A program made the position numbers and the translations under genes. The notes under the pieces are model-generated. The model ran no database searches. It was not told the DNA's origin and saw only the letters and a program-made list of their open reading frames with translations. Positions 1 to 64,000 of a DNA stretch of 64,000 bases are shown here, in pieces. Origin of the DNA: Pseudonocardia thermophila (lineage in GTDB: Bacteria > Actinomycetota > Actinomycetes > Mycobacteriales > Pseudonocardiaceae); assembly GCF_900142365.1 (NCBI RefSeq), contig NZ_FRAP01000009.1, positions 1 through 64,000 on the forward strand. Direction: 5' to 3'. Positions within the stretch are counted from its first letter, which is position 1; each line of letters starts with the position of its first letter.

Positions 1-419
1 ATCCCACCGACCGTGGTGCGGGCGTCGTAGCCGTTCCAGAGCTTGCCGTCGTACCAGACGTGGCCGAGCGCGTCGTACTGCGTGGAACCCTGCAGAAAGA
101 GCTTCGCGGTGTCGTCGGCGTAGTGCAGCCCACCCGGGAACTGGGGCGCATCGCCGCCGTCCCAACTGCCCTCATCGAGGATGTTCTGCCGCTCCATGCC
201 CGTCCGGCCGGGCCACAACGGATCCCCCGGCCCATCGGTACGACCCATCTGGATCTGCAGCGTGAACACCTCCCCGCTGCGGATGTGCTGCGCCCCGCGC
301 AGCACTTCCTTCGCGTCGAGGTAGTTCAGGCAACCCAGCTCGTCGTCGGGGCCCCACCTACCCCAGTTGGTCGGCGCGTCGTCACCGAGCAGCTCGCGCA
401 TCGCCGGGGCGTCGGACAT
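1..419 (-). CDS. Cyclase family protein (kynurenine formamidase-like), 3' end outside window
   Basis: The reverse strand reads open from an ATG at 419 to the window edge, giving about 139 residues. The N-terminal part contains NWGRWGPDDELGCLNYLD, typical of the Cyclase/formamidase superfamily (PF04199), metal-dependent hydrolases of amide or cyclic substrates. The HxGTHxD metal site of that family would lie beyond the edge, so activity cannot be judged. A clear ribosome site (GGGAGGAG) lies about 8 nt before the ATG. The gene is divergent from the XRE-TetR regulator at 595, which probably controls it. Substrate unknown; the family call is from sequence pattern only. Confidence 0.8.
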   Translation of the reverse strand, partial: MSDAPAMRELLGDDAPTNWGRWGPDDELGCLNYLDAKEVLRGAQHIRSGEVFTLQIQMGRTDGPGDPLWPGRTGMERQNILDEGSWDGGDAPQFPGGLHYADDTAKLFLQGSTQYDALGHVWYDGKLWNGYDARTTVGG

Positions 420-489
420 CGTCGTCTCCTCCCGTCGTCTCCCACACGGTGAACCAACGCTCAGCGTCCGAGCGATCGCACGGTTCAAT

Positions 490-573
490 GTTTAGAACGT
501 GGCAGAGGATCTGCCTGGGAGTCAATACCTCTCAAAGAGGGAGAGCCGATCGGCTAAGTTTAGAATTCCTAAA
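490..573. promoter_or_regulatory. Candidate operators between cyclase gene and XRE-TetR regulator
   Basis: The divergent intergenic region holds the octamer GTTTAGAA twice (490-497 and 558-565). The second copy is the left half of an inverted repeat TTTAG-AATTC-CTAAA (559-573), ending about 21 nt before the regulator's ATG at 595. The region is AT-rich against its surroundings. Repeated half-sites between a regulator and a divergent enzyme gene are the usual layout for autoregulation. Binding is inferred, not shown. Confidence 0.45.
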
Positions 574-594
574 GTCCGACGCGGGAGCGGTGCC

Positions 595-1503
595 ATGACG
601 ACGACTGACAAGGCAGGATCGGCCGACGAATCCCTCGGCGCTCAGGTGCGGGCCGCCCGGCGGACGAAGGGCTTCACCCAGCGCCTTCTTGCCCACGCGA
701 TCGGGGTGAGCGCGGCGACGCTGAGTCAGATCGAGAACGGACAGACCGGCCTCAGCGTCAGCCGGCTGGCACTCATCGCCGACGCCCTCGGCCTGACCGT
801 GCAGGAGATCCTCGACATCGTCGTGGAGCCCGGATCGCTGCCCTCAGTGCGGCAAGCCGAAGAGCCACGCCCGGCACCGCGGGCCGAGAAGACGCCAGCG
901 GTACCGGAGATCACGCACTGGCGCCACTACGAGCCCCTCAACTTCGACCCTGTTCTACGCGCCGCACTCGACGAGATCCTCGAGATCGGCTACCACGGTG
1001 CAACAGTGCGAGGAATCGCTGCGCGGTGCGGCCTGTCCGTCTCCGGGATCTACCACTACTACACCAGCAAGCAGCAGATGCTGCTCACCATCCTCGACCT
1101 CACCATGACCGAGTTGCTCGCCCGCGCACGCGCCGCCAGGAACGAGGGACGCGACCCGGTCGAACGGTTCAGCCTGCTCATCGAGCACCTCGCCCTGTTC
1201 CACACCCACCGGCGCGAGCTCGGCTTCGTCGGCGCAAGCGAGATGCGCAGCTTCGACGCCGGCAACCGGCGCAAGATCGCACAGCTGCGCACCATCCAGC
1301 AACGCATGGTCGACCACGAGGTCGAAGCAGCCGTCCGTCAGGGCCGCTTCCGCACCGACCACCCCCATGAGGCCGCCCGCGCCGCCGTCACCATGTGCAC
1401 AGCGCTACCGACCTGGTGGCGCTCCGACGGCCCTCTCAGCCCCGAGCAGGTCGCCGAGCAATACGTGAGCTTCGCTCTCGATCTCATGCGCTTTGACCGA
1501 TAG
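595..1503 (+). CDS. Double-HTH transcriptional regulator (XRE domain fused to TetR domain)
   Basis: A 302-residue protein with two DNA-binding modules. Residues 15-72 form an XRE/Cro helix-turn-helix (LSQIENGQTGLSVSRLA). After a Pro/Glu linker (78-112) a TetR helix-turn-helix occupies about 119-165 (GLSVSGIYHYYTSKQQML), followed by an all-helical TetR-type ligand and dimer domain to the end. The ATG at 595 is preferred to an upstream GTG at 499 because it follows a GGGAG element and the extra 32 residues are not domain-like. It likely regulates the divergent cyclase-family gene and itself through the repeats at 490-573. The ligand is unknown. TetR proteins with an added N-terminal XRE domain occur in actinomycetes but are little studied. 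Confidence 0.9.
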   Translation: MTTTDKAGSADESLGAQVRAARRTKGFTQRLLAHAIGVSAATLSQIENGQTGLSVSRLALIADALGLTVQEILDIVVEPGSLPSVRQAEEPRPAPRAEKTPAVPEITHWRHYEPLNFDPVLRAALDEILEIGYHGATVRGIAARCGLSVSGIYHYYTSKQQMLLTILDLTMTELLARARAARNEGRDPVERFSLLIEHLALFHTHRRELGFVGASEMRSFDAGNRRKIAQLRTIQQRMVDHEVEAAVRQGRFRTDHPHEAARAAVTMCTALPTWWRSDGPLSPEQVAEQYVSFALDLMRFDR

Positions 1504-1559
1504 GCCGCTCACACGAACCCGCGCAGAACCGTCCGCGCCGACCACGCATCTGTACTCCT

Positions 1560-1835
1560 CGCCCGCCCGCTCTGGACACATCGCTGACCGACGATGCTCA
1601 AGCATCGCGAGCCGCGTTGACCAGCCCGAGACACCGACCGGAGACGACCGGCACGTCGTGCAGGTCCCGCTGCCTGAACCCGGGGTGAGGACGGCGCGCC
1701 AGAGGCTTCGTCCCTGCTGTCGCAGACAGTCCATGTCGAGGACTTCGCGGGAGCCATCAGCACCGATGCCGGGCCACACCACGCCCCCCGGATGCGGGGT
1801 GGCGTTGTGGCGCACGGGCAGATAGGTCAGCGAGG
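1560..1835 (-). pseudogene. Degenerate IS256/Mutator-family transposase fragment
   Basis: Read on the reverse strand, three frames in turn give pieces that line up with the catalytic core of IS256-type transposases: TYLPVRHN, then GIGADGSREVLDMDC, then DSRDEAS, WRAVL, and RQRDLHDVPVV followed by GLVNAARDA and GQRC. The family pattern is YLPVRxNG, GxxxDGxREVL, then RGLxxxxLVxSD and GLxxAxxD with a QRC motif. At least two frameshifts and a stop separate the blocks and the catalytic Asp/Glu spacing is lost. No terminal inverted repeats or target duplications were found. This is an old, inactive remnant. Confidence 0.6.
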
Positions 1836-2478
1836 AACGATCGCCTCGCGGCCTGGAGCTGGGGCCTCCACGTCGCACGCGCATGCGCTTGCCAACCGCC
1901 GCTGGGGCTGCTCCACGGTGCTCGCGGCGAGGCAACGCCGGCGCTAATTCATCTGATGATGAAGATCTTCTCAGTGTGCGTCGAGGTCGTGATTGTCGTC
2001 GGCGGACCACGGTGTGACCCGCAGTGCGAGCTCGCATGTGTCCACTGCTCTCACCCTTGGCGGCGGTCGACGACCACGCCGGCGAGGGCATGTCGCTGGC
2101 CGTCTCGGCGCGCGCCTGCGGCTCCCAAGATTGAGGGGTCCGTCGGCTGCGGCGATCTGCATCCAGTCTCACCGCGCACTGAAGGCAGACGAGCGAGTCT
2201 GCCGGTCACCTGCATGACCCAGATCGGTAAGCGAACGTGGTCGGCAACGCCGTTGCACGCCGCCCACACCTGGTCGTGCGTGCAGGAGGTCGTGCGGATG
2301 CCGCTGCTCTGGTCGCTCCTGCCGTTTCCATCCGTCCCGTCGGTCCCTGTGTCCGCTTGCCGAACGGTAGGTGAGCCACTTGTGTTGACGGGACGACTCA
2401 GGAGCTCGCGTAAACGCCGCTCATCGCCCCAGCGCAGCGGGGCCTGGGGGTCGGATTCCGGACCCCAGGCCCCGGACG
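1836..2478. other. Non-coding stretch without recognisable genes
   Basis: Open frames exist on both strands here, but none has a ribosome site, third-position G/C bias or a recognisable motif. Base composition is more mixed than in the neighbouring genes. It is probably decayed sequence belonging to the same degenerate patch as the transposase fragment at 1560-1835 and the ATPase fragment at 2765. Confidence 0.4.
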
Positions 2479-2703
2479 TCAGTCTTGTGGGGAGGTGAGC
2501 AGACGGATCAGCTCAGCGAGCTCCTCAGGGCTGAACAGCGCCCTGATGGACTTGGCGGCCTGCTCGGGGGTGGACGCGGAGATGCGCCGGACAGCACGTC
2601 CGGACGCCGCGGACTGAGTGCTCGATCGCAGTCGGTACGGCGGACCTGCCGCGGCGATGCGCTGCTGTTCGGATTCGGGGAGTGTGCCGAGCTGACGGGC
2701 TAG
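2479..2703 (-). pseudogene. C-terminal remnant of an unidentified protein
   Basis: The reverse strand between a TGA at 2479 and about 2703 encodes a protein-like tail (ARQLGTLPESEQQRIAAAG, then STPEQAAKSIRALFSPEEL, then LIRLLTSPQD) rich in Glu/Leu helices. The LPESEQQRI and SPEELAEL wording resembles the C-terminal helices of MarR-type regulators, but there is no helix-turn-helix upstream and the frame beyond 2703 is not protein-like. Treated as a broken gene end. Low confidence. Confidence 0.3.
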
Positions 2704-2764
2704 CTCGATCGCAGGTGCTGCGGCAGGACCGCGGCTCGATCCGCTCCCCGTCCCGGTACCGGGC

Positions 2765-2949
2765 GGGCCGCTGCTCGGCCGGGCGGCCGAGCTGGCGGAG
2801 CTGATCACCGCGATCGCGGAGCATCCCCTCGTCACGCTCGTCGGGCTGGCCGGGTCGGCCGGGTCGGGAAGACCCGCCTCGCGATCGAGGCCGCCCGGAT
2901 GGCGCGCGTCCCGTTGGCGACCGGGCCCGGGCACGCGCCACCGTCGAGG
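2765..2949 (+). pseudogene. Fragment of an NB-ARC/AAA-type regulator ATPase, frameshifted in Walker A
   Basis: The forward strand encodes LLGRAAELAELITAIAEHPL then VTLVGLAG, the standard lead-in to the P-loop of large LuxR/AfsR-type regulator ATPases (LVGREAEL...LVTLTGPGGVGKTRLA). The P-loop itself is broken: a direct repeat GGCCGGGTC occurs twice at about 2848-2865 and shifts the frame, so GRVGKTRLAIEAARMARV continues in another frame. Nothing recognisable follows and no start is visible. A dead fragment next to the transposase remnant. Confidence 0.6.
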
Positions 2950-3000
2950 GCGCTCGGCGGTGGTGCGCCGCGTCCGGTGCCGGGGACCACGCCCCGGGCC

Positions 3001-3042
3001 GAGGAGGAGCTCACCCGGGTGGAGGAGGAGCTCACCCGGGTG
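3001..3042. repeat. Perfect 21-bp tandem duplication
   Basis: The 21-bp unit starting GAGGAGGAGC and ending ACCCGGGTG occurs twice head to tail with no mismatch. It lies in the degenerate region between the ATPase fragment and the palindromic repeat at 3064. A recent slippage event is the simplest reading. Confidence 0.85.
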
Positions 3043-3063
3043 GAGGCCGGACCGGGTGGTCTC

Positions 3064-3125
3064 GTCGAGAACGACGATGCTGCGGACTGAATCGATTCGA
3101 TTTTCGCCACAACGTCGTTCTCGGC
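3064..3125. repeat. Dispersed palindromic repeat, copy 1
   Basis: About 62 bp with left arm GTCGAGAACGA (3064-3074) and right arm TCGTTCTCGGC (3115-3125). The core GGACTGAATCGAT is shared almost exactly with copy 4 at 38119. This is the only copy of six not between convergent genes: it follows the ATPase remnant and precedes the phosphatase at 3199. If the remnant was once a plus-strand gene, the copy would sit at its 3' end. Confidence 0.85.
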
Positions 3126-3198
3126 GCAGCGGGTGGACCCCGGCAGTGACCGGGGCCACCCCGCCACGGCCGGATGCACCGCGTCCGGACGGCCTACG

Positions 3199-3663
3199 GT
3201 GGCCGACGTGCATGTCGTGTTCGTCTGTTCCGGCAACATCTGCCGCTCCCCCATGGCCGAGAAGGTGTTCGCCGCGGCGCTGGAGGAGGCCGGGCTGGCC
3301 GAGAAGGTGCGGGTGACGAGCGCCGGCACCGGCGCCTGGCACGTCGGGGAGCCCATGGACGAGCGGGCCGCCGCCATCCTCGCTGCGGAGGGCTACCCCA
3401 CCGACCACGTCGCCCAGCAGGTCGACGCCGAGGCGCTGGGAGCCGACCTGATCGTCGCCCTCGACAACGGGCACCGCCGCGCGCTGCAGCAGCGGGTCCC
3501 CGAGCCGGAGCGGGTGCGGCTGCTGCGCTCGTTCGAGCCCGGGCAGAACGACGGGGACGTGCCGGACCCGTACTACGGCGGCCCGGACGGGTTCGCCGAC
3601 GTCCTGGCGATGATCAAGGCCGCGGTGCCCGGCCTGCTCGAGCACGTGCGCTCGCAGGTGTGA
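3199..3663 (+). CDS. Low-molecular-weight protein tyrosine phosphatase
   Basis: A cytoplasmic phosphatase of 154 residues. The P-loop CSGNICRSP near the N-terminus (Cys10 and Arg16 with the GTG start at 3199) is the CX5R(S/T) signature, and VPDPYYGG near the C-terminus supplies the general-acid Asp. The length is normal for the family. A second GTG at 3208 gives MHVVFVCSGN and is equally plausible. There is no strong ribosome site; TACGGT just upstream could be a -10 box for a short leader. The stop is followed 2 nt later by the fructosamine kinase, a frequent actinobacterial pair, so the two are probably cotranscribed. Substrates unknown; no cognate tyrosine kinase is nearby. Confidence 0.92.
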   Translation: MADVHVVFVCSGNICRSPMAEKVFAAALEEAGLAEKVRVTSAGTGAWHVGEPMDERAAAILAAEGYPTDHVAQQVDAEALGADLIVALDNGHRRALQQRVPEPERVRLLRSFEPGQNDGDVPDPYYGGPDGFADVLAMIKAAVPGLLEHVRSQV

Positions 3664-3665
3664 CG

Positions 3666-4415
3666 ATGTCCGCCGACCGCGTGGTCGTGAAGCACGGGGA
3701 CGTGCGCGCCGAGGCAGCCGGCCTGGCGTGGCTGGTCGTCCCCGGCGGGCCACCGGTGGTGCCGGTCCTCGAGGTGCATCCCGACCGGCTGGTGCTGGCC
3801 CGGCTCGACGAGGTCGGCGCCGATCCCGCCGCTGCCGAGCGCTTCGGCCGCCAGCTGGCCTACCTGCACGCCGCCGGGGCCCCGGCGTTCGGCGCTCCCC
3901 CGCCGGGCGGGCCGGCGGAGGCGACGATCGGGCGCGCCCCGATGCGCAACGAACCAGCCCCCGCGTGGCCGCAGTGGTACGTGCGCGACCGGGTGCTGCC
4001 CTACCTGCGCGCCGCCCGTGACGCCGGCAGCATCGGCGCGGCTGACACCGCGGCCGTCGAGCAGGTGTGCGAGCGCATCGCCGAGCTCGCCGGCCCGCCC
4101 GAACCGCCCGCCCGACTGCACGGCGATCTCTGGTCGGGCAACGTCCTGTGGACCGCGGAGGGCGGCACGCTGATCGACCCGGCCGCGCACGGCGGCCACC
4201 GGGAGACCGATCTCGCGATGCTCGCCCTGTTCGGTTTCCCCTACCTCGACGCGGTGCTGCGCGCCTACCACGAGACGACCCCGCTCGCCGACGGCTGGCG
4301 CGAGCGGGTGCCGCTGCACCAGCTCTTCCCGCTGCTGGTGCACGCCGTGCTGTTCGGCGCCGGGTACGGCCGGCAGGCCGGCGCGGCCGCCCGGACGGTG
4401 CTCGCAACGGCCTGA
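3666..4415 (+). CDS. Fructosamine/ketosamine kinase family protein
   Basis: 249 residues with the aminoglycoside-phosphotransferase fold of the fructosamine-3-kinase family (PF03881). The catalytic loop LHGDLWSGNVLW (about 151-162) and the following IDPAAHGGHRETD (170-182, metal-binding Asp) are diagnostic. These kinases phosphorylate sugars attached to protein amines so that the adduct falls off, a protein-repair role. The N-terminal nucleotide lobe is shorter than in eukaryotic members, as usual in actinobacteria. It starts with ATG 2 nt after the phosphatase stop. It ends 18 nt before palindromic repeat copy 2, which separates it from the convergent acyltransferase gene. Confidence 0.88.
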   Translation: MSADRVVVKHGDVRAEAAGLAWLVVPGGPPVVPVLEVHPDRLVLARLDEVGADPAAAERFGRQLAYLHAAGAPAFGAPPPGGPAEATIGRAPMRNEPAPAWPQWYVRDRVLPYLRAARDAGSIGAADTAAVEQVCERIAELAGPPEPPARLHGDLWSGNVLWTAEGGTLIDPAAHGGHRETDLAMLALFGFPYLDAVLRAYHETTPLADGWRERVPLHQLFPLLVHAVLFGAGYGRQAGAAARTVLATA

Positions 4416-4433
4416 CCGGACCGACCAGGCTGC

Positions 4434-4494
4434 GTCGAGAACGACGTTGGCGCGATCTCGAAACGATTCAACCCGTCACAACCTCGTTCTCGAC
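4434..4494. repeat. Dispersed palindromic repeat, copy 2 (convergent junction)
   Basis: 61 bp with arms GTCGAGAACGA (4434-4444) and TCGTTCTCGAC (4484-4494), flanked by GC / GCGG. It lies between the stop of the fructosamine kinase (+, 4415) and the stop of the acyltransferase (-, 4521). The arms extend inward with a few mismatches (ACGTTG against CAACCT), so a stem of about 20 bp is possible on either strand. It may serve as a bidirectional terminator. Confidence 0.88.
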
Positions 4495-4520
4495 GCGGCG
4501 GGGCGCACCCGGCCGAACCG

Positions 4521-5939
4521 TCAGTCGGAGCGCTCCACCAGCTCGGCCAGCGACTCCGCGAGGTCGTCGGCGACCTCGTCGACGTCGGGCATCGCGTCGC
4601 GGTCGGCGGTGAGCCCGTAGTGCACGTGCCCGTCGTAGGAGGTGATCCCGACGGCCACCGCCTGCCGGCCGCCCAGCGGCACCACCGGGTACATCTCCAG
4701 CATCCGCGCGCCCATGGCGTAGAGCGGGCGGGGCGGTCCGGGCACGTTGGTGACCAGGACGTTGTAGAAGTTGTCCGAGTACCGGCTAGCCATGCGCACG
4801 CCGAGGCTGTGCAGCACCGGCGGGGCGAGCCCGACCAGCCCCATCAGCGTCGCCGCGCCGACCGCCTGCCCGCCGCGCTTGTGCTCCTCCATCGCGGCGC
4901 TGAGGATCCCCAGGCGCTCGACCGGGTCGGTCACCGCGACCGGGAGATCGACGAGGTAGGCGGAGATGCTGTTGCCCGCCGGCCCGATCGTGCCGGTCTC
5001 GCGGGCCCGGGCCCGCACGCTCACCGGCACCATGGCGCGCACCTGCGTCGATTCGGTCAGCGGTTCCCCGCGCCGGATCAAGAGCCGGCGCAGTCCGCCG
5101 GTGACGACGGCGAGGATGACGTCGTTGACGGTGCCGCCGTGCGCCTTGCGCACCTTCCGGTGATCGGCGAGCGTCGTGCGCAGGGTGCCGTAGCGGCGCT
5201 GCTGGCCGGTGGCGGCGTTGAGCGCACCGACGGGCCGGGCGGACGCTGCACGCCGGCCGGTGGACAGGACGCCCCCGACCGTGCGGGCCACCGAGTCCGC
5301 GGTGGACCGGGCGTCGGTGACGACCCGCGCGGCCGCCTCACCGGCCCGTTCGATCGCGCTCCACGGCCGCCGCAGCAGGTCGACGGCGGCCCCGGCGGCG
5401 AGCGCCAGCGCGCTCGGCTCCGGCTCCGGGCGCCACGGCGGGGCCGGGGTGGGCCGGGGCGCCGGGGTCAGGTCGAGCAGCGCCGCGCCGATGTCCATCG
5501 ACGCGAGGCCGTCGACCATCGCGTGGTGGGTCTTGGTGACCACGGCGAACCGGCCGCCGGTCAGCCCCTCGACGATGTTGACCTCCCACAGCGGGCGGCT
5601 GCGGTCGAGGTGGCGCACCAGCAGCCTGCCGACCAGTTCCCGCAGCACCGCGTCGGTGCCCGGCGCGGGCAGCGCCGAGTGCCGCACGTGGTAGTGGATG
5701 TCGAAGTCGGGATCATCGACCCACACCGGCAGCCCGAGCCCGCCAGGCACCATGCGCACCTTCTGCCGGTACCGCGGTACCAGGTGCAGCCGCTGCTCGA
5801 TCAAGTCGGTGAACGCACCGACGTCGAACGGCCCGCCGGCGGGCTGCTCGAACGTCATCACACCGCCGATGTGCATGGCGGTCGTGCGGTCCTCGGCGAA
5901 CAAGAACGAGGCGTCGAGGGGCGAGAGCCGGTCGGGCAC
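4521..5939 (-). CDS. Wax ester synthase/diacylglycerol acyltransferase (WS/DGAT)
   Basis: 472 residues. The HHxxxDG acyltransferase site is HHAMVDG at about 138-144, preceded by the family motif PLWE (about 116-119); NDVILA occurs in the C-terminal half. The protein has normal length for bacterial WS/DGATs, which move acyl groups from acyl-CoA to diacylglycerol or long-chain alcohol at the membrane or lipid-body surface. The GTG at 5939 is chosen because GGAGGAGG lies 8-10 nt upstream and VPDRLSPLDASFL matches the family N-terminus. It follows the methyltransferase gene by 17 nt, so it is the last gene of the 10-methyl fatty acid operon. That suggests branched acyl chains may be channelled to storage lipid (inference). 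Confidence 0.93.
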   Translation of the reverse strand: MPDRLSPLDASFLFAEDRTTAMHIGGVMTFEQPAGGPFDVGAFTDLIEQRLHLVPRYRQKVRMVPGGLGLPVWVDDPDFDIHYHVRHSALPAPGTDAVLRELVGRLLVRHLDRSRPLWEVNIVEGLTGGRFAVVTKTHHAMVDGLASMDIGAALLDLTPAPRPTPAPPWRPEPEPSALALAAGAAVDLLRRPWSAIERAGEAAARVVTDARSTADSVARTVGGVLSTGRRAASARPVGALNAATGQQRRYGTLRTTLADHRKVRKAHGGTVNDVILAVVTGGLRRLLIRRGEPLTESTQVRAMVPVSVRARARETGTIGPAGNSISAYLVDLPVAVTDPVERLGILSAAMEEHKRGGQAVGAATLMGLVGLAPPVLHSLGVRMASRYSDNFYNVLVTNVPGPPRPLYAMGARMLEMYPVVPLGGRQAVAVGITSYDGHVHYGLTADRDAMPDVDEVADDLAESLAELVERSD

Positions 5940-5956
5940 TCGAGAGATCCTCCTCC

Positions 5957-7186
5957 TCACCACCCCCGCAGGGGGAACCCGGACCCGCCCTGCGCCGCGA
6001 GCTTCACCCCGAGCACCTGGTGGAGCTGGATGTTGTCGCGCTCGAACCCGACCCGCGACGCGGCCATGTACAGCCGCCACACCTTCGCCCGGCCCAGCCC
6101 GACCTCGGCCACGGCCTCGTCCCAGTGCTCCTCGAGGTTCTCGCACCAGGCCTTGAGGGTCAGCGCGTAGTGCTCGCGCAGGTTCTCCTCGTGGCGGATC
6201 TCGAAGCCGGCGTCGTTCATCTCGCTGATGAGCAGGCCGATCGGCTCCAGCTGACCGTCCGGGAACACGTAGCGTCCGATGAACGGGTCGACCTTCTTCC
6301 GCCGCGGCGTGCGGGGCTGGGTGATGCAGTGGTTGAGCAGCCGCCCGCCCGGTCGCAGCCGCGCGTGCAGCGACGAGAAGTACCGGCTGAGCTGGTCGCG
6401 GCCGATGTGCTCGGTCAGGCCGATGGAGCTGATCGCGTCGAACTGCGATTCGGGGGTCTGCCGGTAGTCGAGGTGGCGCACCTCGGCGAGCTTCGACAGC
6501 CCCAGCTCCTCGATCTTCTGCTGCGCCCAGTCGGCCTGGTTCTTCGACAGGGTCACGCCCAGCGCCTTCACGCCGTGCTCCTTGGCGGCGTGCATGACCA
6601 TCCCGCCCCAGCCGCAGCCGACGTCGAGCAACCGCATCCCGGACTTCAGCCCGAGCTTCTGCACGACCAGCTCGTGCTTGGCCGCCTGCGCCTCCTCCAG
6701 CGTCGCGTCCGCGGTCGGGAACACCGCGCACGTGTAGGTCATCGACGGGCCGAGGACCCACTCGTAGAACCGGTTGGAGACGTCGTAGTGATGGGAGATG
6801 GCCCGGTGATCGCGCCGCAGCGAGTGCAACCGCCCCTTGGGCCGGTACTCCAGGTCGGGGATCGGGCGGCGGTGCTTGGCCCAGATCGGCAGCATCTTGC
6901 GCGCCAGATCGATCTGCTGGGCACGGGTCAGCCCGTTGATCGTCAGGTCGGCCATCGCGTCGAGCAGCTGGTACATCTCGCCGTCGACCTCGATCTCGCC
7001 GGAGACGTACGCGCGGGCGAGGCCGAGCGTGGCCGGTGCCGTGGCGAGCCGGGCGAGCGCGCTCGGGCTGATGACCCGCAGGGTGACCTCGGAGCTGTCG
7101 GGGCCGACCTTGCTGCCGTCGTAGGCGACGACCCGCACCGGCAGGTCCGGTCCGATGACATCGGAGATGATGTCGGCGACCAGCAT
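5957..7186 (-). CDS. tmsB: SAM-dependent fatty acyl-phospholipid methyltransferase, TmsB/Cfa type
   Basis: 409 residues of the cyclopropane-fatty-acyl-phospholipid synthase family. An N-terminal region (1-120) precedes SHHYDVSN (131-138), the acyl/bicarbonate site region MTYTCAVF (149-156) and the SAM loop LLDVGCGWGG (186-195); TEHIG lies further on. The gene directly follows an FAD-linked oxidoreductase (5-nt gap), the arrangement of tmsA-tmsB: there TmsB methylates an oleoyl chain to 10-methylene and TmsA reduces it to 10-methylstearate (tuberculostearic acid). A cyclopropane synthase reading is possible from the sequence alone; the partner argues for TmsB. ATG at 7186 with AGGAGGT about 10 nt upstream. 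Confidence 0.88.
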   Translation of the reverse strand: MLVADIISDVIGPDLPVRVVAYDGSKVGPDSSEVTLRVISPSALARLATAPATLGLARAYVSGEIEVDGEMYQLLDAMADLTINGLTRAQQIDLARKMLPIWAKHRRPIPDLEYRPKGRLHSLRRDHRAISHHYDVSNRFYEWVLGPSMTYTCAVFPTADATLEEAQAAKHELVVQKLGLKSGMRLLDVGCGWGGMVMHAAKEHGVKALGVTLSKNQADWAQQKIEELGLSKLAEVRHLDYRQTPESQFDAISSIGLTEHIGRDQLSRYFSSLHARLRPGGRLLNHCITQPRTPRRKKVDPFIGRYVFPDGQLEPIGLLISEMNDAGFEIRHEENLREHYALTLKAWCENLEEHWDEAVAEVGLGRAKVWRLYMAASRVGFERDNIQLHQVLGVKLAAQGGSGFPLRGW

Positions 7187-7191
7187 CGTCA

Positions 7192-8562
7192 CTACCTCCT
7201 GACCTTTGCGTAGAGATCCGGCGCGCGACCACCCGGGTCGTACCGGTCCTTGAGGGCCCGGTAAGCGGGTCCGTTGTAGTGCTCCCAGAACTCCTGCTCG
7301 TCGTAGTGCACGGTCGAGTAGAGCGACTTGTGCCCGCCCAGCTGCGCCACCAGCTCCTCGACGCGGCGGTTGTGCGCCTCGGGATCGCCGGGCGCCTGCG
7401 GCACGGCCGACCAGAACCCGACGTTGACGTACAGCTCGCCGGGCGTGAGCGGGTACAGCGGCCACGGGCGATCGTCGCGCAGGGCGAGCGGGCACAGCCA
7501 GACCGGGCGGATGCCGATGTCGGCGTGGAACGTGTCGAGGAACTCGCGCAGCCGGGCAACGGGGATCTCGACGTCCTGGATCACCAGCTCGTCCTGCGGC
7601 TTGCCGAGGACCCGGTGCGCCTTCGCGGTGAACCCGTAGCGGCGGTCGAGGGCGACGAGGCGGCGGTAGACGTCGGAGCGGCGGTAGCGGCGCGGCCAGA
7701 ACCGGCGCACGAGCGGATGCTGGACGCCGAACGCGCGCGAGCACCAGAACCAGTCGGTGTCCCAGCGCCAGATGTAGTCGTGCACGGTGAGCACGTCGTG
7801 GGTGCGCTCGCGGATCGACGTGTAGAAGATCCGCTGGCCGGTGTAGTCGCTGGTCCCCGGCCCGGGATCGGTGGTGAACCGGCCGATCGTGAGGTAGTTC
7901 TCGTCGGGGCCGAACACCGTGCCGTCGACGAAGTCGGTGGCCGGGTCGGCGCAGACCTCGCTGATCGCCGCGGACAGCTCACCGGAGCCGATCCGCCGGT
8001 GCTCCAGCGCCACGTACGGCTGCACCGGCATCACGTCGATGACGATCCGCAGGGCGTAGCCGAGGGTGCCGTAGGAGTTGGGGAAGCCGCGGAACAGGTC
8101 GGCGTGCTCGCCGTCGCGGGTGACGGTGACCAGCTCGCCCGCCGGGGTGAGCACGTCCATCTCGCGGACCGACTCGTGCGGCAGCCCGTGCCGGAACGAG
8201 GTGGACTCGATGCCCAGCCCGGTGACCGCGCCGCCCAGGGTGATCGTCTTGAGCTGCGGGACGACGAGCGGCATCACCCCGCGCGCGAGCGTGGCCGCGA
8301 CGATCGTCTCGTAGGTGGCCATGCCCTGGACCTCGGCCGTGCCCGCGACCGGGTCGACGTCGAGCACGCCGGTGAGGGCGGAGACGTCGATCAGGCGGGC
8401 GCCGGCGGCGGAGGAGAACCGGAACAGGTTCGACGTCGGCTTGCCCAGTCGCACCGGTGTACCGGGCGGCACGGCCCGGTACTGACGCTGCAGCTCGGCG
8501 ACGGCTGCGTCGTGGGCGGCGCGCGGCACCAGCCGCGCGGCCGGCAGGTCGGTCAGGGTCAT
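7192..8562 (-). CDS. tmsA: FAD-binding oxidoreductase, TmsA-like (10-methylene reductase)
   Basis: 456 residues. The N-terminal half is a PCMH-type FAD domain, with GTAEVQGMATYETIVAATL and the TLGGAVTGLGIES loop near 75-120. The C-terminal half resembles DHCR24/sterol-reductase-like flavoproteins (LCPLALRD, LYPLTPGELYVNVGFW). In tmsAB operons this enzyme reduces the 10-methylene acyl chain made by TmsB, using NADPH. It is the first gene of a three-gene operon (oxidoreductase, methyltransferase, WS/DGAT) with gaps of 5 and 17 nt. No tmsC is adjacent. ATG at 8562 begins MTLTDLP; frame-open sequence upstream lacks protein character. A DprE1-type role is less likely because no DprE2 partner is present. 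Confidence 0.85.
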   Translation of the reverse strand: MTLTDLPAARLVPRAAHDAAVAELQRQYRAVPPGTPVRLGKPTSNLFRFSSAAGARLIDVSALTGVLDVDPVAGTAEVQGMATYETIVAATLARGVMPLVVPQLKTITLGGAVTGLGIESTSFRHGLPHESVREMDVLTPAGELVTVTRDGEHADLFRGFPNSYGTLGYALRIVIDVMPVQPYVALEHRRIGSGELSAAISEVCADPATDFVDGTVFGPDENYLTIGRFTTDPGPGTSDYTGQRIFYTSIRERTHDVLTVHDYIWRWDTDWFWCSRAFGVQHPLVRRFWPRRYRRSDVYRRLVALDRRYGFTAKAHRVLGKPQDELVIQDVEIPVARLREFLDTFHADIGIRPVWLCPLALRDDRPWPLYPLTPGELYVNVGFWSAVPQAPGDPEAHNRRVEELVAQLGGHKSLYSTVHYDEQEFWEHYNGPAYRALKDRYDPGGRAPDLYAKVRR

Positions 8563-8662
8563 GATTGCCGACGCTAGTCCGCGGATCGGGCCCTGCACAG
8601 GGCATTCCCCCAGGTCGCCCCTTATGTCCGGGTGGGACATCCGGCCGTCACGCGAGCGACGT

Positions 8663-9748
8663 TCAGCCGTGCTCGGTGAGGAAGGCGTCGATCGCGGGCC
8701 AGGTCGTGGTGCGGGCGCGGCGACCGGTGAGGACGCCGAGATGGCCACCGGGGGCGGTGGTGAAGCGGACGTCGGGGCTGGCGGTGAGCAGCTCGACGAC
8801 CTTCTGCACCGCCTTGAGCGGCGCGATCACGTCCTCGGTGCCGGCGATCACCAGGACCGGCTCGGCGATCGCGGCGAGCGTGATGGTGCGCCCGGCGAGC
8901 GCCAGCCGGCCGTCGGCGAGGTCGTTGTTGCGCAGCAGCAGGTGGTAGATCTGGCCGAACACCCGGCCCGGGTAGGCGTGCATGTGGTTCATCAGGTGCT
9001 CGACGGCCTCGATCTGGGCCAGGCCGTCGGCGTCGTCGATGAGCGAGAGCTGCGTGAGCGGCTTGGTGACGACCTTGTCGAACGCGACCACCCGGAAGGC
9101 CGCGCTCACGATCGGCGAGGGGAACGACCCGATCGCCCGGTAGACCGCGGAGACGACGCGGCCGCCGGTGACCGCCGCGACCGGCCGCACGGGCGCCACC
9201 AGCGGCACCGCCGCGATGTCGACGGGGCTCGCGATCTCGACGAGGGCGCGCACCGGCAGCGGGGCGCCAGCGCTGCGGGCGGCGGCGAGCGCGAGCAGGC
9301 AGAAGATGCCGCCCAAGGACCACCCGATCAGGTGGACCTCGCCCGCGCCGCCGCGCTCGGCGGAGTCACGGGCGGTCTCCCGCACCGCCCACGGCACGAC
9401 CCCGTCGACCCAGCTCTCGATGCCGCGCCGCCGGTCGGCGAACGTCAGCCCGCCGTAGTCGACGAGGTACACCGCGCGCCCGGCGCCGAGCAGGTGCTCG
9501 ACGAGCGAGCAGCCGCGGCGCAGGTCGTAGGCGAAGTCGGGGGCGCCCAGCGGCGGGACGAGCAGCACCGGCGGTGCGTCCAGCGGTTCGACGCCCTCGA
9601 TCGGCCGGTAGCGGTGGAGCACGGACCGGCTCTGCCCCGGTGCGTCGCCGTCGCGGTCGGCGATCGGGTCGCGCGGCATGCGCCGCAGATCGGCGACCCC
9701 GCCGCGGACCTTGCGCACCACGTTCGAGGCCGCGGCGATCAGGTCCAC
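8663..9748 (-). CDS. Alpha/beta-fold hydrolase, PHA synthase/lipase-like
   Basis: About 361 residues from a GTG at 9748 (GGGAG upstream); a longer start at 9829 is open but less protein-like. Features are PVLLVPPLG near the N-terminal third (oxyanion strand), the nucleophile elbow GWSLGG, the acid-loop VLVIAGTEDVI, and APGGHLGVLTGR carrying the catalytic His. The arrangement matches PhaC-like hydrolases (compare the class III synthase box GxCxG), but the nucleophile here is Ser, so esterase or lipase activity is likelier than polymer synthesis. It lies 100 nt upstream of the lipid operon on the same strand and may share its lipid context. Substrate unknown. Confidence 0.8.
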   Translation of the reverse strand: MDLIAAASNVVRKVRGGVADLRRMPRDPIADRDGDAPGQSRSVLHRYRPIEGVEPLDAPPVLLVPPLGAPDFAYDLRRGCSLVEHLLGAGRAVYLVDYGGLTFADRRRGIESWVDGVVPWAVRETARDSAERGGAGEVHLIGWSLGGIFCLLALAAARSAGAPLPVRALVEIASPVDIAAVPLVAPVRPVAAVTGGRVVSAVYRAIGSFPSPIVSAAFRVVAFDKVVTKPLTQLSLIDDADGLAQIEAVEHLMNHMHAYPGRVFGQIYHLLLRNNDLADGRLALAGRTITLAAIAEPVLVIAGTEDVIAPLKAVQKVVELLTASPDVRFTTAPGGHLGVLTGRRARTTTWPAIDAFLTEHG

Positions 9749-9906
9749 ACCCGCACGCTGACTCCCGACCCACGACCCCGAACTCGCGCCCCGAGCACCG
9801 CAGTCGTCGAGCCGCACCCGACCGAACACCTCACGAAGGCGACCACCGCGGTCGACGTAGGGCGCGATCGCGCCGAGATCACGCCACCGAGATCACGCCG
9901 AGGAAG

Positions 9907-9945
9907 CCGGCACCTCGCGTCGCTCCCCAGCCCGCGAGGTGCCGG
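9907..9945. terminator. Perfect 13-bp inverted repeat (hairpin)
   Basis: Arms CCGGCACCTCGCG (9907-9919) and CGCGAGGTGCCGG (9933-9945) pair perfectly around a 13-nt loop. It lies in the 418-bp gap between two divergently transcribed genes, so it is not a simple 3' terminator of either. It could insulate the two promoters or encode a small structured RNA. Confidence 0.6.
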
Positions 9946-10013
9946 GCCGTCCACGGTTGAGTCCGGGCCTCGCTCCCCAGCAGGCCCGCACCCGTTCCTC
10001 ACGTGGACCGGCG

Positions 10014-10052
10014 CACAGCCCCGACCCCCGAAACCGATGCCACGGGGCTGTG
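10014..10052. repeat. Second hairpin in the same gap
   Basis: CACAGCCCCG (10014-10023) pairs with CGGGGCTGTG (10043-10052) around a 19-nt loop, about 115 bp upstream of the acyl-CoA dehydrogenase start at 10167. Together with the hairpin at 9907 it fills most of the 9749-10166 gap, which otherwise shows no gene. After it the sequence becomes AT-richer (CTACGTTACACC, AACAATCAATCG), where a promoter for the plus-strand genes would be expected. Confidence 0.5.
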
Positions 10053-10166
10053 TGCTATTGGGTCGCTCCAGGTGACCACTACGTTACACCGCTCGGCCCA
10101 CAGAGAAACAATCAATCGTGACGGTAAGTCTTCCGCGGGCGACGGCCCCGTGTGAGACTCGCCGCC

Positions 10167-11312
10167 ATGGAGCGGACCATCTTCGACGCCGAGCACGAGG
10201 CCTTCCGCGATCTCGCCCGCACGTTCATCGCCAAGGAGGTCCTCCCCCACCACGAGCGGTGGGAGGAAGAGGGCCAGGTCAGCCGGGACGTGTGGCGCGC
10301 GGCGGGCAGGGCCGGGCTGCTGGGCACCGACGTGCCCGAGCAGTACGGCGGTGGCGGCGTCGCGGACTTCCGCTACAACGTCGTGCTCAACGAGGAGCTG
10401 GTGGCGGCGGGCATCACCGGGCCCGGCTTCCCGCTGCAGAACGACGTCGTCGCCCCCTACCTGCTGCGCCTGGGCACCGAGGAGCAGAAGGAGCGCTGGC
10501 TGCCCGGCTTCTGCTCCGGCGAGATCATCACCGCGATCGCGATGACCGAGCCGGGCACCGGCTCCGACCTGCAGGGCATCCAGACGATCGCCCGGCGGGA
10601 CGGCTCCGACTGGGTCCTCAACGGCGCCAAGACGTTCATCACCAACGGCATCCTGTCCGACCTGGTGATCGTCGTCGCCCGCACCGACCCGGACGCGGGC
10701 GCCCGCGGCTTCAGCCTGCTCGTCGTGGAGCGCGGCATGCCCGGCTTCGAGCGCGGCAGGCGGCTGAAGAAGGTGGGGCTCAGGGCCCAGGACACCGCCG
10801 AGCTGTCGTTCACCGACGTGCGCGTGCCGGCCGAGAACGTGCTCGGCGAGGTGGGCAAGGGCTTCTTCTACCTGATGGAGAACCTGCCGCAGGAGCGGTT
10901 GTCGATCGCCGTCGCCGCGGCCGCCGGGATCGAGCAGGCGCTGAAGATCACACTCGACTACACCACGCAGCGCACGGCCTTCGGCAAGCCGATCGCGGCG
11001 TTCCAGAACACCCGGTTCGAGCTGGCCGAGATGGCCACCGAGGCATCCGTCACACGGGCGTTCGTCGACCGCTGCATCCTCGAGCACGTCCAGGGCCGGC
11101 TCTCCGCCGAGGACGCGGCGAAGGCCAAGTGGTGGGCGTCGGACACGCTCAAGCGGGTCGTCGACCGCTGTGTGCAGCTGCACGGCGGCTACGGCTACAT
11201 GCTGGAGTACCCCATCGCCAAGGCGTTCCTGGACGCCCGCGTCCAGTCCATCTACGGGGGCACCAACGAAATCATGAAGGAGATCATCGGTCGCTCTCTG
11301 GTGGGTGGATAG
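10167..11312 (+). CDS. Acyl-CoA dehydrogenase
   Basis: 381 residues with the full acyl-CoA dehydrogenase architecture: helical N-terminal domain, beta middle domain (IAMTEPGTGSDL, the FAD/substrate loop near 130) and C-terminal helical domain. RTAFGKPIAAFQ and LHGGYGYMLEYPIAKAF are present, the latter placing the catalytic Glu in the usual C-terminal position, and IYGGTNEIMKEIIGRSL closes the protein. It oxidises an acyl-CoA to the 2-enoyl-CoA, passing electrons to ETF. Chain length cannot be told. The ATG at 10167 gives the expected start MERTIFDAEHEAFRD. The next gene starts 34 nt downstream on the same strand. Confidence 0.95.
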   Translation: MERTIFDAEHEAFRDLARTFIAKEVLPHHERWEEEGQVSRDVWRAAGRAGLLGTDVPEQYGGGGVADFRYNVVLNEELVAAGITGPGFPLQNDVVAPYLLRLGTEEQKERWLPGFCSGEIITAIAMTEPGTGSDLQGIQTIARRDGSDWVLNGAKTFITNGILSDLVIVVARTDPDAGARGFSLLVVERGMPGFERGRRLKKVGLRAQDTAELSFTDVRVPAENVLGEVGKGFFYLMENLPQERLSIAVAAAAGIEQALKITLDYTTQRTAFGKPIAAFQNTRFELAEMATEASVTRAFVDRCILEHVQGRLSAEDAAKAKWWASDTLKRVVDRCVQLHGGYGYMLEYPIAKAFLDARVQSIYGGTNEIMKEIIGRSLVGG

Positions 11313-11346
11313 GACCGCTGATGGGCCGACCAGGTATGAAGGCCGC

Positions 11347-11982
11347 ATGGCCTTCCGGTTGACGCCACATGAACGCGGCTTCTATCCGCTCTTCACCAGA
11401 GCAGCCGAGAACATCGCCGCCGCGGCGGACCTCCTGGCCGAGCTGGTCGCGGCCGAGCCCGCCGCGCGGGCCGAACTGGCGGCCCGGGTCAAGGACGCCG
11501 AGCACACGGGTGACGAGGTCACCCACGAGATCATGGTCAAGCTCAACCGGACCTTCGTGACCCCGTTCGACCGCGAGGACATCTACCGGTTGGCCTCCTC
11601 CCTCGACGACGTGCTCGACGAGATGGAGGAGGCGGCCGACCGGATCGTGCTCTACCGGATCGACGCGCTGCCCAAGGGCGTCGCCCAGCAGGTGGGGGTA
11701 CTGCAGCGCGCGGCGGCGGCCACCGCGGAGGCCATGCCGAAGCTCGAGAAGATGGCCAAGCTGCGGGAGTACTGGATCCACGTCAACTCCCTCGAGGACG
11801 AGGCCGACGCCCTCTACCGCGACCTGCTCGGCGACCTGCTCGCGCCTGCGGAGGGTACGACCCCGCTCGACGTGCTCACCGTGCTCAAGCACAAGGAGAT
11901 CGTCGAGATCCTGGAGAACGCCGCCGATGCCTTCGAGACGGTGGCCAACACCGTCGAGAGCATCGCGGTCAAGGAAAGCTGA
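11347..11982 (+). CDS. DUF47 family protein (PhoU-like, Pit-associated)
   Basis: 211 residues, entirely helical, of the DUF47/PhoU-like family (PF01865). Conserved features are FYPLFTRAAENI at the start, DAEHTGDEVTHEI, TPFDREDIYRLA and LKHKEIVEILENAADAFE, with acidic clusters that bind metal in PhoU relatives. DUF47 genes typically precede a Pit phosphate permease, as here (ATG ends 3 nt before the next start), and are thought to modulate its activity. Start ATG at 11347. Cytoplasmic. Confidence 0.92.
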   Translation: MAFRLTPHERGFYPLFTRAAENIAAAADLLAELVAAEPAARAELAARVKDAEHTGDEVTHEIMVKLNRTFVTPFDREDIYRLASSLDDVLDEMEEAADRIVLYRIDALPKGVAQQVGVLQRAAAATAEAMPKLEKMAKLREYWIHVNSLEDEADALYRDLLGDLLAPAEGTTPLDVLTVLKHKEIVEILENAADAFETVANTVESIAVKES

Positions 11983-11985
11983 CCC

Positions 11986-12984
11986 GTGGAGCTGTTCGCG
12001 ATCATCCTGGTGATCGTCGTCGCGCTGGTGTTCGACTACACCAACGGCTTCCACGACGCCGCGAACGCCATCGCCACCTCGGTGGCCACGCGAGCGCTCG
12101 CCCCGCGCACGGCGCTGATCATGGCGGCCGTGATGAACCTCATCGGGGCATTCCTCGGCACCGAGGTCGCCTCCACCGTCGGCAGCGGCATCATCGCGGC
12201 GCCCAGCGGGGTGTCGGGGCTCACCGTGGTGCTGGCCGCGCTCGTCGGCGCGATCACCTGGAACATCATCACCTGGTGGCTGGGGCTGCCGTCGTCGTCC
12301 TCGCACGCCCTGATCGGCGGCCTCGTGGGCGCCGCGCTCGCCTCGGCGGGTACGGTGCAGTGGAACGGGGTCGTCGACAAGGTCGTGATCCCGATGATCC
12401 TCTCCCCCGTCGTCGGGTTCGTGCTGGCCGGGCTGCTGATGCTGGTCATCCTGTGGCTGTTCCGGCGCGCGCGGCCGACCCCGCTGTCGCGGGGGTTCCG
12501 CATCGCCCAGACCGCGTCCGCCGCGGCCATGGCGCTCGGGCACGGCCTGCAGGACGCCCAGAAGACGATGGGCGTGATCGTGCTGGCGCTGGTGGTCGGC
12601 GGCTACCACGAGGGCTTCGAGATCCCGTGGTGGGTCGTCGTGATCTCCGCCGGAGCGCTGTCGCTGGGTACCTACTCCGGCGGCTGGCGGATCATGCGCA
12701 CACTGGGCAGGCGGATCATCGACCTGGACCCGCCGCGCGGGTTCGCCGCCGAACTCACGGCCTCCGCGGTGCTCTACACGACGGCGTTCGCGTTCGCCGC
12801 GCCGATCTCCACCACCCAGACGATCACCTCGTCGATCCTCGGGGTCGGGGCCACGAAGCGGCTGTCGGCGGTGCGGTGGGGCGTCGGCGGGCAGATCGCC
12901 GTCGCGTGGGTGCTGACGCTGCCCGCTGCCGCGCTGAGCGGCGCCGTGGCCTGGGAGATCCTGCGCTTGATCATCCCTGCTTGA
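11986..12984 (+). CDS. pit: Low-affinity inorganic phosphate transporter, PiT family
   Basis: 332 residues, about ten hydrophobic segments, GTG start 3 nt after the DUF47 stop. The two PiT signatures are visible: DYTNGFHDAANAIATSVATR near the N-terminus and TASAAAMALGHGLQDAQKTM in the second half (the GxxDAQ repeat). The SSSSHALIGGLVGAA loop and the matching PISTTQTITSSILGVG repeat show the internal duplication. The protein moves metal-phosphate with protons across the cytoplasmic membrane. Pairing with DUF47 marks a standard Pit operon; no Pho-box was recognised upstream. Confidence 0.95.
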   Translation: MELFAIILVIVVALVFDYTNGFHDAANAIATSVATRALAPRTALIMAAVMNLIGAFLGTEVASTVGSGIIAAPSGVSGLTVVLAALVGAITWNIITWWLGLPSSSSHALIGGLVGAALASAGTVQWNGVVDKVVIPMILSPVVGFVLAGLLMLVILWLFRRARPTPLSRGFRIAQTASAAAMALGHGLQDAQKTMGVIVLALVVGGYHEGFEIPWWVVVISAGALSLGTYSGGWRIMRTLGRRIIDLDPPRGFAAELTASAVLYTTAFAFAAPISTTQTITSSILGVGATKRLSAVRWGVGGQIAVAWVLTLPAAALSGAVAWEILRLIIPA

Positions 12985-13061
12985 TCCGGATCCGTCTCAA
13001 AGCGACACGTCAGGCGCGCCCGCCACGTGCCACGCTCACCGCGACCGGGCGAGGAGGCGCG

Positions 13062-13670
13062 ATGATCCGGGCGGCGGAGCTGTTCGTGGAGGCCGAGGAG
13101 ATGCTGGTCGAGGTGCTCGGCCGCATCCGCGGGGACGACTGGCGGATCATGCTGCCGCCCACGGTCGCCGTCCCCGGGCATCCGGCGGCGCGGCGGCGCA
13201 CGATGCGCCAGGCCGTCGTCGACCACGTCCGCGAGCAGCTCGCCCTGCCCGATGTGCTCGCCGGGGCGAACGCCGTCCCGGAGCCCGCGACGGACCCGCT
13301 GGGGCCCGACCCGCAGGAGTCCCTGCTGCGCGCCTGCGCGGTCGCGTGCTCCGCGGTCGGCAAGGTCGTCGACGGTGCGGCGATCGTGCACGTCCCGGGC
13401 GGCGACCGCACGACCGAGGAGTACCTCTGGCAGCTCGACGTGCTGCGCTGCTGGCTCGCCCACGACGTGGCGATGTGGCTCGGCTCGCGGGCCTGCCCCT
13501 TCCCGGAGAGCCTGGCCAGGGCGATGTGGGAGCAGACCGCGCCCGATGCCGGTCGGTGGCTGGCGGAGGGCTGGTTCGCCGGGGAGCCGCTGCCGATGCC
13601 GGACGACGTGTCGTGGCGGGACCGGTTCCTGCGCACGGCCGGTCGAGACCCGCACCCGGCGGTGCACTGA
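13062..13670 (+). CDS. DinB/mycothiol-isomerase-like protein (TIGR03086-like)
   Basis: 202 residues. The segment GPDPQESLLRACAVA and the later TTEEYLWQLDVLRCWLAHD resemble the helical region of TIGR03086 / maleylpyruvate isomerase-type DinB proteins, a family common in mycothiol producers. The HxxxD-type metal motif (LAHDVA) is partly kept. Function is unknown; members are assumed to be thiol- or metal-dependent transferases. A GAGGAG ribosome site precedes the ATG at 13062. It is convergent with the PPK2 gene, with only 4 nt between the two stops. Confidence 0.55.
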   Translation: MIRAAELFVEAEEMLVEVLGRIRGDDWRIMLPPTVAVPGHPAARRRTMRQAVVDHVREQLALPDVLAGANAVPEPATDPLGPDPQESLLRACAVACSAVGKVVDGAAIVHVPGGDRTTEEYLWQLDVLRCWLAHDVAMWLGSRACPFPESLARAMWEQTAPDAGRWLAEGWFAGEPLPMPDDVSWRDRFLRTAGRDPHPAVH

Positions 13671-13674
13671 CCCC

Positions 13675-14517
13675 TTAGACCACCGCGGCCTTGACCCGTG
13701 CCTTCTCCGCCTCCAGGTCGAAGTCCGGCTCCGGGAACCGCGGCCCCATCGCCGTGAGCGTCTCGGCCAGCAGCGCAGCGACGGCCCAGTTGCGGTACCA
13801 CTTGCGGTCCGACGGGATGACGTACCAGGGCGCGGCGTCGGTGCTGCAGAAGCGCAGCGCGTCGGTGTAGGCCTGCATGTACTGCGGCCACTTGAGCCGG
13901 GTGTCGACGTCGTGCGGGTTGTACTTCCAGCGCTTCGCCGGGTCGTCGAGGCGTTCGAGCAGCCGCTCGGCCTGCTTCTCCGGCGAGATGTGCAGCATGC
14001 ACTTGACGATCGTCACGCCTTGGCTGTCCAGCTCGGCCTCGAACGCGTTGATCGCGTCGTAGCGGGCCCGCCACACCTCCTCCGGCACGAGCCGGTCGAC
14101 GCGGGCGACCAGCACGTCCTCGTAGTGCGAGCGGTCGAACACGCCGATCTGGCCGGGCCGCGGCACGCGCTCGCGGATGCGCCACAGGAAGTCGCGGGCG
14201 AGCTCCTCCGCTGTGGGCTCCTTGAACGACGCGATCGCGAGCCCCTGCGGGTTCACCAGGCCGGCGACGTGGCGGACGACGCCGCCCTTGCCCGCGGTGT
14301 CCATGCCCTGCAGCACCAGCAGCACCGACCGCGGTCCCCCGCCGGACGCCTCCGCGGTGAGCGCCTCCTGGAGCGCGTCGAGGCGCATCCCGAGGTCACG
14401 CACGGCCTCGGCGGCCGCCGCCTTGTCCCGCGGCCCGATCGGCCTGCCCTTCGAGTCGATCGCGGAGAGGTCCGCGTCGGCACCCACGCGGAACGTCTCG
14501 CGCACCGACTTCTTCAT
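13675..14517 (-). CDS. ppk2: Polyphosphate kinase 2 family protein
   Basis: 280 residues, single PPK2 domain. Walker A is GMDTAGKGG (71-79), the lid Asp/Arg segment is FDRSHYEDVL (127-136), and PERRWKYNP-like wording appears as DDPAKRWKYNPHD. Such enzymes transfer phosphate between polyphosphate and nucleotides. The single-domain form with ADP/AMP-type lid residues fits class I or II, but direction and nucleotide cannot be fixed here. It stands alone on the minus strand, although the Pit/DUF47 genes next door handle the same ion. Expected polyphosphate-linked neighbours such as ppk1 or ppx are absent. Confidence 0.92.
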   Translation of the reverse strand: MKKSVRETFRVGADADLSAIDSKGRPIGPRDKAAAAEAVRDLGMRLDALQEALTAEASGGGPRSVLLVLQGMDTAGKGGVVRHVAGLVNPQGLAIASFKEPTAEELARDFLWRIRERVPRPGQIGVFDRSHYEDVLVARVDRLVPEEVWRARYDAINAFEAELDSQGVTIVKCMLHISPEKQAERLLERLDDPAKRWKYNPHDVDTRLKWPQYMQAYTDALRFCSTDAAPWYVIPSDRKWYRNWAVAALLAETLTAMGPRFPEPDFDLEAEKARVKAAVV

Positions 14518-14528
14518 GCCGGCGGAGC

Positions 14529-15164
14529 CTACTGATCACCCTGTCCGGAGAGGGAGGTGAGATCGATCTCGACGCGGAACGGCTCCTCGAGCACCAGCCG
14601 CTCCCCCGCCCCGGCCCGGGCGAACTCGTGGTAGCGGCCGCTGATCAGCATGCTGGCCGCGGCCTCCGGCGCCGCGGAGTCGACGAGCACCGCGTAGGGG
14701 ATGCGGCTGCGCGCGTAGAGCTGCGGCTTGAACGAGCGCTGGGTGATGCCGTGCGTGCGGTCCACGACGTCGACGACGATCAGGACGTCGGCGCAGTCCA
14801 GCACCTCCGGCCCGGTCTCCACCTGCGCGGGCTCCTCGGAGGCCGGCTCGCCGCCCGAGGACTCCGATGACTCCGCCGACTCCGCGCGCTCCACTGGAAC
14901 GTCTCGGGCGATCACGAGATCGGGCACCAGCACGCAGTCGTGCCCGAGCCGCAGCGGCGTGGTCTCCACCACCCGCAGCCCCTCGGGCAGCGCCTTCTCC
15001 AGCGCTGCGCGCACGGCCGCGACCGCGGTGCCGTGCTCAGCGCTGTTCACCGGACCGACGAGCAGCGTGCCCTCGACCAGCTCGACGTGCCCGTCGCGGG
15101 GCGCGAGCGCGAGGTAGTCGCGCTCGGTGAACGGCCCGTCGTGCTCGAGCACCGTGTCTCCCAT
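14529..15164 (-). CDS. Uma2-family (DUF820) putative restriction-fold protein
   Basis: 211 residues with the Uma2/DUF820 PD-(D/E)XK fold: FTERDYLAL and HVELVEGTLLV at the start, LVPDLVIARD carrying the metal Asp, and a following beta strand ADVLIVVDVVDRTHG. In typical members this strand reads LVVEVxSPS; here the Glu is replaced by Asp. A Ser/Glu-rich insert (about residues 88-115: SAESSESSGGEPASEE) splits the core between these two strands. The family is abundant in actinomycetes and its biological role is unknown. ATG at 15164 follows GGGAGGT at a good distance. It precedes ppk2 by 11 nt on the same strand, so cotranscription is possible. Confidence 0.78.
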   Translation of the reverse strand: MGDTVLEHDGPFTERDYLALAPRDGHVELVEGTLLVGPVNSAEHGTAVAAVRAALEKALPEGLRVVETTPLRLGHDCVLVPDLVIARDVPVERAESAESSESSGGEPASEEPAQVETGPEVLDCADVLIVVDVVDRTHGITQRSFKPQLYARSRIPYAVLVDSAAPEAAASMLISGRYHEFARAGAGERLVLEEPFRVEIDLTSLSGQGDQ

Positions 15165-15295
15165 GCTGGCCACCTCCCAGCCACCCTCTCATGGCGCCGG
15201 TCGGGATCCGGCCGGCGAAGACTATCCGGGTGCGCGGCCCGCCGGCACGGGCAGCGGCCGTCCCGCACCCGGATCGGGCACGACCGCGGGTCGCG

Positions 15296-16129
15296 TCAGG
15301 TCACCCTGGACCCGATCGGGACGACGAGCGGGGTGCCCGCGACCGGGTCCGGGATCACCCGGGCGGCGAGGCCGAACACGTCGGCGAGCATCTCCTCGGT
15401 CATGACCTCGGCAGGCGCGCCTTGCGCGACGATGCGCCCGTCCTTCATCGTGACCAGCCGCTCGGCGTAGCGGGCGGCCAGGTTGAGGTCGTGCAGCACC
15501 ATCACGACGGTGCGGCCGAACTCGACGTTCAGCCGCGCCACCAGCTCCAGGACCTCCACCTGGTGGGCGAGGTCGAGGAACGTGGTGGGTTCGTCGAGCA
15601 GCAGCAGGTCGGTGCCCTGGGCGAGCGCCATGGAGATCCACGCCCGCTGCCGCTGACCACCGGACAGCTCGTCGACGGGCCGGTCGGCCAGGTCGGCGAT
15701 GCCGGTCCACTCGATGGCCTGCAGCACCGCGGCCTCGTCGTCGGCCGACCACTGCCGGTACCAGGCCTGGTGCGGGTGCCGGCCGCGGGCCACCAGGTCG
15801 GCGACGGTGAGCCCCTCGGGGGCGGACGGGCTCTGCGGCAGCAGCCCGAGCACCTTCGCCACCTCCTTGGTGGGCACCGAGTCGATGCGCCGGCCGTCGA
15901 GCAGCACCTGGCCGCCTCGGGGCCGCAGCAGGCGGCCCAGCGCACGCAGCAGCGTCGACTTGCCGCAGCCGTTGGGCCCGATCACAGCGGTGACCGTGCC
16001 CTCGACGACGTCGAGATCGAGGCCGTCGACGACGAGCCGGTCGCCGTAGCCGAGGCGGACGCCCTCGGCGCGCAGTCGCACCGTGTCCTGCGTCGTCACG
16101 TCCGGCCGCACCGTGGGGTCGAGCGTCAT
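15296..16129 (-). CDS. Iron-siderophore ABC transporter ATPase (FecE/FepC type)
   Basis: 277 residues with Walker [10 protein letters not shown] (51-59), signature LSGGQRQR (155-162), Walker B LLLLDEP (175-181) and switch His in [17 protein letters not shown]. The GRHPHQ segment and DLNLAARYA wording are typical of FepC/FecE-type ferric-siderophore importers. The ATG overlaps the upstream permease stop by 4 nt (ATGA at 16126-16129). It is the last gene of the three-gene import operon, which is preceded by an IdeR-type box at 18315. A substrate-binding lipoprotein is not in this cluster. Confidence 0.95.
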
Positions 16130-17214
16130 GCGCGGGTTCTCCGTCCCTGGCGGGCGATCAGGTAGAGCAGGTAGGGCGCGCCGATGACCGCCGTGACGAT
16201 GCCGACGGGCAGCTCGGCGCCGAACGCGGTGCGGGCCAGCAGATCGGCGATCACGGTGAGCGCCGCGCCGAAGATCAGCGAGATCGTGATCGGTGGACGG
16301 GCGGCCCCGACGGCGCGCTGCGCGATCTGCGGCGCCACCAGCGCCACGAACGCCAGCGGCCCGGCCGACGCGGTGGCCACCGAGCACAGCCCGACCGCGG
16401 TGAGCAGCAGCAGGGTGCGCGCCTTGTCGACGGGGATGCCCAGGCCGCGGGCGCTGTCGTCGGACAGCTGCAGCGCGCCGAGGACGTGCGCGAGCACGAG
16501 CGCCGCCGGCACGAGCACCGCGAGCGCCACCGCCACCGGGACGACGTGCTCCCAGCCGCGGCCGTTGAGGCTGCCGTTGATCCAGGTGTAGGCGCGGGCG
16601 GCGTCGGTGACCTGCGCGATGACGAGCAACCACTCGACGACCGCGATGAGCATGGCGTTGATGCCGATCCCGACCAGGACCAGCCGGAAGCCCTGCACAC
16701 CCTTGCGCCAGGCCAGCGCGTAGATCGCGAACGCCGACAGCAGCCCGCCGATCAGCGCCGCGAGCGGCAGCCCGACCACGCTCGCCGTGAACCCGACCGA
16801 GCCGAACCCGGCGCCGAGCACGATCACGAACACCGCGGCGGCGCTGGCGCCCGCGGTGAACCCGATGACGTCGGGGCTGGCCAGCGGGTTCCGTACGATC
16901 GCCTGGGTGATCGCGCCAGCCCCAGCCAGCGCGGCCCCCACCAGGGCGCCGGTGAGCGAGCGGGGCAGCCGCAGCCCGACGACGATGAACCGCTGCCCGG
17001 GATCACCCCCGCCGAGCAGGGTGATCAGCACGTCCGGCACGGAGATCCGGACCTCGCCGATGCCGACGTTGAGCGCGAGCCCGAGCACGAGCACGGCGAC
17101 CCCGGCGAGGCCGACGAGCGCCACGCGGGGCCGCCAGACGAGCGAGACCGGCCCGATCCGCAGCGCGCGCCGGCCCGGGACCCGGGCCGGCGGGAGCGAC
17201 ACCGCGAGCGCCAT
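16126..17214 (-). CDS. FecCD-family siderophore permease (second)
   Basis: 362 residues with about nine or ten membrane segments. Family markers are [19 protein letters not shown] with [18 protein letters not shown] shortly after, the ATPase-coupling region and [19 protein letters not shown]. The final segment [19 protein letters not shown] is the usual C-terminus. It pairs with the permease encoded just upstream to form the membrane channel of the importer. Its ATG shares one base with the stop of that gene (TGATG at 17214), and its own stop overlaps the ATPase start. Translational coupling of all three is evident. Confidence 0.95.
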
Positions 17215-18278
17215 CAGACCTGCACCATCTTCCGCCGCCGCACCAGCCACACGAAGAACGGGCCGCCGACGAGCGCCAGCACGATGCCCACCTGCAGCTC
17301 GGCCGGACGCACGACGACGCGGCCGACGACGTCGGCGACGAGCAGCAGGACCGCGCCGAGCAGCGCCGACACCGGCAGCAGCCAGCGGAAGTCGGGGCCG
17401 GTGAACGATCGGGCCACGTGCGGCACCACCAGCCCGACGAACGCGATGGGTCCGCAGGCAGCGGTGGCGGCCCCGGCGAGCAGGGTGATCGCGACGACCC
17501 CGACGAACCGGGTGCGGCGCACGTCGTGCCCGAGCGAGGTGGCTACGTCGTCGCCCAGCGCCAGCGCGTTGAGCGCCGGAGCGCTCGCGAACGCGATGAG
17601 CGTGCCGGCGCCGATGAACGGCGCCACCTGGGCGGCCACCGCCGCGTCCCGCCCGGCGAGCGCGCCGACGGCCCAGAACCGGTACGCGTCGAGCGTCTGG
17701 ACGTCGACCAGGACGATCGCGGACGTGAACGCGCCGAGCATGGCGGTGACCGCGGCTCCGGCCAGCGCGAGCGTCACCGGAGTGGGCCCGCCGCGGCCCA
17801 TGGACCCGAGCACGAACACCGCCACGGCCGCCGCGAACGCACCGGCGAACGCGAACCACACGTACCCGAGCAGGCTGGTGACGCCGAAGACGTAGATGCC
17901 GATCACCACGACAAGCGCGGCCCCGGCGTTGACGCCGAGCAGACCGGGGTCGGCGAGCGGGTTGCGGGTGTGCCCCTGGATCAGCGCGCCGGCCAGCCCG
18001 AGCGCGGCCCCGGCCAGCACGCCCACGATCGTGCGCGGCACCCGCAGCGATCGGATCACGATGTCGTTCTCGGTGCCGGTGTAGGCGACGAACGCCCGCC
18101 ACACGTCACCGATGCCGATCTCCTTCGCCCCGACCGCGACGCTGGCGAAGCAGCAGCCCACCAGCAGCACGAGCAGCCCGGCCAGGGCCACGAGGCGGCG
18201 CCGCCGCATGCTGGTCGGCACCGGGGGCCGCGGAGCGGACCGCACGACCGCGGCCGCCGGCGGCGCGCCACTGGTCAT
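17214..18278 (-). CDS. FecCD-family siderophore permease (first)
   Basis: 354 residues. A Pro/Ala-rich cytoplasmic start (1-24) leads into about nine hydrophobic helices. RVPRTIVGVLAGAALGLAG, with LIQGHTRNPLADPGLLG shortly after, and CGPIAFVGLVVPHVARS are the conserved FecCD motifs. First gene of the importer operon. Upstream, 36 bp before the ATG, lies an inverted iron box (18315-18333), so transcription should rise under iron limitation through the IdeR/DmdR repressor. The missing binding protein must be supplied from elsewhere in the genome. Confidence 0.95.
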   Translation of the reverse strand: MTSGAPPAAAVVRSAPRPPVPTSMRRRRLVALAGLLVLLVGCCFASVAVGAKEIGIGDVWRAFVAYTGTENDIVIRSLRVPRTIVGVLAGAALGLAGALIQGHTRNPLADPGLLGVNAGAALVVVIGIYVFGVTSLLGYVWFAFAGAFAAAVAVFVLGSMGRGGPTPVTLALAGAAVTAMLGAFTSAIVLVDVQTLDAYRFWAVGALAGRDAAVAAQVAPFIGAGTLIAFASAPALNALALGDDVATSLGHDVRRTRFVGVVAITLLAGAATAACGPIAFVGLVVPHVARSFTGPDFRWLLPVSALLGAVLLLVADVVGRVVVRPAELQVGIVLALVGGPFFVWLVRRRKMVQV

Positions 18279-18314
18279 CCCGTCCTCCGATCGCTCACCT
18301 CCGCGGACCTCACC

Positions 18315-18333
18315 ATAGGTGAGCCTCGCCTAC
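18315..18333 (-). promoter_or_regulatory. Iron box (DtxR/IdeR/DmdR operator)
   Basis: Read on the minus strand the site is GTAGGCGAGGCTCACCTAT. Against the 19-bp consensus TTAGGTTAGGCTAACCTAA it matches at 14 positions, including the AGG and the GGCT and ACCTA blocks. It sits 37 bp upstream of the first FecCD permease, overlapping the region where the promoter is expected. The sequence match is seen directly; repression by an IdeR homologue under iron-replete conditions follows from the known family. Confidence 0.78.
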
Positions 18334-18418
18334 GATCCCATACGATCTGGCCCACGTTCCGGCATCGGTCCGGCCCTGCCTGCAACCACGCCACCGCGGA
18401 CCGTGATGGGATGGGGCC

Positions 18419-19138
18419 GTGATCGCGTTGTGGCCGCCCGGTCCGTCGACCGGACTCGACCTGGCCGCCGCCTACGCCTACCCCGAGGAGCTCGCGGCAC
18501 CCTACGTGCGGGCGAACTTCATCGCCTCGGTCGACGGCGCGGTGGCGGTCGACGGCCGGTCCGGTGGGCTGCACACCCCCGCCGACAACACGGTCTTCGC
18601 GCTGCTGCGGGAGTTGTGCGACGTCGTGCTGGTCGGCGCGGGCACCGTGCGCACCGAGGGCTACGGAGGCGCGCGCCGCACCGGGCCGGGCCGGGAGCAC
18701 CCCCCACCGATCGCCGTCGTCACCGCGAGTGCGCACCTCGATCCCGCGTCGCGGCTGTTCACCGACACGGTGGTGCCGCCGATCGTGCTGACCACCGCGG
18801 CCGCGCCGCAGGAGCGGCGGGCCGCGATCGCCGCCGCGGGGGGCGACGTCGTGCTGCTGCCTGAGCTGACCCCTCAGTGCCTGCTGGGCGAGCTGGGGCG
18901 GCGCGGGCTGCACCGGGTGCTCCTGGAGGGCGGCCCGGCGCTGTTCGGCGACTTCCTCGCCGCCGGGGCCGTCGACGAGCTGTGCCTGACGGTCGCCCCG
19001 CTGGCGACCAGCGGCACCGCGGGCCGCATCGCGCGGGGCCCGGCCACGACGCGCACACTCGACCTGGTCGGGGTCCTTCGCGACGACGACGGCACGCTCC
19101 TGCTCCGCTATCGTCGCCTTGATCCGCCGAACGGGTGA
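18419..19138 (+). CDS. Pyrimidine reductase family protein (RibD C-terminal domain)
   Basis: 239 residues with the RibD_C fold (PF01872, dihydrofolate-reductase-like). Markers: YVRANFIASVDGAVAV at the start, DVVLVGAGTVRTEGYGG near 65-80, and RVLLEGGPALFGDFLAAGAVDEL. This domain reduces the ribosylamino-pyrimidine intermediate of riboflavin synthesis with NADPH, but stand-alone copies away from rib genes often have other roles. No deaminase domain or rib gene is adjacent. GTG at 18419 is favoured by the family start; the ribosome site is weak. Divergent from the siderophore operon. Confidence 0.85.
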   Translation: MIALWPPGPSTGLDLAAAYAYPEELAAPYVRANFIASVDGAVAVDGRSGGLHTPADNTVFALLRELCDVVLVGAGTVRTEGYGGARRTGPGREHPPPIAVVTASAHLDPASRLFTDTVVPPIVLTTAAAPQERRAAIAAAGGDVVLLPELTPQCLLGELGRRGLHRVLLEGGPALFGDFLAAGAVDELCLTVAPLATSGTAGRIARGPATTRTLDLVGVLRDDDGTLLLRYRRLDPPNG

Positions 19139-19209
19139 CAAGGAGTGAGGGACGCCGGGGATGCGCGTCCCACCCACGTCAGAACTCGAGAACGAGGAAG
19201 TGAGCGGAC

Positions 19210-19710
19210 ATGACCGAGAGTGCTGGAACCCCCCAGGCGAGCGCGGCCCCCACGGTGTCGACGCCGTCCGGGACCGCGTCCTCGCCGGCGCGGCTCGCCG
19301 ACGACACCGCGCAGGGCAAGACCACCATCGCGGCCTCGGTGGTGCAGAAGATCGCCGGCATCGCCGCGCGGGAGATCTCCGGCGTGTACGCGATGGGCGG
19401 CGGGGTCTCGCGCGCGTTCGGCGCGATCCGTGAGCGGATCCCCGGCGGCGGCACCGGCGCGGCCAACATCGCCGGCGTCGCGGTCGAGGTCGGCGAGAAG
19501 CAGGCCGCGATCGACCTGGACATCGTCGTCGAGTACGGAGCGTCGATCGTCGAGCTGGCCCGGGCGGTGCGCCGCAACGTGATCACCGCCGTCGAGCGGA
19601 TGACCGGCCTGGAGGTCATCGAGGTCAACATCGCCGTCAACGACATCCACCTGCCCGAGGTCGACGGCCAGGACGACGCGCCCGCCGTCGCCAGCGCCCG
19701 CGTGGAGTGA
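19210..19710 (+). CDS. Asp23/Gls24 family envelope stress protein (first paralogue)
   Basis: 166 residues. After a Ser/Thr/Ala-rich start (1-35), the Asp23 domain (PF03780) runs from GKTTIAASVVQKIAGIAAREI to about 150, with VAVEVGEKQAAIDLDIVVEYG and MTGLEVIEVNIAVNDIHL. Firmicute Asp23 is held at the membrane by AmaP and supports cell-envelope homeostasis. Here it is the first gene of a seven-gene same-strand run to 22168 with small gaps or overlaps. ATG at 19210 is preceded by GAGGAAG. Confidence 0.9.
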   Translation: MTESAGTPQASAAPTVSTPSGTASSPARLADDTAQGKTTIAASVVQKIAGIAAREISGVYAMGGGVSRAFGAIRERIPGGGTGAANIAGVAVEVGEKQAAIDLDIVVEYGASIVELARAVRRNVITAVERMTGLEVIEVNIAVNDIHLPEVDGQDDAPAVASARVE

Positions 19711-19716
19711 GCCCGG

Positions 19717-20034
19717 ATGGCAGGGCCCGACCCCGCATCCCCCGCACCTGATCCGGCCGAGCTCGCCGAGCGCGTGGCGGCCGCGGTCATCCGGGTGCCC
19801 GGGGTCGTCGCGCTGCACCCCGGCGCCTACGGCGATGTGCTGACCTACCTGCCCGGCCGGCGGCTCGCCGGGGTGCGGATCGGCCGGCCCTCCGAGCCGG
19901 TCGAGGTGGGCCTGGTGGTCGGGCTGGACCGGCCGATCCCGGACGTCGTCGTCGACGTGCGCGCGGCCGTGGCGGGAGTGTGCGGCGACCGACCGGTCGA
20001 CGTGACCGTGGCCGACGTGCGGGAGGCACCGTGA
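19717..20034 (+). CDS. Small Asp23-operon protein, truncated Asp23-like
   Basis: 105 residues. PAELAERVAAAVIRVPGVV, with LHPG soon after, and VEVGLVVGLDRPIPDVVVDV reproduce the strand and helix pattern of Asp23 domains but without the conserved central block, so it looks like a shortened paralogue. A function is not known; the position inside the Asp23 operon suggests a partner in the same envelope complex. ATG 6 nt after the previous stop. Its stop overlaps the next GTG. Confidence 0.7.
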   Translation: MAGPDPASPAPDPAELAERVAAAVIRVPGVVALHPGAYGDVLTYLPGRRLAGVRIGRPSEPVEVGLVVGLDRPIPDVVVDVRAAVAGVCGDRPVDVTVADVREAP

Positions 20035-20339
20035 GCGATGCCGGGAGTGGCGCCGTGGACGATCCGGGCGAGGAGGCCCGCTGGCGGGCGGAGTTCCGCG
20101 CGTTCGTGCGCGAGCACCATCCCGACCGCGGCGGCGACCCGGACGAGTTCGTCGCGGGCCTGGCGCGGTTCGCCGAGTCCCGGCCCGGCGGACCGGCCAC
20201 CGCGGCGGACGCCGAAGACGATCCCCGCTACGACCGCCCCGTCGAGTTCACCCCGGTGCACCACCCGTTCCCCATGCGGGTCGCGATCGCCCTGATCCGT
20301 ACGGTGCGCAAGCAGCGGGCCGCCCGCAGAACCGAATGA
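20031..20339 (+). CDS. Small protein with a J-domain-like HPD motif
   Basis: 102 residues from a GTG overlapping the previous stop (GTGA at 20031). Residues 20-45 read AEFRAFVREHHPDRGGDPDEF; HPDRGGD is the loop of DnaJ J-domains (HPD followed by KGGD) and is flanked by helices of the right spacing. The full four-helix J-domain is not present and the C-terminal half is basic (VRKQRAARR). It could be a degenerate J-domain contacting DnaK, or an unrelated helix-loop-helix. Third gene of the Asp23 operon. Confidence 0.55.
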   Translation: MSDAGSGAVDDPGEEARWRAEFRAFVREHHPDRGGDPDEFVAGLARFAESRPGGPATAADAEDDPRYDRPVEFTPVHHPFPMRVAIALIRTVRKQRAARRTE

Positions 20340-20369
20340 TCCACCCCGTGTCCGCTAGGAGCTGCTGAC

Positions 20370-20549
20370 ATGAACGCCACCCAGACCGGTCTCCTCGCCG
20401 GCCTCGCCCTCGGCGTCGCCGCCGCTGCCGGGGGCCTGATCGGTTTCCTCATCGCGCTGCTCTTGGGCATCGTCGGGCTGGTCGTCGGCCGGGTGCTCGA
20501 CGGCGACGTCGACCTGTCCGGCCTGCTGGGCCGCGGTCGGGACCGGTGA
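20370..20549 (+). CDS. Small hydrophobic membrane protein of the Asp23 operon
   Basis: 59 residues, ATG at 20370 with AGGAG about 10 nt upstream. Residues 6-43 form one long hydrophobic stretch (GLLAGLALGVAAAAGGLIGF, then LIALLLGIVGLVVGRVL), enough for two short helices or a hairpin, ending in a short acidic and Arg-rich tail. It resembles the DUF2273-type small membrane proteins found in Firmicute Asp23 operons by size and position. The stop overlaps the next GTG (GTGA at 20546). Confidence 0.72.
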   Translation: MNATQTGLLAGLALGVAAAAGGLIGFLIALLLGIVGLVVGRVLDGDVDLSGLLGRGRDR

Positions 20550-20923
20550 CCGAGCTGCCCGATCCGGCCGACCGCGGAGCGCTCGACATCGACCCGATCG
20601 TGCTCCGCAAGGTCGTCGAGTACGCCGCCGACCAGGTGCCCGGCACGCTGCGCCAGGAACGGCGGGTGGCCGGGATCGACGTCGGCGAGTCGGGGGCCAG
20701 AGCCCGCGTCCTGCCCGGCAACGGCGATCCGACAGCGGTCGACGTGCGGCTGGAGGTGACGCTGCGCTACCCGGCGGACATCCGCTCCGTGGTGGCCGAG
20801 GTGCGGCGGGCGGTCGACGCTGAGCTCGTCCGCATCACCGGCCACAAGGTCCGCTCGTTCGCCGTCACCGTGGCCGGGCTGCGCGGCGCCCCGGCCCGGC
20901 CCGCGCCCGCCCGCCTGCAGTGA
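20546..20923 (+). CDS. Asp23/Gls24 family protein (second paralogue)
   Basis: 125 residues, GTG at 20546 overlapping the previous stop. The Asp23 pattern is present: IDPIVLRKVVEYAADQVPG, VDVRLEVTLRYPADIRSVVA and ITGHKVRSFAVTVAGL. It lacks the long Ser/Thr tail of the first paralogue. Two or more Asp23 copies per operon is common and suggests a hetero-oligomer. Confidence 0.85.
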   Translation: MTELPDPADRGALDIDPIVLRKVVEYAADQVPGTLRQERRVAGIDVGESGARARVLPGNGDPTAVDVRLEVTLRYPADIRSVVAEVRRAVDAELVRITGHKVRSFAVTVAGLRGAPARPAPARLQ

Positions 20924-20945
20924 CCCCGACCCGAGGAGACACCTG

Positions 20946-21497
20946 ATGCGCGTGCTGCTGCGGCTGCTCGCCCCGGTGCTGGGCCTCGCCCTCGCCGCGG
21001 CGGGTGTGCTGCTGGCGATCGAGGTGATCGTCGGCTGGACCCGGCCCGGCGAGGCCACCGGGGTGCTCGTGCCGTGGCCGGACTGGAAGTCCGCGCTGGA
21101 GGCGACGACCTGGGCCGACCCGGCCGTGCTGGGGACCGGGTTCGGGATCGCCGTCGTCGGGCTCCTGCTGGTGCTGCTCGGGCTCTTCGCGCGCCGCTCC
21201 GACATCACGGTGATCGCGCCCCGCGCCGACATGACGGTGACGATGTCGCCGCGGGTGCTGGCCCGGCTGGTCGGGCAGCGGGTGCGCCGGTCCGACGACG
21301 TGGCGAGTGCGGCGGTCACGGCCTCGAAGGGACGGATCACCGTCACCGCGACCGGCTGGGGCGACCCGGACGGCGAGGTGGGGGCGGCGCTGCGCTCGTC
21401 CGTGGAGGGCACCGTCGCCGCGCTGCTGGACGACGTGCCGCTGACCCGGCGGCCCCGCGTCCGCGTGCGGCTGGCCGAGCTGAGGGGACCGCGATGA
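20946..21497 (+). CDS. Asp23-operon membrane protein (DUF6286-like)
   Basis: 183 residues with two membrane helices (about 5-28 and 60-82) and a soluble C-terminal domain after FARRSD with alternating strands (ITVIAPRADMTVTMSPRVLA, ITVTATGWG, PRVRVRLAEL). By operon position and layout it matches the actinobacterial DUF6286 membrane proteins of Asp23 operons. It may be an AmaP-like anchor. The stop overlaps the next start (ATGA at 21494). Confidence 0.65.
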   Translation: MRVLLRLLAPVLGLALAAAGVLLAIEVIVGWTRPGEATGVLVPWPDWKSALEATTWADPAVLGTGFGIAVVGLLLVLLGLFARRSDITVIAPRADMTVTMSPRVLARLVGQRVRRSDDVASAAVTASKGRITVTATGWGDPDGEVGAALRSSVEGTVAALLDDVPLTRRPRVRVRLAELRGPR

Positions 21498-22168
21498 CCT
21501 CCGAGCCGACCGCGAACACGCTCGATCCCGGCGGCGACCCGCCGAAGCGGGTGCCGGTCGACCCGGCGCTGCGCAGGCGCTCCCGCGCCGCGGTGGCCCG
21601 CTCCTACGTCGGCGACCGGGTGGTGGCCGTCGTCGTCGGACTGCTGCTGATCGCCGCCGGGGTCGCGGTGGTGCTGCTGTCGAACGGGGTCTTCGGCGTC
21701 GGCCGGGCCGCACGACCGGTGCTCGACCCGATGATCGTCGACTGGATGACGGCCAACCCGATGGCGGCGCGGCTGATCGCCATCGCGTCCGGGATCGTGC
21801 TGACCGTGCTCGGGCTGGTGTGGGCGGCCCGGGCGGTGCGTCCCGAACCGCACCCCGACCTGCCGGTCGAGGCCGGCGGCGACACCGAGATCGTCGTGCT
21901 GGCGAGCGCGATCGGCGACGCGGTTGCCGAGCAGGCGCTGGGGCTGCCCGGGGTCGGCAAGGCCCGTGCGCGGGTCGTGGGCACCACGCGGGCGCCCGCG
22001 CTGCGGGTCACGCTGTGGCTGGCCGACGACAGCCACGTCGCCGACGTGCTGGAGGCGTTGCAGACTCGCGTCCTCGCCCCGGCCAAGGAGGCGCTGGGGC
22101 TCCCGGCGCTACCGGTGGCGGTGCGGCTGGAGCTGGACAACCCGCCCCCTCCCCCGCGCGTCACCTGA
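21494..22168 (+). CDS. AmaP-like alkaline shock membrane anchor
   Basis: 224 residues. A basic N-terminus (residues 18-35) is followed by two membrane helices (about 43-64 and 92-112) and a soluble C-terminal domain with Asp23-like strands (TEIVVLASAIGDAVAEQALG, ALRVTLWLADDSHVADVL). This is the layout of AmaP, which holds Asp23 at the membrane. Last gene of the operon that begins at 19210. Ends in a Pro run (PPPPPRVT). Confidence 0.75.
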   Translation: MTSEPTANTLDPGGDPPKRVPVDPALRRRSRAAVARSYVGDRVVAVVVGLLLIAAGVAVVLLSNGVFGVGRAARPVLDPMIVDWMTANPMAARLIAIASGIVLTVLGLVWAARAVRPEPHPDLPVEAGGDTEIVVLASAIGDAVAEQALGLPGVGKARARVVGTTRAPALRVTLWLADDSHVADVLEALQTRVLAPAKEALGLPALPVAVRLELDNPPPPPRVT

Positions 22169-22245
22169 CGGCGCCCACACCCCCGGTGCGCGAAGCTTGG
22201 GTGCGGCAGGGACCCCCTTGCGCGGACGGGTACGTGGAGGAGCAG

Positions 22246-23826
22246 GTGAGGCAACGGCCGCCCGCTTTGCGCGGTACGCTGGTCGGGCTCGTCACGCTGC
22301 TCGCCGCGGCGCTGGTCGCGGCGTGCACCGTGGGCCCTTCGGTCCGGCCACCGGTGGCCGTGCGCGGCGACGAGCGGATCGCGCCGGGCCCGCCCGCGCC
22401 GGGCCCACCGACCGGATCCGCGCCGCTGCCCAGCCCCGCGCCCGGGACGTCGACGATCGACTTCGTCGACTGCACCGACGAGCTGCAGCTGACCCTGCGC
22501 GACCCGCTACCGGCGGACCGCGGGCTGCGCATCGACTGCGGCATGATCGAGGTGCCGATCGACCCGGACGCCCCGTTGTCGATCACGCAGCTGCAGGTGC
22601 TGCGCATCGGCACCGGCCGGCCCGGGACGAAGCCGCCGCTGGCCGTCGTCGGGGACTCGGCGGCCGAGCCGACCGCGCGGTTCGCGGCGATCCTCGCCGG
22701 GCAGGTGCCCGTGGAGCTGCTGGAGGCGTACGACCTGGTCGGGATCGACCGGCGCGGCGCAGGCTACGACAACCTCGACTGCGCCCCGGACACCACGCGC
22801 GCCGCACTCGTGGACGCGTCGCCGACCGCGGTGGATGAGGCGAGCCTGGACCGGTTGCTCGAGCGGGCCCGCGACCTCGTGCAGCAGTGCACGATCGACG
22901 TCGACAGCGGGCTGGCGAGCTATCGGTCGGCGTCCACGGGCTCCGACCTGGAGGAGCTGCGGCACGGGCTCGGGGTCCGGCAGCTGTCGGCGATCGGGGT
23001 GGGCGACGGGGCCGCCGCCGTCCTGGAGTGGGCCCGTTCCGCGCCCGCGCACGTCGGCCGGGTGGTGCTCGACGGACCACCGCAGCCCGGACTGGACGAC
23101 CCGGACCTCACCGACTCCCGTGCCCGGGCCACCGAGGCCGCGTTCGACGCGTTCGCGACCGCGTGCACGGGCGGCGCGGACTGCCCGCTCGGCCCCGATC
23201 CGCGGACTCGGGTCACCGCGCTGATGCAGCGGCTGGACGCCCGCCCGCTGGCTTCCCCCATCGGTGACCGGCTCACCGCGGGCACCGCCCTGTACGCGCT
23301 GCGCACCGCGCTGGTGGAGCCGCGGAACTGGCCGGACCTGGCGTCGGCGCTCGCCGCCGCCGATGCAGGCGATCCGGTGCCGCTGCTGGCGACGCTCGAC
23401 CGGGCCCTCGGCCCTCGCGGCACGTTCGACGGAACCCTGGCCACGGCCTGCAACGACACCCAGCGCCGGCTCGCGCCCGCGCAGGCCGCCGAGTTCGCCG
23501 CGCGGATGCGGCAGGCTCACCCGCTGTTCGGCGGGGCGATGGCGCTGCAGGTCGTGCTGTGCGCGCCGTGGCCGACCGGCCGGCCGATGGGCCCCGGTAT
23601 CCCGGCCGGGACGCCGCCGATGCTCGTCATCGGCACCGCGGCGGACCCGCGCAGCACCCTCGAGGGCGCCCGCCACCTCGCCCAGCAGCTGCCGGGCGGG
23701 GTGTTCGTGAGCTGGCAGGGGGCGGGGACGGGGGCGTTCCCGCGCACGGCCTGCGTCTCGGACGTGGTGACGGGAATGCTCGTGAACGGCCTGCTGCCCC
23801 CGGACGGGACGCTCTGCCCGCCGTGA
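22246..23826 (+). CDS. TAP-like alpha/beta-hydrolase lipoprotein lacking catalytic residues
   Basis: 526 residues, exported lipoprotein: hydrophobic signal 9-26 ending in the lipobox LVAAC (Cys27). The body follows the tripeptidyl-aminopeptidase/S33 family: YDLVGIDRRGAGYDNLDC (162-179), a nucleophile-elbow region 249-280, APWPTGRP, and the C-terminal PPDGTLCP. The elbow reads GVGDG (251-255), where the family has GxSxG, so the Ser is missing. The acid Asp is kept (TAADP, Asp467), but the His loop reads QGAGTG (491-496) instead of GHG. It is therefore probably a pseudoenzyme, perhaps a binding protein. The GTG at 22246 follows GGAGGAG. It begins 78 nt after the Asp23 operon. Downstream lies palindrome copy 3. 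Confidence 0.8.
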   Translation: MRQRPPALRGTLVGLVTLLAAALVAACTVGPSVRPPVAVRGDERIAPGPPAPGPPTGSAPLPSPAPGTSTIDFVDCTDELQLTLRDPLPADRGLRIDCGMIEVPIDPDAPLSITQLQVLRIGTGRPGTKPPLAVVGDSAAEPTARFAAILAGQVPVELLEAYDLVGIDRRGAGYDNLDCAPDTTRAALVDASPTAVDEASLDRLLERARDLVQQCTIDVDSGLASYRSASTGSDLEELRHGLGVRQLSAIGVGDGAAAVLEWARSAPAHVGRVVLDGPPQPGLDDPDLTDSRARATEAAFDAFATACTGGADCPLGPDPRTRVTALMQRLDARPLASPIGDRLTAGTALYALRTALVEPRNWPDLASALAAADAGDPVPLLATLDRALGPRGTFDGTLATACNDTQRRLAPAQAAEFAARMRQAHPLFGGAMALQVVLCAPWPTGRPMGPGIPAGTPPMLVIGTAADPRSTLEGARHLAQQLPGGVFVSWQGAGTGAFPRTACVSDVVTGMLVNGLLPPDGTLCPP

Positions 23827-23851
23827 GGTGGATCGGCCCCGGCCCCGTCAC

Positions 23852-23911
23852 GTCGAGAACGAAGCTGTGGTGATCAAAGAGCCGATTCGATCACCACAAC
23901 TTCGTTCTCGA
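23852..23911. repeat. Dispersed palindromic repeat, copy 3 (convergent junction)
   Basis: 60 bp with arms GTCGAGAACGAAG / CTTCGTTCTCGAT, extended by CTGTGGTGATC against GATCACCACAA, giving about 24 paired positions. It lies 26 bp after the hydrolase stop (+) and 12 bp before the stop of the DUF732 gene (-). The two bases after GAGAACGA differ from copies 1 and 4, yet both arms changed together (AAG with CTT), which is the covariation expected of a selected stem. Confidence 0.9.
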
Positions 23912-23922
23912 TGAGGTCTCCC

Positions 23923-25650
23923 TCAGCAGAGGTGCTTCTCGACCAGGTCCACGAAGACCGGCGCCTGCTTGCGGGCGACCGTGGGCAGCTGGGTGGGCAC
24001 GGACTTGGCCACGGTCGTCTTGGCCACGCCCTCCTCGAGCTTCTTGCAGATCTCGACGGCGGCCTGGGTCTCAGACACTCCCGACCGGCTGGTGGTGATG
24101 CCCTCCTTGCGCAGGGCCTCGAGGAAGGCGACCGCCTTCGGGCTGCTCGGGTCGGCCGGGGCGGGGTCCGCGGCAGCGGGCGCCGCCGGAGCCGGGGGCG
24201 CCGCCGGAGCGCCGGCCGCGGCGGCCGGGGTCTGGGTACCGCCCCCGCCGCCGAGCACCACGATCAGGGCCGCGACGAGCCCGATGATCAGGAGCACCCC
24301 GCCGATCGCGTAGACGACGGGCTTACCCAGCCAGGACGACTCCTCCTCGCCCTCCTCGTCGTCGTCCCGGCTGACGATGGCGTGGCGCGGACCGTCGCTC
24401 TCCCGGGCGGAGCTGCGCTCCGCGGCGTCGTCACGGGACCGGTCACGGGCACCGTCGTCGAACTCGTCGGAGCCCGTGCGCGCCATCCCGGTGACCACCT
24501 GGGTGGCGTCCTCCGGCGCGCGGGCGGCGGGCTGCTGGCCGGCGGCCCGCAGCTCCGTGACGTCGATCGCGTCGGTGACCGGGTCCCTCGACGCCTCGTG
24601 GGCCACCGCTGCCGCGGCCTCCTGCGCCCGCCGGCGCGCTGCCCGGCCCTCGCGGGTGGGCGGGACCACCGCGGTGACCTCGGCCGCCGCTTCCGGCTCG
24701 ACCGCACCGTCGTCGTCGCGGCGGTGCCGGCGGCCACCGCTGCGCAGCGCCGCCATGACCGTGGTGTCGTCCCGCTCGGCCGAGTGGGTCGGCCACGCGG
24801 GCTGCGGCTGCTCCCCCAGCGGGTGGTACTCGATGTGGTGCTCGGCGGGCCGCCCCTCGGCCGCTGCGGCGTCGGCGCCGCGCCCGTCACCCGGGAGCCC
24901 CTTCCCCGTGGGCCCCGAGTGTCCGTTCGCGTAACCGTTCGCAGCGCCGTTTCCAGCGCCGTTTCCAGTGCCGGTTCCAGTGCCGTTGATCGCACCGTGC
25001 GCCGCGCCGATGGCGCCGCCGTTCGCGGCGGGACCGTCGGCGGGCCGCAGCGGCGGCGGTGGCACCGACCGGTGGACGGCGTGTGCCCTGGCCTCCGCCT
25101 CTGCGGCGGCGGCTGCCTCCTCGGCGGCCCGGGCAGCGGCATCGGCCGCGGCCTCGGCCTCCTCGGCCGCCCGCGCGGCGGCCTTGATGGCCGCGGCGGC
25201 CCGGCTCGCGGCGTCCGCGGCGGCCGCTTCCGCGGCATCGGCCGCGGCCTGCGCGGCGAGCCGGCGGCGGGTGTACCAGTCGAGATCGATCGGGCCGGGA
25301 CTGAAGCCGGGCCCGGCTGAGGTGTGGCCGGGCGGCGGGCCGCCGTCGGGCCGGATGTCGTGGTGGCTCTCGGGACGGCCGGTGGCCGGGCCACCGTCGA
25401 AACCGCTCTCGAGGTCGTCGCCGAGACCGTGGTTGTGACCGGTGTCGGGACCGTTGCCGACTGCGCCGACTCCCTCGTCGACGCCGTGGTCGACCCTGTG
25501 GCCGACGCTGTGGTCGACGCTGCCGGCGACGTCGTCGTCGACGGCGGCGTCGTGGCCGATGGACACGTCCGGACGCTCCTCCGTGATGACCGGTTCAGAG
25601 GAGGGTGTACCGCGTACGGCGCGCCGACCGCTGAGCTGTTCGTCGTCCAT
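23923..25650 (-). CDS. Large single-pass membrane protein with C-terminal DUF732-like domain
   Basis: 575 residues. Residues 1-120 are acidic and His/Gly-rich and look disordered. Residues 128-200 are a long Ala/Glu helix, probably coiled coil (AAADAAEAAAADAASRAAAA). Residues 200-440 are low-complexity and charged. One membrane helix lies at about 445-466 (VVYAIGGVLLIIGLVAALIV), then an Ala/Pro linker. The final 70 residues (AVAFLEALRKEGI to KHLC) form a small helical domain with two Cys, like the DUF732 domains secreted by mycobacteria. Topology would be a large cytoplasmic part and an external DUF732. Function unknown. ATG at 25650 preceded by GGGGGGAA. Confidence 0.75.
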   Translation of the reverse strand: MDDEQLSGRRAVRGTPSSEPVITEERPDVSIGHDAAVDDDVAGSVDHSVGHRVDHGVDEGVGAVGNGPDTGHNHGLGDDLESGFDGGPATGRPESHHDIRPDGGPPPGHTSAGPGFSPGPIDLDWYTRRRLAAQAAADAAEAAAADAASRAAAAIKAAARAAEEAEAAADAAARAAEEAAAAAEAEARAHAVHRSVPPPPLRPADGPAANGGAIGAAHGAINGTGTGTGNGAGNGAANGYANGHSGPTGKGLPGDGRGADAAAAEGRPAEHHIEYHPLGEQPQPAWPTHSAERDDTTVMAALRSGGRRHRRDDDGAVEPEAAAEVTAVVPPTREGRAARRRAQEAAAAVAHEASRDPVTDAIDVTELRAAGQQPAARAPEDATQVVTGMARTGSDEFDDGARDRSRDDAAERSSARESDGPRHAIVSRDDDEEGEEESSWLGKPVVYAIGGVLLIIGLVAALIVVLGGGGGTQTPAAAAGAPAAPPAPAAPAAADPAPADPSSPKAVAFLEALRKEGITTSRSGVSETQAAVEICKKLEEGVAKTTVAKSVPTQLPTVARKQAPVFVDLVEKHLC

Positions 25651-25813
25651 CGCGTTCCCCCCTCGAGACCGGGTGATCGGATCGCTCTGTCATCGGGTTC
25701 AACGAGACACCTGCGACAACGGCGCAGATACTGCCCGATTGGCCTACATGACTGTGCGCGCCATCACAGGGTTCATGCACTCTGCGTATCCGACTCGTCA
25801 CACTCCCGGGTAG

Positions 25814-26974
25814 TCAGGTCAGCGCTCTTCCCCGACCGAGGGTCAGCGCACTCGACGCCACGCGCACGAGATCTGCACGGGACGCGGTCCCCGGCCCCAA
25901 GCCTAGGTCGACAGCCGAGTCGAACACGCTCTGGTACCGGGCCGCCGCGGCCACCGCCGCGTCGAGGAACCACGGCCGGGGCACGAGCCGGGCGAGCAGC
26001 GCGGTGTGCCGGTGGTGCCGGCCGAACGCCGCCTTCATCGCGGCGCGGTGCGCGGCACCGGCTCCCGCGCCGTGCAGCGCGGCCTCACCGGCCAGCGCAC
26101 CGGAGGCGACGGCGTCGTAGATCCCCTCGCCGGTCAGCGGGTTCACCAGCGACGCGGCGTCCCCGGCGAGCAGGACCCGCCCGTCGGGGTGCCAGCGCGG
26201 ACCGGTGGACAGCGGCAGCTGGTGGCCGCGCACCGTGCCCGGGTCCGGCTGGTGGTCGGGAAGCAGACGGGCCAGCTCGGCCAGCAGGTCGGCCCGGGAG
26301 CCGCCGGCGCGGCGACCGAACACCCCGAACCCGACGTTGGAACGACCATCGGGCAGCGGGAACGCCCACGCGTAAGCCGGTCTGGAGCCGCGGGTGAACT
26401 CGATCACCAGCGCTTCCGGGTCGACGACGCCCTGCGCGTAGCCGCGCACCGCCACCGCGACCGTCGTCGCCGGGCTGGGCGGGGCGCCGAGCAACCTGCG
26501 GATCGTCGAGTTCGCCCCGTCGGCGCCGATGACCACCCGCGCGGACCACCGATCGTCGAGCACGACGCGATCGGCCAGGACCTGCATCGACCGCACCCGA
26601 TGCTGCACCAGCCGGGCCCCGGCCCCGGTGGCCGCCGCGACCAGCCGCGCGTCGAACTCCGCCCGCGGCACCACCCGGTTCGGCCGGGCGCAGCGCCGGG
26701 CCACGACCCGCCCACCCGGGCTGGTCAGCCGCATCCCCGGCACCGGCGGACCGGCCCAGTCCGCCACGGGCACACCGAGCCGCCCGATCAGCTCCAGCAC
26801 GTGCGCCGAGATGCCGTCCCCGCACGTCTTGTCCCGCGGGAACGCCGCGGCGTCGAGCAGCAGCACCTCCGCATCGGGACGCAGCGCCAGCACGCGCAGG
26901 GCCGCGGCGGATCCGGCCGGGCCCGCTCCGACGATCGCGACGTCGGCCGGGCGATCCGTACCTGCCTCCTGCAC
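25814..26974 (-). CDS. Geranylgeranyl reductase family FAD-dependent oxidoreductase
   Basis: 386 residues. The Rossmann motif VAIVGAGPAGSAAA (12-25) begins the chain, followed by FPRDKTCGDGISAHVL, the DxxxR-type segment VIGADGANSTIRRLL near 150 and the second FAD motif VLLAGDAASLVNPLTGEGI near 275-293. This wording is typical of the geranylgeranyl reductase/digeranylgeranylglycerophospholipid reductase family, which saturates isoprenoid side chains (for example of menaquinone). Which isoprenoid is not clear. The next gene upstream on the strand starts 14 nt away, but its type differs (regulator), so cotranscription is uncertain. Confidence 0.88.
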   Translation of the reverse strand: MQEAGTDRPADVAIVGAGPAGSAAALRVLALRPDAEVLLLDAAAFPRDKTCGDGISAHVLELIGRLGVPVADWAGPPVPGMRLTSPGGRVVARRCARPNRVVPRAEFDARLVAAATGAGARLVQHRVRSMQVLADRVVLDDRWSARVVIGADGANSTIRRLLGAPPSPATTVAVAVRGYAQGVVDPEALVIEFTRGSRPAYAWAFPLPDGRSNVGFGVFGRRAGGSRADLLAELARLLPDHQPDPGTVRGHQLPLSTGPRWHPDGRVLLAGDAASLVNPLTGEGIYDAVASGALAGEAALHGAGAGAAHRAAMKAAFGRHHRHTALLARLVPRPWFLDAAVAAAARYQSVFDSAVDLGLGPGTASRADLVRVASSALTLGRGRALT

Positions 26975-26988
26975 CCGTCCGGTCTACC

Positions 26989-28275
26989 TCACGACCGCGG
27001 CGGGCGACGCAGCCCCTCCCGGTGGCCGCTCGCCCGGAACCGGGCGTAGTCGGGTGGCACCGGCAGGTCGAACCGGTCGCACAGCGCCGCCACGTCGTGC
27101 CAGTCGTCGACGTCGACGCGGTAACCGGTGTGGAACTGCACCAGCCACTGCGGCGCGATGCAGCGCACCGCGCGGCCGGCGATCGTCCCGGCGGCCCCGG
27201 TCAGCGCCGCCGCCGGGTACACCTCGGTGGGCCCGTGCCAGCCGTTGCCGTGCTCGTCGAGCTCCACGACGTGCACGTCCACGGCCCGGCCGCGCGGATC
27301 GCCGAGCACGATGTTCTCCGCGCGGGCGCCCGGGCGAGCCGCGTATCCGCGTTCGGCCAGCGCCACGACCAGCCCGGCCGCGTGCTCGACCGGCACCACG
27401 ACGTCGACGTCGCCGTGCTGGCGGGTCTGCGCCCCCAGCAGAGCGTCCACGGCCCACCCGCCGTTCAGCCACAGCGGCGCACCGGTGTCGGCGGCCACGT
27501 CGAGCAGCTCCAGCACGTCGTCCGCCGACGTGGTGGCCAGCGGCGCCACCAGCGCCGGGCGGGCCCGCTCCCCCTCGTCGGCCATCGCCGAGAGGTAGAC
27601 GCGCATCGACCGGCGGGCCAGCCGCGACGCCGCCTCCCCATCACCGGCGCGGACGGCCGCGAGCAGATCGACGTGCAGGTCCAGCGCCTTGACGAGCAGC
27701 TCCGGCCGCCCGCCCGCGGTGGTCAGCCGGTGCGAGATCAGCCCCGTGACGACGTCGCGGACAGCCTCGTGGCAGACCTGCAGCATCTCGTCGCCGCTCG
27801 CCCGCGCCATCACGCGGTGGAACGCGACGTCGGCGACGGCGAACGCCGCGGGACCCTCGGGCACGGCCGCGGCCATCGCCGCGAGCGCCTCGTCCAGCTC
27901 GGCCAGGTCGGCGGGACTCGCCCGCCGCGCCGCCAACTGGTACGCCCAGCCCTCCAGCAGGATGCGGAACCGGACGAGATCGGCCAGCCCGAGCGTCTCC
28001 ATCGCGGCGAGCCGGGCGATGGCGCGCCGCAGCGCGGTGGTGCTGAACGGCAGGATCTCGACCTCGTCGGGCTCGCCCGGCACGAGCCGGATCAGCCCGC
28101 TGTCCTCGAGCACGCGCACCGCCGAGCGCAGCAGTGCGACGTCCATGCCGAACCGGGCGGCGAGCCCCGGACCGACCGTCAGCCGGTCTCCCGGTCCCAG
28201 CCGTCCGCTTCGCACCCGCTCCTCGATCTCGGCGGCGATCCGACGTTCGTCCGGCGCATCCCCCCGCATGCCCAC
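26989..28275 (-). CDS. GntR/FCD regulator fused to a nucleotidyltransferase domain
   Basis: 428 residues in three parts. Residues 10-75 are a winged helix (ALLRSAVRVLEDSGLIRLVPG) of GntR type. Residues 90-230 are an FCD ligand domain with metal-site residues in DVAFHRVMARASG (Asp149, His153) and near His201. Residues 250-415 match the Lnu/aminoglycoside-2''-type nucleotidyltransferase: LWLNGGWAVDALLG (268-281), DVDVVV (289-294, two metal Asp), AVDVHVV (third Asp333) and QFHTGYRVDVDDWHDVAAL. The reading frame is continuous and there is no internal stop or start pressure at the junction. The fusion could adenylylate a small molecule that the FCD part senses, or the enzyme may be a passenger. 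ATG at 28275. Confidence 0.82.
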   Translation of the reverse strand: MGMRGDAPDERRIAAEIEERVRSGRLGPGDRLTVGPGLAARFGMDVALLRSAVRVLEDSGLIRLVPGEPDEVEILPFSTTALRRAIARLAAMETLGLADLVRFRILLEGWAYQLAARRASPADLAELDEALAAMAAAVPEGPAAFAVADVAFHRVMARASGDEMLQVCHEAVRDVVTGLISHRLTTAGGRPELLVKALDLHVDLLAAVRAGDGEAASRLARRSMRVYLSAMADEGERARPALVAPLATTSADDVLELLDVAADTGAPLWLNGGWAVDALLGAQTRQHGDVDVVVPVEHAAGLVVALAERGYAARPGARAENIVLGDPRGRAVDVHVVELDEHGNGWHGPTEVYPAAALTGAAGTIAGRAVRCIAPQWLVQFHTGYRVDVDDWHDVAALCDRFDLPVPPDYARFRASGHREGLRRPPRS

Positions 28276-28327
28276 TCCCCGATCGTGGTGGCGACAAGGG
28301 TAGCCACCCCCGATCGCCGGACAACCG

Positions 28328-29068
28328 CTATCCGCGGCCGATGAGCGGCATCGTCGTGGCCATGACGGTCATGAACTGCACGTTCGCCTCGAGCGGCAGC
28401 CCGGCCATGTAGAGCACCGCGTCGGCGACGTGCTTGACGTCGAACGTGGGTTCGGCGCGGATGCTGCCGTCGGCCTGCCGGGCGCCGGTGGCGATCCCGG
28501 AGGTCATCTCGGTGAGGGCGTTGCCGATGTCGATCTGCCCGCAGGCGATGCCGAACGGTCGCCCGTCCAGCGACAGCGACTTCGTCAGCCCGGTGATCGC
28601 GTGCTTGGTCGCGGTGTACGCCGCGCTCAGCGGCCGCGGGGCCTGCGCGGAGATCGAGCCGTTGTTGATGATCCGCCCGCCCTGCGGGTCCTGGGCGCGC
28701 ATGGCGGCGAACGCCTCCCGTGCGCACAGGAACGACCCGGTCAGGTTCGTCGCGACCGCCGCCTGCCACTCGGCGACGTCGATCTCGTCGACCGTCCCGA
28801 CCGGGCCGAACGTGCCCGCGTTGTTGAACAGCAGATCGACTCGACCCCAGCGCACCTTGACGGCGCGGAACAGCTCTGCGACCGACTGCGGGTCGGTGAC
28901 GTCGGTCGGCACGACGAGCGCGTCGGGGTGGCCCTGCGCGGTCTCCTCGAGCGGGGCCGCGCGGCGGCCGGACAGCGCGACGCGGTATCCCGCGCCCAGC
29001 AGCGCCCGCGCCACCGCGCGACCGATTCCCGAACCCGCACCCGTGACCACCGCAACGCCGCCCGTCAT
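28328..29068 (-). CDS. Short-chain dehydrogenase/reductase (classical SDR)
   Basis: 246 residues. The NAD(P)-binding loop TGAGSGIG is at 9-16, the NNAG strand near 88-91, and the catalytic Ser with YTATK (Tyr-x-x-x-Lys) follows in the standard position. ALSGRR after strand 2 has a basic residue that favours NADPH. The C-terminal substrate region is ordinary for the family, with no recognisable specificity. The gene stands alone between the regulator fusion and the LuxR-type gene. Substrate unknown. Confidence 0.9.
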
Positions 29069-29099
29069 GGTGGTCAGTGTCGCCGATCGCGGGCCATGG

Positions 29100-29624
29100 T
29101 CAGGCGATCACCCCTTCGCGCAGTGCCAGCACGAGCAGCGCGGTGCGGTCGGGGACGCCGAGGGTGCGGGCCAGCCGCCGGATGCTGGTGGCGACCGTGC
29201 GCTCCGGGACGCCGAGTTCGGCGGCGATCCGGGCATCGTCGTAGCCGTCGGCGGCGAGCTGCAGGTACTCCTGCTCGCGGGCCGTCAGCATGCGGGTGAC
29301 GCCGTGCGGGCTGCGCAGCCGGCGGCGCCGCCCGGCCGGGCGGCCGATGGTGTCGTCCAGCGGTTTGCGCGGGGAGGGCACGCTGACCTGCGTGAACTCC
29401 TGCCGCGCGGCTTCGGCGACGGTGCGCAGGGCGCACGGCCACGGGGTGTGCCGGGCGCCGGTGCCGCCGTGCGTGCAGGCGGTGCAGTTGCGATCGGCGT
29501 CGGGCACGTGGTCGACGAGCATCTGGAACCACACCTCGACCATCGGGGCCAGCGCGGCGGCGGCCGCCGCCTCGGGCGACTGCGGTTCTGCGGGGTGGGT
29601 GGTGGCGATCGACTCGACGGACAT
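29100..29624 (-). CDS. LuxR-type helix-turn-helix protein with N-terminal Cys/His region
   Basis: 174 residues. The C-terminal 60 residues are a GerE/LuxR HTH ([20 protein letters not shown], then [20 protein letters not shown]). The N-terminal part has no receiver or PAS domain. It carries [11 protein letters not shown] and WPCAL, a spaced Cys/Cys/His/Cys set that could bind metal. ATG at 29624 gives MSVESIATT. It lies 11 nt downstream of the stop of the secreted protein gene at 29636, on the same strand, so it may be cotranscribed with the envelope and redox genes upstream. Confidence 0.75.
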
Positions 29625-29635
29625 GCTGGCCGGCC

Positions 29636-30691
29636 TCACTTCACCGTGATGCGGACGGAGTCGACGGCGGGGGTCTGGTTGGCGCGCTGCATCATCGGGA
29701 TGCGGTGCGACCCGTCACCGGCCCACGAGGTGCACTGCACGACACCGGCCTCGTCGATGCCGGGGACCTCGATCTCGACGGTGTCGACGCCGGCGCCGCC
29801 CTTGTTGTCCTGGGTGGCGAGGAAGAACTCCGGGTCGGGCGCCGAGTCGGGCGCCTCGTCCAGCGACGGGAGCACGCGGCAGGCGGTGTGGAAGTGGCCG
29901 CGCTGGATGCCGTTGTCGTCCAGGAACGAGCTCTCCAGGTAGTAGCCGCCGGCCGCGGCGCCGAGGAACCGGTCACGCACGAGGTTGCGGGTGGAGACCT
30001 TCAGCGTGAACGACTCGCCGACCTTCACCTCGGTCGGAGCCTCGGTGATCAGCAGCGACGGGCTCTTGTCGGCCGCGGCGACCTCACCGAACGCGGTGTC
30101 GACGCAGGCCGGGGAGACCTGGAAACCGGTGTGCGGGGGCAGGTCGCTCGTGGAGCAGTCGCGGCCGAGGACGTCGAGGCCGTTGTTGTTGTTGCCGTTG
30201 CCGCTGCCGTTGTTGTTGCCGTTGCCGTTGTTGTTGCCGGCGTTCTGGTTTCCGCGGTCCTTGCCCCGGTCGCCGTTGTTCCGGTCGGGCCGATCGCCGT
30301 TCCGATCACCGCTGCGGTCACCGTCTGTGCGGTCACCGTTGCCGCGCCCGTTGTTCCGGCCGGTCGCCGCCTCCGCGTCGTCGCCGGTCTCCTCACCGTC
30401 GGTCTGGTCGGCGTCGGTGTCGGTGCTGCCGGCGGCGGAGCCGTGGCCGGCGTGACCGCCGCTCACGGAGTAGCCGGCGGCGGCGGAGCGGTCGCTGCGC
30501 GGGGAGGCGTCTGCGGTGCCGCACGCGGCCGTCACGAGGGCCGCGGCCAGGACCGTCGCGGCGACGGCGACGATGCGCCGCCCGGACCGCTGGCGCGCGA
30601 TCGCCCGGGCGAGGTCGGTCCGGTCGGGACCGAGACCGGGAGTGGTGTCGGGGTTCGTGTCAGGAATCGGACGGTCAGGCTTGTCGGACAT
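29636..30691 (-). CDS. Secreted or membrane-tethered Asn/Asp/Arg-rich protein
   Basis: 351 residues. A basic cytoplasmic N-terminus (1-40) precedes a hydrophobic helix ending VTAACG (about 41-60), which looks like a lipobox but is further in than usual. Then comes a His/Gly region and a very low-complexity linker, about 110-175, of Asp/Arg/Asn/Gly (GDRNGDRPDRNNGDRGKDRG, then GNNNGNGNNNGSGN). The last 165 residues are a globular, Cys-containing external domain (GHFHTACRVL, VVQCTSWAGDGSHRIPMMQR). I recognise no named family. ATG at 30691. Confidence 0.7.
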   Translation of the reverse strand: MSDKPDRPIPDTNPDTTPGLGPDRTDLARAIARQRSGRRIVAVAATVLAAALVTAACGTADASPRSDRSAAAGYSVSGGHAGHGSAAGSTDTDADQTDGEETGDDAEAATGRNNGRGNGDRTDGDRSGDRNGDRPDRNNGDRGKDRGNQNAGNNNGNGNNNGSGNGNNNNGLDVLGRDCSTSDLPPHTGFQVSPACVDTAFGEVAAADKSPSLLITEAPTEVKVGESFTLKVSTRNLVRDRFLGAAAGGYYLESSFLDDNGIQRGHFHTACRVLPSLDEAPDSAPDPEFFLATQDNKGGAGVDTVEIEVPGIDEAGVVQCTSWAGDGSHRIPMMQRANQTPAVDSVRITVK

Positions 30692-30858
30692 GGTCGGTTT
30701 CCGATCGGGGTCGGGAACGGCCGGTGGACGGTCGACCACCGGTGGCCGGCGCGGTTCGCGGGGAGCGGCTGCGGGGAGCAGGGGCGCCGGCCGGGACTGG
30801 TCGGGGCTCGGTCGGGGATCGGTGTTCGGTCGGGATCCGATTCAGTCGGGGACGGGGA

Positions 30859-32019
30859 CTAGCGACGGACCGCGGCGTGCCGGGGCCCGGTGCTCTCGAC
30901 GGTCGACGCACGCCGGTGCGCGCGGCGGGGACCGGTGGTCTCGCCGGGCGGGGTGACGCGGGGGAAGCGGTGGGGCCCGGTGTTCGAGACGGCCGTTGCG
31001 GTGTGGGCAGTTGCGCTGTGGGTGGTGGCAGTGTGGGTGGTGGCGGTGTGGGTGGAGGCGGCGTCCTGCACCTCGTGGTCGAGCACGGCGGTGGCACCGT
31101 GCCGGGCCGCGGTGCGGGTGGCCCGTCCGGCGGGCTCGGTGATCACCGCGTGGGCGCCGGTGCGAGCCCCGGGGATGCGGTGGGCACCGCTGTTCTCACC
31201 GGGCCGCGCGGCGATCGTCGACCTGGGGATCGCCCCGGCCGGGACGGAGGCGGTGGCCGCGGACGGGCCGGCGGCCGGTGCCGAGGCGACGACCCGGGTC
31301 GGCTTGGAGAGGGCACGCCGGCGCAGTCCCACGACCAGGCCGATCGCCGCGAGCAGCAGGGCGGCGAACACGAGGATCGGGACGATCAGGTCGCCCGCGG
31401 TGCGGTCACCGGAGAACAGGCCGGGCGAGGGCGGGTCGGGCAGCTGGGAGTAGTCGACGAGGCCGGTGGCCTCGATGTGCTCGATGTGGCGGCGCACGAA
31501 CTCGCTCGCGGTGTCGGCGAAGGCGCGGACCTTGTCGTTGCGGGTGCTGACCCGAACCTCGGTGATGAACGGCAGCACGCCGCCGTGCGCCTCGCGCAGC
31601 CGCTGCACGAAGACCCGGTCGTAGTCGGTGCCGGTGGCCGCGGAGATCTCCTTCATCCAGGCCTGCTGCTGCGCGTTGGGCTGCGTCGGCAGCAGCACGC
31701 CCAGCTGGTCGGCCTCGCGGCGGACGATCTCGTCGAGCCGGGCGTGCTCGACGGCGAGGAAGGCACCCAGCTCGCGCACCTCCTCCGAGCTGGCCTGCTG
31801 GGCTGCCTGCTGGCCGGTCGGAGCCTCCCAGAGGCCGGCGAGCCGGACCTTCACGAGCAGGTCGCGGTCCGCGGGGCCGAGGGGTCCCCACTGGGTCTGG
31901 GTCCAGCCGCCGGTGCCGGGGACACCGGTGACCCACGACTGGAACACCGACACCGAAACGGCGAGCACCACGGCGACGAGGACGGAGACGCGCAGGAACC
32001 AGGGGATCCGGCGGAGCAT
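30859..32019 (-). CDS. DUF4142 membrane protein with repetitive His/Thr tail
   Basis: 386 residues. A signal-anchor helix (8-28) leads into an external DUF4142 domain (about 45-195: LGAFLAVEHARLDEIVRREA is typical), a four-helix, ferritin-like domain of unknown function. A second membrane helix (about 210-232) follows, then a cytoplasmic tail. The tail holds a 15-bp/5-residue tandem repeat: THTAT, THTAT, THSAT, AHTAT. It then continues with Arg/His-rich sequence. The repeats are visible at DNA level near 31005-31060. ATG at 32019. Cotranscription with the neighbouring genes at 29636 and 32112 is likely, since all share the minus strand with gaps under 170 nt. Confidence 0.78.
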   Translation of the reverse strand: MLRRIPWFLRVSVLVAVVLAVSVSVFQSWVTGVPGTGGWTQTQWGPLGPADRDLLVKVRLAGLWEAPTGQQAAQQASSEEVRELGAFLAVEHARLDEIVRREADQLGVLLPTQPNAQQQAWMKEISAATGTDYDRVFVQRLREAHGGVLPFITEVRVSTRNDKVRAFADTASEFVRRHIEHIEATGLVDYSQLPDPPSPGLFSGDRTAGDLIVPILVFAALLLAAIGLVVGLRRRALSKPTRVVASAPAAGPSAATASVPAGAIPRSTIAARPGENSGAHRIPGARTGAHAVITEPAGRATRTAARHGATAVLDHEVQDAASTHTATTHTATTHSATAHTATAVSNTGPHRFPRVTPPGETTGPRRAHRRASTVESTGPRHAAVRR

Positions 32020-32111
32020 TCGGGGGAAACCTCTCTTGCAGGGAGCGGGGCGGCGGGGGAGCGTCCCGGAGGTTCGAGCCGGTACGGGGGGTCTCCGGCT
32101 CGGACGTGTGG

Positions 32112-33473
32112 TCAGACGAAGTCGAACAGCTCGGTGTGCACGCGCGCGGGCGCGACGTCGAGCGCATCGAGCACGTCGAGCGCGTCGTTCACGAGCCCGG
32201 GCGGGCCGCAGATGAAGTAGTCGAGGTCGTCGGGCCGGTCGACGGTGCGCAGCACCATCGCGAACAGCCCGACGCTGAGCCCGCCGATGGGGCCGTCCCA
32301 GCCCTCACGCGGCCGGCGCAGCACCTCGGTGACCTCGAGATCCAGGGTGGCGCGCAGGAACCCGAGCTCCTCGCGGAACAGCAGGTCCTCCGGTGAGCTC
32401 GCGACCACGATCAGCCGGTAGGGGCGCCGGTCGCCGCGGTCGGCCGCGGTGCGCAGCATGCTCATCATCGGGGTGATGCCCACGCCGCCCGCGATCAGGA
32501 CGAACCCGCTGCACGCGCCGATGTCGCTGGTGAACGCGCCGTGCGGGCCGTCGACCCAGACCGGGCTCCCGGGGGGCAGAGCCCGGATGGCGCTCGTGAA
32601 GTCACCGGCGTGGCGGATCGTGAACTCGGTGCTGCCGTCGTGCGCGCTGGAGGCGATCGTGAACGGGTGCTCCTCGGCGGTGATGCTGCGCCGCAGCCGG
32701 ATCCAGGCGAACTGACCGGGCGCGAACTCCCAGCCGCCGCCGATGCCCGGGTGCCGCGGCTGCAGGACCAGCGTGGAGACGGTGGGGCTCTCGGGCCGCA
32801 CCTCGCGCACGAGGAACTCGGTGGTGGGGTCGAGCAGGGAGCGCCACACCCACCGGTAGAGCACGACGCCCGCGACGGCCACCAGCAGCAGCGCGAACAC
32901 GCAGAACATCGCGATGTTGCGGATGGAGTGATCGAGCCACCACACGTGCAGCGCCCCGGTGATGGTCGCGAACCCGGCGAGCCCGATGTGGGTGAACCGC
33001 CACACGTCGTACGGGATGCGCAACCGCTTCCGCAGTGCCGCCGCGCCGGTGAGCGCCAGCAGCGACAGCGTCGACAGCGTCGCCGCGATGGCCCGGTCGG
33101 GCGCGGTCGGCAGGTGGAACAGGCCGAGGTTGGCCGGGTCCAGCGCCACGACGAAGGCGATGTGGACCAGCGTCAGCACCGCTGTCGAGATGCCGAGGAA
33201 GCGGTGCACCTCGATCACGCTCTCGATGCCGAACGCCCGGTTCAGCGACCGGATGCGGCTGGGCACGATCACCGCGCAGACCAGCGCGGTCAGGGCGAAG
33301 AACCCGGTGACGTCCGACAGCCGGGTCCACAGCGGGGCCGGCGGGGACACCGCCAGCCACAGCAGCGCCGGCCCGGCGATCACGACGCCGAGCGCCGCGA
33401 GCCAGGCGACGCGGACCCACTGGTCCTGCTGTGCCTGGGGGTCGGCGGACGCGCCGAGGGGTGGCGAGCTCAT
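32112..33473 (-). CDS. Ferric-reductase-like membrane flavoprotein (ferredoxin reductase-type)
   Basis: 453 residues. The first 210 carry six or so membrane helices with His pairs (EVHRFLG, VHIAFVV, FTHIGLAGF, ALHVWWLDH) suited to two b-type haems, as in ferric-reductase/NOX domains. Residues 220-453 are an FAD/NAD module: EEHPFTIASS (FAD), GFVLIAGGVGITPMMSML (NAD) and the C-terminal DYFICGPPGLVNDAL. The protein would carry electrons from NAD(P)H across the membrane to an external acceptor. No 2Fe-2S domain is present. It heads the minus-strand block 29100-33473; the neighbouring lipoprotein genes suggest an envelope redox role. Confidence 0.85.
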   Translation of the reverse strand: MSSPPLGASADPQAQQDQWVRVAWLAALGVVIAGPALLWLAVSPPAPLWTRLSDVTGFFALTALVCAVIVPSRIRSLNRAFGIESVIEVHRFLGISTAVLTLVHIAFVVALDPANLGLFHLPTAPDRAIAATLSTLSLLALTGAAALRKRLRIPYDVWRFTHIGLAGFATITGALHVWWLDHSIRNIAMFCVFALLLVAVAGVVLYRWVWRSLLDPTTEFLVREVRPESPTVSTLVLQPRHPGIGGGWEFAPGQFAWIRLRRSITAEEHPFTIASSAHDGSTEFTIRHAGDFTSAIRALPPGSPVWVDGPHGAFTSDIGACSGFVLIAGGVGITPMMSMLRTAADRGDRRPYRLIVVASSPEDLLFREELGFLRATLDLEVTEVLRRPREGWDGPIGGLSVGLFAMVLRTVDRPDDLDYFICGPPGLVNDALDVLDALDVAPARVHTELFDFV

Positions 33474-34002
33474 GTGGCCGACCGTATGAGCGGTTTTCCG
33501 AGGGGGGTTGCGAACCTGAGAGCCCCGTAAGCCCGAAGCCGCCCGAGACGCGACGAGCGGTCGATCGTTGATCCGTCCGGACCAGCGATTGCTCCGAACG
33601 CAACAACGCAGGTCTCAGGAAGCGAACCGCCGCGGTCGGTCGTCCCGCGCCCCACGCTCGTTCATCGATCCACCCACAGTGACCGACCGGTCGTCGTACG
33701 GTGAACGGGCGACGGCCGGGGAGACGGCGCGTTCGAGCGGACGAGCGGCAGATCGCGGTTCCTGAGAGCAGAGCTCGGCGTTCGGCTCCGGATCGCTGCT
33801 CCGAGCGGTCGAATCGACGTCCGTCCGGCGCGTTCCGGCGGCCGTGCGGCGGCGACCCCCCTCAGACCGGCAACCCGGGCGGCAGAAGATCCTTACTCTT
33901 CGGGGTCGGGTCGCAGCCCGCGCCAATTCCGCCCCCCGACGCGGGATGCGACCCGGCTTCCGCTCTCCTGCACTCCATCACCCCCGCGAAAGCTGCCCAG
34001 CC
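33474..34002. other. Long divergent intergenic region
   Basis: 529 bp separate the divergent ferric-reductase gene and the COG4315 lipoprotein gene. No protein-coding pattern is seen on either strand. TACTCT at 33894-33899, with GGCAAC about 18 bp before it, could be a promoter for the lipoprotein gene, and the hairpin at 33908-33954 would then lie in its leader. The rest shows no identifiable feature. Confidence 0.35.
33908..33954 (+). promoter_or_regulatory. Leader hairpin upstream of the COG4315 lipoprotein gene
   Basis: GGGTCGCAGCCCGCG (33908-33922) and CGCGGGATGCGACCC (33940-33954) form a 15-bp stem with one mismatch around a 17-nt loop, ending 48 nt before the ATG at 34003. The position between a plausible promoter (33894) and the start suggests an attenuator or RNA-stability element. 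It has no T-run. Confidence 0.5.
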
Positions 34003-34542
34003 ATGTCTCGTCATCGTCATCGGGCACCGCACCCACGGACCGGCGGGATCATCGGCGGGATCGTCGGCGGTGCCGCCACCGCGCTCGGGCTGCTGCTCGT
34101 GACGGCGGCGTGCGGCTCGACGCTGCAGACCGTGCCCGCGCGCGAGGCCCCGCCCATCTCCGGCGCGGTCCCGCAGCGGGTCACGACGGGACTCGCGACC
34201 GCAGTCACGGCGCTCGGCTCCGTCGTCACCGTCGACGGGTACACGGTCTACCGGTTCGACCAGGACAGTGCCGACCCGTCGCGGTCGACGTGCACCGGGG
34301 AGTGCGCGAAGCAGTGGCCACCGGTGCTCGGCGACGGGCTGCCGAGGCTGACCGGGGTGCCCGCCGAGCAGGTCGGAACCGTCGGCCGGCCGGACGGCAC
34401 CCAGCAGCTCACGCTGAACGGCTGGCCGCTCTACCGCTACGCCGGGGACGCCGCGCCCGGTGACGTGGAGGGGGACGGCGTCGGCGGCGTCTGGCACGCG
34501 GTCGAGGTGGACGGGGAGCCGCACCCCGCCCACGGCCCCTGA
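34003..34542 (+). CDS. COG4315 lipoprotein with two repeat units (PF03640)
   Basis: 179 residues. A signal peptide with a Gly/Ile-rich helix ends in the lipobox VTAAC (Cys38). Two repeats follow, YTVYRFDQDS with CTGECAKQWPPVL and then LTLNGWPLYRYAGD with GDGVGGVWHAV, the repeat pattern of PF03640 lipoproteins. The motif of two Cys in CTGEC is conserved. Such proteins are often next to ECF sigma or redox genes; here the divergent neighbour is the ferric-reductase-type flavoprotein. Function unknown. Stop is 1 nt before the stop of the convergent PfkB kinase. Confidence 0.85.
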   Translation: MSRHRHRAPHPRTGGIIGGIVGGAATALGLLLVTAACGSTLQTVPAREAPPISGAVPQRVTTGLATAVTALGSVVTVDGYTVYRFDQDSADPSRSTCTGECAKQWPPVLGDGLPRLTGVPAEQVGTVGRPDGTQQLTLNGWPLYRYAGDAAPGDVEGDGVGGVWHAVEVDGEPHPAHGP

Positions 34543-34543
34543 G

Positions 34544-35722
34544 TCAGGCCGGGCGGGTCAGATCGGCCTGGCGCGCGATCGTTGCGGCCGCCCGACGCAC
34601 TCCGCACACGTGGGTGGTCGGCACGACGTCGTCGAGGAAGCCGTAGCGGTTGCGCAGGCACTGCGCGTCCGGATCGCCGGCCGCAGCCCGGGCCCGCACA
34701 CCGAACCACCAGTCGCGGATGTCGCCCCAGCCGGGCGCGGCGAGCGAGCCACCGAACTCGTGCACGGCCAGCGCCGCCGCCAGGCCGGCGAACAGCAGCC
34801 GGTGGGTGAGCGGCCAGCCGGCGAGGGTGCCGACGACGAACGCCGCGCCGAACACGTCGCCCGCGCCGGTCGGGTCGAGCGCGTCGACGGGCAGGGCGGG
34901 CACCGCGACCTCCTCACCGGTCGAGGCGTCCAGCGCGATCGCGCCGTCGGCGCCGCAGGTGACCACGGCGAGCGGGACGTGCCGGGCCAGCGCCCGCACC
35001 GCCTCCTGCGGAGTGTCGGTGCGGGTGTAGGCACGGGCCTCGACGTCGTTGGGCAGGAACGCGTCGCAGCCGGAGAGCGAGGCGAGCAGGGCCGGGTCCC
35101 AGGCACCGGTCGGGTCCCAGCCGGCGTCGGCGAAGACCATCGCACCGCGCTCGCGGGCGGGGCCGACCCAGTCGGGCAGCAGCGCGTCCGCAGAGCGTTC
35201 GCCGATCGTGGTCAGCACCGCGCGCGCCGGCGGCGGGTCCCCGACCAGCTCGGCCGTGGAGATGGGCAGCTCGTGCCCATGGGTGACCATGGACCGGTCC
35301 CGGTCGACGGCCATCGAGACCGTGACCGGGGAGTGCCAGCCGGCGAACCTCCTGGACCGGGAGAGGTCGACGCGTTCCTGGTCCTCGAGGGTGCGCCAGC
35401 AGAAGTCGGCGTAGACGTCGTCGCCGAAGCCGGCGGCGAGGCTGGTGCGCAGGCCGAGCCGGGACGCGGCGACGGCGAGGTTGGCGATCCCGCCGGGGCA
35501 GGACGCCATGCCGGCCGCCCACACCTCGGTGCCGGGCTTCGGCGGGTGGGGCAGGCCGGTGAACACGATGTCGAGGAACACCGTGCCCGACATCAGCACG
35601 TCGATCGCGGGATCGCCCGGTGCTCGCAGCTCGGCGAGCGGGTCCCACGACATGGGGTCGTGGGGCGCGGCGAACGGATCCGCATCGGCGGGTGCCGCTG
35701 CGCCGCTCACGGTGTCGCTCAC
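34544..35722 (-). CDS. PfkB family carbohydrate kinase
   Basis: 392 residues. Ribokinase-fold markers are GTVFLDIVFTGLP near the N-terminus, CPGGIANLAVAASRLG (sugar loop), and the C-terminal catalytic box DPTGAGDVFGAAF (Asp base). An N-terminal extension of about 40 residues rich in Ala/Pro precedes the fold. It phosphorylates a sugar or nucleoside; which one is not evident. It is divergent from the DeoR regulator and a GH4 glycosidase, pointing to a sugar-use module. Candidate operator repeats lie between them (35796-35833). ATG at 35722. Confidence 0.9.
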   Translation of the reverse strand: MSDTVSGAAAPADADPFAAPHDPMSWDPLAELRAPGDPAIDVLMSGTVFLDIVFTGLPHPPKPGTEVWAAGMASCPGGIANLAVAASRLGLRTSLAAGFGDDVYADFCWRTLEDQERVDLSRSRRFAGWHSPVTVSMAVDRDRSMVTHGHELPISTAELVGDPPPARAVLTTIGERSADALLPDWVGPARERGAMVFADAGWDPTGAWDPALLASLSGCDAFLPNDVEARAYTRTDTPQEAVRALARHVPLAVVTCGADGAIALDASTGEEVAVPALPVDALDPTGAGDVFGAAFVVGTLAGWPLTHRLLFAGLAAALAVHEFGGSLAAPGWGDIRDWWFGVRARAAAGDPDAQCLRNRYGFLDDVVPTTHVCGVRRAAATIARQADLTRPA

Positions 35723-35795
35723 GTCGGGATCTCACTCTCACGTGCAGGATGTCCGGTTCCGCCACAGTGCCCCTCGGCTGCGCGGAAATCAACCG

Positions 35796-35833
35796 ATGCG
35801 CGCAAGAACACGCAGGAATGCGCACAGATGCGC
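35796..35833. promoter_or_regulatory. Repeated ATGCGC sites, candidate DeoR operators
   Basis: ATGCGC occurs three times, at 35796, 35818 and 35828, within 38 bp between the divergent PfkB kinase and DeoR-type regulator. The first two are 22 bp apart, two turns of the helix. DeoR/GlpR proteins bind such repeated sites between divergent genes. TACGGT (35834-35839) directly after could be the regulator's -10 box. Binding is inferred from position and repetition. Confidence 0.4.
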
Positions 35834-35845
35834 TACGGTGCTCAC

Positions 35846-36634
35846 GTGCTCCCAGCCAGCCGGCACAGCGAGATCCTCAGGATCGTGCAGTCGTCCGGCA
35901 TCGTCTCGGTGGAGACGCTCGCCTGCGGGCTGAACGTGAGCCCGTCCACGATCCGCCGCGACCTGCAGGCCCTCGAGGCCAGCGGCGCCCTGCGCCGGGT
36001 GCACGGCGGGGCGCTGCCCTGCCCCCGGCCGTCCGGCGACGGTGACCACGCGGTCGGCCACCCGGCTGGCACGGTGTCCGTCGCGGACGCCGCGGCGGAG
36101 GCGAAGGAGCGGATCGCGCGCTGCGCCGCCGAGCTCGTGCAGGACGGCGACGTCGTGCTGATCGACATCGGCACGACGACCGCGCGGCTGGCGGCGCGCC
36201 TGCGCGACCGGCGGGTCACCGTGATCACCTCCAGCCTCGCGGTGGTCGACGTGCTGCGCGACGCCGACGACGTCGACCTGCTCGTGCTGGGCGGGGTGCT
36301 GCGGCGCAACCACCTGTCGTTCGTCGGGAGCCTCACCGAGCAGGCGCTGCGCGAGGTGCGGGCGCGCTGGCTGTTCCTCGGGGCCAGCGGGGTGCGGCCG
36401 GACGGCACGGTGATGGACACGACGCTGGTGGAGGTGCCGGTGAAGCAGACGATGATCGCGGCGGCTGAGCGGACGGCGCTGCTCGCCGACCGCGGGAAGT
36501 TCCCCGGGACCGGGGTCTCCCCCGTCTGCGGGCCGGACGCGGTCGACGTCCTCGTGACCGACGCGGCGGACGGCGAGCCATCCGACTGCCTCGCCTCCGC
36601 GCTCGCCGCGTTCCGCTCGGTGCGGCACGCATGA
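35846..36634 (+). CDS. DeoR/GlpR-family transcriptional regulator
   Basis: About 262 residues. The HTH (RHSEILRIVQSSGIVSVETL, then NVSPSTIRRDLQALEASGAL, then RRVHGG) is at 5-60, and the sugar-phosphate-sensing DeoRC domain carries IDIGTTTARLAARL, ITSSLAVVDVL, LGGVLRRNHLSFVG and the C-terminal DRGKFPGTGVSPVC. The GTG at 35846 is preferred because the family starts just before RHSEIL and a possible -10 (TACGGT) lies 6 nt upstream; an ATG at 35828 adds six residues. The ligand is likely a phosphosugar made by the linked genes. Its stop overlaps the GH4 start by 4 nt (ATGA), so it is coupled to the glycosidase gene. Confidence 0.92.
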   Translation: MLPASRHSEILRIVQSSGIVSVETLACGLNVSPSTIRRDLQALEASGALRRVHGGALPCPRPSGDGDHAVGHPAGTVSVADAAAEAKERIARCAAELVQDGDVVLIDIGTTTARLAARLRDRRVTVITSSLAVVDVLRDADDVDLLVLGGVLRRNHLSFVGSLTEQALREVRARWLFLGASGVRPDGTVMDTTLVEVPVKQTMIAAAERTALLADRGKFPGTGVSPVCGPDAVDVLVTDAADGEPSDCLASALAAFRSVRHA

Positions 36635-37953
36635 AGCTCACGATCCTGGGCGGCGGCGGGTTCCGGGTACCGCTCGTGCACGGGGCGCTGACCGCCGACT
36701 GCGGGGTGTCGGAAGTCGTGCTGCACGACGTCGACGCGCGGCGGCTCGCCGCCATCGGCGCGGTGCTCGCCGGGCGGCCGGGCCCGCCCGTGCGGACGAC
36801 GACCGATCTCGACGACGCGCTGGCCGGCGCCCGGTTCGTCTTCTCGGCGGTGCGGGTGGACGGACTCGCCGGCCGCACGATCGACGAGCGGGTGGCGCTG
36901 GAGCTCGGCGTGCTCGGCCAGGAGACGGTCGGTCCGGGCGGGATCGCCTACGGGTTGCGGACGGTGCCGGTCGCACTGGACGTCGCGCGGCGGGTCGCGG
37001 CGCTGGCGCCCGGCGCGTGGGTCATCTCGTTCACCAACCCGGCCGGGATGATCACGGAGGCGATGCAGCGGGTGCTCGGCGACCGGGTCGTCGGGATCTG
37101 CGACTCCCCCGTCGGCCTGGCGGCGCGGGCCGCCCGCGCACTCGGGATCAGCGGCCCGGTCGTGCCCGACTACGTGGGGCTCAACCACCTCGGCTGGCTG
37201 CGCGGGCTGTCCGTCGACGGCGTCGACCGGCTGCCGGAACTGCTCGCGGACGACGCCCGCCTCACCCGGATCGAGGAGGCGCGGTTGCTCGGTCCAGCGT
37301 GGGTCCGCGCTCTCGGGGCGCTGCCCAACGAGTACCTGTACTACTTCTACCGGAACCGGGAGGCGGTGGCCGCGATCCGCTCGGCGCCGCAGACCCGCGG
37401 CGAGTACCTGTGCGAGCAGCAGGAACGGTTCTACGCCGCAGCAGCCGCCGACCCGGCCTCGGCGTGGGAGCTGTGGACGGCGACCCGCGCCGAACGGGAC
37501 GCCAGCTACATGGCGGAGAGCCGCGAAGCCGCCGGGGCCGGGGAACGCGACGCCGTCGACGTCGAGACGGGCGGGTACCAGCAAGTTGCGGTCGCGCTCA
37601 TGCGGGCCCTCTCCGGCGGCCCGCCCACCACGCTGATCCTGAACGTCCGCAACGGCTCCGCGGTGCCCGGGATGCCGCCCGAAGCGGTGGTGGAGGTGCC
37701 CTGCCTCGTCGGGCCGCACGGCGTCACCCCCCTGGCCACCCGCCCGCTCCCGTTGGGGATGCTCGGGCTGATGCAGCAGGTGAAGGCTGTCGAGCAGGAC
37801 ACGATCGAGGCCGCGGTGACCGGCTCGGCCGACCTGGCCCTGCGCGCGTTCGCCGGCCACCCGCTCGTCGACTCGGTGGGAGTGGCGGAGCAGCTGCTGG
37901 CGGAGTACCGGACGCAGTTGCCCGGGGTGGCGGCGGTGCTGGGTGCAGCGTGA
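36631..37953 (+). CDS. Glycoside hydrolase family 4 (6-phospho-beta-glucosidase type)
   Basis: 440 residues. GH4 enzymes cleave glycosides using NAD+ and Mn2+. The Rossmann loop is LGGGGFRVPLV at 5-15, followed by the metal-binding CDSPVG and NHLGWLRGL, and GICDSP. VISFTNPAGMI and GLNHLGW are standard motifs. The QETVGPGGIAYGLRTVP segment fits 6-phospho-beta-glucosidases rather than 6-phospho-alpha members. Such enzymes normally follow a PTS transporter, and none is here, so the phosphorylation may come from the divergent PfkB kinase. Length and Cys/His residues are normal. Confidence 0.88.
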   Translation: MKLTILGGGGFRVPLVHGALTADCGVSEVVLHDVDARRLAAIGAVLAGRPGPPVRTTTDLDDALAGARFVFSAVRVDGLAGRTIDERVALELGVLGQETVGPGGIAYGLRTVPVALDVARRVAALAPGAWVISFTNPAGMITEAMQRVLGDRVVGICDSPVGLAARAARALGISGPVVPDYVGLNHLGWLRGLSVDGVDRLPELLADDARLTRIEEARLLGPAWVRALGALPNEYLYYFYRNREAVAAIRSAPQTRGEYLCEQQERFYAAAAADPASAWELWTATRAERDASYMAESREAAGAGERDAVDVETGGYQQVAVALMRALSGGPPTTLILNVRNGSAVPGMPPEAVVEVPCLVGPHGVTPLATRPLPLGMLGLMQQVKAVEQDTIEAAVTGSADLALRAFAGHPLVDSVGVAEQLLAEYRTQLPGVAAVLGAA

Positions 37954-37969
37954 TCACGGCCGGGGTGCC

Positions 37970-38076
37970 GTGACTCCCGCGTTCGGTGCCGCGAGTCCCG
38001 CACCCGGTCGCGCGAGTCGCCCGAACGGTCGCGCGAGTCGCGCGTAGCGGCCGGCGAGTTTCGCATCCCGTACAGC
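37970..38076. repeat. 21-bp-period CGAGTC array, locus A
   Basis: After the GH4 stop the hexamer TGACTC/CGAGTC recurs at 37971, 37992, 38013, 38034 and 38055 (last as CGAGTT), an exact 21-bp step. Between cores the units carry varied C/G-rich text (CCCGCACCCGGTCGCG, GCCCGAACGGTCGCG), so the spacing is kept while the rest drifts. The same design occurs at 54427-54552. A further GGACTCGCC lies at 38225 on the far side of palindrome copy 4. Non-coding, between convergent genes. Confidence 0.8.
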
Positions 38077-38118
38077 GTGACGTGCGCACGGGCACCCGAG
38101 TGACACGGTCGAGTCCGC

Positions 38119-38179
38119 GTCGAGAACGAGGTTGTGATGGACTGAATCGATCCGAAATCGCCACAACCTCGTTCTCGAC
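38119..38179. repeat. Dispersed palindromic repeat, copy 4 (convergent junction)
   Basis: 61 bp with arms GTCGAGAACGAGGTTGTG and CACAACCTCGTTCTCGAC, 18 bp perfectly paired, the best stem of the family. The loop contains GGACTGAATCGATCCGA, nearly as in copy 1. It lies between the GH4 gene (+) and the P450 gene (-), 42 bp after the 21-bp array. Confidence 0.92.
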
Positions 38180-38258
38180 ACGACTTCGCCCGACCGTTCG
38201 CGGGTCTCGCCGGCCGGAACGCAGGGACTCGCCCCGGAGCGGCCCGCCGGCGCGAGCC

Positions 38259-39458
38259 TCACCAGGTCACTTCCAGCCGCTCCAGCCCGAAGACGAAGTG
38301 GAACGCCCGGAACGGGGCGTCGGCGGGATCGCCGGCGAGCGCGAGCCGTGGGAAGCGCCGCACCAACGCCGGGAACGCGATGGTCATCTCCACGCGGGCG
38401 AGCGGGGCGCCGAGGCAGTGATGCACCCCGTGGCCGAACGCGACGTGGCCGATGGCGCCGCGGCGCACGTCGAGGCGGTCGGGGTCGTCGACGAACGCGG
38501 GATCGCGGTCGGCCGCGGGTAGCGACAGGATGATCATCGCGCCGGCCGGGATCGCCACCCCGCCGATCTCGGTGTCGGCGACCGCGAAGCGCGGCAGGCC
38601 GCTGTGCACGATCGACAGCCACCGCAGCAGCTCCTCGACGGCCGGTCCGACGGCGTCCGGCTCGTCCCGGACGATCGCGAGCTGGTCGGGGTGCTGCAGC
38701 AGCGCGAACGTGCCGAGCCCCAGCATGTTCGACGTGGTCTCGTGCCCGGCCTCCAGGAGCAGGTTCGCGATGCCGACCAGCTCGTCCTGGGTCAGCTCCG
38801 CACCGTGCTCGCGCACGAGCATGCCGATCAGATCGTCGCCGGGATCAGTGCGGGCCGCGGTGACCAGGCCGTCCATGTAGATGCGGCTCTCGTGAGCCAG
38901 CGCCGTTCGTTCCCGCGGCGGCAGGGACATGTCGAGCTGGCGGGACGTGCGCGCCTGGAACCCGGCGCGGTCGACGTACGGCACCCCGAGCAGCTCGCAG
39001 ATCACCAGCGACGGGAGCGGCAGCGCGAACGCGCTCACCAGTTCGGCCGGGGCGCCGGCCTGCTCCATCGCGTCGAGGTGGTCGTCGACGACCTCGGCGA
39101 TGCGCGGCTCCAGCCGCCGGATGCGGCGCACCGTGAACTCGGGCGCGAGCATCCGCCGCAGCCGGTGCTGCTCGGGCGGGTCCATCGCGAGCAGGTTGCC
39201 CGCCCGGGCTTGCGCGACCTCCTCCGGCGACCGGTCGTCGAACTCGGCGAGCCGGGCCGGGCGCCGGTTGGAGAACCGGGCGGGATCGGTGAGCACCTCG
39301 CGGACGTCGTCGTACCGGGTGACGAGGAAGGCGTCGATCCCGTACGGGTTCCCGAGCCGCAGGACCCGCTCGTCCTCGCGGATCCTGCGCAGCGCAGCGA
39401 CGGGTTCGATGCCGTCGCGCTGCATGTAGATCGGCATCTGCGGCGCTGCCTGCGTCAT
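38259..39458 (-). CDS. Cytochrome P450
   Basis: 399 residues, soluble actinobacterial type. The I-helix motif AGHETT, the ExxR of the K-helix (EELLR) and the haem loop FGHGVHHCLGAPLAR (axial Cys) are all present. An N-terminal Met-rich stretch (MPIYMQRDGIEP) is normal. The class resembles CYP105/CYP107-type enzymes that hydroxylate small molecules, but the family cannot be fixed. No ferredoxin or reductase gene is adjacent, so it depends on redox partners elsewhere. GTCGGGGGACCGAG precedes the ATG at 39458. Confidence 0.93.
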   Translation of the reverse strand: MTQAAPQMPIYMQRDGIEPVAALRRIREDERVLRLGNPYGIDAFLVTRYDDVREVLTDPARFSNRRPARLAEFDDRSPEEVAQARAGNLLAMDPPEQHRLRRMLAPEFTVRRIRRLEPRIAEVVDDHLDAMEQAGAPAELVSAFALPLPSLVICELLGVPYVDRAGFQARTSRQLDMSLPPRERTALAHESRIYMDGLVTAARTDPGDDLIGMLVREHGAELTQDELVGIANLLLEAGHETTSNMLGLGTFALLQHPDQLAIVRDEPDAVGPAVEELLRWLSIVHSGLPRFAVADTEIGGVAIPAGAMIILSLPAADRDPAFVDDPDRLDVRRGAIGHVAFGHGVHHCLGAPLARVEMTIAFPALVRRFPRLALAGDPADAPFRAFHFVFGLERLEVTW

Positions 39459-39556
39459 CTCGGTCCCCCGACCCTCGCAGCGGTGTGACGCAGACGACGC
39501 TACCGATCGGGCCCGGCGCGATCCTTCCCGTTTCCTCAGAACGGACGATCCGGGCG

Positions 39557-40642
39557 TCAGCGGTCGGCGATGCGGTTGCCGTGCTCGTCCCAGTGCGCGG
39601 CCACCTTCTTCGACGGCTGCACGCGCGGGGGCTCGCCGGGCATCTTCGGGTAGTCGGGCGGGAAGGGCATCTCGCCGCCGGGCAGGGTCTCCCACAGGTG
39701 CAGCAGCGGCTCCAGCGGGCTGGGGTGCTCGTCCATGTCGGCCCACGGGTCACCGTGGGACTCGAGCAGCTCGGGGGCGCTGAACACGGTGAACTCGCGC
39801 GGATCGGTGAGCTCGGCCAGCCGGTCCCACGTCAGCGGCATGCTCACCGGGGCACCCGGCCGGGCTCGCGGGCTCCACGCGCTGGCGATCGTGCGGTCGC
39901 GGTTGTTCTGGTTGAAGTCGAGGAACACCCGCTCGCCGCGCTCCTCCTTCCACCACGCCGTGGTGACCCCGCCGTCGCGGCGCTCCAGCTCGCGGCCGAA
40001 CCCGATCGCTGCGTGGCGGACGTCCTCGAAGGTGTGCCTCGGCTCGATCCGCACGTAGATGTGGATGCCGCGGCTGCCGCTCGTCTTCGGGTAGCCGCGC
40101 AGGCCCAGCTCCTCCAGCAGCTCCCGGGCGACGAGCGCGACACGCCGGACGTCGGTGAAGGTGACGCCGGGTTGCGGGTCGAGGTCGAGGCGCAGCTCGT
40201 CGGGGTGATCGACGTCGGGGCGCCGCACCGGCCACGGGTGGAGGGTCAGCGTGCCCATCTGCGCCGCCCACACGAGCGCAGCCGGCTCGGTGGGGCACAG
40301 CTCCTCGGCGGTGCGGCCCGAGGGGAAGGCGATGCGGACGGTCTCGATCCAGTCGGGCGCGCCCTTGGGCAGCCGCTTCTGGTAGAAGCCGTCGCCGTCG
40401 TCGCCGTGGCCGGTGGACAGCCGCATGCCCTCCCGGTAGCCGTTCGGCCAGCGCTCCATGGCGGTGGGCCGGTCGCGGATCGTGCGCATCAGCGCGTCGG
40501 CGACCTTGACGAAGTACTCGCAGACCTGCAGCTTCGTAACCGCCGGCGTGCGGTCGGTTGCCTCGTAGATGACGCGGTCGGGGTTGGTCACGCGCACCTC
40601 GCGCTCCCCGGCCGTCACCGTTGCCGCCGGTGTCTTCGCCAC
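39557..40642 (-). CDS. Stand-alone LigD-type primase/polymerase domain protein
   Basis: 361 residues from a GTG at 40642. It matches the polymerase (Pol) domain of bacterial LigD used in non-homologous end joining: VTNPDRVIY near the start, DELRLDLDPQPG (catalytic Asp pair), KTSGSRGIHIYV and RVFLDFNQNNRDRT. No ligase or nuclease domain is attached, so it is a split form like mycobacterial PolD proteins. It fills or extends DNA or RNA ends at breaks. No ku gene is visible in the window, but a LigC-type ligase gene lies at 62359. It is divergent from the small membrane protein at 40680. Confidence 0.88.
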   Translation of the reverse strand: MAKTPAATVTAGEREVRVTNPDRVIYEATDRTPAVTKLQVCEYFVKVADALMRTIRDRPTAMERWPNGYREGMRLSTGHGDDGDGFYQKRLPKGAPDWIETVRIAFPSGRTAEELCPTEPAALVWAAQMGTLTLHPWPVRRPDVDHPDELRLDLDPQPGVTFTDVRRVALVARELLEELGLRGYPKTSGSRGIHIYVRIEPRHTFEDVRHAAIGFGRELERRDGGVTTAWWKEERGERVFLDFNQNNRDRTIASAWSPRARPGAPVSMPLTWDRLAELTDPREFTVFSAPELLESHGDPWADMDEHPSPLEPLLHLWETLPGGEMPFPPDYPKMPGEPPRVQPSKKVAAHWDEHGNRIADR

Positions 40643-40679
40643 GGGGTGCACGCTACCGCGCCGGCCGTACACTGCCCGC

Positions 40680-40985
40680 ATGATCGAGCGCCGCGACCCG
40701 GACCGCGGTGCCCGGTCGCGCCGGTTCGACGACGAGCTGCTCGGGCTGGATCCCGACGATCCCGAGGCGCAGGCGTTCGCCGCGCACCTGGACCGGATGG
40801 CCGACGACCGGCCCGAGTACACCGTCGAGGGCTACCTGCACGGGGTCAGCCGGTTCGCCGACTCCGCCAACCGGGCCAGCGGGTGGCGGCGCGGCACCGC
40901 CGTGCTGGTCTGCGCCCTGCTGCTGGCGATCGTGGCGTGGGTGGTGTGGGACGCGCTGACCTTCGTGATCACGACGTTCTGGTGA
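40680..40985 (+). CDS. Small membrane protein of unknown function
   Basis: 101 residues, ATG at 40680, with TACACT (40668-40673) as a possible -10 only 7 nt before it, so a leaderless or very short leader transcript is likely. Residues 1-65 are hydrophilic (DDELLGLDPDDPEAQAFAAH) and 75-95 form one membrane helix (VLVCALLLAIVAWVVWDAL). No family recognised. Divergent from the LigD-type gene and 39 nt before msrB. Confidence 0.6.
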   Translation: MIERRDPDRGARSRRFDDELLGLDPDDPEAQAFAAHLDRMADDRPEYTVEGYLHGVSRFADSANRASGWRRGTAVLVCALLLAIVAWVVWDALTFVITTFW

Positions 40986-41024
40986 CGGCCTGTGCCCGGG
41001 CCGCCGGGTCCGTAGGCTGGGAGC

Positions 41025-41444
41025 ATGGACACCGAACCTGCCGCGAAGGTCGTCAAGACCGAGGAGGAGTGGCGGGCCCAGCTGACCCCCGCCGAGTACG
41101 AGGTGCTGCGCCGGGCCGGCACCGAGCGCCCGTTCACCGGCGAGTACGTCGACACCAAGACCGAGGGGATCTACACCTGCCGGGCCTGCGGAGCCGAGCT
41201 GTTCCGCAGCGACGCGAAGTTCGACTCCCACTGCGGCTGGCCGTCGTTCTTCACCCCGCTGGCCGGGGACGCGGTGATCGAACGGCCCGACTACAGCCTG
41301 GGCATGAAGCGCACCGAGGTCATCTGCGCGGCCTGCCACAGCCACCTCGGGCACGTCTTCGAGGGCGAGGGCTACCCCACCCCCACCGACCTGCGGTACT
41401 GCATCAACTCGATCTCGCTGCGGCTGGTGCCGAAGGAGGGCTGA
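41025..41444 (+). CDS. msrB: Peptide-methionine (R)-S-oxide reductase MsrB
   Basis: 139 residues. It reduces the R-epimer of methionine sulfoxide in proteins. The zinc-binding Cys pairs are CRACGAEL and CAACHSHLGH, and the catalytic Cys lies in YCINSISL. DSHCGWPSF carries the conserved Trp/Pro. The length is normal for single-domain MsrB, and ATG at 41025 fits the family start. MsrA is not adjacent. Confidence 0.95.
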   Translation: MDTEPAAKVVKTEEEWRAQLTPAEYEVLRRAGTERPFTGEYVDTKTEGIYTCRACGAELFRSDAKFDSHCGWPSFFTPLAGDAVIERPDYSLGMKRTEVICAACHSHLGHVFEGEGYPTPTDLRYCINSISLRLVPKEG

Positions 41445-41900
41445 CCAGCTCGGCCGCGCACGGCGGGCCCGGTGCTCGAGCCAGGCGGGCATCCGCCGTG
41501 AGCAGCGTGGCGCCCAGGCGCTCCGCCAGAGCCGAGCACCCGGCGACGTGGTGGCTGAGCTCGTGGCGCAGCTCCCCGGCGCCTGCGCGAGCGCAGTGCG
41601 GCTGCTGCGCTGGTCGACCGGACGCCGAGGAGGCGCAGCGCTCCGGCGGCGCGAAGCTCCGGCACCCTGCCGGCAGCGGCGCGACGGCGCAGATCGACCT
41701 CGACCTCGATGAGGTCCGGTGCGGGATGGCCGCGCGAAACCCGGCGAGCAGCGCAGGTGCGTCGGGCTCGGTCGGCGCCTCCACCGCCGCAGCCGGATCG
41801 GCGCCGATCCGCGCTGCTGCGCAGCTCGACGTCGCCGCGACTGGTGCCGGAGGAGCTGGGCGCCGAGCGTCGAGGACGACCCGCGTGATCACGACACCCT
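41427..41900 (-). pseudogene. Decayed VapC-type PIN-domain toxin gene
   Basis: On the reverse strand, pieces of a PIN domain appear in different frames: VITRVVLDA at the start, PDLIEVEVDLRRR in another frame (the LIExEVxSALRR helix), then ELRHELSHHVAGCSALAERL, LGATLLTADARLARAPG and the final PPCAAELV. The pattern ELRHNLTxxDAxYVALAExL, LLTxDxRLARAPG is the classic VapC C-terminus. Conserved Asp positions (DACYVALA) are replaced by VAGCSALA. Two or more frameshifts are needed, and no antitoxin remains. It overlaps msrB's 3' end by a few bases. Dead gene. Confidence 0.55.
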
Positions 41901-41927
41901 GTTGATCACGGCAACGTCGTTCTCGAC
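41885..41927. repeat. Dispersed palindromic repeat, copy 5 (partial, convergent junction)
   Basis: The right half is well kept: GATCACGGCAACGTCGTTCTCGAC-type text (41904-41927). The left arm GTCGAGAACGA is lost, replaced by the decayed start of the VapC-like gene. It lies 9 bp before the hemQ stop. A partial copy at a convergent junction fits decay of a full palindrome. Confidence 0.65.
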
Positions 41928-41935
41928 GCGGCACG

Positions 41936-42631
41936 TCACGGAAGCGTCGCCACCAGCGCCCCGGGCTCGACCCGCGGCCCGGTGAAGAACGGGATCTCGT
42001 GCCGGACGTGCCGGCGCGCCTCCGTGGCCCGCAGGTCGCGCATGAGGTCGACGATGCGGTCGAGCTTGTCGGACTCGAACGCGAGGATCCACTCGTAGTC
42101 GCCGAGCGCGAACGCCGGCACGGTGTTGGCGCGCACGTCCGGGTAGCCGCGGCCCGCCTTGCCGTGCTCGACGAGCATCTGGCGCCGCTCGTCGTCCGGC
42201 AGCAGGTACCAGTCGTAGGAGCGCACGAACGGGTAGACGCAGACGTAGCCCTTCGGTTCCTCGCCCGCCAGGAACGCTGGGATGTGGCTCTTGTTGAACT
42301 CCGCGGGCCGGTGCAGCGCCGCCGCGCTCCACACGGCCTCGCTCGCGCGGCCGAGCGCGGTGGTGCGGCGCAGATCGGAGTACGCGGCCTGCAGCGCCTC
42401 GATGTTGTCGGCGTGCCACCAGATCATGTAGTCGGCGTCGGCCCGCATGCCGGCGACGTCGTAGACGCCGCGGACGACCACGCCCTTGCCGGCCAGGGCG
42501 TCGAGGAAGGCGGAGAACTCGGCGGCGGTGTCGGCGCGGTCCTCCCCCAGTACCCCGGGCCGGGCCCGGAACACCGACCACATGGCGTACCGGATCGTGC
42601 TGTTGAGCTGGTCGTAGTCGAGGCGGGCCAT
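41936..42631 (-). CDS. hemQ: Coproheme decarboxylase HemQ (chlorite dismutase family)
   Basis: 231 residues. HemQ of actinobacteria and firmicutes converts Fe-coproporphyrin III to haem b with peroxide. Markers: [36 protein letters not shown] and the proximal-His region [35 protein letters not shown] is typical of the actinobacterial clade. The chlorite-dismutase distal Arg is not expected in HemQ. ATG at 42631 gives [16 protein letters not shown]. Other hem genes are not nearby. Confidence 0.95.
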
Positions 42632-42684
42632 ACGGCCATCGTAGGGCGGCGATGAGTTCGTGCAGGATTCGCGGTCGAAACGTC

Positions 42685-43752
42685 ATGGACATCTCACCGC
42701 TGCGCGCCGTCGTGGCGGCGCACGGGCAGCCCGCGGTGGTCGCGCTGGCCCGCGGCACCGAGATCGCGGTCGACGCCCAGGGCGGCTACTCGCCCGACAC
42801 CGTCGTCCGCATCGCCTCGCTCTCCAAGCCGATCGTGGCCACGGCGGCCCTGGTGCTGGTCGCCGACGGCGTGCTCGACCTCGACGACCCGATCACCGAC
42901 CTGCTCCCCGAGCTGGCCGATCGGCGCGTCCTGAACCGCCCCGACGGGCCGCTCGACGACACCGTGCCCGCCGACCGCGCGATCACCCTGCGCGACCTGC
43001 TCACGCTGACCTGGGGGTTCGGCATCGATCCCGCCCTGCGCCCGGACGCCCCGATCGTCCGGGCGGCCGCCGAGCTGGAGCTACGGATCGGACCGCCGCT
43101 GCCGCCCGTCCCGTTCGGGCCCGACGAGTGGCTCGCCCGCCTCGCCACGCTGCCGCTGCTGCACCAGCCCGGCGCCCGCTGGACCTACGACACCGGCTCC
43201 GACGTCCTCGGGGTGCTGCACGCCCGCGCCACGGGCACGCCCCTCCCCGAGCTGCTCGCCGAGCGCGTGTTCATCCCGCTCGGCATGACGCGCACGGCGT
43301 TCCACGCGGCCGGCCTGCCGCCGCTGTACGAGCGCGGCCCGGACGGCCTGGTCGTGGTGGACCCGGCGGACGGTGCGTGGAGCCGCCCACCGGCGTTCCC
43401 GCGCGCCTCCGGAGGACTCGTGTCGACCGCGGCGGACCTGCTCGCGTTCACCGGTGTACTCGCCCGTAGCGGCGGTGACCTGCTGCCGCCTCAGCTGTTC
43501 GCGGAGATGACCACCGACCAGCTCACCCCCGCGCAGAAGGGCTCGGTGATCCTCGGCGAGCGCGGCTGGGGCTTCGGCCTGTCCGTCTACGGGCAGTCCC
43601 GCATCGGGTGGGCCGGCGGCACCGGCACGTACTGGTTCACCGATCTGCGCCGCGGCACCACCGCGCTGCTGCTGACGCAGTGCATGTTCGGCCCCGACAG
43701 CGACGCGCTGGTCGGGGCCTTCGAACGGGTGGCGAGCGAGGTGCTGACCTGA
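42685..43752 (+). CDS. Serine hydrolase, beta-lactamase/class C family
   Basis: 355 residues from the ATG at 42685; an ATG at 42652 adds 11 residues and cannot be excluded. The SxxK motif is SLSK (45-48), the Tyr motif is WTYDTGSD near 170, and HPGG-like GWAGGTGTYW lies near 310. These belong to the beta-lactamase-related serine hydrolases (PF00144; esterases and D-aminopeptidases), not true resistance enzymes. No signal peptide is seen, so it is probably cytoplasmic. Divergent from hemQ. Confidence 0.88.
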   Translation: MDISPLRAVVAAHGQPAVVALARGTEIAVDAQGGYSPDTVVRIASLSKPIVATAALVLVADGVLDLDDPITDLLPELADRRVLNRPDGPLDDTVPADRAITLRDLLTLTWGFGIDPALRPDAPIVRAAAELELRIGPPLPPVPFGPDEWLARLATLPLLHQPGARWTYDTGSDVLGVLHARATGTPLPELLAERVFIPLGMTRTAFHAAGLPPLYERGPDGLVVVDPADGAWSRPPAFPRASGGLVSTAADLLAFTGVLARSGGDLLPPQLFAEMTTDQLTPAQKGSVILGERGWGFGLSVYGQSRIGWAGGTGTYWFTDLRRGTTALLLTQCMFGPDSDALVGAFERVASEVLT

Positions 43753-43756
43753 CGGC

Positions 43757-44377
43757 CTACTGGAACCGGCTCGGGTCCCCCGCCCCCACCCGGACGATCT
43801 CCGGCTCGTCACCCGACAGGTCGACGACGGTGGTCGGCTCGGTGCCGCACTCCCCCGAGTCGATCACGGCGTCGACGAGGTGGTCGAGCTCCTCCTTGAT
43901 CTCCCACCCCTGGGTGAGCGGCTCTTCGTGGTCCGGAAGCAGCAGCGTCGACGACAGCAGCGGCTCGCCGAGCGTCTCCAGCAGCGCCCGCACCACCGCA
44001 TGATCGGGGATGCGCACGCCGACCGTCTTCTTCTTCGGGTGCAGCAGCCGCCTCGGCACCTCCTTCGTGGCCGGCAGGATGAACGTGTACTGCCCCGGTG
44101 TCGACGCCTTCACCAGCCGGAACACCGAGTTCGACACGACCACGAAGTGGCCGAGCTGGGCGAAGTCCCGGCAGACGAGCGTGAAGTGGTGCCGGTCGTC
44201 GAGCTGGCGGATCTCGCGGATCCGTTCCAGGCCCTTCGCGTTGCCGAGCTGGCAGCCGAGGGCGTAGCAGGAGTCGGTCGGATAGGCGACGAGGCCGCCG
44301 TCCCGGATCAGGTCGACGACCTGACCGATCGCGCGGCGCTGCGGATCGACGGGGTGCACATCGAAGTACCGGGCCAT
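43757..44377 (-). CDS. L-threonylcarbamoyladenylate synthase-like protein (YciO/Sua5 family)
   Basis: 206 residues. YrdC-fold markers: LVAYPTDSCYALGCQLGNAK, HHFTLVCRDFAQLG, TPGQYTFILPATKEVPRR and VGVRIPDHAVVRALLE. The wording, including HPKKKTVGVR, fits the YciO subfamily, whose role in tRNA t6A synthesis is unproven, unlike Sua5/TsaC. ATG at 44377 has a small hairpin (CGGAGC-ATAAG-GCTCCG, 44383-44399) directly upstream. It is convergent with the serine hydrolase, with only 4 nt between stops. Confidence 0.85.
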   Translation of the reverse strand: MARYFDVHPVDPQRRAIGQVVDLIRDGGLVAYPTDSCYALGCQLGNAKGLERIREIRQLDDRHHFTLVCRDFAQLGHFVVVSNSVFRLVKASTPGQYTFILPATKEVPRRLLHPKKKTVGVRIPDHAVVRALLETLGEPLLSSTLLLPDHEEPLTQGWEIKEELDHLVDAVIDSGECGTEPTTVVDLSGDEPEIVRVGAGDPSRFQ

Positions 44378-44416
44378 GAAGGCGGAGCATAAGGCTCCGG
44401 ACACTCTCCGTGCTCG

Positions 44417-44451
44417 GTTCGGCGCCCGTCCTCGGCGCTCGGGCGCCGAAC
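44417..44451. promoter_or_regulatory. Perfect 12-bp inverted repeat upstream of the YciO-type gene
   Basis: GTTCGGCGCCCG (44417-44428) pairs with CGGGCGCCGAAC (44440-44451) around an 11-nt loop, 40 nt upstream of the ATG at 44377 on the minus strand. It could be an operator or leader structure. The 44378-44673 region otherwise shows no gene. Confidence 0.4.
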
Positions 44452-44673
44452 GGCGTTCCCCCGGCTCGGCGGGCGCCCCTCGTCGCGGCATCGCACCGAC
44501 CCGACGTACCTGTGCAGTTCGTATGAAGGGTGATCATGTCGTTGCGCGCCGATCCGGGCGCCGGGGAACCTGAGCCTCGGGCTGACGCGCACCTGACCGC
44601 GGGGCAGCGCGTCGCCGAACCCCGGTGAACGAGGTCGGCCCGCACGGGCCGACGGTGAGGAGTGCGCACGGCG

Positions 44674-45603
44674 ATGCCCCCGTTCCGGCGTCGATCACGC
44701 GCGTCCCGCTCCGGCCGCCCGTCCGCGGCGCCGGCGGACGCGCCCACGGCCGCGCCGACGCAGACCCCGGTGCCGGCCGACCGGTCCACCGCACTGCGGG
44801 CGCCTACCCCGCTGCACGCGTTCAACCGCTACGAGCTCAAGTACCTCGTTCCCGAGTCCCGGGTCCCCGAGGTCCGCGAGCACCTGCGGCAGCGGATGGA
44901 CGCCGACCGGCACGCCCACCGCGGTGGCTACGACGTGATCTCCCTGTACTACGACTCGATCGCTCTGAGGTTCTACTGGGAGAAGATCGAGGGCCTGCGG
45001 TTCCGCCGCAAGCTGCGCATCCGCCACTACGGCGACCGATCGACGATCACCGACGACTCCCCGGTGTACGTCGAGATCAAGCAACGGGTCAACCGGGTCA
45101 CGCAGAAGCGCCGCGTCGGGATGCCCTACCACCTCGCCCGCAGGCTGTGCGACGGCCGCGAGGAGATCCCGCACGATCCGCGCCAGCGCGCGTTCCTCGA
45201 CGAGGTGCTCGGCCTGATCGTCGAGAACGACCTGCGCCCGATCGCGACCACCGCCTACCAGCGCGAACCGTTCGTCGGCCGGGGAATCGACCTCGGCCTG
45301 CGGGTCACGCTCGACCACCGCGTCCGCGGCCGCGACCGCGACTTCCACCTCGGTGCCGACGCCGAGGACCGCTTCACGATCCCGCCGCACCTGGCGGTCA
45401 TGGAGATCAAGGCCGACGAGCGCGTGCCGTACTGGGTCACCGACCTGACCGCCGCGCTCAACCTCCAGGTCGTGCGGATCTCGAAGTACTGCCAGACGAT
45501 CGAGGCCTTCGGCAAGGCGCCCCGGTCCGCCTTCCACATCCCCGAGGACCTCGACCTCGAAGCCCCGACCACCGCCGTGCCGAGGAGCGCCGCACCGTCA
45601 TGA
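44674..45603 (+). CDS. VTC-domain polyphosphate polymerase-like protein
   Basis: 309 residues, ATG at 44674 (a GTG at 44662 is possible). After a Pro/Ala-rich start (1-45) the triphosphate-tunnel fold begins with FNRYELKYLVP, then FRRKLRIRHYG, VYVEIKQRVNRVTQKRR and VMEIKADERVPYWV. These basic residues and Glu/Lys pairs line the tunnel of VTC4, which makes polyphosphate from ATP. In bacteria such genes precede DUF4956 and CotH genes, as here, and their product is unproven. The stop overlaps the DUF4956 start (ATGA at 45600). Confidence 0.88.
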   Translation: MPPFRRRSRASRSGRPSAAPADAPTAAPTQTPVPADRSTALRAPTPLHAFNRYELKYLVPESRVPEVREHLRQRMDADRHAHRGGYDVISLYYDSIALRFYWEKIEGLRFRRKLRIRHYGDRSTITDDSPVYVEIKQRVNRVTQKRRVGMPYHLARRLCDGREEIPHDPRQRAFLDEVLGLIVENDLRPIATTAYQREPFVGRGIDLGLRVTLDHRVRGRDRDFHLGADAEDRFTIPPHLAVMEIKADERVPYWVTDLTAALNLQVVRISKYCQTIEAFGKAPRSAFHIPEDLDLEAPTTAVPRSAAPS

Positions 45604-46280
45604 ACCCGTTCCAGTTCGAGGACCTGTCGGGCACGTTCAGCGCGTTCGACGTCGCCGCCGCGCTGGGCCTCGCCCTGGTCCTGAGCCTGCTGATCGCCTG
45701 GACCTACCGGGCGACCCACCGCAACATCTCCTACAGCCAGTCCTACGTCCAGACGCTGGTCGTCCTGGGCATGCTGATCGCGCTGATCATGCTCGTGGTC
45801 GGCTCGAACATCGCCAGGGCGTTCGCGCTGGTCGGCGCGCTGTCGGTGGTGCGGTTCCGCAACGCGATCAAGGAGACCCGCGACGTCGGGTTCATCTTCC
45901 TCGTCATGGGTGTCGGCATGGCCTGCGGCACCCGCTTCTACCTGCTGGCCGTCACCGCCACGATCGCCATCTGCCTGGTCATCCTGCTGATGCACCGGTT
46001 CGACCTGTTCCGCCTGAACGTGCAGCGACAGGTGGTCAAGGTGCAGGTGCCGCCGGACCACGACCGCACCGCGGTGATCGCCGACGTCCTCATCCGCTGC
46101 ACCACGGAGTTCGAGCTGGTCAGCACGGAGTCGATCCGCGGCGGCGCGCTGACGGAGCTGTTCTACACGGTGCGGCTGAAGAAGGGCGTCAGCCCCGGTG
46201 ACCTGGTCGCGGCGCTGCGCGAGCACAACGCGGGCCAGCGCGTGGCCGTCCTGACCGGATACGACCAGACGGACCTGTGA
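45600..46280 (+). CDS. DUF4956 membrane protein
   Basis: 226 residues, ATG overlapping the VTC-gene stop. Four hydrophobic helices lie at about 19-36, 50-66, 73-90 and 105-127, with a conserved loop ALSVVRFRNAIKETRD between the second and third. A soluble C-terminal domain (about 140-226) follows. The loop text matches the DUF4956 family, found almost only with VTC and CotH genes. It may be a membrane partner or channel for the product of the VTC protein. The stop overlaps the CotH start (GTGA at 46277). Confidence 0.88.
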   Translation: MNPFQFEDLSGTFSAFDVAAALGLALVLSLLIAWTYRATHRNISYSQSYVQTLVVLGMLIALIMLVVGSNIARAFALVGALSVVRFRNAIKETRDVGFIFLVMGVGMACGTRFYLLAVTATIAICLVILLMHRFDLFRLNVQRQVVKVQVPPDHDRTAVIADVLIRCTTEFELVSTESIRGGALTELFYTVRLKKGVSPGDLVAALREHNAGQRVAVLTGYDQTDL

Positions 46281-47896
46281 CGACCTCGACGGACACCCCA
46301 CCGCCGCCGGAGCGGCGGTGGGTGCACCGACTGCCGGTCAAGCTGCGCCAGCACTGGCGGCCGCTGGCGCTGTTCGTCGCGCTCCTCGTGGTCACGACGG
46401 GGGTGTTCGGGTCGAGCCGGGTCGTCCCGTACGTCACCGGCGACGACCGCTACGCGCCCCCGGTCGTCACGCAGGACATCGCCGGGACCCGCGACCTGTT
46501 CGACGCGTCCGTGGCCCACGAGATCCGGCTGACGTTCAGCGACGAGGACTACGAGCGGATCCTCCAGGAGTGGTACGACGAGGGCGAGAAGGCCTACCTG
46601 GCGGCCGAGCTCGTCGTCGACGGAGTGCGGATCGACAGCGTCGGCGTGCGCCTCAAGGGCAACTCCACCCTGATGTCGCTGCGCGACCCGAACGCCGATC
46701 CCACCGAGCAGCGCGGGCCGGGCGCCGTGCCGTTCCGCGGCGGCCGACCGCCCGAGGGGGCCGCGCCACCACCCGACGCCGGTGGTGGCGGGTTCCGCGG
46801 GCCCGGCGGCATCGCGCTCTCCGCCGAGGAACCGGAGCACCTGCCCTGGCTGATCAGCTTCGACGAGTTCGTCGAGGGTCGCCGCTACCAGGGCCGCAGC
46901 GAGATCGCGGTGCGCCCGGCGAGCGCGAGCTCCACGGTCGCGCTCAACGAGGCCGTCGCGCTGTCGCTGGTGAACGAGTCCGGCCAGGTCGGCCAGCAGT
47001 TCGCGTACGCCCGCTTCGTGGTCAACGACCGCCCGGCGACCACCCGGCTGGTCATCGAGCACCCGGACGAGGCCTGGACCGAGCGGTTCGGCGCGACCGG
47101 GGTGCTCTACAAGAGCCGCGCCTCGAGCTCGTTCACCGACCAGGGCGACGACCCTACCGAGTACCGGGACGACTTCGAGCAGATCAACCGGGTCGGCAGC
47201 CAGGACCTGCAACCGGTGATCAACCTGATCAAGTGGGTGGCGTCCGCGTCGGACGAGGAGTTCACCGCCGAGCTGGGCGAACACGTCGACATCGAGTCGC
47301 TCGCCCGCTACCTGGCCACGCAGAACCTGCTGCTGAACGTCGACGACATGTCCGGGCCGGGCCGCAACTACTACCTCTGGTACGACCTGGACCGGCGGAC
47401 GTTCGAGGTCGTCACGTGGGACCTCAACCTCGCGTTCAGCGGGAACGCGACGGCGGGCCCGAACGACGCGATCGACCCGGGCGGCGTGCGCGGTCCCGGC
47501 GGCACGGGCGCCCCGCCCCAGGCGGGCGGAGTGCCCCCGGCCGGTGCCGCTCCAGGTGGGCGGTTCCCCGGCGAACCACGGGGCGGTGGGCCCCGAACCG
47601 GTGCCCAGCCGGGTGGTCGCGGACCGATGATGATGAGCCACCCGCTCAAGGAGCGGTTCCTGGCGAACGCGCGGTTCAAGGCCGCCTACGAGCAGGCCTA
47701 CGAAGAGCTGTACCAGCAGCTGTACGCAGGCGGTGCGGCGATCGCGGCGCTCGACCGGGCCACGGCCGCAGCCCTCGCCGTCGCCGACCCGACCCACCTC
47801 GCCGCGATCCAGCAGGAGTCCGACGCGCTGCGCCGGCTGCTGGAGCAGCGCGCGGCCGCTCTCGCCGTCGACCCGTTGCTCAGCGCCGCGTCGTGA
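46277..47896 (+). CDS. CotH kinase family protein, membrane anchored
   Basis: 539 residues, GTG at 46277. One membrane helix (about 31-50) places the rest outside. CotH markers (PF08757): VRLKGNST, WLISFDEFVEGRRYQG, SARYLATQ-like SLARYLATQNLLLNVDDM, NYYLWYD and FEVVTWDLNLAFSG, with the metal Asp in WDLN. The spore-coat kinase CotH phosphorylates proteins, but external members of this operon are uncharacterised. A Pro/Gly/Arg-rich insert (about 400-455) interrupts the fold and ends in MMMSHPL. Its 3' end overlaps convergent folA by 17 bp. Confidence 0.88.
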   Translation: MTTSTDTPPPPERRWVHRLPVKLRQHWRPLALFVALLVVTTGVFGSSRVVPYVTGDDRYAPPVVTQDIAGTRDLFDASVAHEIRLTFSDEDYERILQEWYDEGEKAYLAAELVVDGVRIDSVGVRLKGNSTLMSLRDPNADPTEQRGPGAVPFRGGRPPEGAAPPPDAGGGGFRGPGGIALSAEEPEHLPWLISFDEFVEGRRYQGRSEIAVRPASASSTVALNEAVALSLVNESGQVGQQFAYARFVVNDRPATTRLVIEHPDEAWTERFGATGVLYKSRASSSFTDQGDDPTEYRDDFEQINRVGSQDLQPVINLIKWVASASDEEFTAELGEHVDIESLARYLATQNLLLNVDDMSGPGRNYYLWYDLDRRTFEVVTWDLNLAFSGNATAGPNDAIDPGGVRGPGGTGAPPQAGGVPPAGAAPGGRFPGEPRGGGPRTGAQPGGRGPMMMSHPLKERFLANARFKAAYEQAYEELYQQLYAGGAAIAALDRATAAALAVADPTHLAAIQQESDALRRLLEQRAAALAVDPLLSAAS

Positions 47897-48359
47897 CGGA
47901 GGTGCGCCAGCTGAGGAACCGGTACTGCAGACCGGTCGTGGACTCCTGCCACTCCCCCACCACGTCCGGCGGGCGGCCGACCTCCGGAGCGTAGGTGTCG
48001 CCGTCGAACACCTCACGGATCTCGGTCACCTCGATGCGGTCGGCAAGCGGGAGCGCCGCCGCGTAGACCGACGCGCCGCCGATCACCCACACGTCGCCGG
48101 TGGCGGCGGCGAGGGCGGCGTCGAGATCGGGGAAGGTCTCGGCGCCGTCCTGCGGTGTTCGGGAGAGCACCAGGTTGCGCCGCCCGGGCAGCGGTCGCAA
48201 CCGCGGCGGCAGCGACTCCCACGTGCGCCGGCCCATGACGACGGTCGCGCCGGCGGTCACCGCCTTGAAGTGGGCGAGGTCCTCGGGCAGGTGCCAGGGC
48301 AGGGTGCCGCCGCGGCCGATGACCCCGTTCGCCGACTGCGCCCAGATCAGCCCGATCAC
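47880..48359 (-). CDS. folA: Dihydrofolate reductase
   Basis: 159 residues, GTG at 48359. DHFR markers: LIWAQSANGVIGRGGTLPWH (active-site Trp/Asp region), LPEDLAHFKAVT, VVMGRRTWESLP and WVIGGASVYAAAL. It reduces dihydrofolate with NADPH. It starts 5 nt after the thyA stop, the usual thyA-folA operon, and supplies tetrahydrofolate used by ThyA. The last 17 bp overlap the convergent CotH gene. Confidence 0.93.
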   Translation of the reverse strand: MIGLIWAQSANGVIGRGGTLPWHLPEDLAHFKAVTAGATVVMGRRTWESLPPRLRPLPGRRNLVLSRTPQDGAETFPDLDAALAAATGDVWVIGGASVYAAALPLADRIEVTEIREVFDGDTYAPEVGRPPDVVGEWQESTTGLQYRFLSWRTSVTTRR

Positions 48360-48364
48360 GCCGG

Positions 48365-49162
48365 TCAGACCGCGACCGGCGCGGGGATGGCCGGGTGCGG
48401 GTCGTAGTCCTCGAGGACGAAGTGCTCGAAGGTGTAGTCGAACAGGCTCTCGGCGGGCTTGAGCCGCAGCGTCGGGAACGGCCGCGGCTCGCGGGCCAGC
48501 TGGGTGCGCACCTGCTCGACGTGGTTGTCGTAGATGTGGCAGTCGCCGCCGGTCCAGATGAACTCGCCGACGCGCAGCCCGACCTGGTCGGCGATCATGT
48601 GCGTGAGCAGCGCGTAGCTGGCGATGTTGAACGGCACGCCGAGGAACAGGTCCGCGCTGCGCTGGTAGAGCTGGCAGGACAGCTCCCCGTCCGCGACGTA
48701 GAACTGGAACAGCGCGTGGCAGGGCGCCAGCGCCATCCGCGGCAGATCGGCGACGTTCCAGGCCGACACGACCATCCGCCGCGAGTCCGGGTCCTCCCGC
48801 AGCGTGCGCAGGACCTGCTCGATCTGGTCGACGTGCGCGCCGCTCGGGGTGGGCCACGAGCGCCACTGCACGCCGTAGATCGGGCCGAGATCGCCGTCGG
48901 GTCCGGCCCACTCGTCCCATATCGTGACGCCGTTCTGCTGCAGCCAGGTGGCGTTGCCGTCGCCGCGCAGGAACCACAGCAGCTCGTAGGCCATCGACCG
49001 GAACGCGACCTTCTTGGTCGTGATCAGCGGGTACCCGTCGGCGAGCCGGTAACGCAGCTGGTGACCGAAGATCGAACGCGTGCCCGTGCCGGTGCGGTCG
49101 GACTTGCGGGCACCCGTGTCCAGCACCAGGCGCAGCAGGTCCTCGTACTGCGTGTCGGGCAT
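48365..49162 (-). CDS. thyA: Thymidylate synthase
   Basis: 265 residues. ThyA makes dTMP from dUMP and methylene-tetrahydrofolate. The catalytic Cys is in [11 protein letters not shown], with RDGxG-like [26 protein letters not shown]-like [19 protein letters not shown], and the final FDYTFEHF. Length is standard for the short bacterial type. The pairing with folA on the same strand supports the call. ATG at 49162 gives [15 protein letters not shown]. Confidence 0.96.
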
Positions 49163-49175
49163 GCGGCGAGCCTAG

Positions 49176-50228
49176 TCAGGCGTCGTAGTCGACCGTCACC
49201 GACGCCGTGACCGGGTGGCTCTGGCAGGTGAGCACGAAGCCGGCCGCGATCTCGTCGTCCTCCAGCGCGAAGTTGCGCCGCATCTGGACCTCACCCTCGC
49301 GCACGCGGGCCCGGCAGGTGCCGCACACCCCGCCCTTGCAGGCGAACGGCAGGTCGGCGCGCACCTTCTGGGCGGCGTCGAGCACGGTCTCGGCCCGCGG
49401 CAGGGTGAGCGTGGTGGACCGGCCGTCGAGCACGACGGTGACCTCGCTGGTCTCCCCCGACACGGTGGCTTCCGCGCGGTGCACCGCGGGCGGTGGCTCG
49501 TCGACGTAGAACAGCTCGCGGTGGACCCGCTCCTTGGCGACCCCGCGGGCGCGCAGCACCTCCTGCGCGCCCGTGGTCATGCCGTACGGGCCGCACAGCC
49601 ACCACTCGTCGACGTCATCGACGAGCACGAGGTGGTCGAGGATGCGACCGAGGCGGTCGGCGTCGAGCCGGCCGGAGAAGATCTCCGCGGCCATCGGCTC
49701 GCGGGACAGGACGTGGATGAGCTGCAGCCGGGGGCCGTGCAGGTTCTTCAGGTCGGCGAGCTCCTCGGCGAACATCACCGTGTCGGTGCGGCGGTTGCCG
49801 TAGATGAGGGTGACGGCCGACTCCGGGTTCGCCAGGACGGTCGCGGCGATCGACAGCACCGGGGTGATGCCCGAGCCGGCGGCGATCATGCCGTGGTGGC
49901 CGGGCCGGGTCAGGTCCGGGGTGAACTGGCCCGCGGGCGGAGCGACCTCGACGGTGTCGCCGGGCTGCAGGCGGTCGACCAGCCACTCGGAGAACAGGCC
50001 GCCGTCCACCCGCCGCACGCCGACGCGCGGAGCGGCCCCGGCCGGTGCGCAGATCGAGTACGACCTCCGCTCCTCCACACCGTCGACGACCAGCCGCAGC
50101 GTCAGGTACTGGCCGGGCCGGAACGCGAACTCGGTGCGCAGGTCGTCGGGCACCGCGAAGGTGACGGCGACGGCGTCGTCGCACAGCCGCTCGACGTCGG
50201 CCACCGTGAGCTTGTGGAAGCGGGCCAC
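49176..50228 (-). CDS. paaE: Phenylacetyl-CoA epoxidase reductase subunit PaaE
   Basis: 350 residues. An FAD domain (RSYSICAPAG), NAD domain (MIAAGSGITPVLSI) and a C-terminal plant-type 2Fe-2S domain (CKGGVCGTCRARV, with the fourth Cys in LTCQSHP) pass electrons from NADPH to the PaaA di-iron centre. Last gene of paaABCDE. It starts 1 nt before the paaD stop region ends (50229), so the operon is tightly packed. Confidence 0.95.
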   Translation of the reverse strand: MARFHKLTVADVERLCDDAVAVTFAVPDDLRTEFAFRPGQYLTLRLVVDGVEERRSYSICAPAGAAPRVGVRRVDGGLFSEWLVDRLQPGDTVEVAPPAGQFTPDLTRPGHHGMIAAGSGITPVLSIAATVLANPESAVTLIYGNRRTDTVMFAEELADLKNLHGPRLQLIHVLSREPMAAEIFSGRLDADRLGRILDHLVLVDDVDEWWLCGPYGMTTGAQEVLRARGVAKERVHRELFYVDEPPPAVHRAEATVSGETSEVTVVLDGRSTTLTLPRAETVLDAAQKVRADLPFACKGGVCGTCRARVREGEVQMRRNFALEDDEIAAGFVLTCQSHPVTASVTVDYDA

Positions 50229-50738
50229 TCACAGCTCCTTCATGTGCTGGAACGGTTCGCGGCACGCAGTGCAGCGGCGCAGCGCCGTGCAGGCGGTGGG
50301 GCCGAACCGCGAGGTCTCCTCGGTGGCGGGTGATCCGCACCGCGGGCAGCGCACCACGTCGGACGGCGGGAGCAGGGTGAGCGGCACCGGTCCGCCGCGG
50401 CGCGGAGCGGGGCCGGGCGGGGCGACGCCGTGCTCGGCGAGCGCGCGGCGGCCGTCCTCGGTGATCCAGTCGGTGGACCAGGCCGGGGAGAGCACCGTGC
50501 GCACCTCGACGTCGCGGTACCCGGCGGCGGTGAGGCTGCGCTGCAGGTCGGCGCGCATCTCGGTGAGCGCGGGGCAGCCGGAGTAGGTCGGGGTGATCGT
50601 GACGGTGACCCGGTCGCCGTCCTCGGTCACGTCGCGCAGCACGCCCAGATCGGCGAGCGTCAGCATGGGCATCTCGGGGTCGCGCACCGCAGCCGCGATC
50701 TCCCAGGCGCGCGAGCGGACCGGTGTCGTCCGGTTCAC
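50229..50738 (-). CDS. paaD: Phenylacetate epoxidase maturation protein PaaD
   Basis: 169 residues, GTG at 50738 overlapping the paaC stop (an alternative GTG at 50741 adds one residue). The MIP18/SufT-like part (PEMPMLTLADLGVL, TPTYSGCPALTEM) is followed by a C-terminal zinc-ribbon with CPRCGS and CTACREP. PaaD helps build the metal centres of the epoxidase; it is not a catalytic subunit. Position between paaC and paaE is canonical. Confidence 0.93.
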   Translation of the reverse strand: MNRTTPVRSRAWEIAAAVRDPEMPMLTLADLGVLRDVTEDGDRVTVTITPTYSGCPALTEMRADLQRSLTAAGYRDVEVRTVLSPAWSTDWITEDGRRALAEHGVAPPGPAPRRGGPVPLTLLPPSDVVRCPRCGSPATEETSRFGPTACTALRRCTACREPFQHMKEL

Positions 50739-51613
50739 CACTTCGCCCCCGGGTGCTGGCGGGCCAGGCTCTGCATCACGGCGAGCATGTGGCCCAGCTG
50801 CTCGGTGTGCACGCCCTGCCGGCCGGCGCGGCCGCGGACCGTGCCGCGCGGCGGGCGATCCGGCCGGGTGAGGGTGGCCTGCGGCAGCAGCTCGTCGAGG
50901 ACGGCGTCTACGTCGGCGCGGGTCTCGGCGGGGTTCGCCGCGACACCGGCGGCGATCAGGCGCTCCTCGACGTCGGAGACGCGGTAGAGCTCCTCGACGT
51001 AGGGCCACACGGTGTCCAGTGCGGCCTGCATGCGCCGGTGCGACTGCTCGGTGCCGTCGCCGAGGCGCAGTGTCCAGCGGGCGGCGTAGTCGCGGTGGTA
51101 GGCGACCTCCTTGACGCCCTTCTCGGCGACGGCGGCCAGCACCGGGTCACGCGAGCCGAGCAGCCGCTGCAGCAGCGCCAGCCGCCACGAGGAGAACAGC
51201 AGCAGACGAGCGATCGCGTGGCCGAAGTCGCCGTCGTCGGTGAGCTCGGCGAGCGCGACGTTGCGGAACCGGTCCTCGTTGCGCTGGAAGGCCAGCTCGT
51301 CCTCGTCGGCGCCGGCACCGAGGTGGGCGGCGCGGGACAGCAGGAGGCGGGCCTGGCCGATGAGGTCGAGCGCGGTGTTGGCGAGCGCCACCTCCTCCTC
51401 CAGCTCGGGCGCGTTCGACACCCACTCGGAGATCCGGTGGCCGCAGACGAGCGCGTCGTCACCGAGCATCAGGCAGTACTCGGCGAGGTCGGCGGCGTCC
51501 ACACCGTCGGGGACGGGCGCGGTGATCTCGGTGGCGACGTCCTCGATGCCGGTGCCGAAGGCCCACTGACCGTGCTCGTCGCGAGCATCGGAGAGCGCGT
51601 CGAAGACGGTCAC
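50735..51613 (-). CDS. paaC: Phenylacetyl-CoA epoxidase structural subunit PaaC
   Basis: 292 residues of the ferritin-like PaaC family, which pairs with PaaA but lacks its own active di-iron site. Markers: LGDDALVCGHRISEW, LANTALDLIGQARLLLSRAA, YHRDYAARWTLRLGDGTEQS and a C-terminal QGVHTEQLGHMLAVMQSLAR. Stop overlaps paaD, start overlaps paaB, so the three are translationally coupled. Confidence 0.94.
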   Translation of the reverse strand: MTVFDALSDARDEHGQWAFGTGIEDVATEITAPVPDGVDAADLAEYCLMLGDDALVCGHRISEWVSNAPELEEEVALANTALDLIGQARLLLSRAAHLGAGADEDELAFQRNEDRFRNVALAELTDDGDFGHAIARLLLFSSWRLALLQRLLGSRDPVLAAVAEKGVKEVAYHRDYAARWTLRLGDGTEQSHRRMQAALDTVWPYVEELYRVSDVEERLIAAGVAANPAETRADVDAVLDELLPQATLTRPDRPPRGTVRGRAGRQGVHTEQLGHMLAVMQSLARQHPGAKW

Positions 51614-51897
51614 AGGTTCGGCACCCCTTCCGGGATCGTGTAGAAGGTCGGGTGCCGGTAGACCTTGTCGCCGGCCGGGGCGAAGAACGGGTCCTTCTCG
51701 TCCGGGCTCGACGCGGTGATCGCGTCGGAGCGGACGACCCAGATGCTCACGCCCTCGTTGCGGCGGGTGTAGATGTCGCGGGCGCTGCGCAGCGCCATCT
51801 CGTCGTCGGCGGCGTGCAGCGAGCCGACGTGCACGTGGTTGAGGCCGCGCTTGCTGCGCACGAACACCTCGTACAGCGGCCAGTCCCGCCTGCTCAC
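51610..51897 (-). CDS. paaB: Phenylacetyl-CoA epoxidase subunit PaaB
   Basis: 95 residues, GTG at 51897 overlapping the paaA stop (GTGA). [20 protein letters not shown], then [20 protein letters not shown] and SIWVVRS are the family signature. A small subunit that bridges PaaA-PaaC dimers. Length is normal. Confidence 0.95.
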
Positions 51898-52832
51898 GCC
51901 GCCACCTCCTGCTTGCGCGCGTGCTTCTCCGCGTACGCGGCCGCGGCCTCCCGCACCCAGGCGCCGTTCTCGTGGGCGCGACGGCGGTGCGCGAGCCGCT
52001 GGGCGTTGCACGGTCCGGCGCCGGCGAGCACGGCCTTGAACTCGGACCAGTCGATCTCGCCGAAGTCGTAGTGGCCGCGCTCGGGGTTCCAGCGCAGGTC
52101 CGGGTCGGGCAGCGTGACGCCGAGGGCCTCGGCCTGCGGCACCGTCATGTCGACGAACCGCTGGCGCAGCTCGTCGTTGCTGTGCCGCTTGATCTTCCAG
52201 GCCATCGACTGCTGGGTGTTCGGCGAATCGGAGTCGGGCGGGCCGAACATCATCAGCGACGGCCACCACCAGCGGTTCACGGACTCCTGCACCATGGCCC
52301 GCTGCTCGTCGGTGCCCTGCATCATCGCCATCAGCAGCTCGTAGCCCTGCCGCTGGTGGAACGACTCCTCCTTGCAGATGCGGATCATCGCCCGTGCGTA
52401 GGGGCCGTAGGAGCAGCGGCACAGCGGTACCTGGTTGCAGATCGCGGCTCCGTCGACGAGCCAGCCGATCACGCCGACGTCGGCGTAGGAGAGCGTCGGG
52501 TAGTTGAAGATCGAGGAGTACTTCTGCTTGCCGGCGAGCAGCAGCTCGGTGAGCTCGGCGCGGTCGGCGCCGAGGGTCTCGGCCGCGGAGTACAGGTAGA
52601 GCCCGTGGCCCGCCTCGTCCTGGACCTTGGCCAGGAGGATCGCCTTCCGGCGCAGGGTGGGCGCGCGCAGGATCCAGTTGCCCTCCGGCTGCATGCCGAT
52701 GATCTCGGAGTGGGCGTGCTGGGCGATCTGACGGATGAGCGTGCGGCGGTAGCCCTCGGGCATCCAGTCCCGCGGCTCGATGCGCTGGTCCGCGGCGATC
52801 GTCGCGTCGAACTGCGCCTGCAGGTCGTCCAC
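51894..52832 (-). CDS. paaA: Phenylacetyl-CoA 1,2-epoxidase catalytic subunit PaaA
   Basis: 312 residues, GTG at 52832 with GAGGAGG upstream. The di-iron ligands fit the motifs [17 protein letters not shown] (E, then ExxH-type EAGH) and [16 protein letters not shown] (EExxH). PGGxSxx-like SQMKIKR text is typical of PaaA. It uses O2 to epoxidise the CoA-activated ring, the committing step of phenylacetate breakdown. First gene of paaABCDE; a TetR-type palindrome (52846-52863) lies just upstream. Confidence 0.96.
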
Positions 52833-52845
52833 GGGGTCCTCCTCG

Positions 52846-52863
52846 ACCGAATGTTCGTTCGGT
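52846..52863. promoter_or_regulatory. TetR-type palindrome at the paaA promoter (PaaR box)
   Basis: ACCGAATGTTCGTTCGGT, arms ACCGAA/TTCGGT, 14 bp upstream of the paaA GTG. The sequence resembles the PaaR operator described in corynebacteria (ACCGnnCGnnCGGT core, 18 rather than 14 bp here). Similar boxes lie ahead of paaG (54385) and paaZ (56324). A regulator in this family, the TetR gene at 52917, is adjacent. Confidence 0.65.
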
Positions 52864-52916
52864 TTGAGGATGCCGCACGGGTTGCAAGTCCGCAAGTGGC
52901 TAGGTGGTTGCGCTGG

Positions 52917-53516
52917 TCAGGGCGCGGGCAGGATGCCTGAGAACGCGGCGTCGGCGACCTGCTGCGGCAGCTCGGCGCTGCGCGGATGCCCAGGCCGGTA
53001 CCACTCGGCCACGGAGTTCACCAGGCCGGACAGCAACCGCGCGGCCAGCGTCGGGTCGACGTCGGCGCGCAGCTCCCCCGCCTCCATCGCCTCCCGGACC
53101 AGGCCCGCGATGTGGGCGTCGTAGGCGCGGCGACGTTCCAGCGCCCACCGCTCGGTCTCGGTGTTGCCGCGCACCCGCAGCAGCAGCCGCACGTACGGCA
53201 GCTCCCGCTGCAGCACCGCCACCTGCGAGGTGACGATGTGCCGCAGCCGCTGCACGGGGGTGCCGGTCTTCGCGCCGGGCTCGTCGAGCACGGAGAACAA
53301 CCCGTTGAGCGCCACCTCCAGCCCGGCCCGCAACAGGGCCTCCTTGCTGGGGAAGTGGTGGTAGAACGACGACTTCGTGATGCCCGCGGCGCGGGAGAGG
53401 TCCTCCATGCTGGTGGCGTCGTAGCCGCGGGTGGTGAACTCGAGGACGCACACCTCGAGCAGCGAGCCCGGCCCGTTGGCCGGGCGGCGCGGGCGGCGGC
53501 CCGTGCTCGTCGTCAT
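52917..53516 (-). CDS. paaR: TetR-family regulator of the paa cluster (PaaR-like)
   Basis: 199 residues. TetR HTH at about 18-65 (EFTTRGYDATSMEDLSRAAG, then ITKSSFYHHFPSKEALL), then the helical effector domain. Many actinobacteria control phenylacetate genes with a TetR protein (PaaR) rather than proteobacterial PaaX; the effector is phenylacetyl-CoA. ATG at 53516. The gene stop is 85 bp from the paaA start and the two share the strand, so a separate promoter is likely. The palindromes at 52846, 54385 and 56324 are its probable targets. Confidence 0.88.
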   Translation of the reverse strand: MTTSTGRRPRRPANGPGSLLEVCVLEFTTRGYDATSMEDLSRAAGITKSSFYHHFPSKEALLRAGLEVALNGLFSVLDEPGAKTGTPVQRLRHIVTSQVAVLQRELPYVRLLLRVRGNTETERWALERRRAYDAHIAGLVREAMEAGELRADVDPTLAARLLSGLVNSVAEWYRPGHPRSAELPQQVADAAFSGILPAP

Positions 53517-53524
53517 GCCGTGCC

Positions 53525-54364
53525 TCACGAACCGGTGAACGTGGGGGTGCGCTTGGCGAGGAAGTCCGCCACCGCCCGCTGGTGGTCCTTCGTGGCGCCC
53601 AGCCGGGTCTGCGCAGCCCACTCGGCCTCCAGCACGTCGGGCAGCGCGGAGATGGCCCCGCGGCGCACCGCTCGCTTGATCTCGACGTAGGCCTTCGTCG
53701 GCCCGGCCGCGAGCCGGCGGGCGAGGTCGAGCGCCGCCGACTGCAGCTCGTCGGCCGGGACGACCTGGCGGACCAGCCCCCAGTTCGCGGCCTCCTCGGC
53801 GGTGAACGACTCGTTGAGCATGAGCAGGTCGGTCGCTCGGGCCACGCCGACCGCGTGCGCCAGCGTCGCGGACAGGCCGGAGTCGGCGGTGAGCCCGATG
53901 CCGGCGAATGCGGTCGAGAACTTCGCGCCCGCGGCGGCGATGCGCAGGTCGCAGGCCAGCGCGAACCCGAGCCCCGCCCCGACGCACGACCCGTTGATCG
54001 CCGCGACCACCGGGAAGGCCAGGTCGACCAGCCCGGAGACGATCGGGTTGTAGTGCTGCTCGACCGTGGCGAACGCCGCGGCCGGACCGGCCTCCAGCGC
54101 AGCGGCGTGCTCCTTGAGGTCCTGGCCGACGCAGAACGCCCGGCCCGCACCGATGAGCACCAGCGCACGCACGTCCACCTGGGTCTCCAGCTCACGGATC
54201 GCGGCCAGCAGCGCGGTCTTCAGCTCGAGGGTGAGCGCGTTGTAGGTGTCGGGGCGGTTGAGGGTCAGCACCGCCACCGCGGGATCGACCTCGTCCCTGG
54301 CCAGCAGCACGGCGGGAGCCGGGTCCGCCGCGACGGCCGGTTCTGCGACCTTGTCATCACCCAT
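53525..54364 (-). CDS. paaG: Enoyl-CoA hydratase/isomerase, PaaG type
   Basis: 279 residues of the crotonase fold. VLTLNRPDTYNALTLEL and GAGRAFCVGQDLKEH carry the oxyanion-hole loop, and GIGLTADSGLSATLA places the active-site Asp (D-S-G) where PaaG of E. coli has D-C-G. PaaG isomerises the ring-1,2-epoxide to the oxepin-CoA. An N-terminal Ala/Pro stretch (10-20) is unusual. It is 8 nt upstream of the TetR gene on the same strand. ATG at 54364; a box at 54385 lies 20 bp upstream. Confidence 0.85.
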   Translation of the reverse strand: MGDDKVAEPAVAADPAPAVLLARDEVDPAVAVLTLNRPDTYNALTLELKTALLAAIRELETQVDVRALVLIGAGRAFCVGQDLKEHAAALEAGPAAAFATVEQHYNPIVSGLVDLAFPVVAAINGSCVGAGLGFALACDLRIAAAGAKFSTAFAGIGLTADSGLSATLAHAVGVARATDLLMLNESFTAEEAANWGLVRQVVPADELQSAALDLARRLAAGPTKAYVEIKRAVRRGAISALPDVLEAEWAAQTRLGATKDHQRAVADFLAKRTPTFTGS

Positions 54365-54384
54365 GGAGCGCAGCGTAGCGGCCG

Positions 54385-54398
54385 ACCGAACGATCGGT
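54385..54398. promoter_or_regulatory. PaaR-type box upstream of paaG
   Basis: ACCGAACGATCGGT, a 14-bp near-palindrome that fits the corynebacterial PaaR core ACCGnnCGnnCGGT at every fixed position. It lies 21 bp upstream of the paaG ATG. It supports one regulator acting on paaG-paaR as well as paaABCDE. Confidence 0.68.
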
Positions 54399-54426
54399 CG
54401 CGTTCGAACACGCGCGGCCAGGCTCG

Positions 54427-54552
54427 CGCGTCCCGCGTTCCGCCCGGCGAGTCCCGTGTTCCGCCCGGCGAGTCGCGCGTTCCGCCCGGCGAGTCGCGCG
54501 TGCGGGCGAGCGAGTCCCGCGATCGGTCGGGCGAGTCCTGCACATCGGCCGG
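54427..54552. repeat. 21-bp-period CGAGTC array, locus B left
   Basis: CGAGTC (first unit CGCGTC) starts at 54427, 54448, 54469, 54490, 54511 and 54532: six units with a perfect 21-bp step. The text between (CCCGTGTTCCGCCCGG, GCGCGTTCCGCCCGG, CCCGCGATCGGTCGGG) is variable C/G. It begins about 30 bp beyond the paaG-side box. The array is in the 359-bp gap between paaG and the FAD oxidase gene, both on the minus strand. Same design as locus A. Confidence 0.85.
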
Positions 54553-54584
54553 ACCGAACGCGCACCTCGCCGCTTGCGACGCAG

Positions 54585-54730
54585 GACTCGCCGCACCGCA
54601 CGCACGAGTCACATAACGCACAGCGGGATTCGTGGTGCCGGACGCGAGACTCGCGGCGCCGGGTGCGGGACTCGCCCGGATTGGACGCGGAGGTCGCCCG
54701 ACGGGACGCGAGACTCGCGCGACCGGGGCG
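54585..54730. repeat. 21-bp-period array, locus B right, inverted
   Basis: On this side the core appears in reverse (GACTCG): 54585, then 54648 and 54669, with weaker matches near 54690 and 54712, steps of 21 or 22 bp after a gap at 54600-54640. The two halves of locus B face each other around 54570. The regular spacing is kept less well than in the left half. Confidence 0.6.
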
Positions 54731-54757
54731 GGCGCACGGCGCGCCCGGCCGCGGCCG

Positions 54758-56152
54758 TCAGACGGGCTTGATGTTCACGTTGTTGCGGAAGACGTTGCCC
54801 GGGTCGTACACCGCCTTGATCTGCGCCAACCGATCCAGCTTCTCCCGCCCGTACGCGGCCAGCACGCGCTCCTCCTCCACGTCACCGGACATCGAGTTGA
54901 CGTACCCGCCGATGCTGCGGCTCAGCGGACGCAGCGCGTCCCACAACCCGCGCGCCCACGCTCGGTCGGCGACCAGGGTGTCCGGGTCGGGGCAGATCGG
55001 GAACAGGAACAACTCGCAGCGCGGTTCGCGACGACCGCCGAACGCGGTCTCGTCCTCGCCGACCTCCGTGTAGGCGGCGTCGAGGCGGTAGGCGATCAGC
55101 ACGGTGAGCGGGGACGCCTTCTGCGGCAGCCGCTCGACCAGCACGTCGATCACCGGATCGGTGAAGTCGTCGATCTCGATCGTCTTCTCGTAGGCGTGGT
55201 AGCCCCACGCGGTGCCCTCGTCGAAGACCTTCTGCAGTTCCGTGTACGGCAGAGGCGTGCAGAAGTCGAACAGCGGGGGCAGCGCCGCCCGCAGCCGTCC
55301 GGCGACCCGGGCGTGCTCGGCCGAGTCGCCGAACCCGGCCAGCACCAGCGCGTACCCGGGTCGCATGTGGTGCTCCTGCGGCACGAACGGGGCAGGTGGC
55401 GCGTTCGTGAAGGCGATGAACGCGTTCAGCGTGCGCGGCAGCCCGCCGACGACGTCGCGCATGAGCCGCAGCGCCTCGACGCCCTGCTCGACCGGCCAGA
55501 AGAACAGCCCGAAGTCGATCATCGGCCCGACCTCGTGCAGCCGGAACTCGAACTCGGTGACCACCCCGAAGTTCCCGCCGCCGCCACGGATCGCCCAGAA
55601 CAGGTCCGGGTGCTCAGCGCGCGACGCCCGCAGCACGCGCCCGTCGGCCACGACGATCTCGGCGGACTCCAGGTTGTCGATCGCGAGCCCGAACCGGCGG
55701 GTCAACCACCCCATGCCGCCGCCGAGCGTCAGTCCCCCGACGCCGGTGTGGCTGATCGCCCCGAGCGGCACAGCGAGGCCGTGCTCCTGGGTCGCGGCGT
55801 CCAGATCCCCCAGCAGCGCCCCGGCCTGCACCCGCGCCCTGCGCGTCTCGGGATCGACCTGCACGGTGCGCATCCCGCTGAGGTCGATCATCACCCCGTC
55901 GTCGCACGTGCAGCGCCCTGCGACGTTGTGCGCGCCCGACCGCACGGCGATCTCCAGGCCCGCCAGTTGACCGAAGGCGACCGCGGTGGCCACGTCGTCC
56001 GTGGTGGCGCACCGGGCGATGACGGCGGGGCTCCTGTCGATGTCCGCGTTCCACACCTTCCGCGCCTCGTCGTAGCCCGGATCGCCCGGCACGACGACCT
56101 CTCCCCGCATCGCTGCACGTAGCTCCGGCACCGTTCCGACGGCTGTGCTCAT
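54758..56152 (-). CDS. FAD-linked oxidase, berberine-bridge-like (BBE)
   Basis: 464 residues of the PCMH-type FAD oxidase family. SGAHNVAG (about 71-78) has the His that binds FAD; the second, Cys attachment seen in bicovalent BBE enzymes (CDNL) is replaced by AIDNL, so FAD is singly linked. GGLTLGGGMGWLTRRFGL and RGGGGNFGVVTEFEF form the FAD pocket, and the C-terminal BBE tail is NNVNI. Substrate unknown; it may act on an aromatic compound, since paa genes flank it. ATG at 56152 follows GGGGAGGGATC. Confidence 0.88.
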   Translation of the reverse strand: MSTAVGTVPELRAAMRGEVVVPGDPGYDEARKVWNADIDRSPAVIARCATTDDVATAVAFGQLAGLEIAVRSGAHNVAGRCTCDDGVMIDLSGMRTVQVDPETRRARVQAGALLGDLDAATQEHGLAVPLGAISHTGVGGLTLGGGMGWLTRRFGLAIDNLESAEIVVADGRVLRASRAEHPDLFWAIRGGGGNFGVVTEFEFRLHEVGPMIDFGLFFWPVEQGVEALRLMRDVVGGLPRTLNAFIAFTNAPPAPFVPQEHHMRPGYALVLAGFGDSAEHARVAGRLRAALPPLFDFCTPLPYTELQKVFDEGTAWGYHAYEKTIEIDDFTDPVIDVLVERLPQKASPLTVLIAYRLDAAYTEVGEDETAFGGRREPRCELFLFPICPDPDTLVADRAWARGLWDALRPLSRSIGGYVNSMSGDVEEERVLAAYGREKLDRLAQIKAVYDPGNVFRNNVNIKPV

Positions 56153-56323
56153 GATCCCTCCCCGACTCATGGCCGCCCCTCGGCGACCGGAAGGCCTCGC
56201 CGAACGGGGCAGCGGCGTTATCGGATTCCCGCGGACCACCCGATCGGCGCGCAGCCGTCCGGACGCCCGGTGCTGCCCGTGCCGCACCGGGCTGTTCCGT
56301 GTGACGCAGCGCACTGGTAGGTT

Positions 56324-56341
56324 CCCGAACGAATGGTCGGT
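56324..56341. promoter_or_regulatory. PaaR-type box upstream of paaZ
   Basis: CCCGAACGAATGGTCGGT. In the opposite reading of the paaA box (ACCGAACGAACATTCGGT) it matches 14 of 18 positions. It lies 21 bp before the paaZ TTG start, in the divergent gap with the FAD oxidase gene. Together with the two other boxes it suggests one regulon. Confidence 0.6.
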
Positions 56342-56361
56342 CGAGCCATTGGAGGCCCACC

Positions 56362-58353
56362 TTGTCCGCAGCGTTGCGCAGCTACGTCACCGGGGCGTGG
56401 CACACCCCCACCGACGAAGGCCGCCCGCTCCACGACGCGACCACCGGCGAGGAGATCGCCCACATCTCCTCGGCGGGCATCGACTTCGCCGCGATGCTCG
56501 ACTACGGCCGCCGGGTCGGCGGACCGGCGCTGCGCGCGCTCACCTTCCACCAGCGTGCAGCGCTGCTGAAGCAGCTCGCCGGCTACCTCAAAGAGCGCCG
56601 GGGAGAGCTCTACGCGGTGTCCGCCCACACCGGCGCCACCGAGAACGACTCCCGGTTCGACGTCGACGGCGGCATCGGCGTGCTGTACGCCTACGCCTCG
56701 CTGGGCCGCCGCGAGCTGCCCAACGACACCGTCTACGTCGAGGGCCCGGTGGTGCCGGCGGGGCGCGGCGGCACGTTCGTCGCCCAGCACGTCGCCACCC
56801 CCCTGCGCGGGGTCGCGGTGCAGGTCAACGCGTTCAACTTCCCTGTGTGGGGGCCGCTGGAGAAGTTCGCCCCCGCGTTCCTCGCCGGGATGCCGAGCGT
56901 CGTCAAGCCCGCCAGCCCCACCGCGTACCTGACCGCGAAGCTCACCGAGCTGATCGTCGAATCGGGGATCCTGCCGGAGGGCGCATGGCAGTTCGTCGCC
57001 GGTTCGCTCGGCGACGCGTTCGACCACTTGACCGGTCAAGACCTCGTCGCGTTCACCGGCTCGGCGGCGACCGCAGCCACCCTGCGGGCGCATCCGGTGA
57101 TCGTCCGCAACGCCGTGCGGTTCTCCGCGGAGGCCGACTCGCTGAACTTCTCCGCGCTCGGTCCCGACGCCGGCCCCGGCACGCCCGAGTTCGATCTCTA
57201 CGTCGGCCAGCTGGTGACCGAGATGACGGTGAAGGCCGGGCAGAAGTGCACCGCGATCCGCCGGGCGTTCGTGCCGGAGCAGTGGGTCGACGCGGTCGTC
57301 GAGGCCGCGGCGGCGAAGCTGGCCGAGACCCCCATCGGGGCGCTGGCGAGTCTGGAGCAGCGCGAGGAGGTGCGGCGCAGCATCAAGGCGCTCGCCGCCG
57401 CCGGTCGCATCGCCTACGAGGGCACCGCACCCGACGGTCCGGGCGCGTACCAGGCGCCGGTGCTGCTGGTCGGCGACCCGGAACGGGCCGAGCCGCACGA
57501 GGTGGAGGCGTTCGGACCGGTCTCGACGGTCCTGCCGTACACCGCGACCGAGCAGCTGATCGACTACGCCGCCCGCGGCCGGGGCAGCCTCGCCGGCTCG
57601 GTCGTCACCGGCGACCGCGCGTTCGCCCGCGAAGTCGTGCTGGGTGTGGCGCCGTACCACGGCCGGGTGCTGGTGCTCACCCAGGCCGACGCGCAGGAGT
57701 CCACCGGGCACGGCGCTCCCCTGCCCCAGCTGGTGCACGGCGGCCCGGGCCGCGCGGGCGGCGGCGAGGAGCTGGGCGGCCTGCGCGGGGTCCTGCACCA
57801 CATGCAGCGCACCGCGGTGCAGGCCGACCCCGATACGCTCACCGCGATCACCGGGCGCTGGGTGCCGGGCTCGGCACGCACCGTCACCGACGTCCACCCG
57901 TTCCGCAAGGACCTCAGCGAGCTCAAGATCGGCGACACGATCGTCGCCGGGCCGCGCGTCGTCACCCAGGAGGACGTCGAGCACTTCGCCGAGTTCACCG
58001 GCGACACGTTCTACGCCCACATGGACGCCGAGGCCGCGGCGAAGAACCCGCTGTTCGGCGAGCGGGTCGCGCACGGCTACCTGGTCGTCTCGCTGGCCGC
58101 GGGCCTGTTCGTCGACCCTGACCCGGGCCCGGTGCTGGCCAACTTCGGCGTGGACGACCTGCGCTTCCTCTCGCCCGTGAAGTTCGGGGACGCGCTGACG
58201 GTCACGCTCACCTGCAAGCAGATCACCCCGCGCGACACCGCCGACTACGGCGAGGTCCGCTGGGACGCCGACGTCACCCGCCAGGACGGCACGTCGGTCG
58301 CCCGCTACGACGTGCTGACGCTGGTCGCGAAGAAGAAGGGAGCCCAGCAGTGA
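56362..58353 (+). CDS. paaZ: Oxepin-CoA hydrolase/3-oxo-5,6-dehydrosuberyl-CoA semialdehyde dehydrogenase PaaZ
   Basis: 663 residues, TTG at 56362 with GGAGG 8-10 nt before it. An aldehyde dehydrogenase part (1-510) has FNFPVWGPLEKFAPAF, SGSxxxx-like FTGSAATAATL and the catalytic Cys in KAGQKCTAIRR. A MaoC-type hydratase part (about 540-663) has EHFAEFTGDTFYAHMD (Asp/His pair) and AHGYLVVSLAAGLF. PaaZ opens the oxepin ring and oxidises the aldehyde formed. The stop overlaps the paaK GTG by 4 nt. Confidence 0.95.
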   Translation: MSAALRSYVTGAWHTPTDEGRPLHDATTGEEIAHISSAGIDFAAMLDYGRRVGGPALRALTFHQRAALLKQLAGYLKERRGELYAVSAHTGATENDSRFDVDGGIGVLYAYASLGRRELPNDTVYVEGPVVPAGRGGTFVAQHVATPLRGVAVQVNAFNFPVWGPLEKFAPAFLAGMPSVVKPASPTAYLTAKLTELIVESGILPEGAWQFVAGSLGDAFDHLTGQDLVAFTGSAATAATLRAHPVIVRNAVRFSAEADSLNFSALGPDAGPGTPEFDLYVGQLVTEMTVKAGQKCTAIRRAFVPEQWVDAVVEAAAAKLAETPIGALASLEQREEVRRSIKALAAAGRIAYEGTAPDGPGAYQAPVLLVGDPERAEPHEVEAFGPVSTVLPYTATEQLIDYAARGRGSLAGSVVTGDRAFAREVVLGVAPYHGRVLVLTQADAQESTGHGAPLPQLVHGGPGRAGGGEELGGLRGVLHHMQRTAVQADPDTLTAITGRWVPGSARTVTDVHPFRKDLSELKIGDTIVAGPRVVTQEDVEHFAEFTGDTFYAHMDAEAAAKNPLFGERVAHGYLVVSLAAGLFVDPDPGPVLANFGVDDLRFLSPVKFGDALTVTLTCKQITPRDTADYGEVRWDADVTRQDGTSVARYDVLTLVAKKKGAQQ

Positions 58354-59663
58354 CGCGACTCGGGGAGCCGCCCGCACCGGACACCCTTGACCCGGCCGAG
58401 CGCATGTCGGTCGACGAGCTGCGCGCGCTGCAGCTTCAGCGGCTGCAGTGGACGTTGCGGCACGCCTACGAGAACGTTCCGCACTACCGGAAGGCGTTCG
58501 ACACCGCCGGCGTCCATCCCGACGACTGCCGCGAGCTCTCCGACCTCGCGAAGTTCCCCACCACGACGAAGGCCGATCTGCGGGACAACTACCCGTTCGG
58601 CCTGTTCGCGGTGCCGCGGGAGCAGGTGCGGCGCGTGCACGCCTCGTCGGGGACGACGGGGCGGCCGACCGTCGTCGGCTACACGGAGAGCGACATCGCC
58701 AACTGGGCCGGGCTGATGGCCCGGTCGCTGCGCGCCGCCGGGGTGCGGCCGGGGCACATCGTGCACAACGCCTACGGGTACGGGCTGTTCACCGGTGGGC
58801 TCGGCGCGCACTACGGCATCGAGGCGCTCGGGGCGACGACCGTGCCGATCTCGGGCGGTATGACCCCGCGGCAGGTGCAGCTGATCCGCGACTTCGCCCC
58901 GGACGCGATCCTGTGCACGCCCACGTACATGCTGACGATCCTGGACGAGCTGGAGCACCAGGGCGTCGATCCGCGCTCGACGTCGCTGAAGGTCGGGGTG
59001 TTCGGCGCGGAGCCGTGGACCGAGGAGATGCGCCGCGAGATCGAGGAGCGCACCGGCATGCACGCCGTCGACATCTACGGGCTGTCGGAGGTGATGGGGC
59101 CGGGTGTGTCGCAGGAGTGCGTCGAGACGAAGGACGGGCTGCACATCTGGGAGGACCACTTCTACCCGGAGGTCGTCGACCCCGAGACCGGCGAGCCCGT
59201 GCCGGACGGCGAGGAGGGCGAGCTGCTGTTCACCTCGCTGACCAAGGAGGCGCTGCCGATCATCCGGTACCGCACGCGCGACCTCACCCGGCTCCTGCCG
59301 GGCACCGCGCGCCCGGCGATGCGGCGGATGCAGAAGGTCACCGGCCGCAGCGACGACATGATCATCCTGCGCGGGGTGAACCTCTTCCCCACCCAGATCG
59401 AGGAGATCGTGCTGCGGACCGCGGGGCTCTCCCCGCACTTCCAGCTCGTCCGGCACAAGGAGGGGCGGCTCGACGCGCTCACCGTGCGGGTGGAGGCCCG
59501 CCCGGACGCGCCCGCCGAGCGCCGCGCGGCCGCGGCCGCGGAGGTCGTCGAGGCGGTGAAGCAGACGATCGGGGTGACGGTCGGGTGCGAGATCGTCGAC
59601 CCGGACACCCTGGAGCGCTCCGTCGGCAAGCTCCAGCGGGTGAAGGACCTGCGGGACGCCTGA
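58350..59663 (+). CDS. paaK: Phenylacetate-CoA ligase PaaK
   Basis: 437 residues, GTG at 58350. Adenylate-forming fold: HASSGTTGRPTVVGYT (ATP loop), YGLSEVMGPGVSQEC, RTRDLTRLLPG and the C-terminal lysine region GRSDDMIILRGVNLFPTQIE. It activates phenylacetate with CoA and ATP, the entry step. Cotranscribed with paaZ. The gene ends 19 bp before palindrome copy 6. Confidence 0.96.
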   Translation: MTRLGEPPAPDTLDPAERMSVDELRALQLQRLQWTLRHAYENVPHYRKAFDTAGVHPDDCRELSDLAKFPTTTKADLRDNYPFGLFAVPREQVRRVHASSGTTGRPTVVGYTESDIANWAGLMARSLRAAGVRPGHIVHNAYGYGLFTGGLGAHYGIEALGATTVPISGGMTPRQVQLIRDFAPDAILCTPTYMLTILDELEHQGVDPRSTSLKVGVFGAEPWTEEMRREIEERTGMHAVDIYGLSEVMGPGVSQECVETKDGLHIWEDHFYPEVVDPETGEPVPDGEEGELLFTSLTKEALPIIRYRTRDLTRLLPGTARPAMRRMQKVTGRSDDMIILRGVNLFPTQIEEIVLRTAGLSPHFQLVRHKEGRLDALTVRVEARPDAPAERRAAAAAEVVEAVKQTIGVTVGCEIVDPDTLERSVGKLQRVKDLRDA

Positions 59664-59682
59664 ACCCCGAAGCCCGCACCGC

Positions 59683-59743
59683 GTCGAGAACGAACCTGTG
59701 GTGATCAAGAGGGCTTTTCGATCACCACGACTTCGTTCTCGAC
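59683..59743. repeat. Dispersed palindromic repeat, copy 6 (convergent junction)
   Basis: 61 bp, arms GTCGAGAACGA / TCGTTCTCGAC, inner pairing TGTGGTGATC / GATCACCAC. It follows the paaK stop by 19 bp and precedes the small minus-strand gene's stop by 11 bp. The core AAGAGGGCTTTTCG differs from copies 1 and 4 and is closest to copy 3. Confidence 0.9.
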
Positions 59744-59754
59744 GCGGGGTGCGT

Positions 59755-59979
59755 TCACGAGAAGGAGCCCACCAGCACCGCGGGGACCCGCTCGCCGGTC
59801 GCGCCCTCGGCCGCGCGGATGAGACCGGCGGCGGTCAGGCGCCAGGCGGCGATCTGGTCGCTGCAGTAGCGGCCGTCGACGTAGAGGACCGAGCCCGCGC
59901 CCAGCTCGGCGTGGCCCGCGGCGACCGCCCGCAGGATGGCCCGGTCGCGTCCGGTCAGCGTCTCCGTCGCCACGCTCAT
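59755..59979 (-). CDS. Small winged-helix-like protein of unknown function
   Basis: 74 residues, ATG at 59979 with AGGTC upstream. LTGRDRAILRAVAAGHAELG resembles the start of a winged helix; VLYVDGRYCSDQIAAWRLTA, then AGLIRAAEG, follows. Small proteins of this form occur in related actinomycetes beside regulators. No further family recognised. Divergent from the TetR gene at 60179. Confidence 0.55.
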   Translation of the reverse strand: MSVATETLTGRDRAILRAVAAGHAELGAGSVLYVDGRYCSDQIAAWRLTAAGLIRAAEGATGERVPAVLVGSFS

Positions 59980-60178
59980 GACCTGCTCCGATGTCGTCGA
60001 CCCTCGTCGTCCGTGTCGATGTCCAGGATCGGGGTGACGCGGGTCACGCGGCAGTGTCGCGAGGGGCAGAAAGCCCTTACCCCGGGTCCACGCGCGGTGA
60101 CCCGATGGTGACGCATCGCGCACCGGACACGCCCGGAGATGGTCGGCTTCCGCCCGCCGCGGTGCGACGATCATCGTC

Positions 60179-60793
60179 ATGGTCGCCCACCCACCCCGCC
60201 GGATGTCGCCGCAGCGCCGGCGCGAGCACCTCATCGAAGCCACGCTCGAGCTGTTCGCCACGGTGGGGCCCGAGCAGGTGGGTGTCCGCGAGATCACGCG
60301 GGCGGCCGACGTGTCGCGCGCGCTGTTCTACCGCTACTTCTCCGGCATCGAGGAGCTGCGGGTGGCGGCGCTGTCGGCGATCGTGCGGGAGCTCGGGGCG
60401 AGCATCGCCGACCCGGTCGGCGCCACTCCGCTCGACCAGCTGCGGTCGGCCGTCAACGCCTTCCTCGACGTCGCCGAGAAGCACGCGAAGGCGTACGTGG
60501 CGCTGCTGCGCAGCGGCTCGGTGGTGGCGAGCGGGGACACGGCCGCACTCGTCGACGGGGTGCGCGAGCAGATCGTGCGGCTGGTCGTGGAGCGCAGCGG
60601 GGTCCCGGCCCCGTCGCCGCTGTTCCTGATGACGGTCCGCGGCTGGGTCGCGCTCGCCGAGAGCGCCACGGTCAGCTGGCAGCAGGACCGGTCCGTGCCG
60701 CGCGACCAGCTCGTCGAGTGGCTCGTCGGGCAGCTGCGCGCCATGCTCGCCGAGAACGCGCGCCACGAGCAGGTCCCCGCGGTCTCGTTCTGA
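60179..60793 (+). CDS. TetR-family transcriptional regulator
   Basis: 204 residues. HTH at about 12-60 (FATVGPEQVGVREITRAADV, then SRALFYRYFSGIEEL), then a helical effector domain of about 140 residues. The target cannot be told; the Tat-exported protein 77 nt downstream on the same strand and the small divergent gene are candidates. No palindrome stands out in 59980-60178. Confidence 0.88.
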   Translation: MVAHPPRRMSPQRRREHLIEATLELFATVGPEQVGVREITRAADVSRALFYRYFSGIEELRVAALSAIVRELGASIADPVGATPLDQLRSAVNAFLDVAEKHAKAYVALLRSGSVVASGDTAALVDGVREQIVRLVVERSGVPAPSPLFLMTVRGWVALAESATVSWQQDRSVPRDQLVEWLVGQLRAMLAENARHEQVPAVSF

Positions 60794-60870
60794 CTCGGCG
60801 CACCTCGCCGAAGGGCCGCGACCGCAGCGCTCGTCGGGCGTTGAACCCGATGTCTGAGGGAGGGGGCGGG

Positions 60871-62253
60871 ATGTCCGGGATCAGCAGGCGCGCGGTGCTG
60901 GGGATCGCGGTCACGGGGAGCGTCTCGGCGCTGTTCGCGGGGTGCGCACCCGGGCCGGCCCGCGGCCCCGAGGGCGGTCCCGACCCCGGCCCGGTCGCGC
61001 CGTCGCCGACGGCCCCGCGCGGCGGGTACGGGCCGCTGGTGCGCGACCCGGAGGGTCTGCTCGACCTGCCGGAGGGCTTCCGCTACACGGTGCTGAGCCG
61101 GGAGGGCGAGCAGCTGCGCTCGGGCGAGGGGAGGGTGCCCGGCCGGTTCGACGGCATGGCCGCGTTCGCCTCCTCCGACGGGCGGCTCGCGCTGGTCCGC
61201 AACCACGAGAACAAGCCCGACAGCCCGACCACGGTGCCCCGCGTGGAGGGGCTGGTCTACGACCCGGGCGCCAAGGGCGGCTGCACGGTGCTGGGCCTGG
61301 ACGCGAACCGGTCGGTGCAGAGCGAACGGGTCGCCCTCGCGGGCACCGCGGTGAACTGCGCGGGCGGGCCGACGCCGTGGGGCACATGGCTGACCTGCGA
61401 AGAGAGCGAGGGCCGCGCCGGCGACGACGGGTACGAGCGCGATCACGGGTTCGTGTTCGAGGTCGATCCGTTCGACATGGCCGCCAACCGCGAGCCGCGC
61501 CCGATCACCGCGATGGGCCGGTTCCGGCACGAGGCGGTCGCCGTCGATCCGCGCACCGGGATCGTCTACCAGACCGAGGACGCGTCCGGCCCGTTCGGGC
61601 TGATCTACCGGTACCTGCCGGACCGGCCGCTGCGCGGGCGGGGCAGCCTGCTGGCCGGTGGGCGGCTGGAGGCGCTGCGGGTGCCGGACGTCGCCGACCT
61701 GTCTGAGGTGACCGAACCCGGGACCGTCCTCGAGGGCGTCCAGTGGGTGCCGGTGCCCGACCCGCTGGCGGAGGGCACACCGACCCGGATGCAGGACCAC
61801 GCCGAGCGCATCACCCGCGCCCAGAAGCTGGAGGGCGCGTACTGGGGCAACGGCGGCGCCTACGTCGTGTCCAGCTACGCGCGCAGCGGGGAGGGCGCGG
61901 CCGCGTCGCACCACGGGCAGGTGTGGCGCTACGACCCGGCGGCGAACGCGCTGGTGCTGGAGATCCGCTTCGGCTCGGACGCCGAGCTGGAGCTGCCCGG
62001 CGAGTCCCCCGACAACATCGCGATCTCCCCGTACGGCGGGCTGATGGTGTGCGAGGACGGCGCGGGCGGCCAGCACGTCTACGGCGTGGACCGGGCGGGC
62101 GAGGTCTACCCCTTCGCGCGCAACCGGCAGGAGGTCGACGACGGCTACGGCGAGTTCGCCGGCGTCACGTTCTCCCCGGACGGCAGCACGCTGTTCGTGA
62201 ACGTCTACACGCCGGGCACCACGTTCGCGATCACGGGCCCGTGGACCGGGTAG
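60871..62253 (+). CDS. DUF839/PhoX-like protein with Tat signal and lipobox-like Cys
   Basis: 460 residues, ATG at 60871 with GGAGGG 8 nt upstream (an ATG at 60850 is possible). A twin-arginine signal SRRAVLGIAVTGSVSALFAG ends at AGC, so it may be a Tat lipoprotein. The DUF839 beta-propeller has RNHENKPDSP, TPWGTWLTCEE and EAVAVDPRTGIVYQTED. PhoX-type phosphatases belong to this family, but residues for the Fe/Ca site cannot be confirmed here. The gene is separated from the convergent ligase gene by the hairpin at 62282. Confidence 0.82.
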   Translation: MSGISRRAVLGIAVTGSVSALFAGCAPGPARGPEGGPDPGPVAPSPTAPRGGYGPLVRDPEGLLDLPEGFRYTVLSREGEQLRSGEGRVPGRFDGMAAFASSDGRLALVRNHENKPDSPTTVPRVEGLVYDPGAKGGCTVLGLDANRSVQSERVALAGTAVNCAGGPTPWGTWLTCEESEGRAGDDGYERDHGFVFEVDPFDMAANREPRPITAMGRFRHEAVAVDPRTGIVYQTEDASGPFGLIYRYLPDRPLRGRGSLLAGGRLEALRVPDVADLSEVTEPGTVLEGVQWVPVPDPLAEGTPTRMQDHAERITRAQKLEGAYWGNGGAYVVSSYARSGEGAAASHHGQVWRYDPAANALVLEIRFGSDAELELPGESPDNIAISPYGGLMVCEDGAGGQHVYGVDRAGEVYPFARNRQEVDDGYGEFAGVTFSPDGSTLFVNVYTPGTTFAITGPWTG

Positions 62254-62281
62254 CGGCAGGTCACCCGGAAAGCCCAGCCCG

Positions 62282-62343
62282 CATCTCCACGAACGGCACT
62301 TCCGTGCGCAGCATTCCTCACGAAAGCGGCGTTCGTGGAGATG
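62282..62343. terminator. Long hairpin between convergent genes (different from the GTCGAG family)
   Basis: CATCTCCACGAACGGC (62282-62297) pairs with GGCGTTCGTGGAGATG (62328-62343) over 16 nt with one mismatch, and the inner text (CTTCCGTG with CACGAAAG) extends the stem with G-U pairs. It lies between the stops of the DUF839 gene (+) and the ligase gene (-). The position suits a bidirectional terminator, but the sequence is unrelated to the GTCGAG palindromes. Confidence 0.65.
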
Positions 62344-62358
62344 GGAGCCCGAGCACGA

Positions 62359-63336
62359 TCAGGGCACCGTCACCTCGTCCGGCTCCTTGTCCGGCCGCAG
62401 CCCCCGCCAGGCCGCGTGCCGCAGCCGCCCGTCGTGGGTCCAGTTGCGGAACTCCACCTCCCCCACCGTCACCGGCTGCACCCATACCGCGCCGCGGGCG
62501 AACTCGCGCGGGATGCGCTCCACCGCGGGCGCGGGGATCCGTAGCGGGGCGAGCAGAGCGGCCAGCTCGTCGAGCATGCGGTCGGTGAACCCGGTGCCGA
62601 CGTCGCCGAGGTAGCGCAGCCCGTCCGGGCCGTTGCCGGCGAGCAGCAGTGCGCCGATCCCGTTCGCCCTCCGCCCCTTCCCCGGCCGCCACCCGACGAC
62701 CACGACCTCGTGGGTCTGCACCAACGCGGTCTTGACCCACGCCGGCGAGCGGCGGCCCGGCTCGTAGCGGGACGCGGTCCGCTTCGCGACGACGCCCTCC
62801 AGGCCGTGCCTGCGCGCCACCTCCAGCACCTGGTCTGCGGGTAGCCCCTCCACGTTCGGCGGCACCACGACCCGTCCGGGCGCGGCCGGCCCCAGCTCCG
62901 CCAGGGCGGCACGGCGCTCCGCGTAGGGTGCGCCGGTGATCCGCTCGCCGTCGAGGACGAGCAGGTCGAACGGGTAGTAGAGCACCGGCAGCTGCGCGAG
63001 CAGGTCCGGTGTCGGCGGGCGCATGTGCATGCGGTGCTGCAGGAGCCCGAAGTCCGGCCGCCCACCCGCGTCGAGGACCACCAGCTCCCCGTCCAGCACG
63101 AGCACCCGGCCCTCGACCAGCTCGGGCAGCACAGCCAGCTCCGGGTAACCGCCACTGATGTCGTTGCCGTTGCGGCTGTGCGCCCGCCACCGCTCCCCCG
63201 CGACGGCGACCACGGCGCGGATCCCGTCCCACTTGAACTCGAACGTCCACCCGGGCCCCTGCGGCGGGCGCTTCGCCGCGGTCGCGAGCATCGGCGGGAT
63301 GTATCCGGGCAGGTCGCCGGCCTCCCTGCGCTCCAT
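62359..63336 (-). CDS. ligC: ATP-dependent DNA ligase, LigC type
   Basis: 325 residues. The nucleotidyl-lysine motif is EFKWDGIR (Lys35), followed by the RNGNDIS loop, LDGELVVLD, PFDLLVLDG, LEGVVAKRTASRYEPGRRS and WVKTALV. The C-terminal OB-fold closes the protein. It lacks LigD Pol and nuclease domains, so it is a stand-alone C-type ligase, possibly partnering the split polymerase at 39557. ATG at 63336. Confidence 0.9.
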   Translation of the reverse strand: MERREAGDLPGYIPPMLATAAKRPPQGPGWTFEFKWDGIRAVVAVAGERWRAHSRNGNDISGGYPELAVLPELVEGRVLVLDGELVVLDAGGRPDFGLLQHRMHMRPPTPDLLAQLPVLYYPFDLLVLDGERITGAPYAERRAALAELGPAAPGRVVVPPNVEGLPADQVLEVARRHGLEGVVAKRTASRYEPGRRSPAWVKTALVQTHEVVVVGWRPGKGRRANGIGALLLAGNGPDGLRYLGDVGTGFTDRMLDELAALLAPLRIPAPAVERIPREFARGAVWVQPVTVGEVEFRNWTHDGRLRHAAWRGLRPDKEPDEVTVP

Positions 63337-63424
63337 CGCCGCACCATACCGACCGGCGGTGGGCGGGTCTCGTGCCGCCGTTCGGCCCCTGGCCACCGTC
63401 GCCGTGCGCGAGGACGCTGGCCGG

Positions 63425-64000
63425 ATGGGCGAGGTGTCACTTCGGCTGATCGGCCCGCCGTTCGGCACCGCGGCCGGTCCCGGCGGCGCCCTCGGCAGCC
63501 GCAAGGCTCGGCGCCTGTTGCTGCTGCTGGCCGCGGAGCGGGGCCGGACGGTGGGGGTCCCGCGCATCGTCGAGGTGCTCTGGGGCGACACCCCGCCGCG
63601 CCGCCCGGCCGAGAACGTCGCCACCCTGGTGAGCAGGCTGCGCGCCGCGCTCGGAGCTGATGTGGTCCTCGGGGACCGGACCGGGTACCGGCTCGGCGAC
63701 GTCGAGACCGATCTCGGGACTGCGGCACGGCTCGTCGCCACCGCCCGGATCGGGCTGCCGGCCGCGCCGGGCCCGGCCGCGGTCGCCGCCGAACGGGCGA
63801 TCGCGCTGTTGGAGGCCGGTGAGGTCCTCCCCGGGGAGCCGGACAGCGACTGGGTCGCCGCGGTGCGGGCCGAAGCGGCGGCGCTGCTGCGCACCGCGCG
63901 CCACACGGCCGCGGCCGCGGCCCTCGCCACCGGGGACTCGGACGCCGCGATCGCCGCCGCCGAGGCAGCTGTGCGCGCCGACCGGCTGGACGAGCCGGCC
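63425..64000 (+). CDS. BTAD/AfsR-family regulator (start only)
   Basis: 192 codons to the window edge. An OmpR-like winged-helix (about 5-90: GSRKARRLLLLLAAERGRTV, RIVEVLWGDTPP, NVATLVSRLRAALG, TGYRLG) is followed by the start of a bacterial transcription-activation domain. This is the N-terminal plan of AfsR/SARP regulators, some with ATPase and TPR tails. The C-terminus and any linked cluster lie outside. ATG at 63425. Confidence 0.82.
   Translation, partial: MGEVSLRLIGPPFGTAAGPGGALGSRKARRLLLLLAAERGRTVGVPRIVEVLWGDTPPRRPAENVATLVSRLRAALGADVVLGDRTGYRLGDVETDLGTAARLVATARIGLPAAPGPAAVAAERAIALLEAGEVLPGEPDSDWVAAVRAEAAALLRTARHTAAAAALATGDSDAAIAAAEAAVRADRLDEPA

Follow-up and report, generated by a model that had tools for sequence, protein, structure and literature searches.

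The 64-kb stretch of Pseudonocardia thermophila DNA analysed here (64,000 nucleotides of contig C20 in a 6.1-Mb genome of 47 contigs, G000; henceforth the window) carries six copies of a palindromic element of about 61 bp. They are listed below with their neighbouring genes (strand as + or -) and the energy of the predicted RNA fold.

Copy 1, 3064..3125: 62 bp, TCGA-type interior, one mismatch in the right arm, 49.5 bits with the covariance model; 73 bp upstream of an LMW-phosphatase gene and flanked by + and + genes; fold -34.5 kcal/mol, z -5.6
Copy 2, 4434..4494: neighbouring genes fructosamine-kinase-like (3660-4415, +) and WS/DGAT (4521-5939, -); fold -34.3 kcal/mol, z -5.4
Copy 3, 23852..23912: GATC-type interior; neighbouring genes TAP-like hydrolase (22234-23826, +) and DUF732 (23923-25566, -); fold -40.1 kcal/mol, z -7.9
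Copy 4, 38119..38179: TCGA-type interior; neighbouring genes GH4 (36631-37953, +) and P450 (38259-39437, -); fold -36.5 kcal/mol, z -5.9
Copy 5, 41869..41927: 59 bp, GATC-type, left arm GTCGAGGACGA; 8 bp past the stop of a chlorite-dismutase-family (hemQ-like) gene (41936-42631, -), with the stop of a SelR-domain gene (41025-41444, +) 424 bp away on the other side; fold -37.8 kcal/mol, z -6.2
Copy 6, 59683..59743: GATC-type; on one side an AMP-ligase gene (58404-59663, +), on the other a 74-aa ORF without a Pfam match (59755-59979, -); fold -46.5 kcal/mol, z -9.0

All six copies claimed in a preliminary description of this DNA are present and stand far above background: they score 47-81 bits with the covariance model, of which all except copy 5 are rows, against 13.9 bits for the next match in the window. 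Likewise, the 11-bp arm occurs 22 times in the window with at most one mismatch, against 1.9 +/- 1.4 in shuffled sequence, a count reached in none of 100 shuffles. Five of the starts given earlier stand; the fifth copy, placed at 41885 and called partial, instead begins at 41869 and is complete. Very stable folds are predicted for every copy (about -34 to -46 kcal/mol, z -5.4 to -9.0). Gene calls came from our own simple codon-usage gene finder rather than a standard annotator, and 88% of the window was called coding. With these calls copies 2-6 lie between convergent genes, as the preliminary description had stated for five of the six, and the gaps in question measure 105, 96, 305, 491 and 91 bp, within the 80-500 bp that it gave; copy 1 lies between two + genes.

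Copy number, anatomy and distribution of the element

In the 608,661 bases (0.61 Mb) of G000 that we read, consisting of the window and 62 further stretches, we recovered 80 distinct copies with no more than three arm mismatches. A search of the whole genome for the two exact arms spaced 30-50 bases apart returned 45 copies and none for the reversed control pattern, and a covariance model of 47 rows run on both strands returned at least 150 matches. Because two significant flank copies (L119:5278, and L161:3242 with four arm mismatches) are missing from those listed matches, we put the genome total at perhaps a hundred copies, as an estimate.

The element is of nearly fixed length, being exactly 61 bp in 71 of the 80 G000 copies (range 59-63), in all 69 copies of P. 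lacus and in 21 of the 23 of P. humida, the loci of the latter two species having been picked by a search for exact arms separated by 36-44 bases. Within each half, positions 1-11 hardly vary (in G000 they match the half-site consensus at 92-100%), positions 12-15 are variable, positions 16-24 make up an inner stem of a few types, and positions 25-37 are loop-like. The palindrome reaches a few bases beyond the arms, approximately as CCGC...GCGG in G000. The interiors fall into GATC- and TCGA-types in G000 and into GATC- and GGACCGGTCC-types in P. lacus; they are mostly of the GGACCGGTCC-type in P. humida and mostly of a TTAGCGCTAA-like type in P. sp. TRM90224 (G045). A test for shuffling of half-elements gave no linkage between the centre and the outer positions. 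Exact arms outside called copies number nine in the scanned loci of G000, P. lacus and P. humida together with three other Pseudonocardia loci; seven of these solitary arms are remnants or variants of the 61-bp element, and one of the nine lies in the window, at 45220.

Exact arms were found in five of 62 Pseudonocardia genomes, with 45, 3, 62, 168 and 2 copies; these include the 45 of G000, the 168 of P. lacus (G022), the largest number, and the two of G045. P. humida (G018) and P. asaccharolytica (G007) are other named genomes with copies. With the covariance model at E <= 1e-6 and stricter filters, seven of the 62 genomes have matches and 55 have none. Carriers show a patchy distribution over a hemQ tree of 29 genomes, with six changes, and 229 of 500 label shuffles give a number as low. 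Beyond the genus, among the at least 102 stretches listed, nine loci of Promicromonospora and Cellulosimicrobium have the same outer arms around another inner stem, with a length of 59-60 bp. Four of these are convergent, two lie 26 and 30 nt past a stop, one has a called gene on one side only, and two overlap called ORFs. The arm pattern also matched in Streptomyces (two), Trueperaceae, Myxococcales, Hyphomicrobiales and Labilithrix; all six of these matches lie over called ORFs and were taken as chance. A palindrome at the 3' end of hemQ in other species, GAGTAGCGCTG, was considered as a further family and rejected, as it occurs once per genome in four of the 62 genomes. The earlier remark that no named family has these arms agrees with our searches: Rfam gave no match above the gathering threshold in the window, and no published description of the arms was found in the open-licence literature.

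Placement at gene ends and pairing of the stem

Of the 80 G000 copies, 33 are convergent, 31 tandem and 9 divergent, and 7 overlap called ORFs; the corresponding numbers are 30, 23, 6 and 5 among the 69 copies of P. lacus, with 5 more at locus edges, and 11, 9, 2 and 0 among the 23 of P. humida, with one at an edge. The preliminary description had held that copies lying at random with respect to gene orientation would speak against it. Pooled over the three genomes, intergenic gaps of at least 60 bp in the stretches read number 120 convergent, 312 tandem and 199 divergent; a copy is present in 76, 62 and 16 of them, respectively. Of these figures only the contrast between classes is usable, the stretches having been chosen for holding copies and the fractions thus being inflated in all classes. 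Orientation is accordingly not random, and convergent gaps are favoured, but the tie to convergent sites that had been drawn from the window is looser over the genome, with only 33 of the 80 G000 copies so placed.

Tandem copies are closer to the upstream stop in 28 of 31 cases in G000 and in 55 of 63 over the three genomes, at medians of 19, 9 and 29 nt past it. Furthermore, when the length of the element is discounted, tandem junctions shorter than 40 bp are rare among those bearing a copy (5 of 62, against 317 of 621 copy-free junctions, p 5e-12, three genomes pooled). The same contrast is seen in G000 alone (1 of 29 against 182 of 309, p 1e-9) and singly in P. lacus (p 0.009) and P. humida (p 0.02). 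Convergent junctions treated in this way do not differ (52 of 84 with a copy, 94 of 146 without). The scarcity of copies inside operons fits an element that stops transcription; lost translational coupling could be its cause too. Stem-loops in many bacteria prefer convergent gaps and the first 50 bp past stops, according to PMC1590033. As PMC3733652 describes the same placement at gene ends for REP repeats in general, including those of other bacteria, placement alone is no proof of a terminator.

The pairing of the stem was assessed in alignment A1, where covariation over 24 pairs is 0.149, against 0.098 +/- 0.007 in shuffles that ignore relatedness (none of 500 as high), and two-sided changes number 48, against 23.9 +/- 3.8, the two interior types driving part of this signal. 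Among the 48 GATC-type G000 copies, pairs 12, 17 and 18 covary; pairs 13-15 do not, with pair 14 below expectation, and the loop in G000 has no covariation. In 42 P. lacus copies it is pairs 12 and 13 that covary. Hence, the proposal of selection on the folded form is borne out in part: the stem covaries above shuffles, but pairs 13-15 and the loop in G000 do not contribute. The compensated change that had been described between copies 3 and 4 is confirmed at position 12, where copy 3 has A-T and copy 4 has G-C. Over the 45 G000 rows of 61 nt used (out of 47; two 60-nt rows were left out, and copy 1 is shifted by one base in its row), positions 13-15 do not pair above shuffles. In G045, a compensated change of the arms themselves, GTCGACAACGA with TCGTTGTCGAC, is present in all nine of the best-scoring loci read, and two further copies retain the usual arms.

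Selection on an RNA stem would predict G-U pairs in excess of A-C mismatches when the copies are read in the sense of the upstream gene. In 57 tandem 61-bp copies the two number 59 and 57 (p 0.93), a result that counts against an RNA stem; at stem positions 12 and 16-24 alone they number 24 and 18. No T-run terminator was detected on either strand around copies 3 (22500-25000) and 6 (58000-61000), the two of the six scanned in this way, nor is there a T-run in the flanks of 71 G000 copies, and the GC-rich stem followed by a U-run of an L-shaped intrinsic terminator is not what these sites present. The earlier reading as a bidirectional terminator or mRNA-end element is thus supported in part: the convergent bias, the proximity to upstream stops and the stem covariation are in its favour, but G-U pairs are not clearly more frequent than A-C. 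In Streptomyces clavuligerus, hairpin 3' ends that lack a U-tract form a described class ('HS-U-lack', PMC8269248).

Turnover between sister species and a copy inside cobN

Copies that P. lacus and P. humida have at a common junction agree in their arms and can differ in interior type, as they do in three of ten clear pairs (L029/L049, L026/L090 and L056/L297). This count leaves out the ambiguous pair L051/L112; L112:799, a member of another pair, has decayed arms. We then sought P. lacus junctions in P. humida, taking the first 18 of 32 suitable ones and excluding nine loci already matched to copy-bearing loci. All 18 were located: three share the element, three are without it, five carry another inverted repeat in its place, and seven are rearranged or not comparable. 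Since the known shared loci were excluded, three of 18 understates the sharing between the two species; as a rough estimate, about a third of the P. lacus sites are common to P. humida, assuming that the other 14 junctions are alike and that P. humida has the element at eight or nine of the excluded loci. As many P. lacus sites are not common to P. humida, no single copy looks essential. G000 has a copy at the same junction as P. lacus or P. humida in two instances (L171 with L026 and L090; L174 with L079).

The three sites without the element differ in resolution. At L045/L311 the gap is exactly 61 bp, flanked by TCCC and GGGG, and this empty site shows no target duplication; at L016/L313 and L024/L302 the element is missing and the gaps are shorter, the sequences at the site being too diverged to define its ends. 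Among the five junctions with another inverted repeat, L298, L299, L308 and L310 carry one with TCCTCGCAG- or TCCTCACAG-type arms, and L309 has a TCAGGAAGGTGGCCTTCCTGA palindrome; TCCTCGCAG recurs as an inverted arm at four places in those 18 loci. These five junctions suggest that the slot itself wants a hairpin. One of the seven loci that could not be compared, L304, retains a remnant of the right arm.

A single copy, at 2499-2559 of locus L130, lies in frame within cobN (Pfam CobN-Mg_chel, 1330.9 bits). In three of five homologues (the solved CobN chain 7c6o_A and those of Streptantibioticus and Tsukamurella) about 23 residues are missing at this site, and in the other two (Nonomuraea and chain 9uk9_A) it holds unrelated residues, so that the site is length-variable anyway. 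The copy is best read as an insertion into a length-variable segment. The differences between relatives suggest that copies are gained and lost as whole units.

Explanations of the element and a second palindrome family

Several known classes of dispersed elements offer points of comparison. MITEs have terminal inverted repeats, no coding capacity and presence/absence variation, all of which the 61-bp element shares. It differs from them in being nearly fully palindromic, in having no target duplication at the one exact gap, and in that no transposase with matching ends was found beside it, as judged from neighbouring copies only. The core sites of integron attC elements are RYYYAAC and GTTRRRY; the right arm of the 61-bp element reads GTTCTCG, with pyrimidines where attC demands purines. 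The REPs of the GTAG and CGTC superfamilies (Di Nocera et al. 2013, PMC3733652) are likewise short dispersed palindromes that prefer convergent and unidirectional gaps near 3' ends (most convergent ones within 20 bp), form several families per genome and have some intragenic copies. By the same account, REPs measure 20-40 bp rather than 61 bp, and carry an unpaired tag at one end where the 61-bp element conserves paired outer arms at both; the latter is also without the unpaired CCA tail, and G000 has no Y1 transposase. CGTC occurs in the element, with C as base -1 in 69 of 71 copies, yet it is paired, base +1 being G in 67 of 71. The element behaves like a REP, but, with no unpaired tag and no Y1 transposase in G000, we do not file it as one. 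The I-shaped (U-tract-less) hairpin terminators of high-GC bacteria and the 'HS-U-lack' 3' ends of S. clavuligerus (PMC8269248) share the stable hairpin without a U-tract, but their definition rests on structure and a mapped 3' end, whereas the 61-bp element is defined by sequence common to 80 sites. The paired uptake sequences described by Kingsford et al. (2007, PMC1852404), which serve Neisseria and Pasteurellaceae as terminators, are similar in their inverted pair of short arms and tail-to-tail enrichment; uptake sequences are also numerous as single copies there, whereas single arms of the 61-bp element are rare, and the many single motif copies of a DNA-uptake sequence were not found.

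With respect to machinery, the Y1 transposase domain PF01797 occurs in five of the 62 Pseudonocardia genomes, of which G007 and G018 are carriers of the element and G004, G041 and G043 are not; neither G000 nor P. lacus, with its 168 exact copies, has one. A link to Y1/RAYT enzymes was accordingly dropped for G000. No autonomous partner was seen between neighbouring copies, as judged by gene position, or from unpaired arms in the loci.

We observe, then, a repeat family with a definite placement, scarce in operon-tight gaps, partially covarying in its stem and differing in presence between sister species. The explanation that we consider reasonably probable is that of a REP-like, non-autonomous dispersed palindrome which colonises gene ends and acts there as a bidirectional U-tract-less terminator, a stabiliser of 3' ends, or both. 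Its two nearly invariant 11-bp outer arms would define the element, with a lineage-specific inner stem and loop filling it; a putative mobilising activity would cause the fixed-length unit to be gained, lost or overwritten whole, and copies would survive mainly just past stop codons. Once transcribed, such a copy would fold into a hairpin, which probably stops read-through coming from either side in the U-tract-less, I-shaped manner, may cap the mRNA 3' end against exonucleases, or does both. Spread as a unit is fairly well supported; the effect on termination or stability, the mobilising enzyme, and the direction of each change, gain or loss, are what we infer. Sitting awkwardly with this explanation are the near-equal numbers of G-U and A-C, the missing U-run, the nine divergent copies among the 80 of G000, the lack of a Y1 transposase in G000 and P. 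lacus and of an autonomous partner between neighbouring copies, the want of a target duplication at the exact gap, the length variation of the cobN site, and the many P. lacus sites that P. humida does not share.

The same presence/absence differences, exact gap and in-frame cobN copy would also be produced by a purely selfish MITE or REP without host function, whose bias to gene ends reflects the removal of insertions elsewhere, and the like placement of REPs in other genomes (PMC3733652) agrees with this. We think this somewhat unlikely, given that five of the 18 junctions in P. humida carry a different inverted repeat and that the stem partially covaries. Plain intrinsic bidirectional terminators that evolved in place and are kept by selection without ever moving, their arms being needed by RNA polymerase or a termination factor, would equally lie past stops and between convergent genes, avoid tight tandem gaps and fold stably. 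The junctions common to G000 and its relatives (L171 and L174) and the gene-end loci with the same outer arms around another inner stem in Promicromonospora and Cellulosimicrobium also sit well with such terminators. Yet an 11-bp arm and a fixed length common to 80 sites are not features of ordinary terminators, and the in-frame copy within cobN, the differences between sister species, the missing U-tract and the 55 of 62 genus genomes without a model match under the stricter filters make this origin unlikely. A protein-bound DNA site at gene ends has been proposed for REP/BIME sites. A double-stranded site of this kind, with arms about 50 bp apart binding a symmetric protein (a nucleoid protein, gyrase or similar), would suit the near-invariant arms and fixed length, the equality of G-U and A-C, the simultaneous change of both arms in G045 and the preference for convergent ends, where supercoils presumably meet, but is decidedly unlikely because the inner stem pairs and covaries at 12, 17 and 18 in G000, which would be needless were only the arms read.

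Many genes of this soil actinobacterium have, right past their stops, a 61-letter mirror-image repeat whose folded RNA probably ends or protects the transcripts. The family bears on the old question of whether REP-like palindromes are useful transcript ends or merely tolerated parasites, for which it furnishes natural tests: a junction can be compared between sister species that do and do not have a copy there, cores are exchanged while the arms stay constant, another species offers a compensated variant of the arms, and a second family is built alike. Should the hairpins terminate transcription, they would explain how GC-rich genomes with few U-tracts obtain part of their terminators.

We came upon that second family by blindly scanning the G000 stretches for inverted arms that recur; it is a palindrome of the form CGAACGGCACT...AGTGCCGTTCG, usually 45 bp long. 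It has 62 exact copies in G000 and is found in 32 of the 62 genomes, with a maximum of 145 in G021; as in the 61-bp family, its arms are constant and its cores species-specific. The stretches contain eight copies; called genes flank six of these on both sides, in convergent orientation five times and in tandem once. More tentatively, we raise the possibility that high-GC actinobacteria carry families of mobile terminators, namely fixed-length palindromes with a lineage-specific core between invariant outer arms that would be the recognition ends of a putative recombinase, the slots being filled, emptied and refilled by different families such as those of 61 and 45 bp; were this true, the terminators of a genome would come partly from mobile DNA. 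In genomes without the 61-bp family, the same blind scan gave no repeated arm in 400 kb of G027 and one candidate, CCGACGAACG, in 400 kb of G017.

Other palindromes in the genus

A second family of palindromes, with the arms CGAACGGCACT/AGTGCCGTTCG and a length of 45 bp as a rule, is present in 32 of the 62 Pseudonocardia genomes, with 62 exact copies in that of P. thermophila. Its flanking genes are convergent at five of the six copies for which genes were called on both sides.

Copies of the second family in the stretches read (stretch: positions within it)
L126:197-237
L137:6437-6477
L145:2847-2887
L149:356-396
L149:7850-7890
L162:1504-1545
L164:6874-6915
L176:6432-6473

Five junctions of P. 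lacus bear the 61-bp element, the dispersed palindrome found mostly at gene 3' ends, where their counterparts in P. humida (L298, L299, L308, L309, L310) hold different inverted repeats, namely those of the TCCTCGCAG type and one TCAGGAAGGTGGCCTTCCTGA palindrome.

We also observed a 25-bp palindrome, GAGTAGCGCTG N3 CAGCGCTACTC, occurring once per genome in four of the 62 (L252, L253, L254, L255) and situated behind hemQ in G011, G012 and G017, the three of these four for which the hemQ junction was read.

Atypical copies of the 61-bp element

The cobN gene contains an in-frame copy (L130:2499-2559), hosted by a length-variable segment. Other copies are shortened by loss of part of the centre, a form that would fit an unstable palindrome.

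Shortened 61-bp elements, lacking part of the centre (stretch: position)
L048:45
L086:3687
L095:1190

The region ahead of copy 1

Ahead of the first copy in the window, approximately 1.5 kb (1504-3063) is free of called genes; two ORFs tested therein had no Pfam match, and the region is possibly decayed coding sequence. The ORF at 499-1503 combines XRE-type helix-turn-helix and TetR domains.
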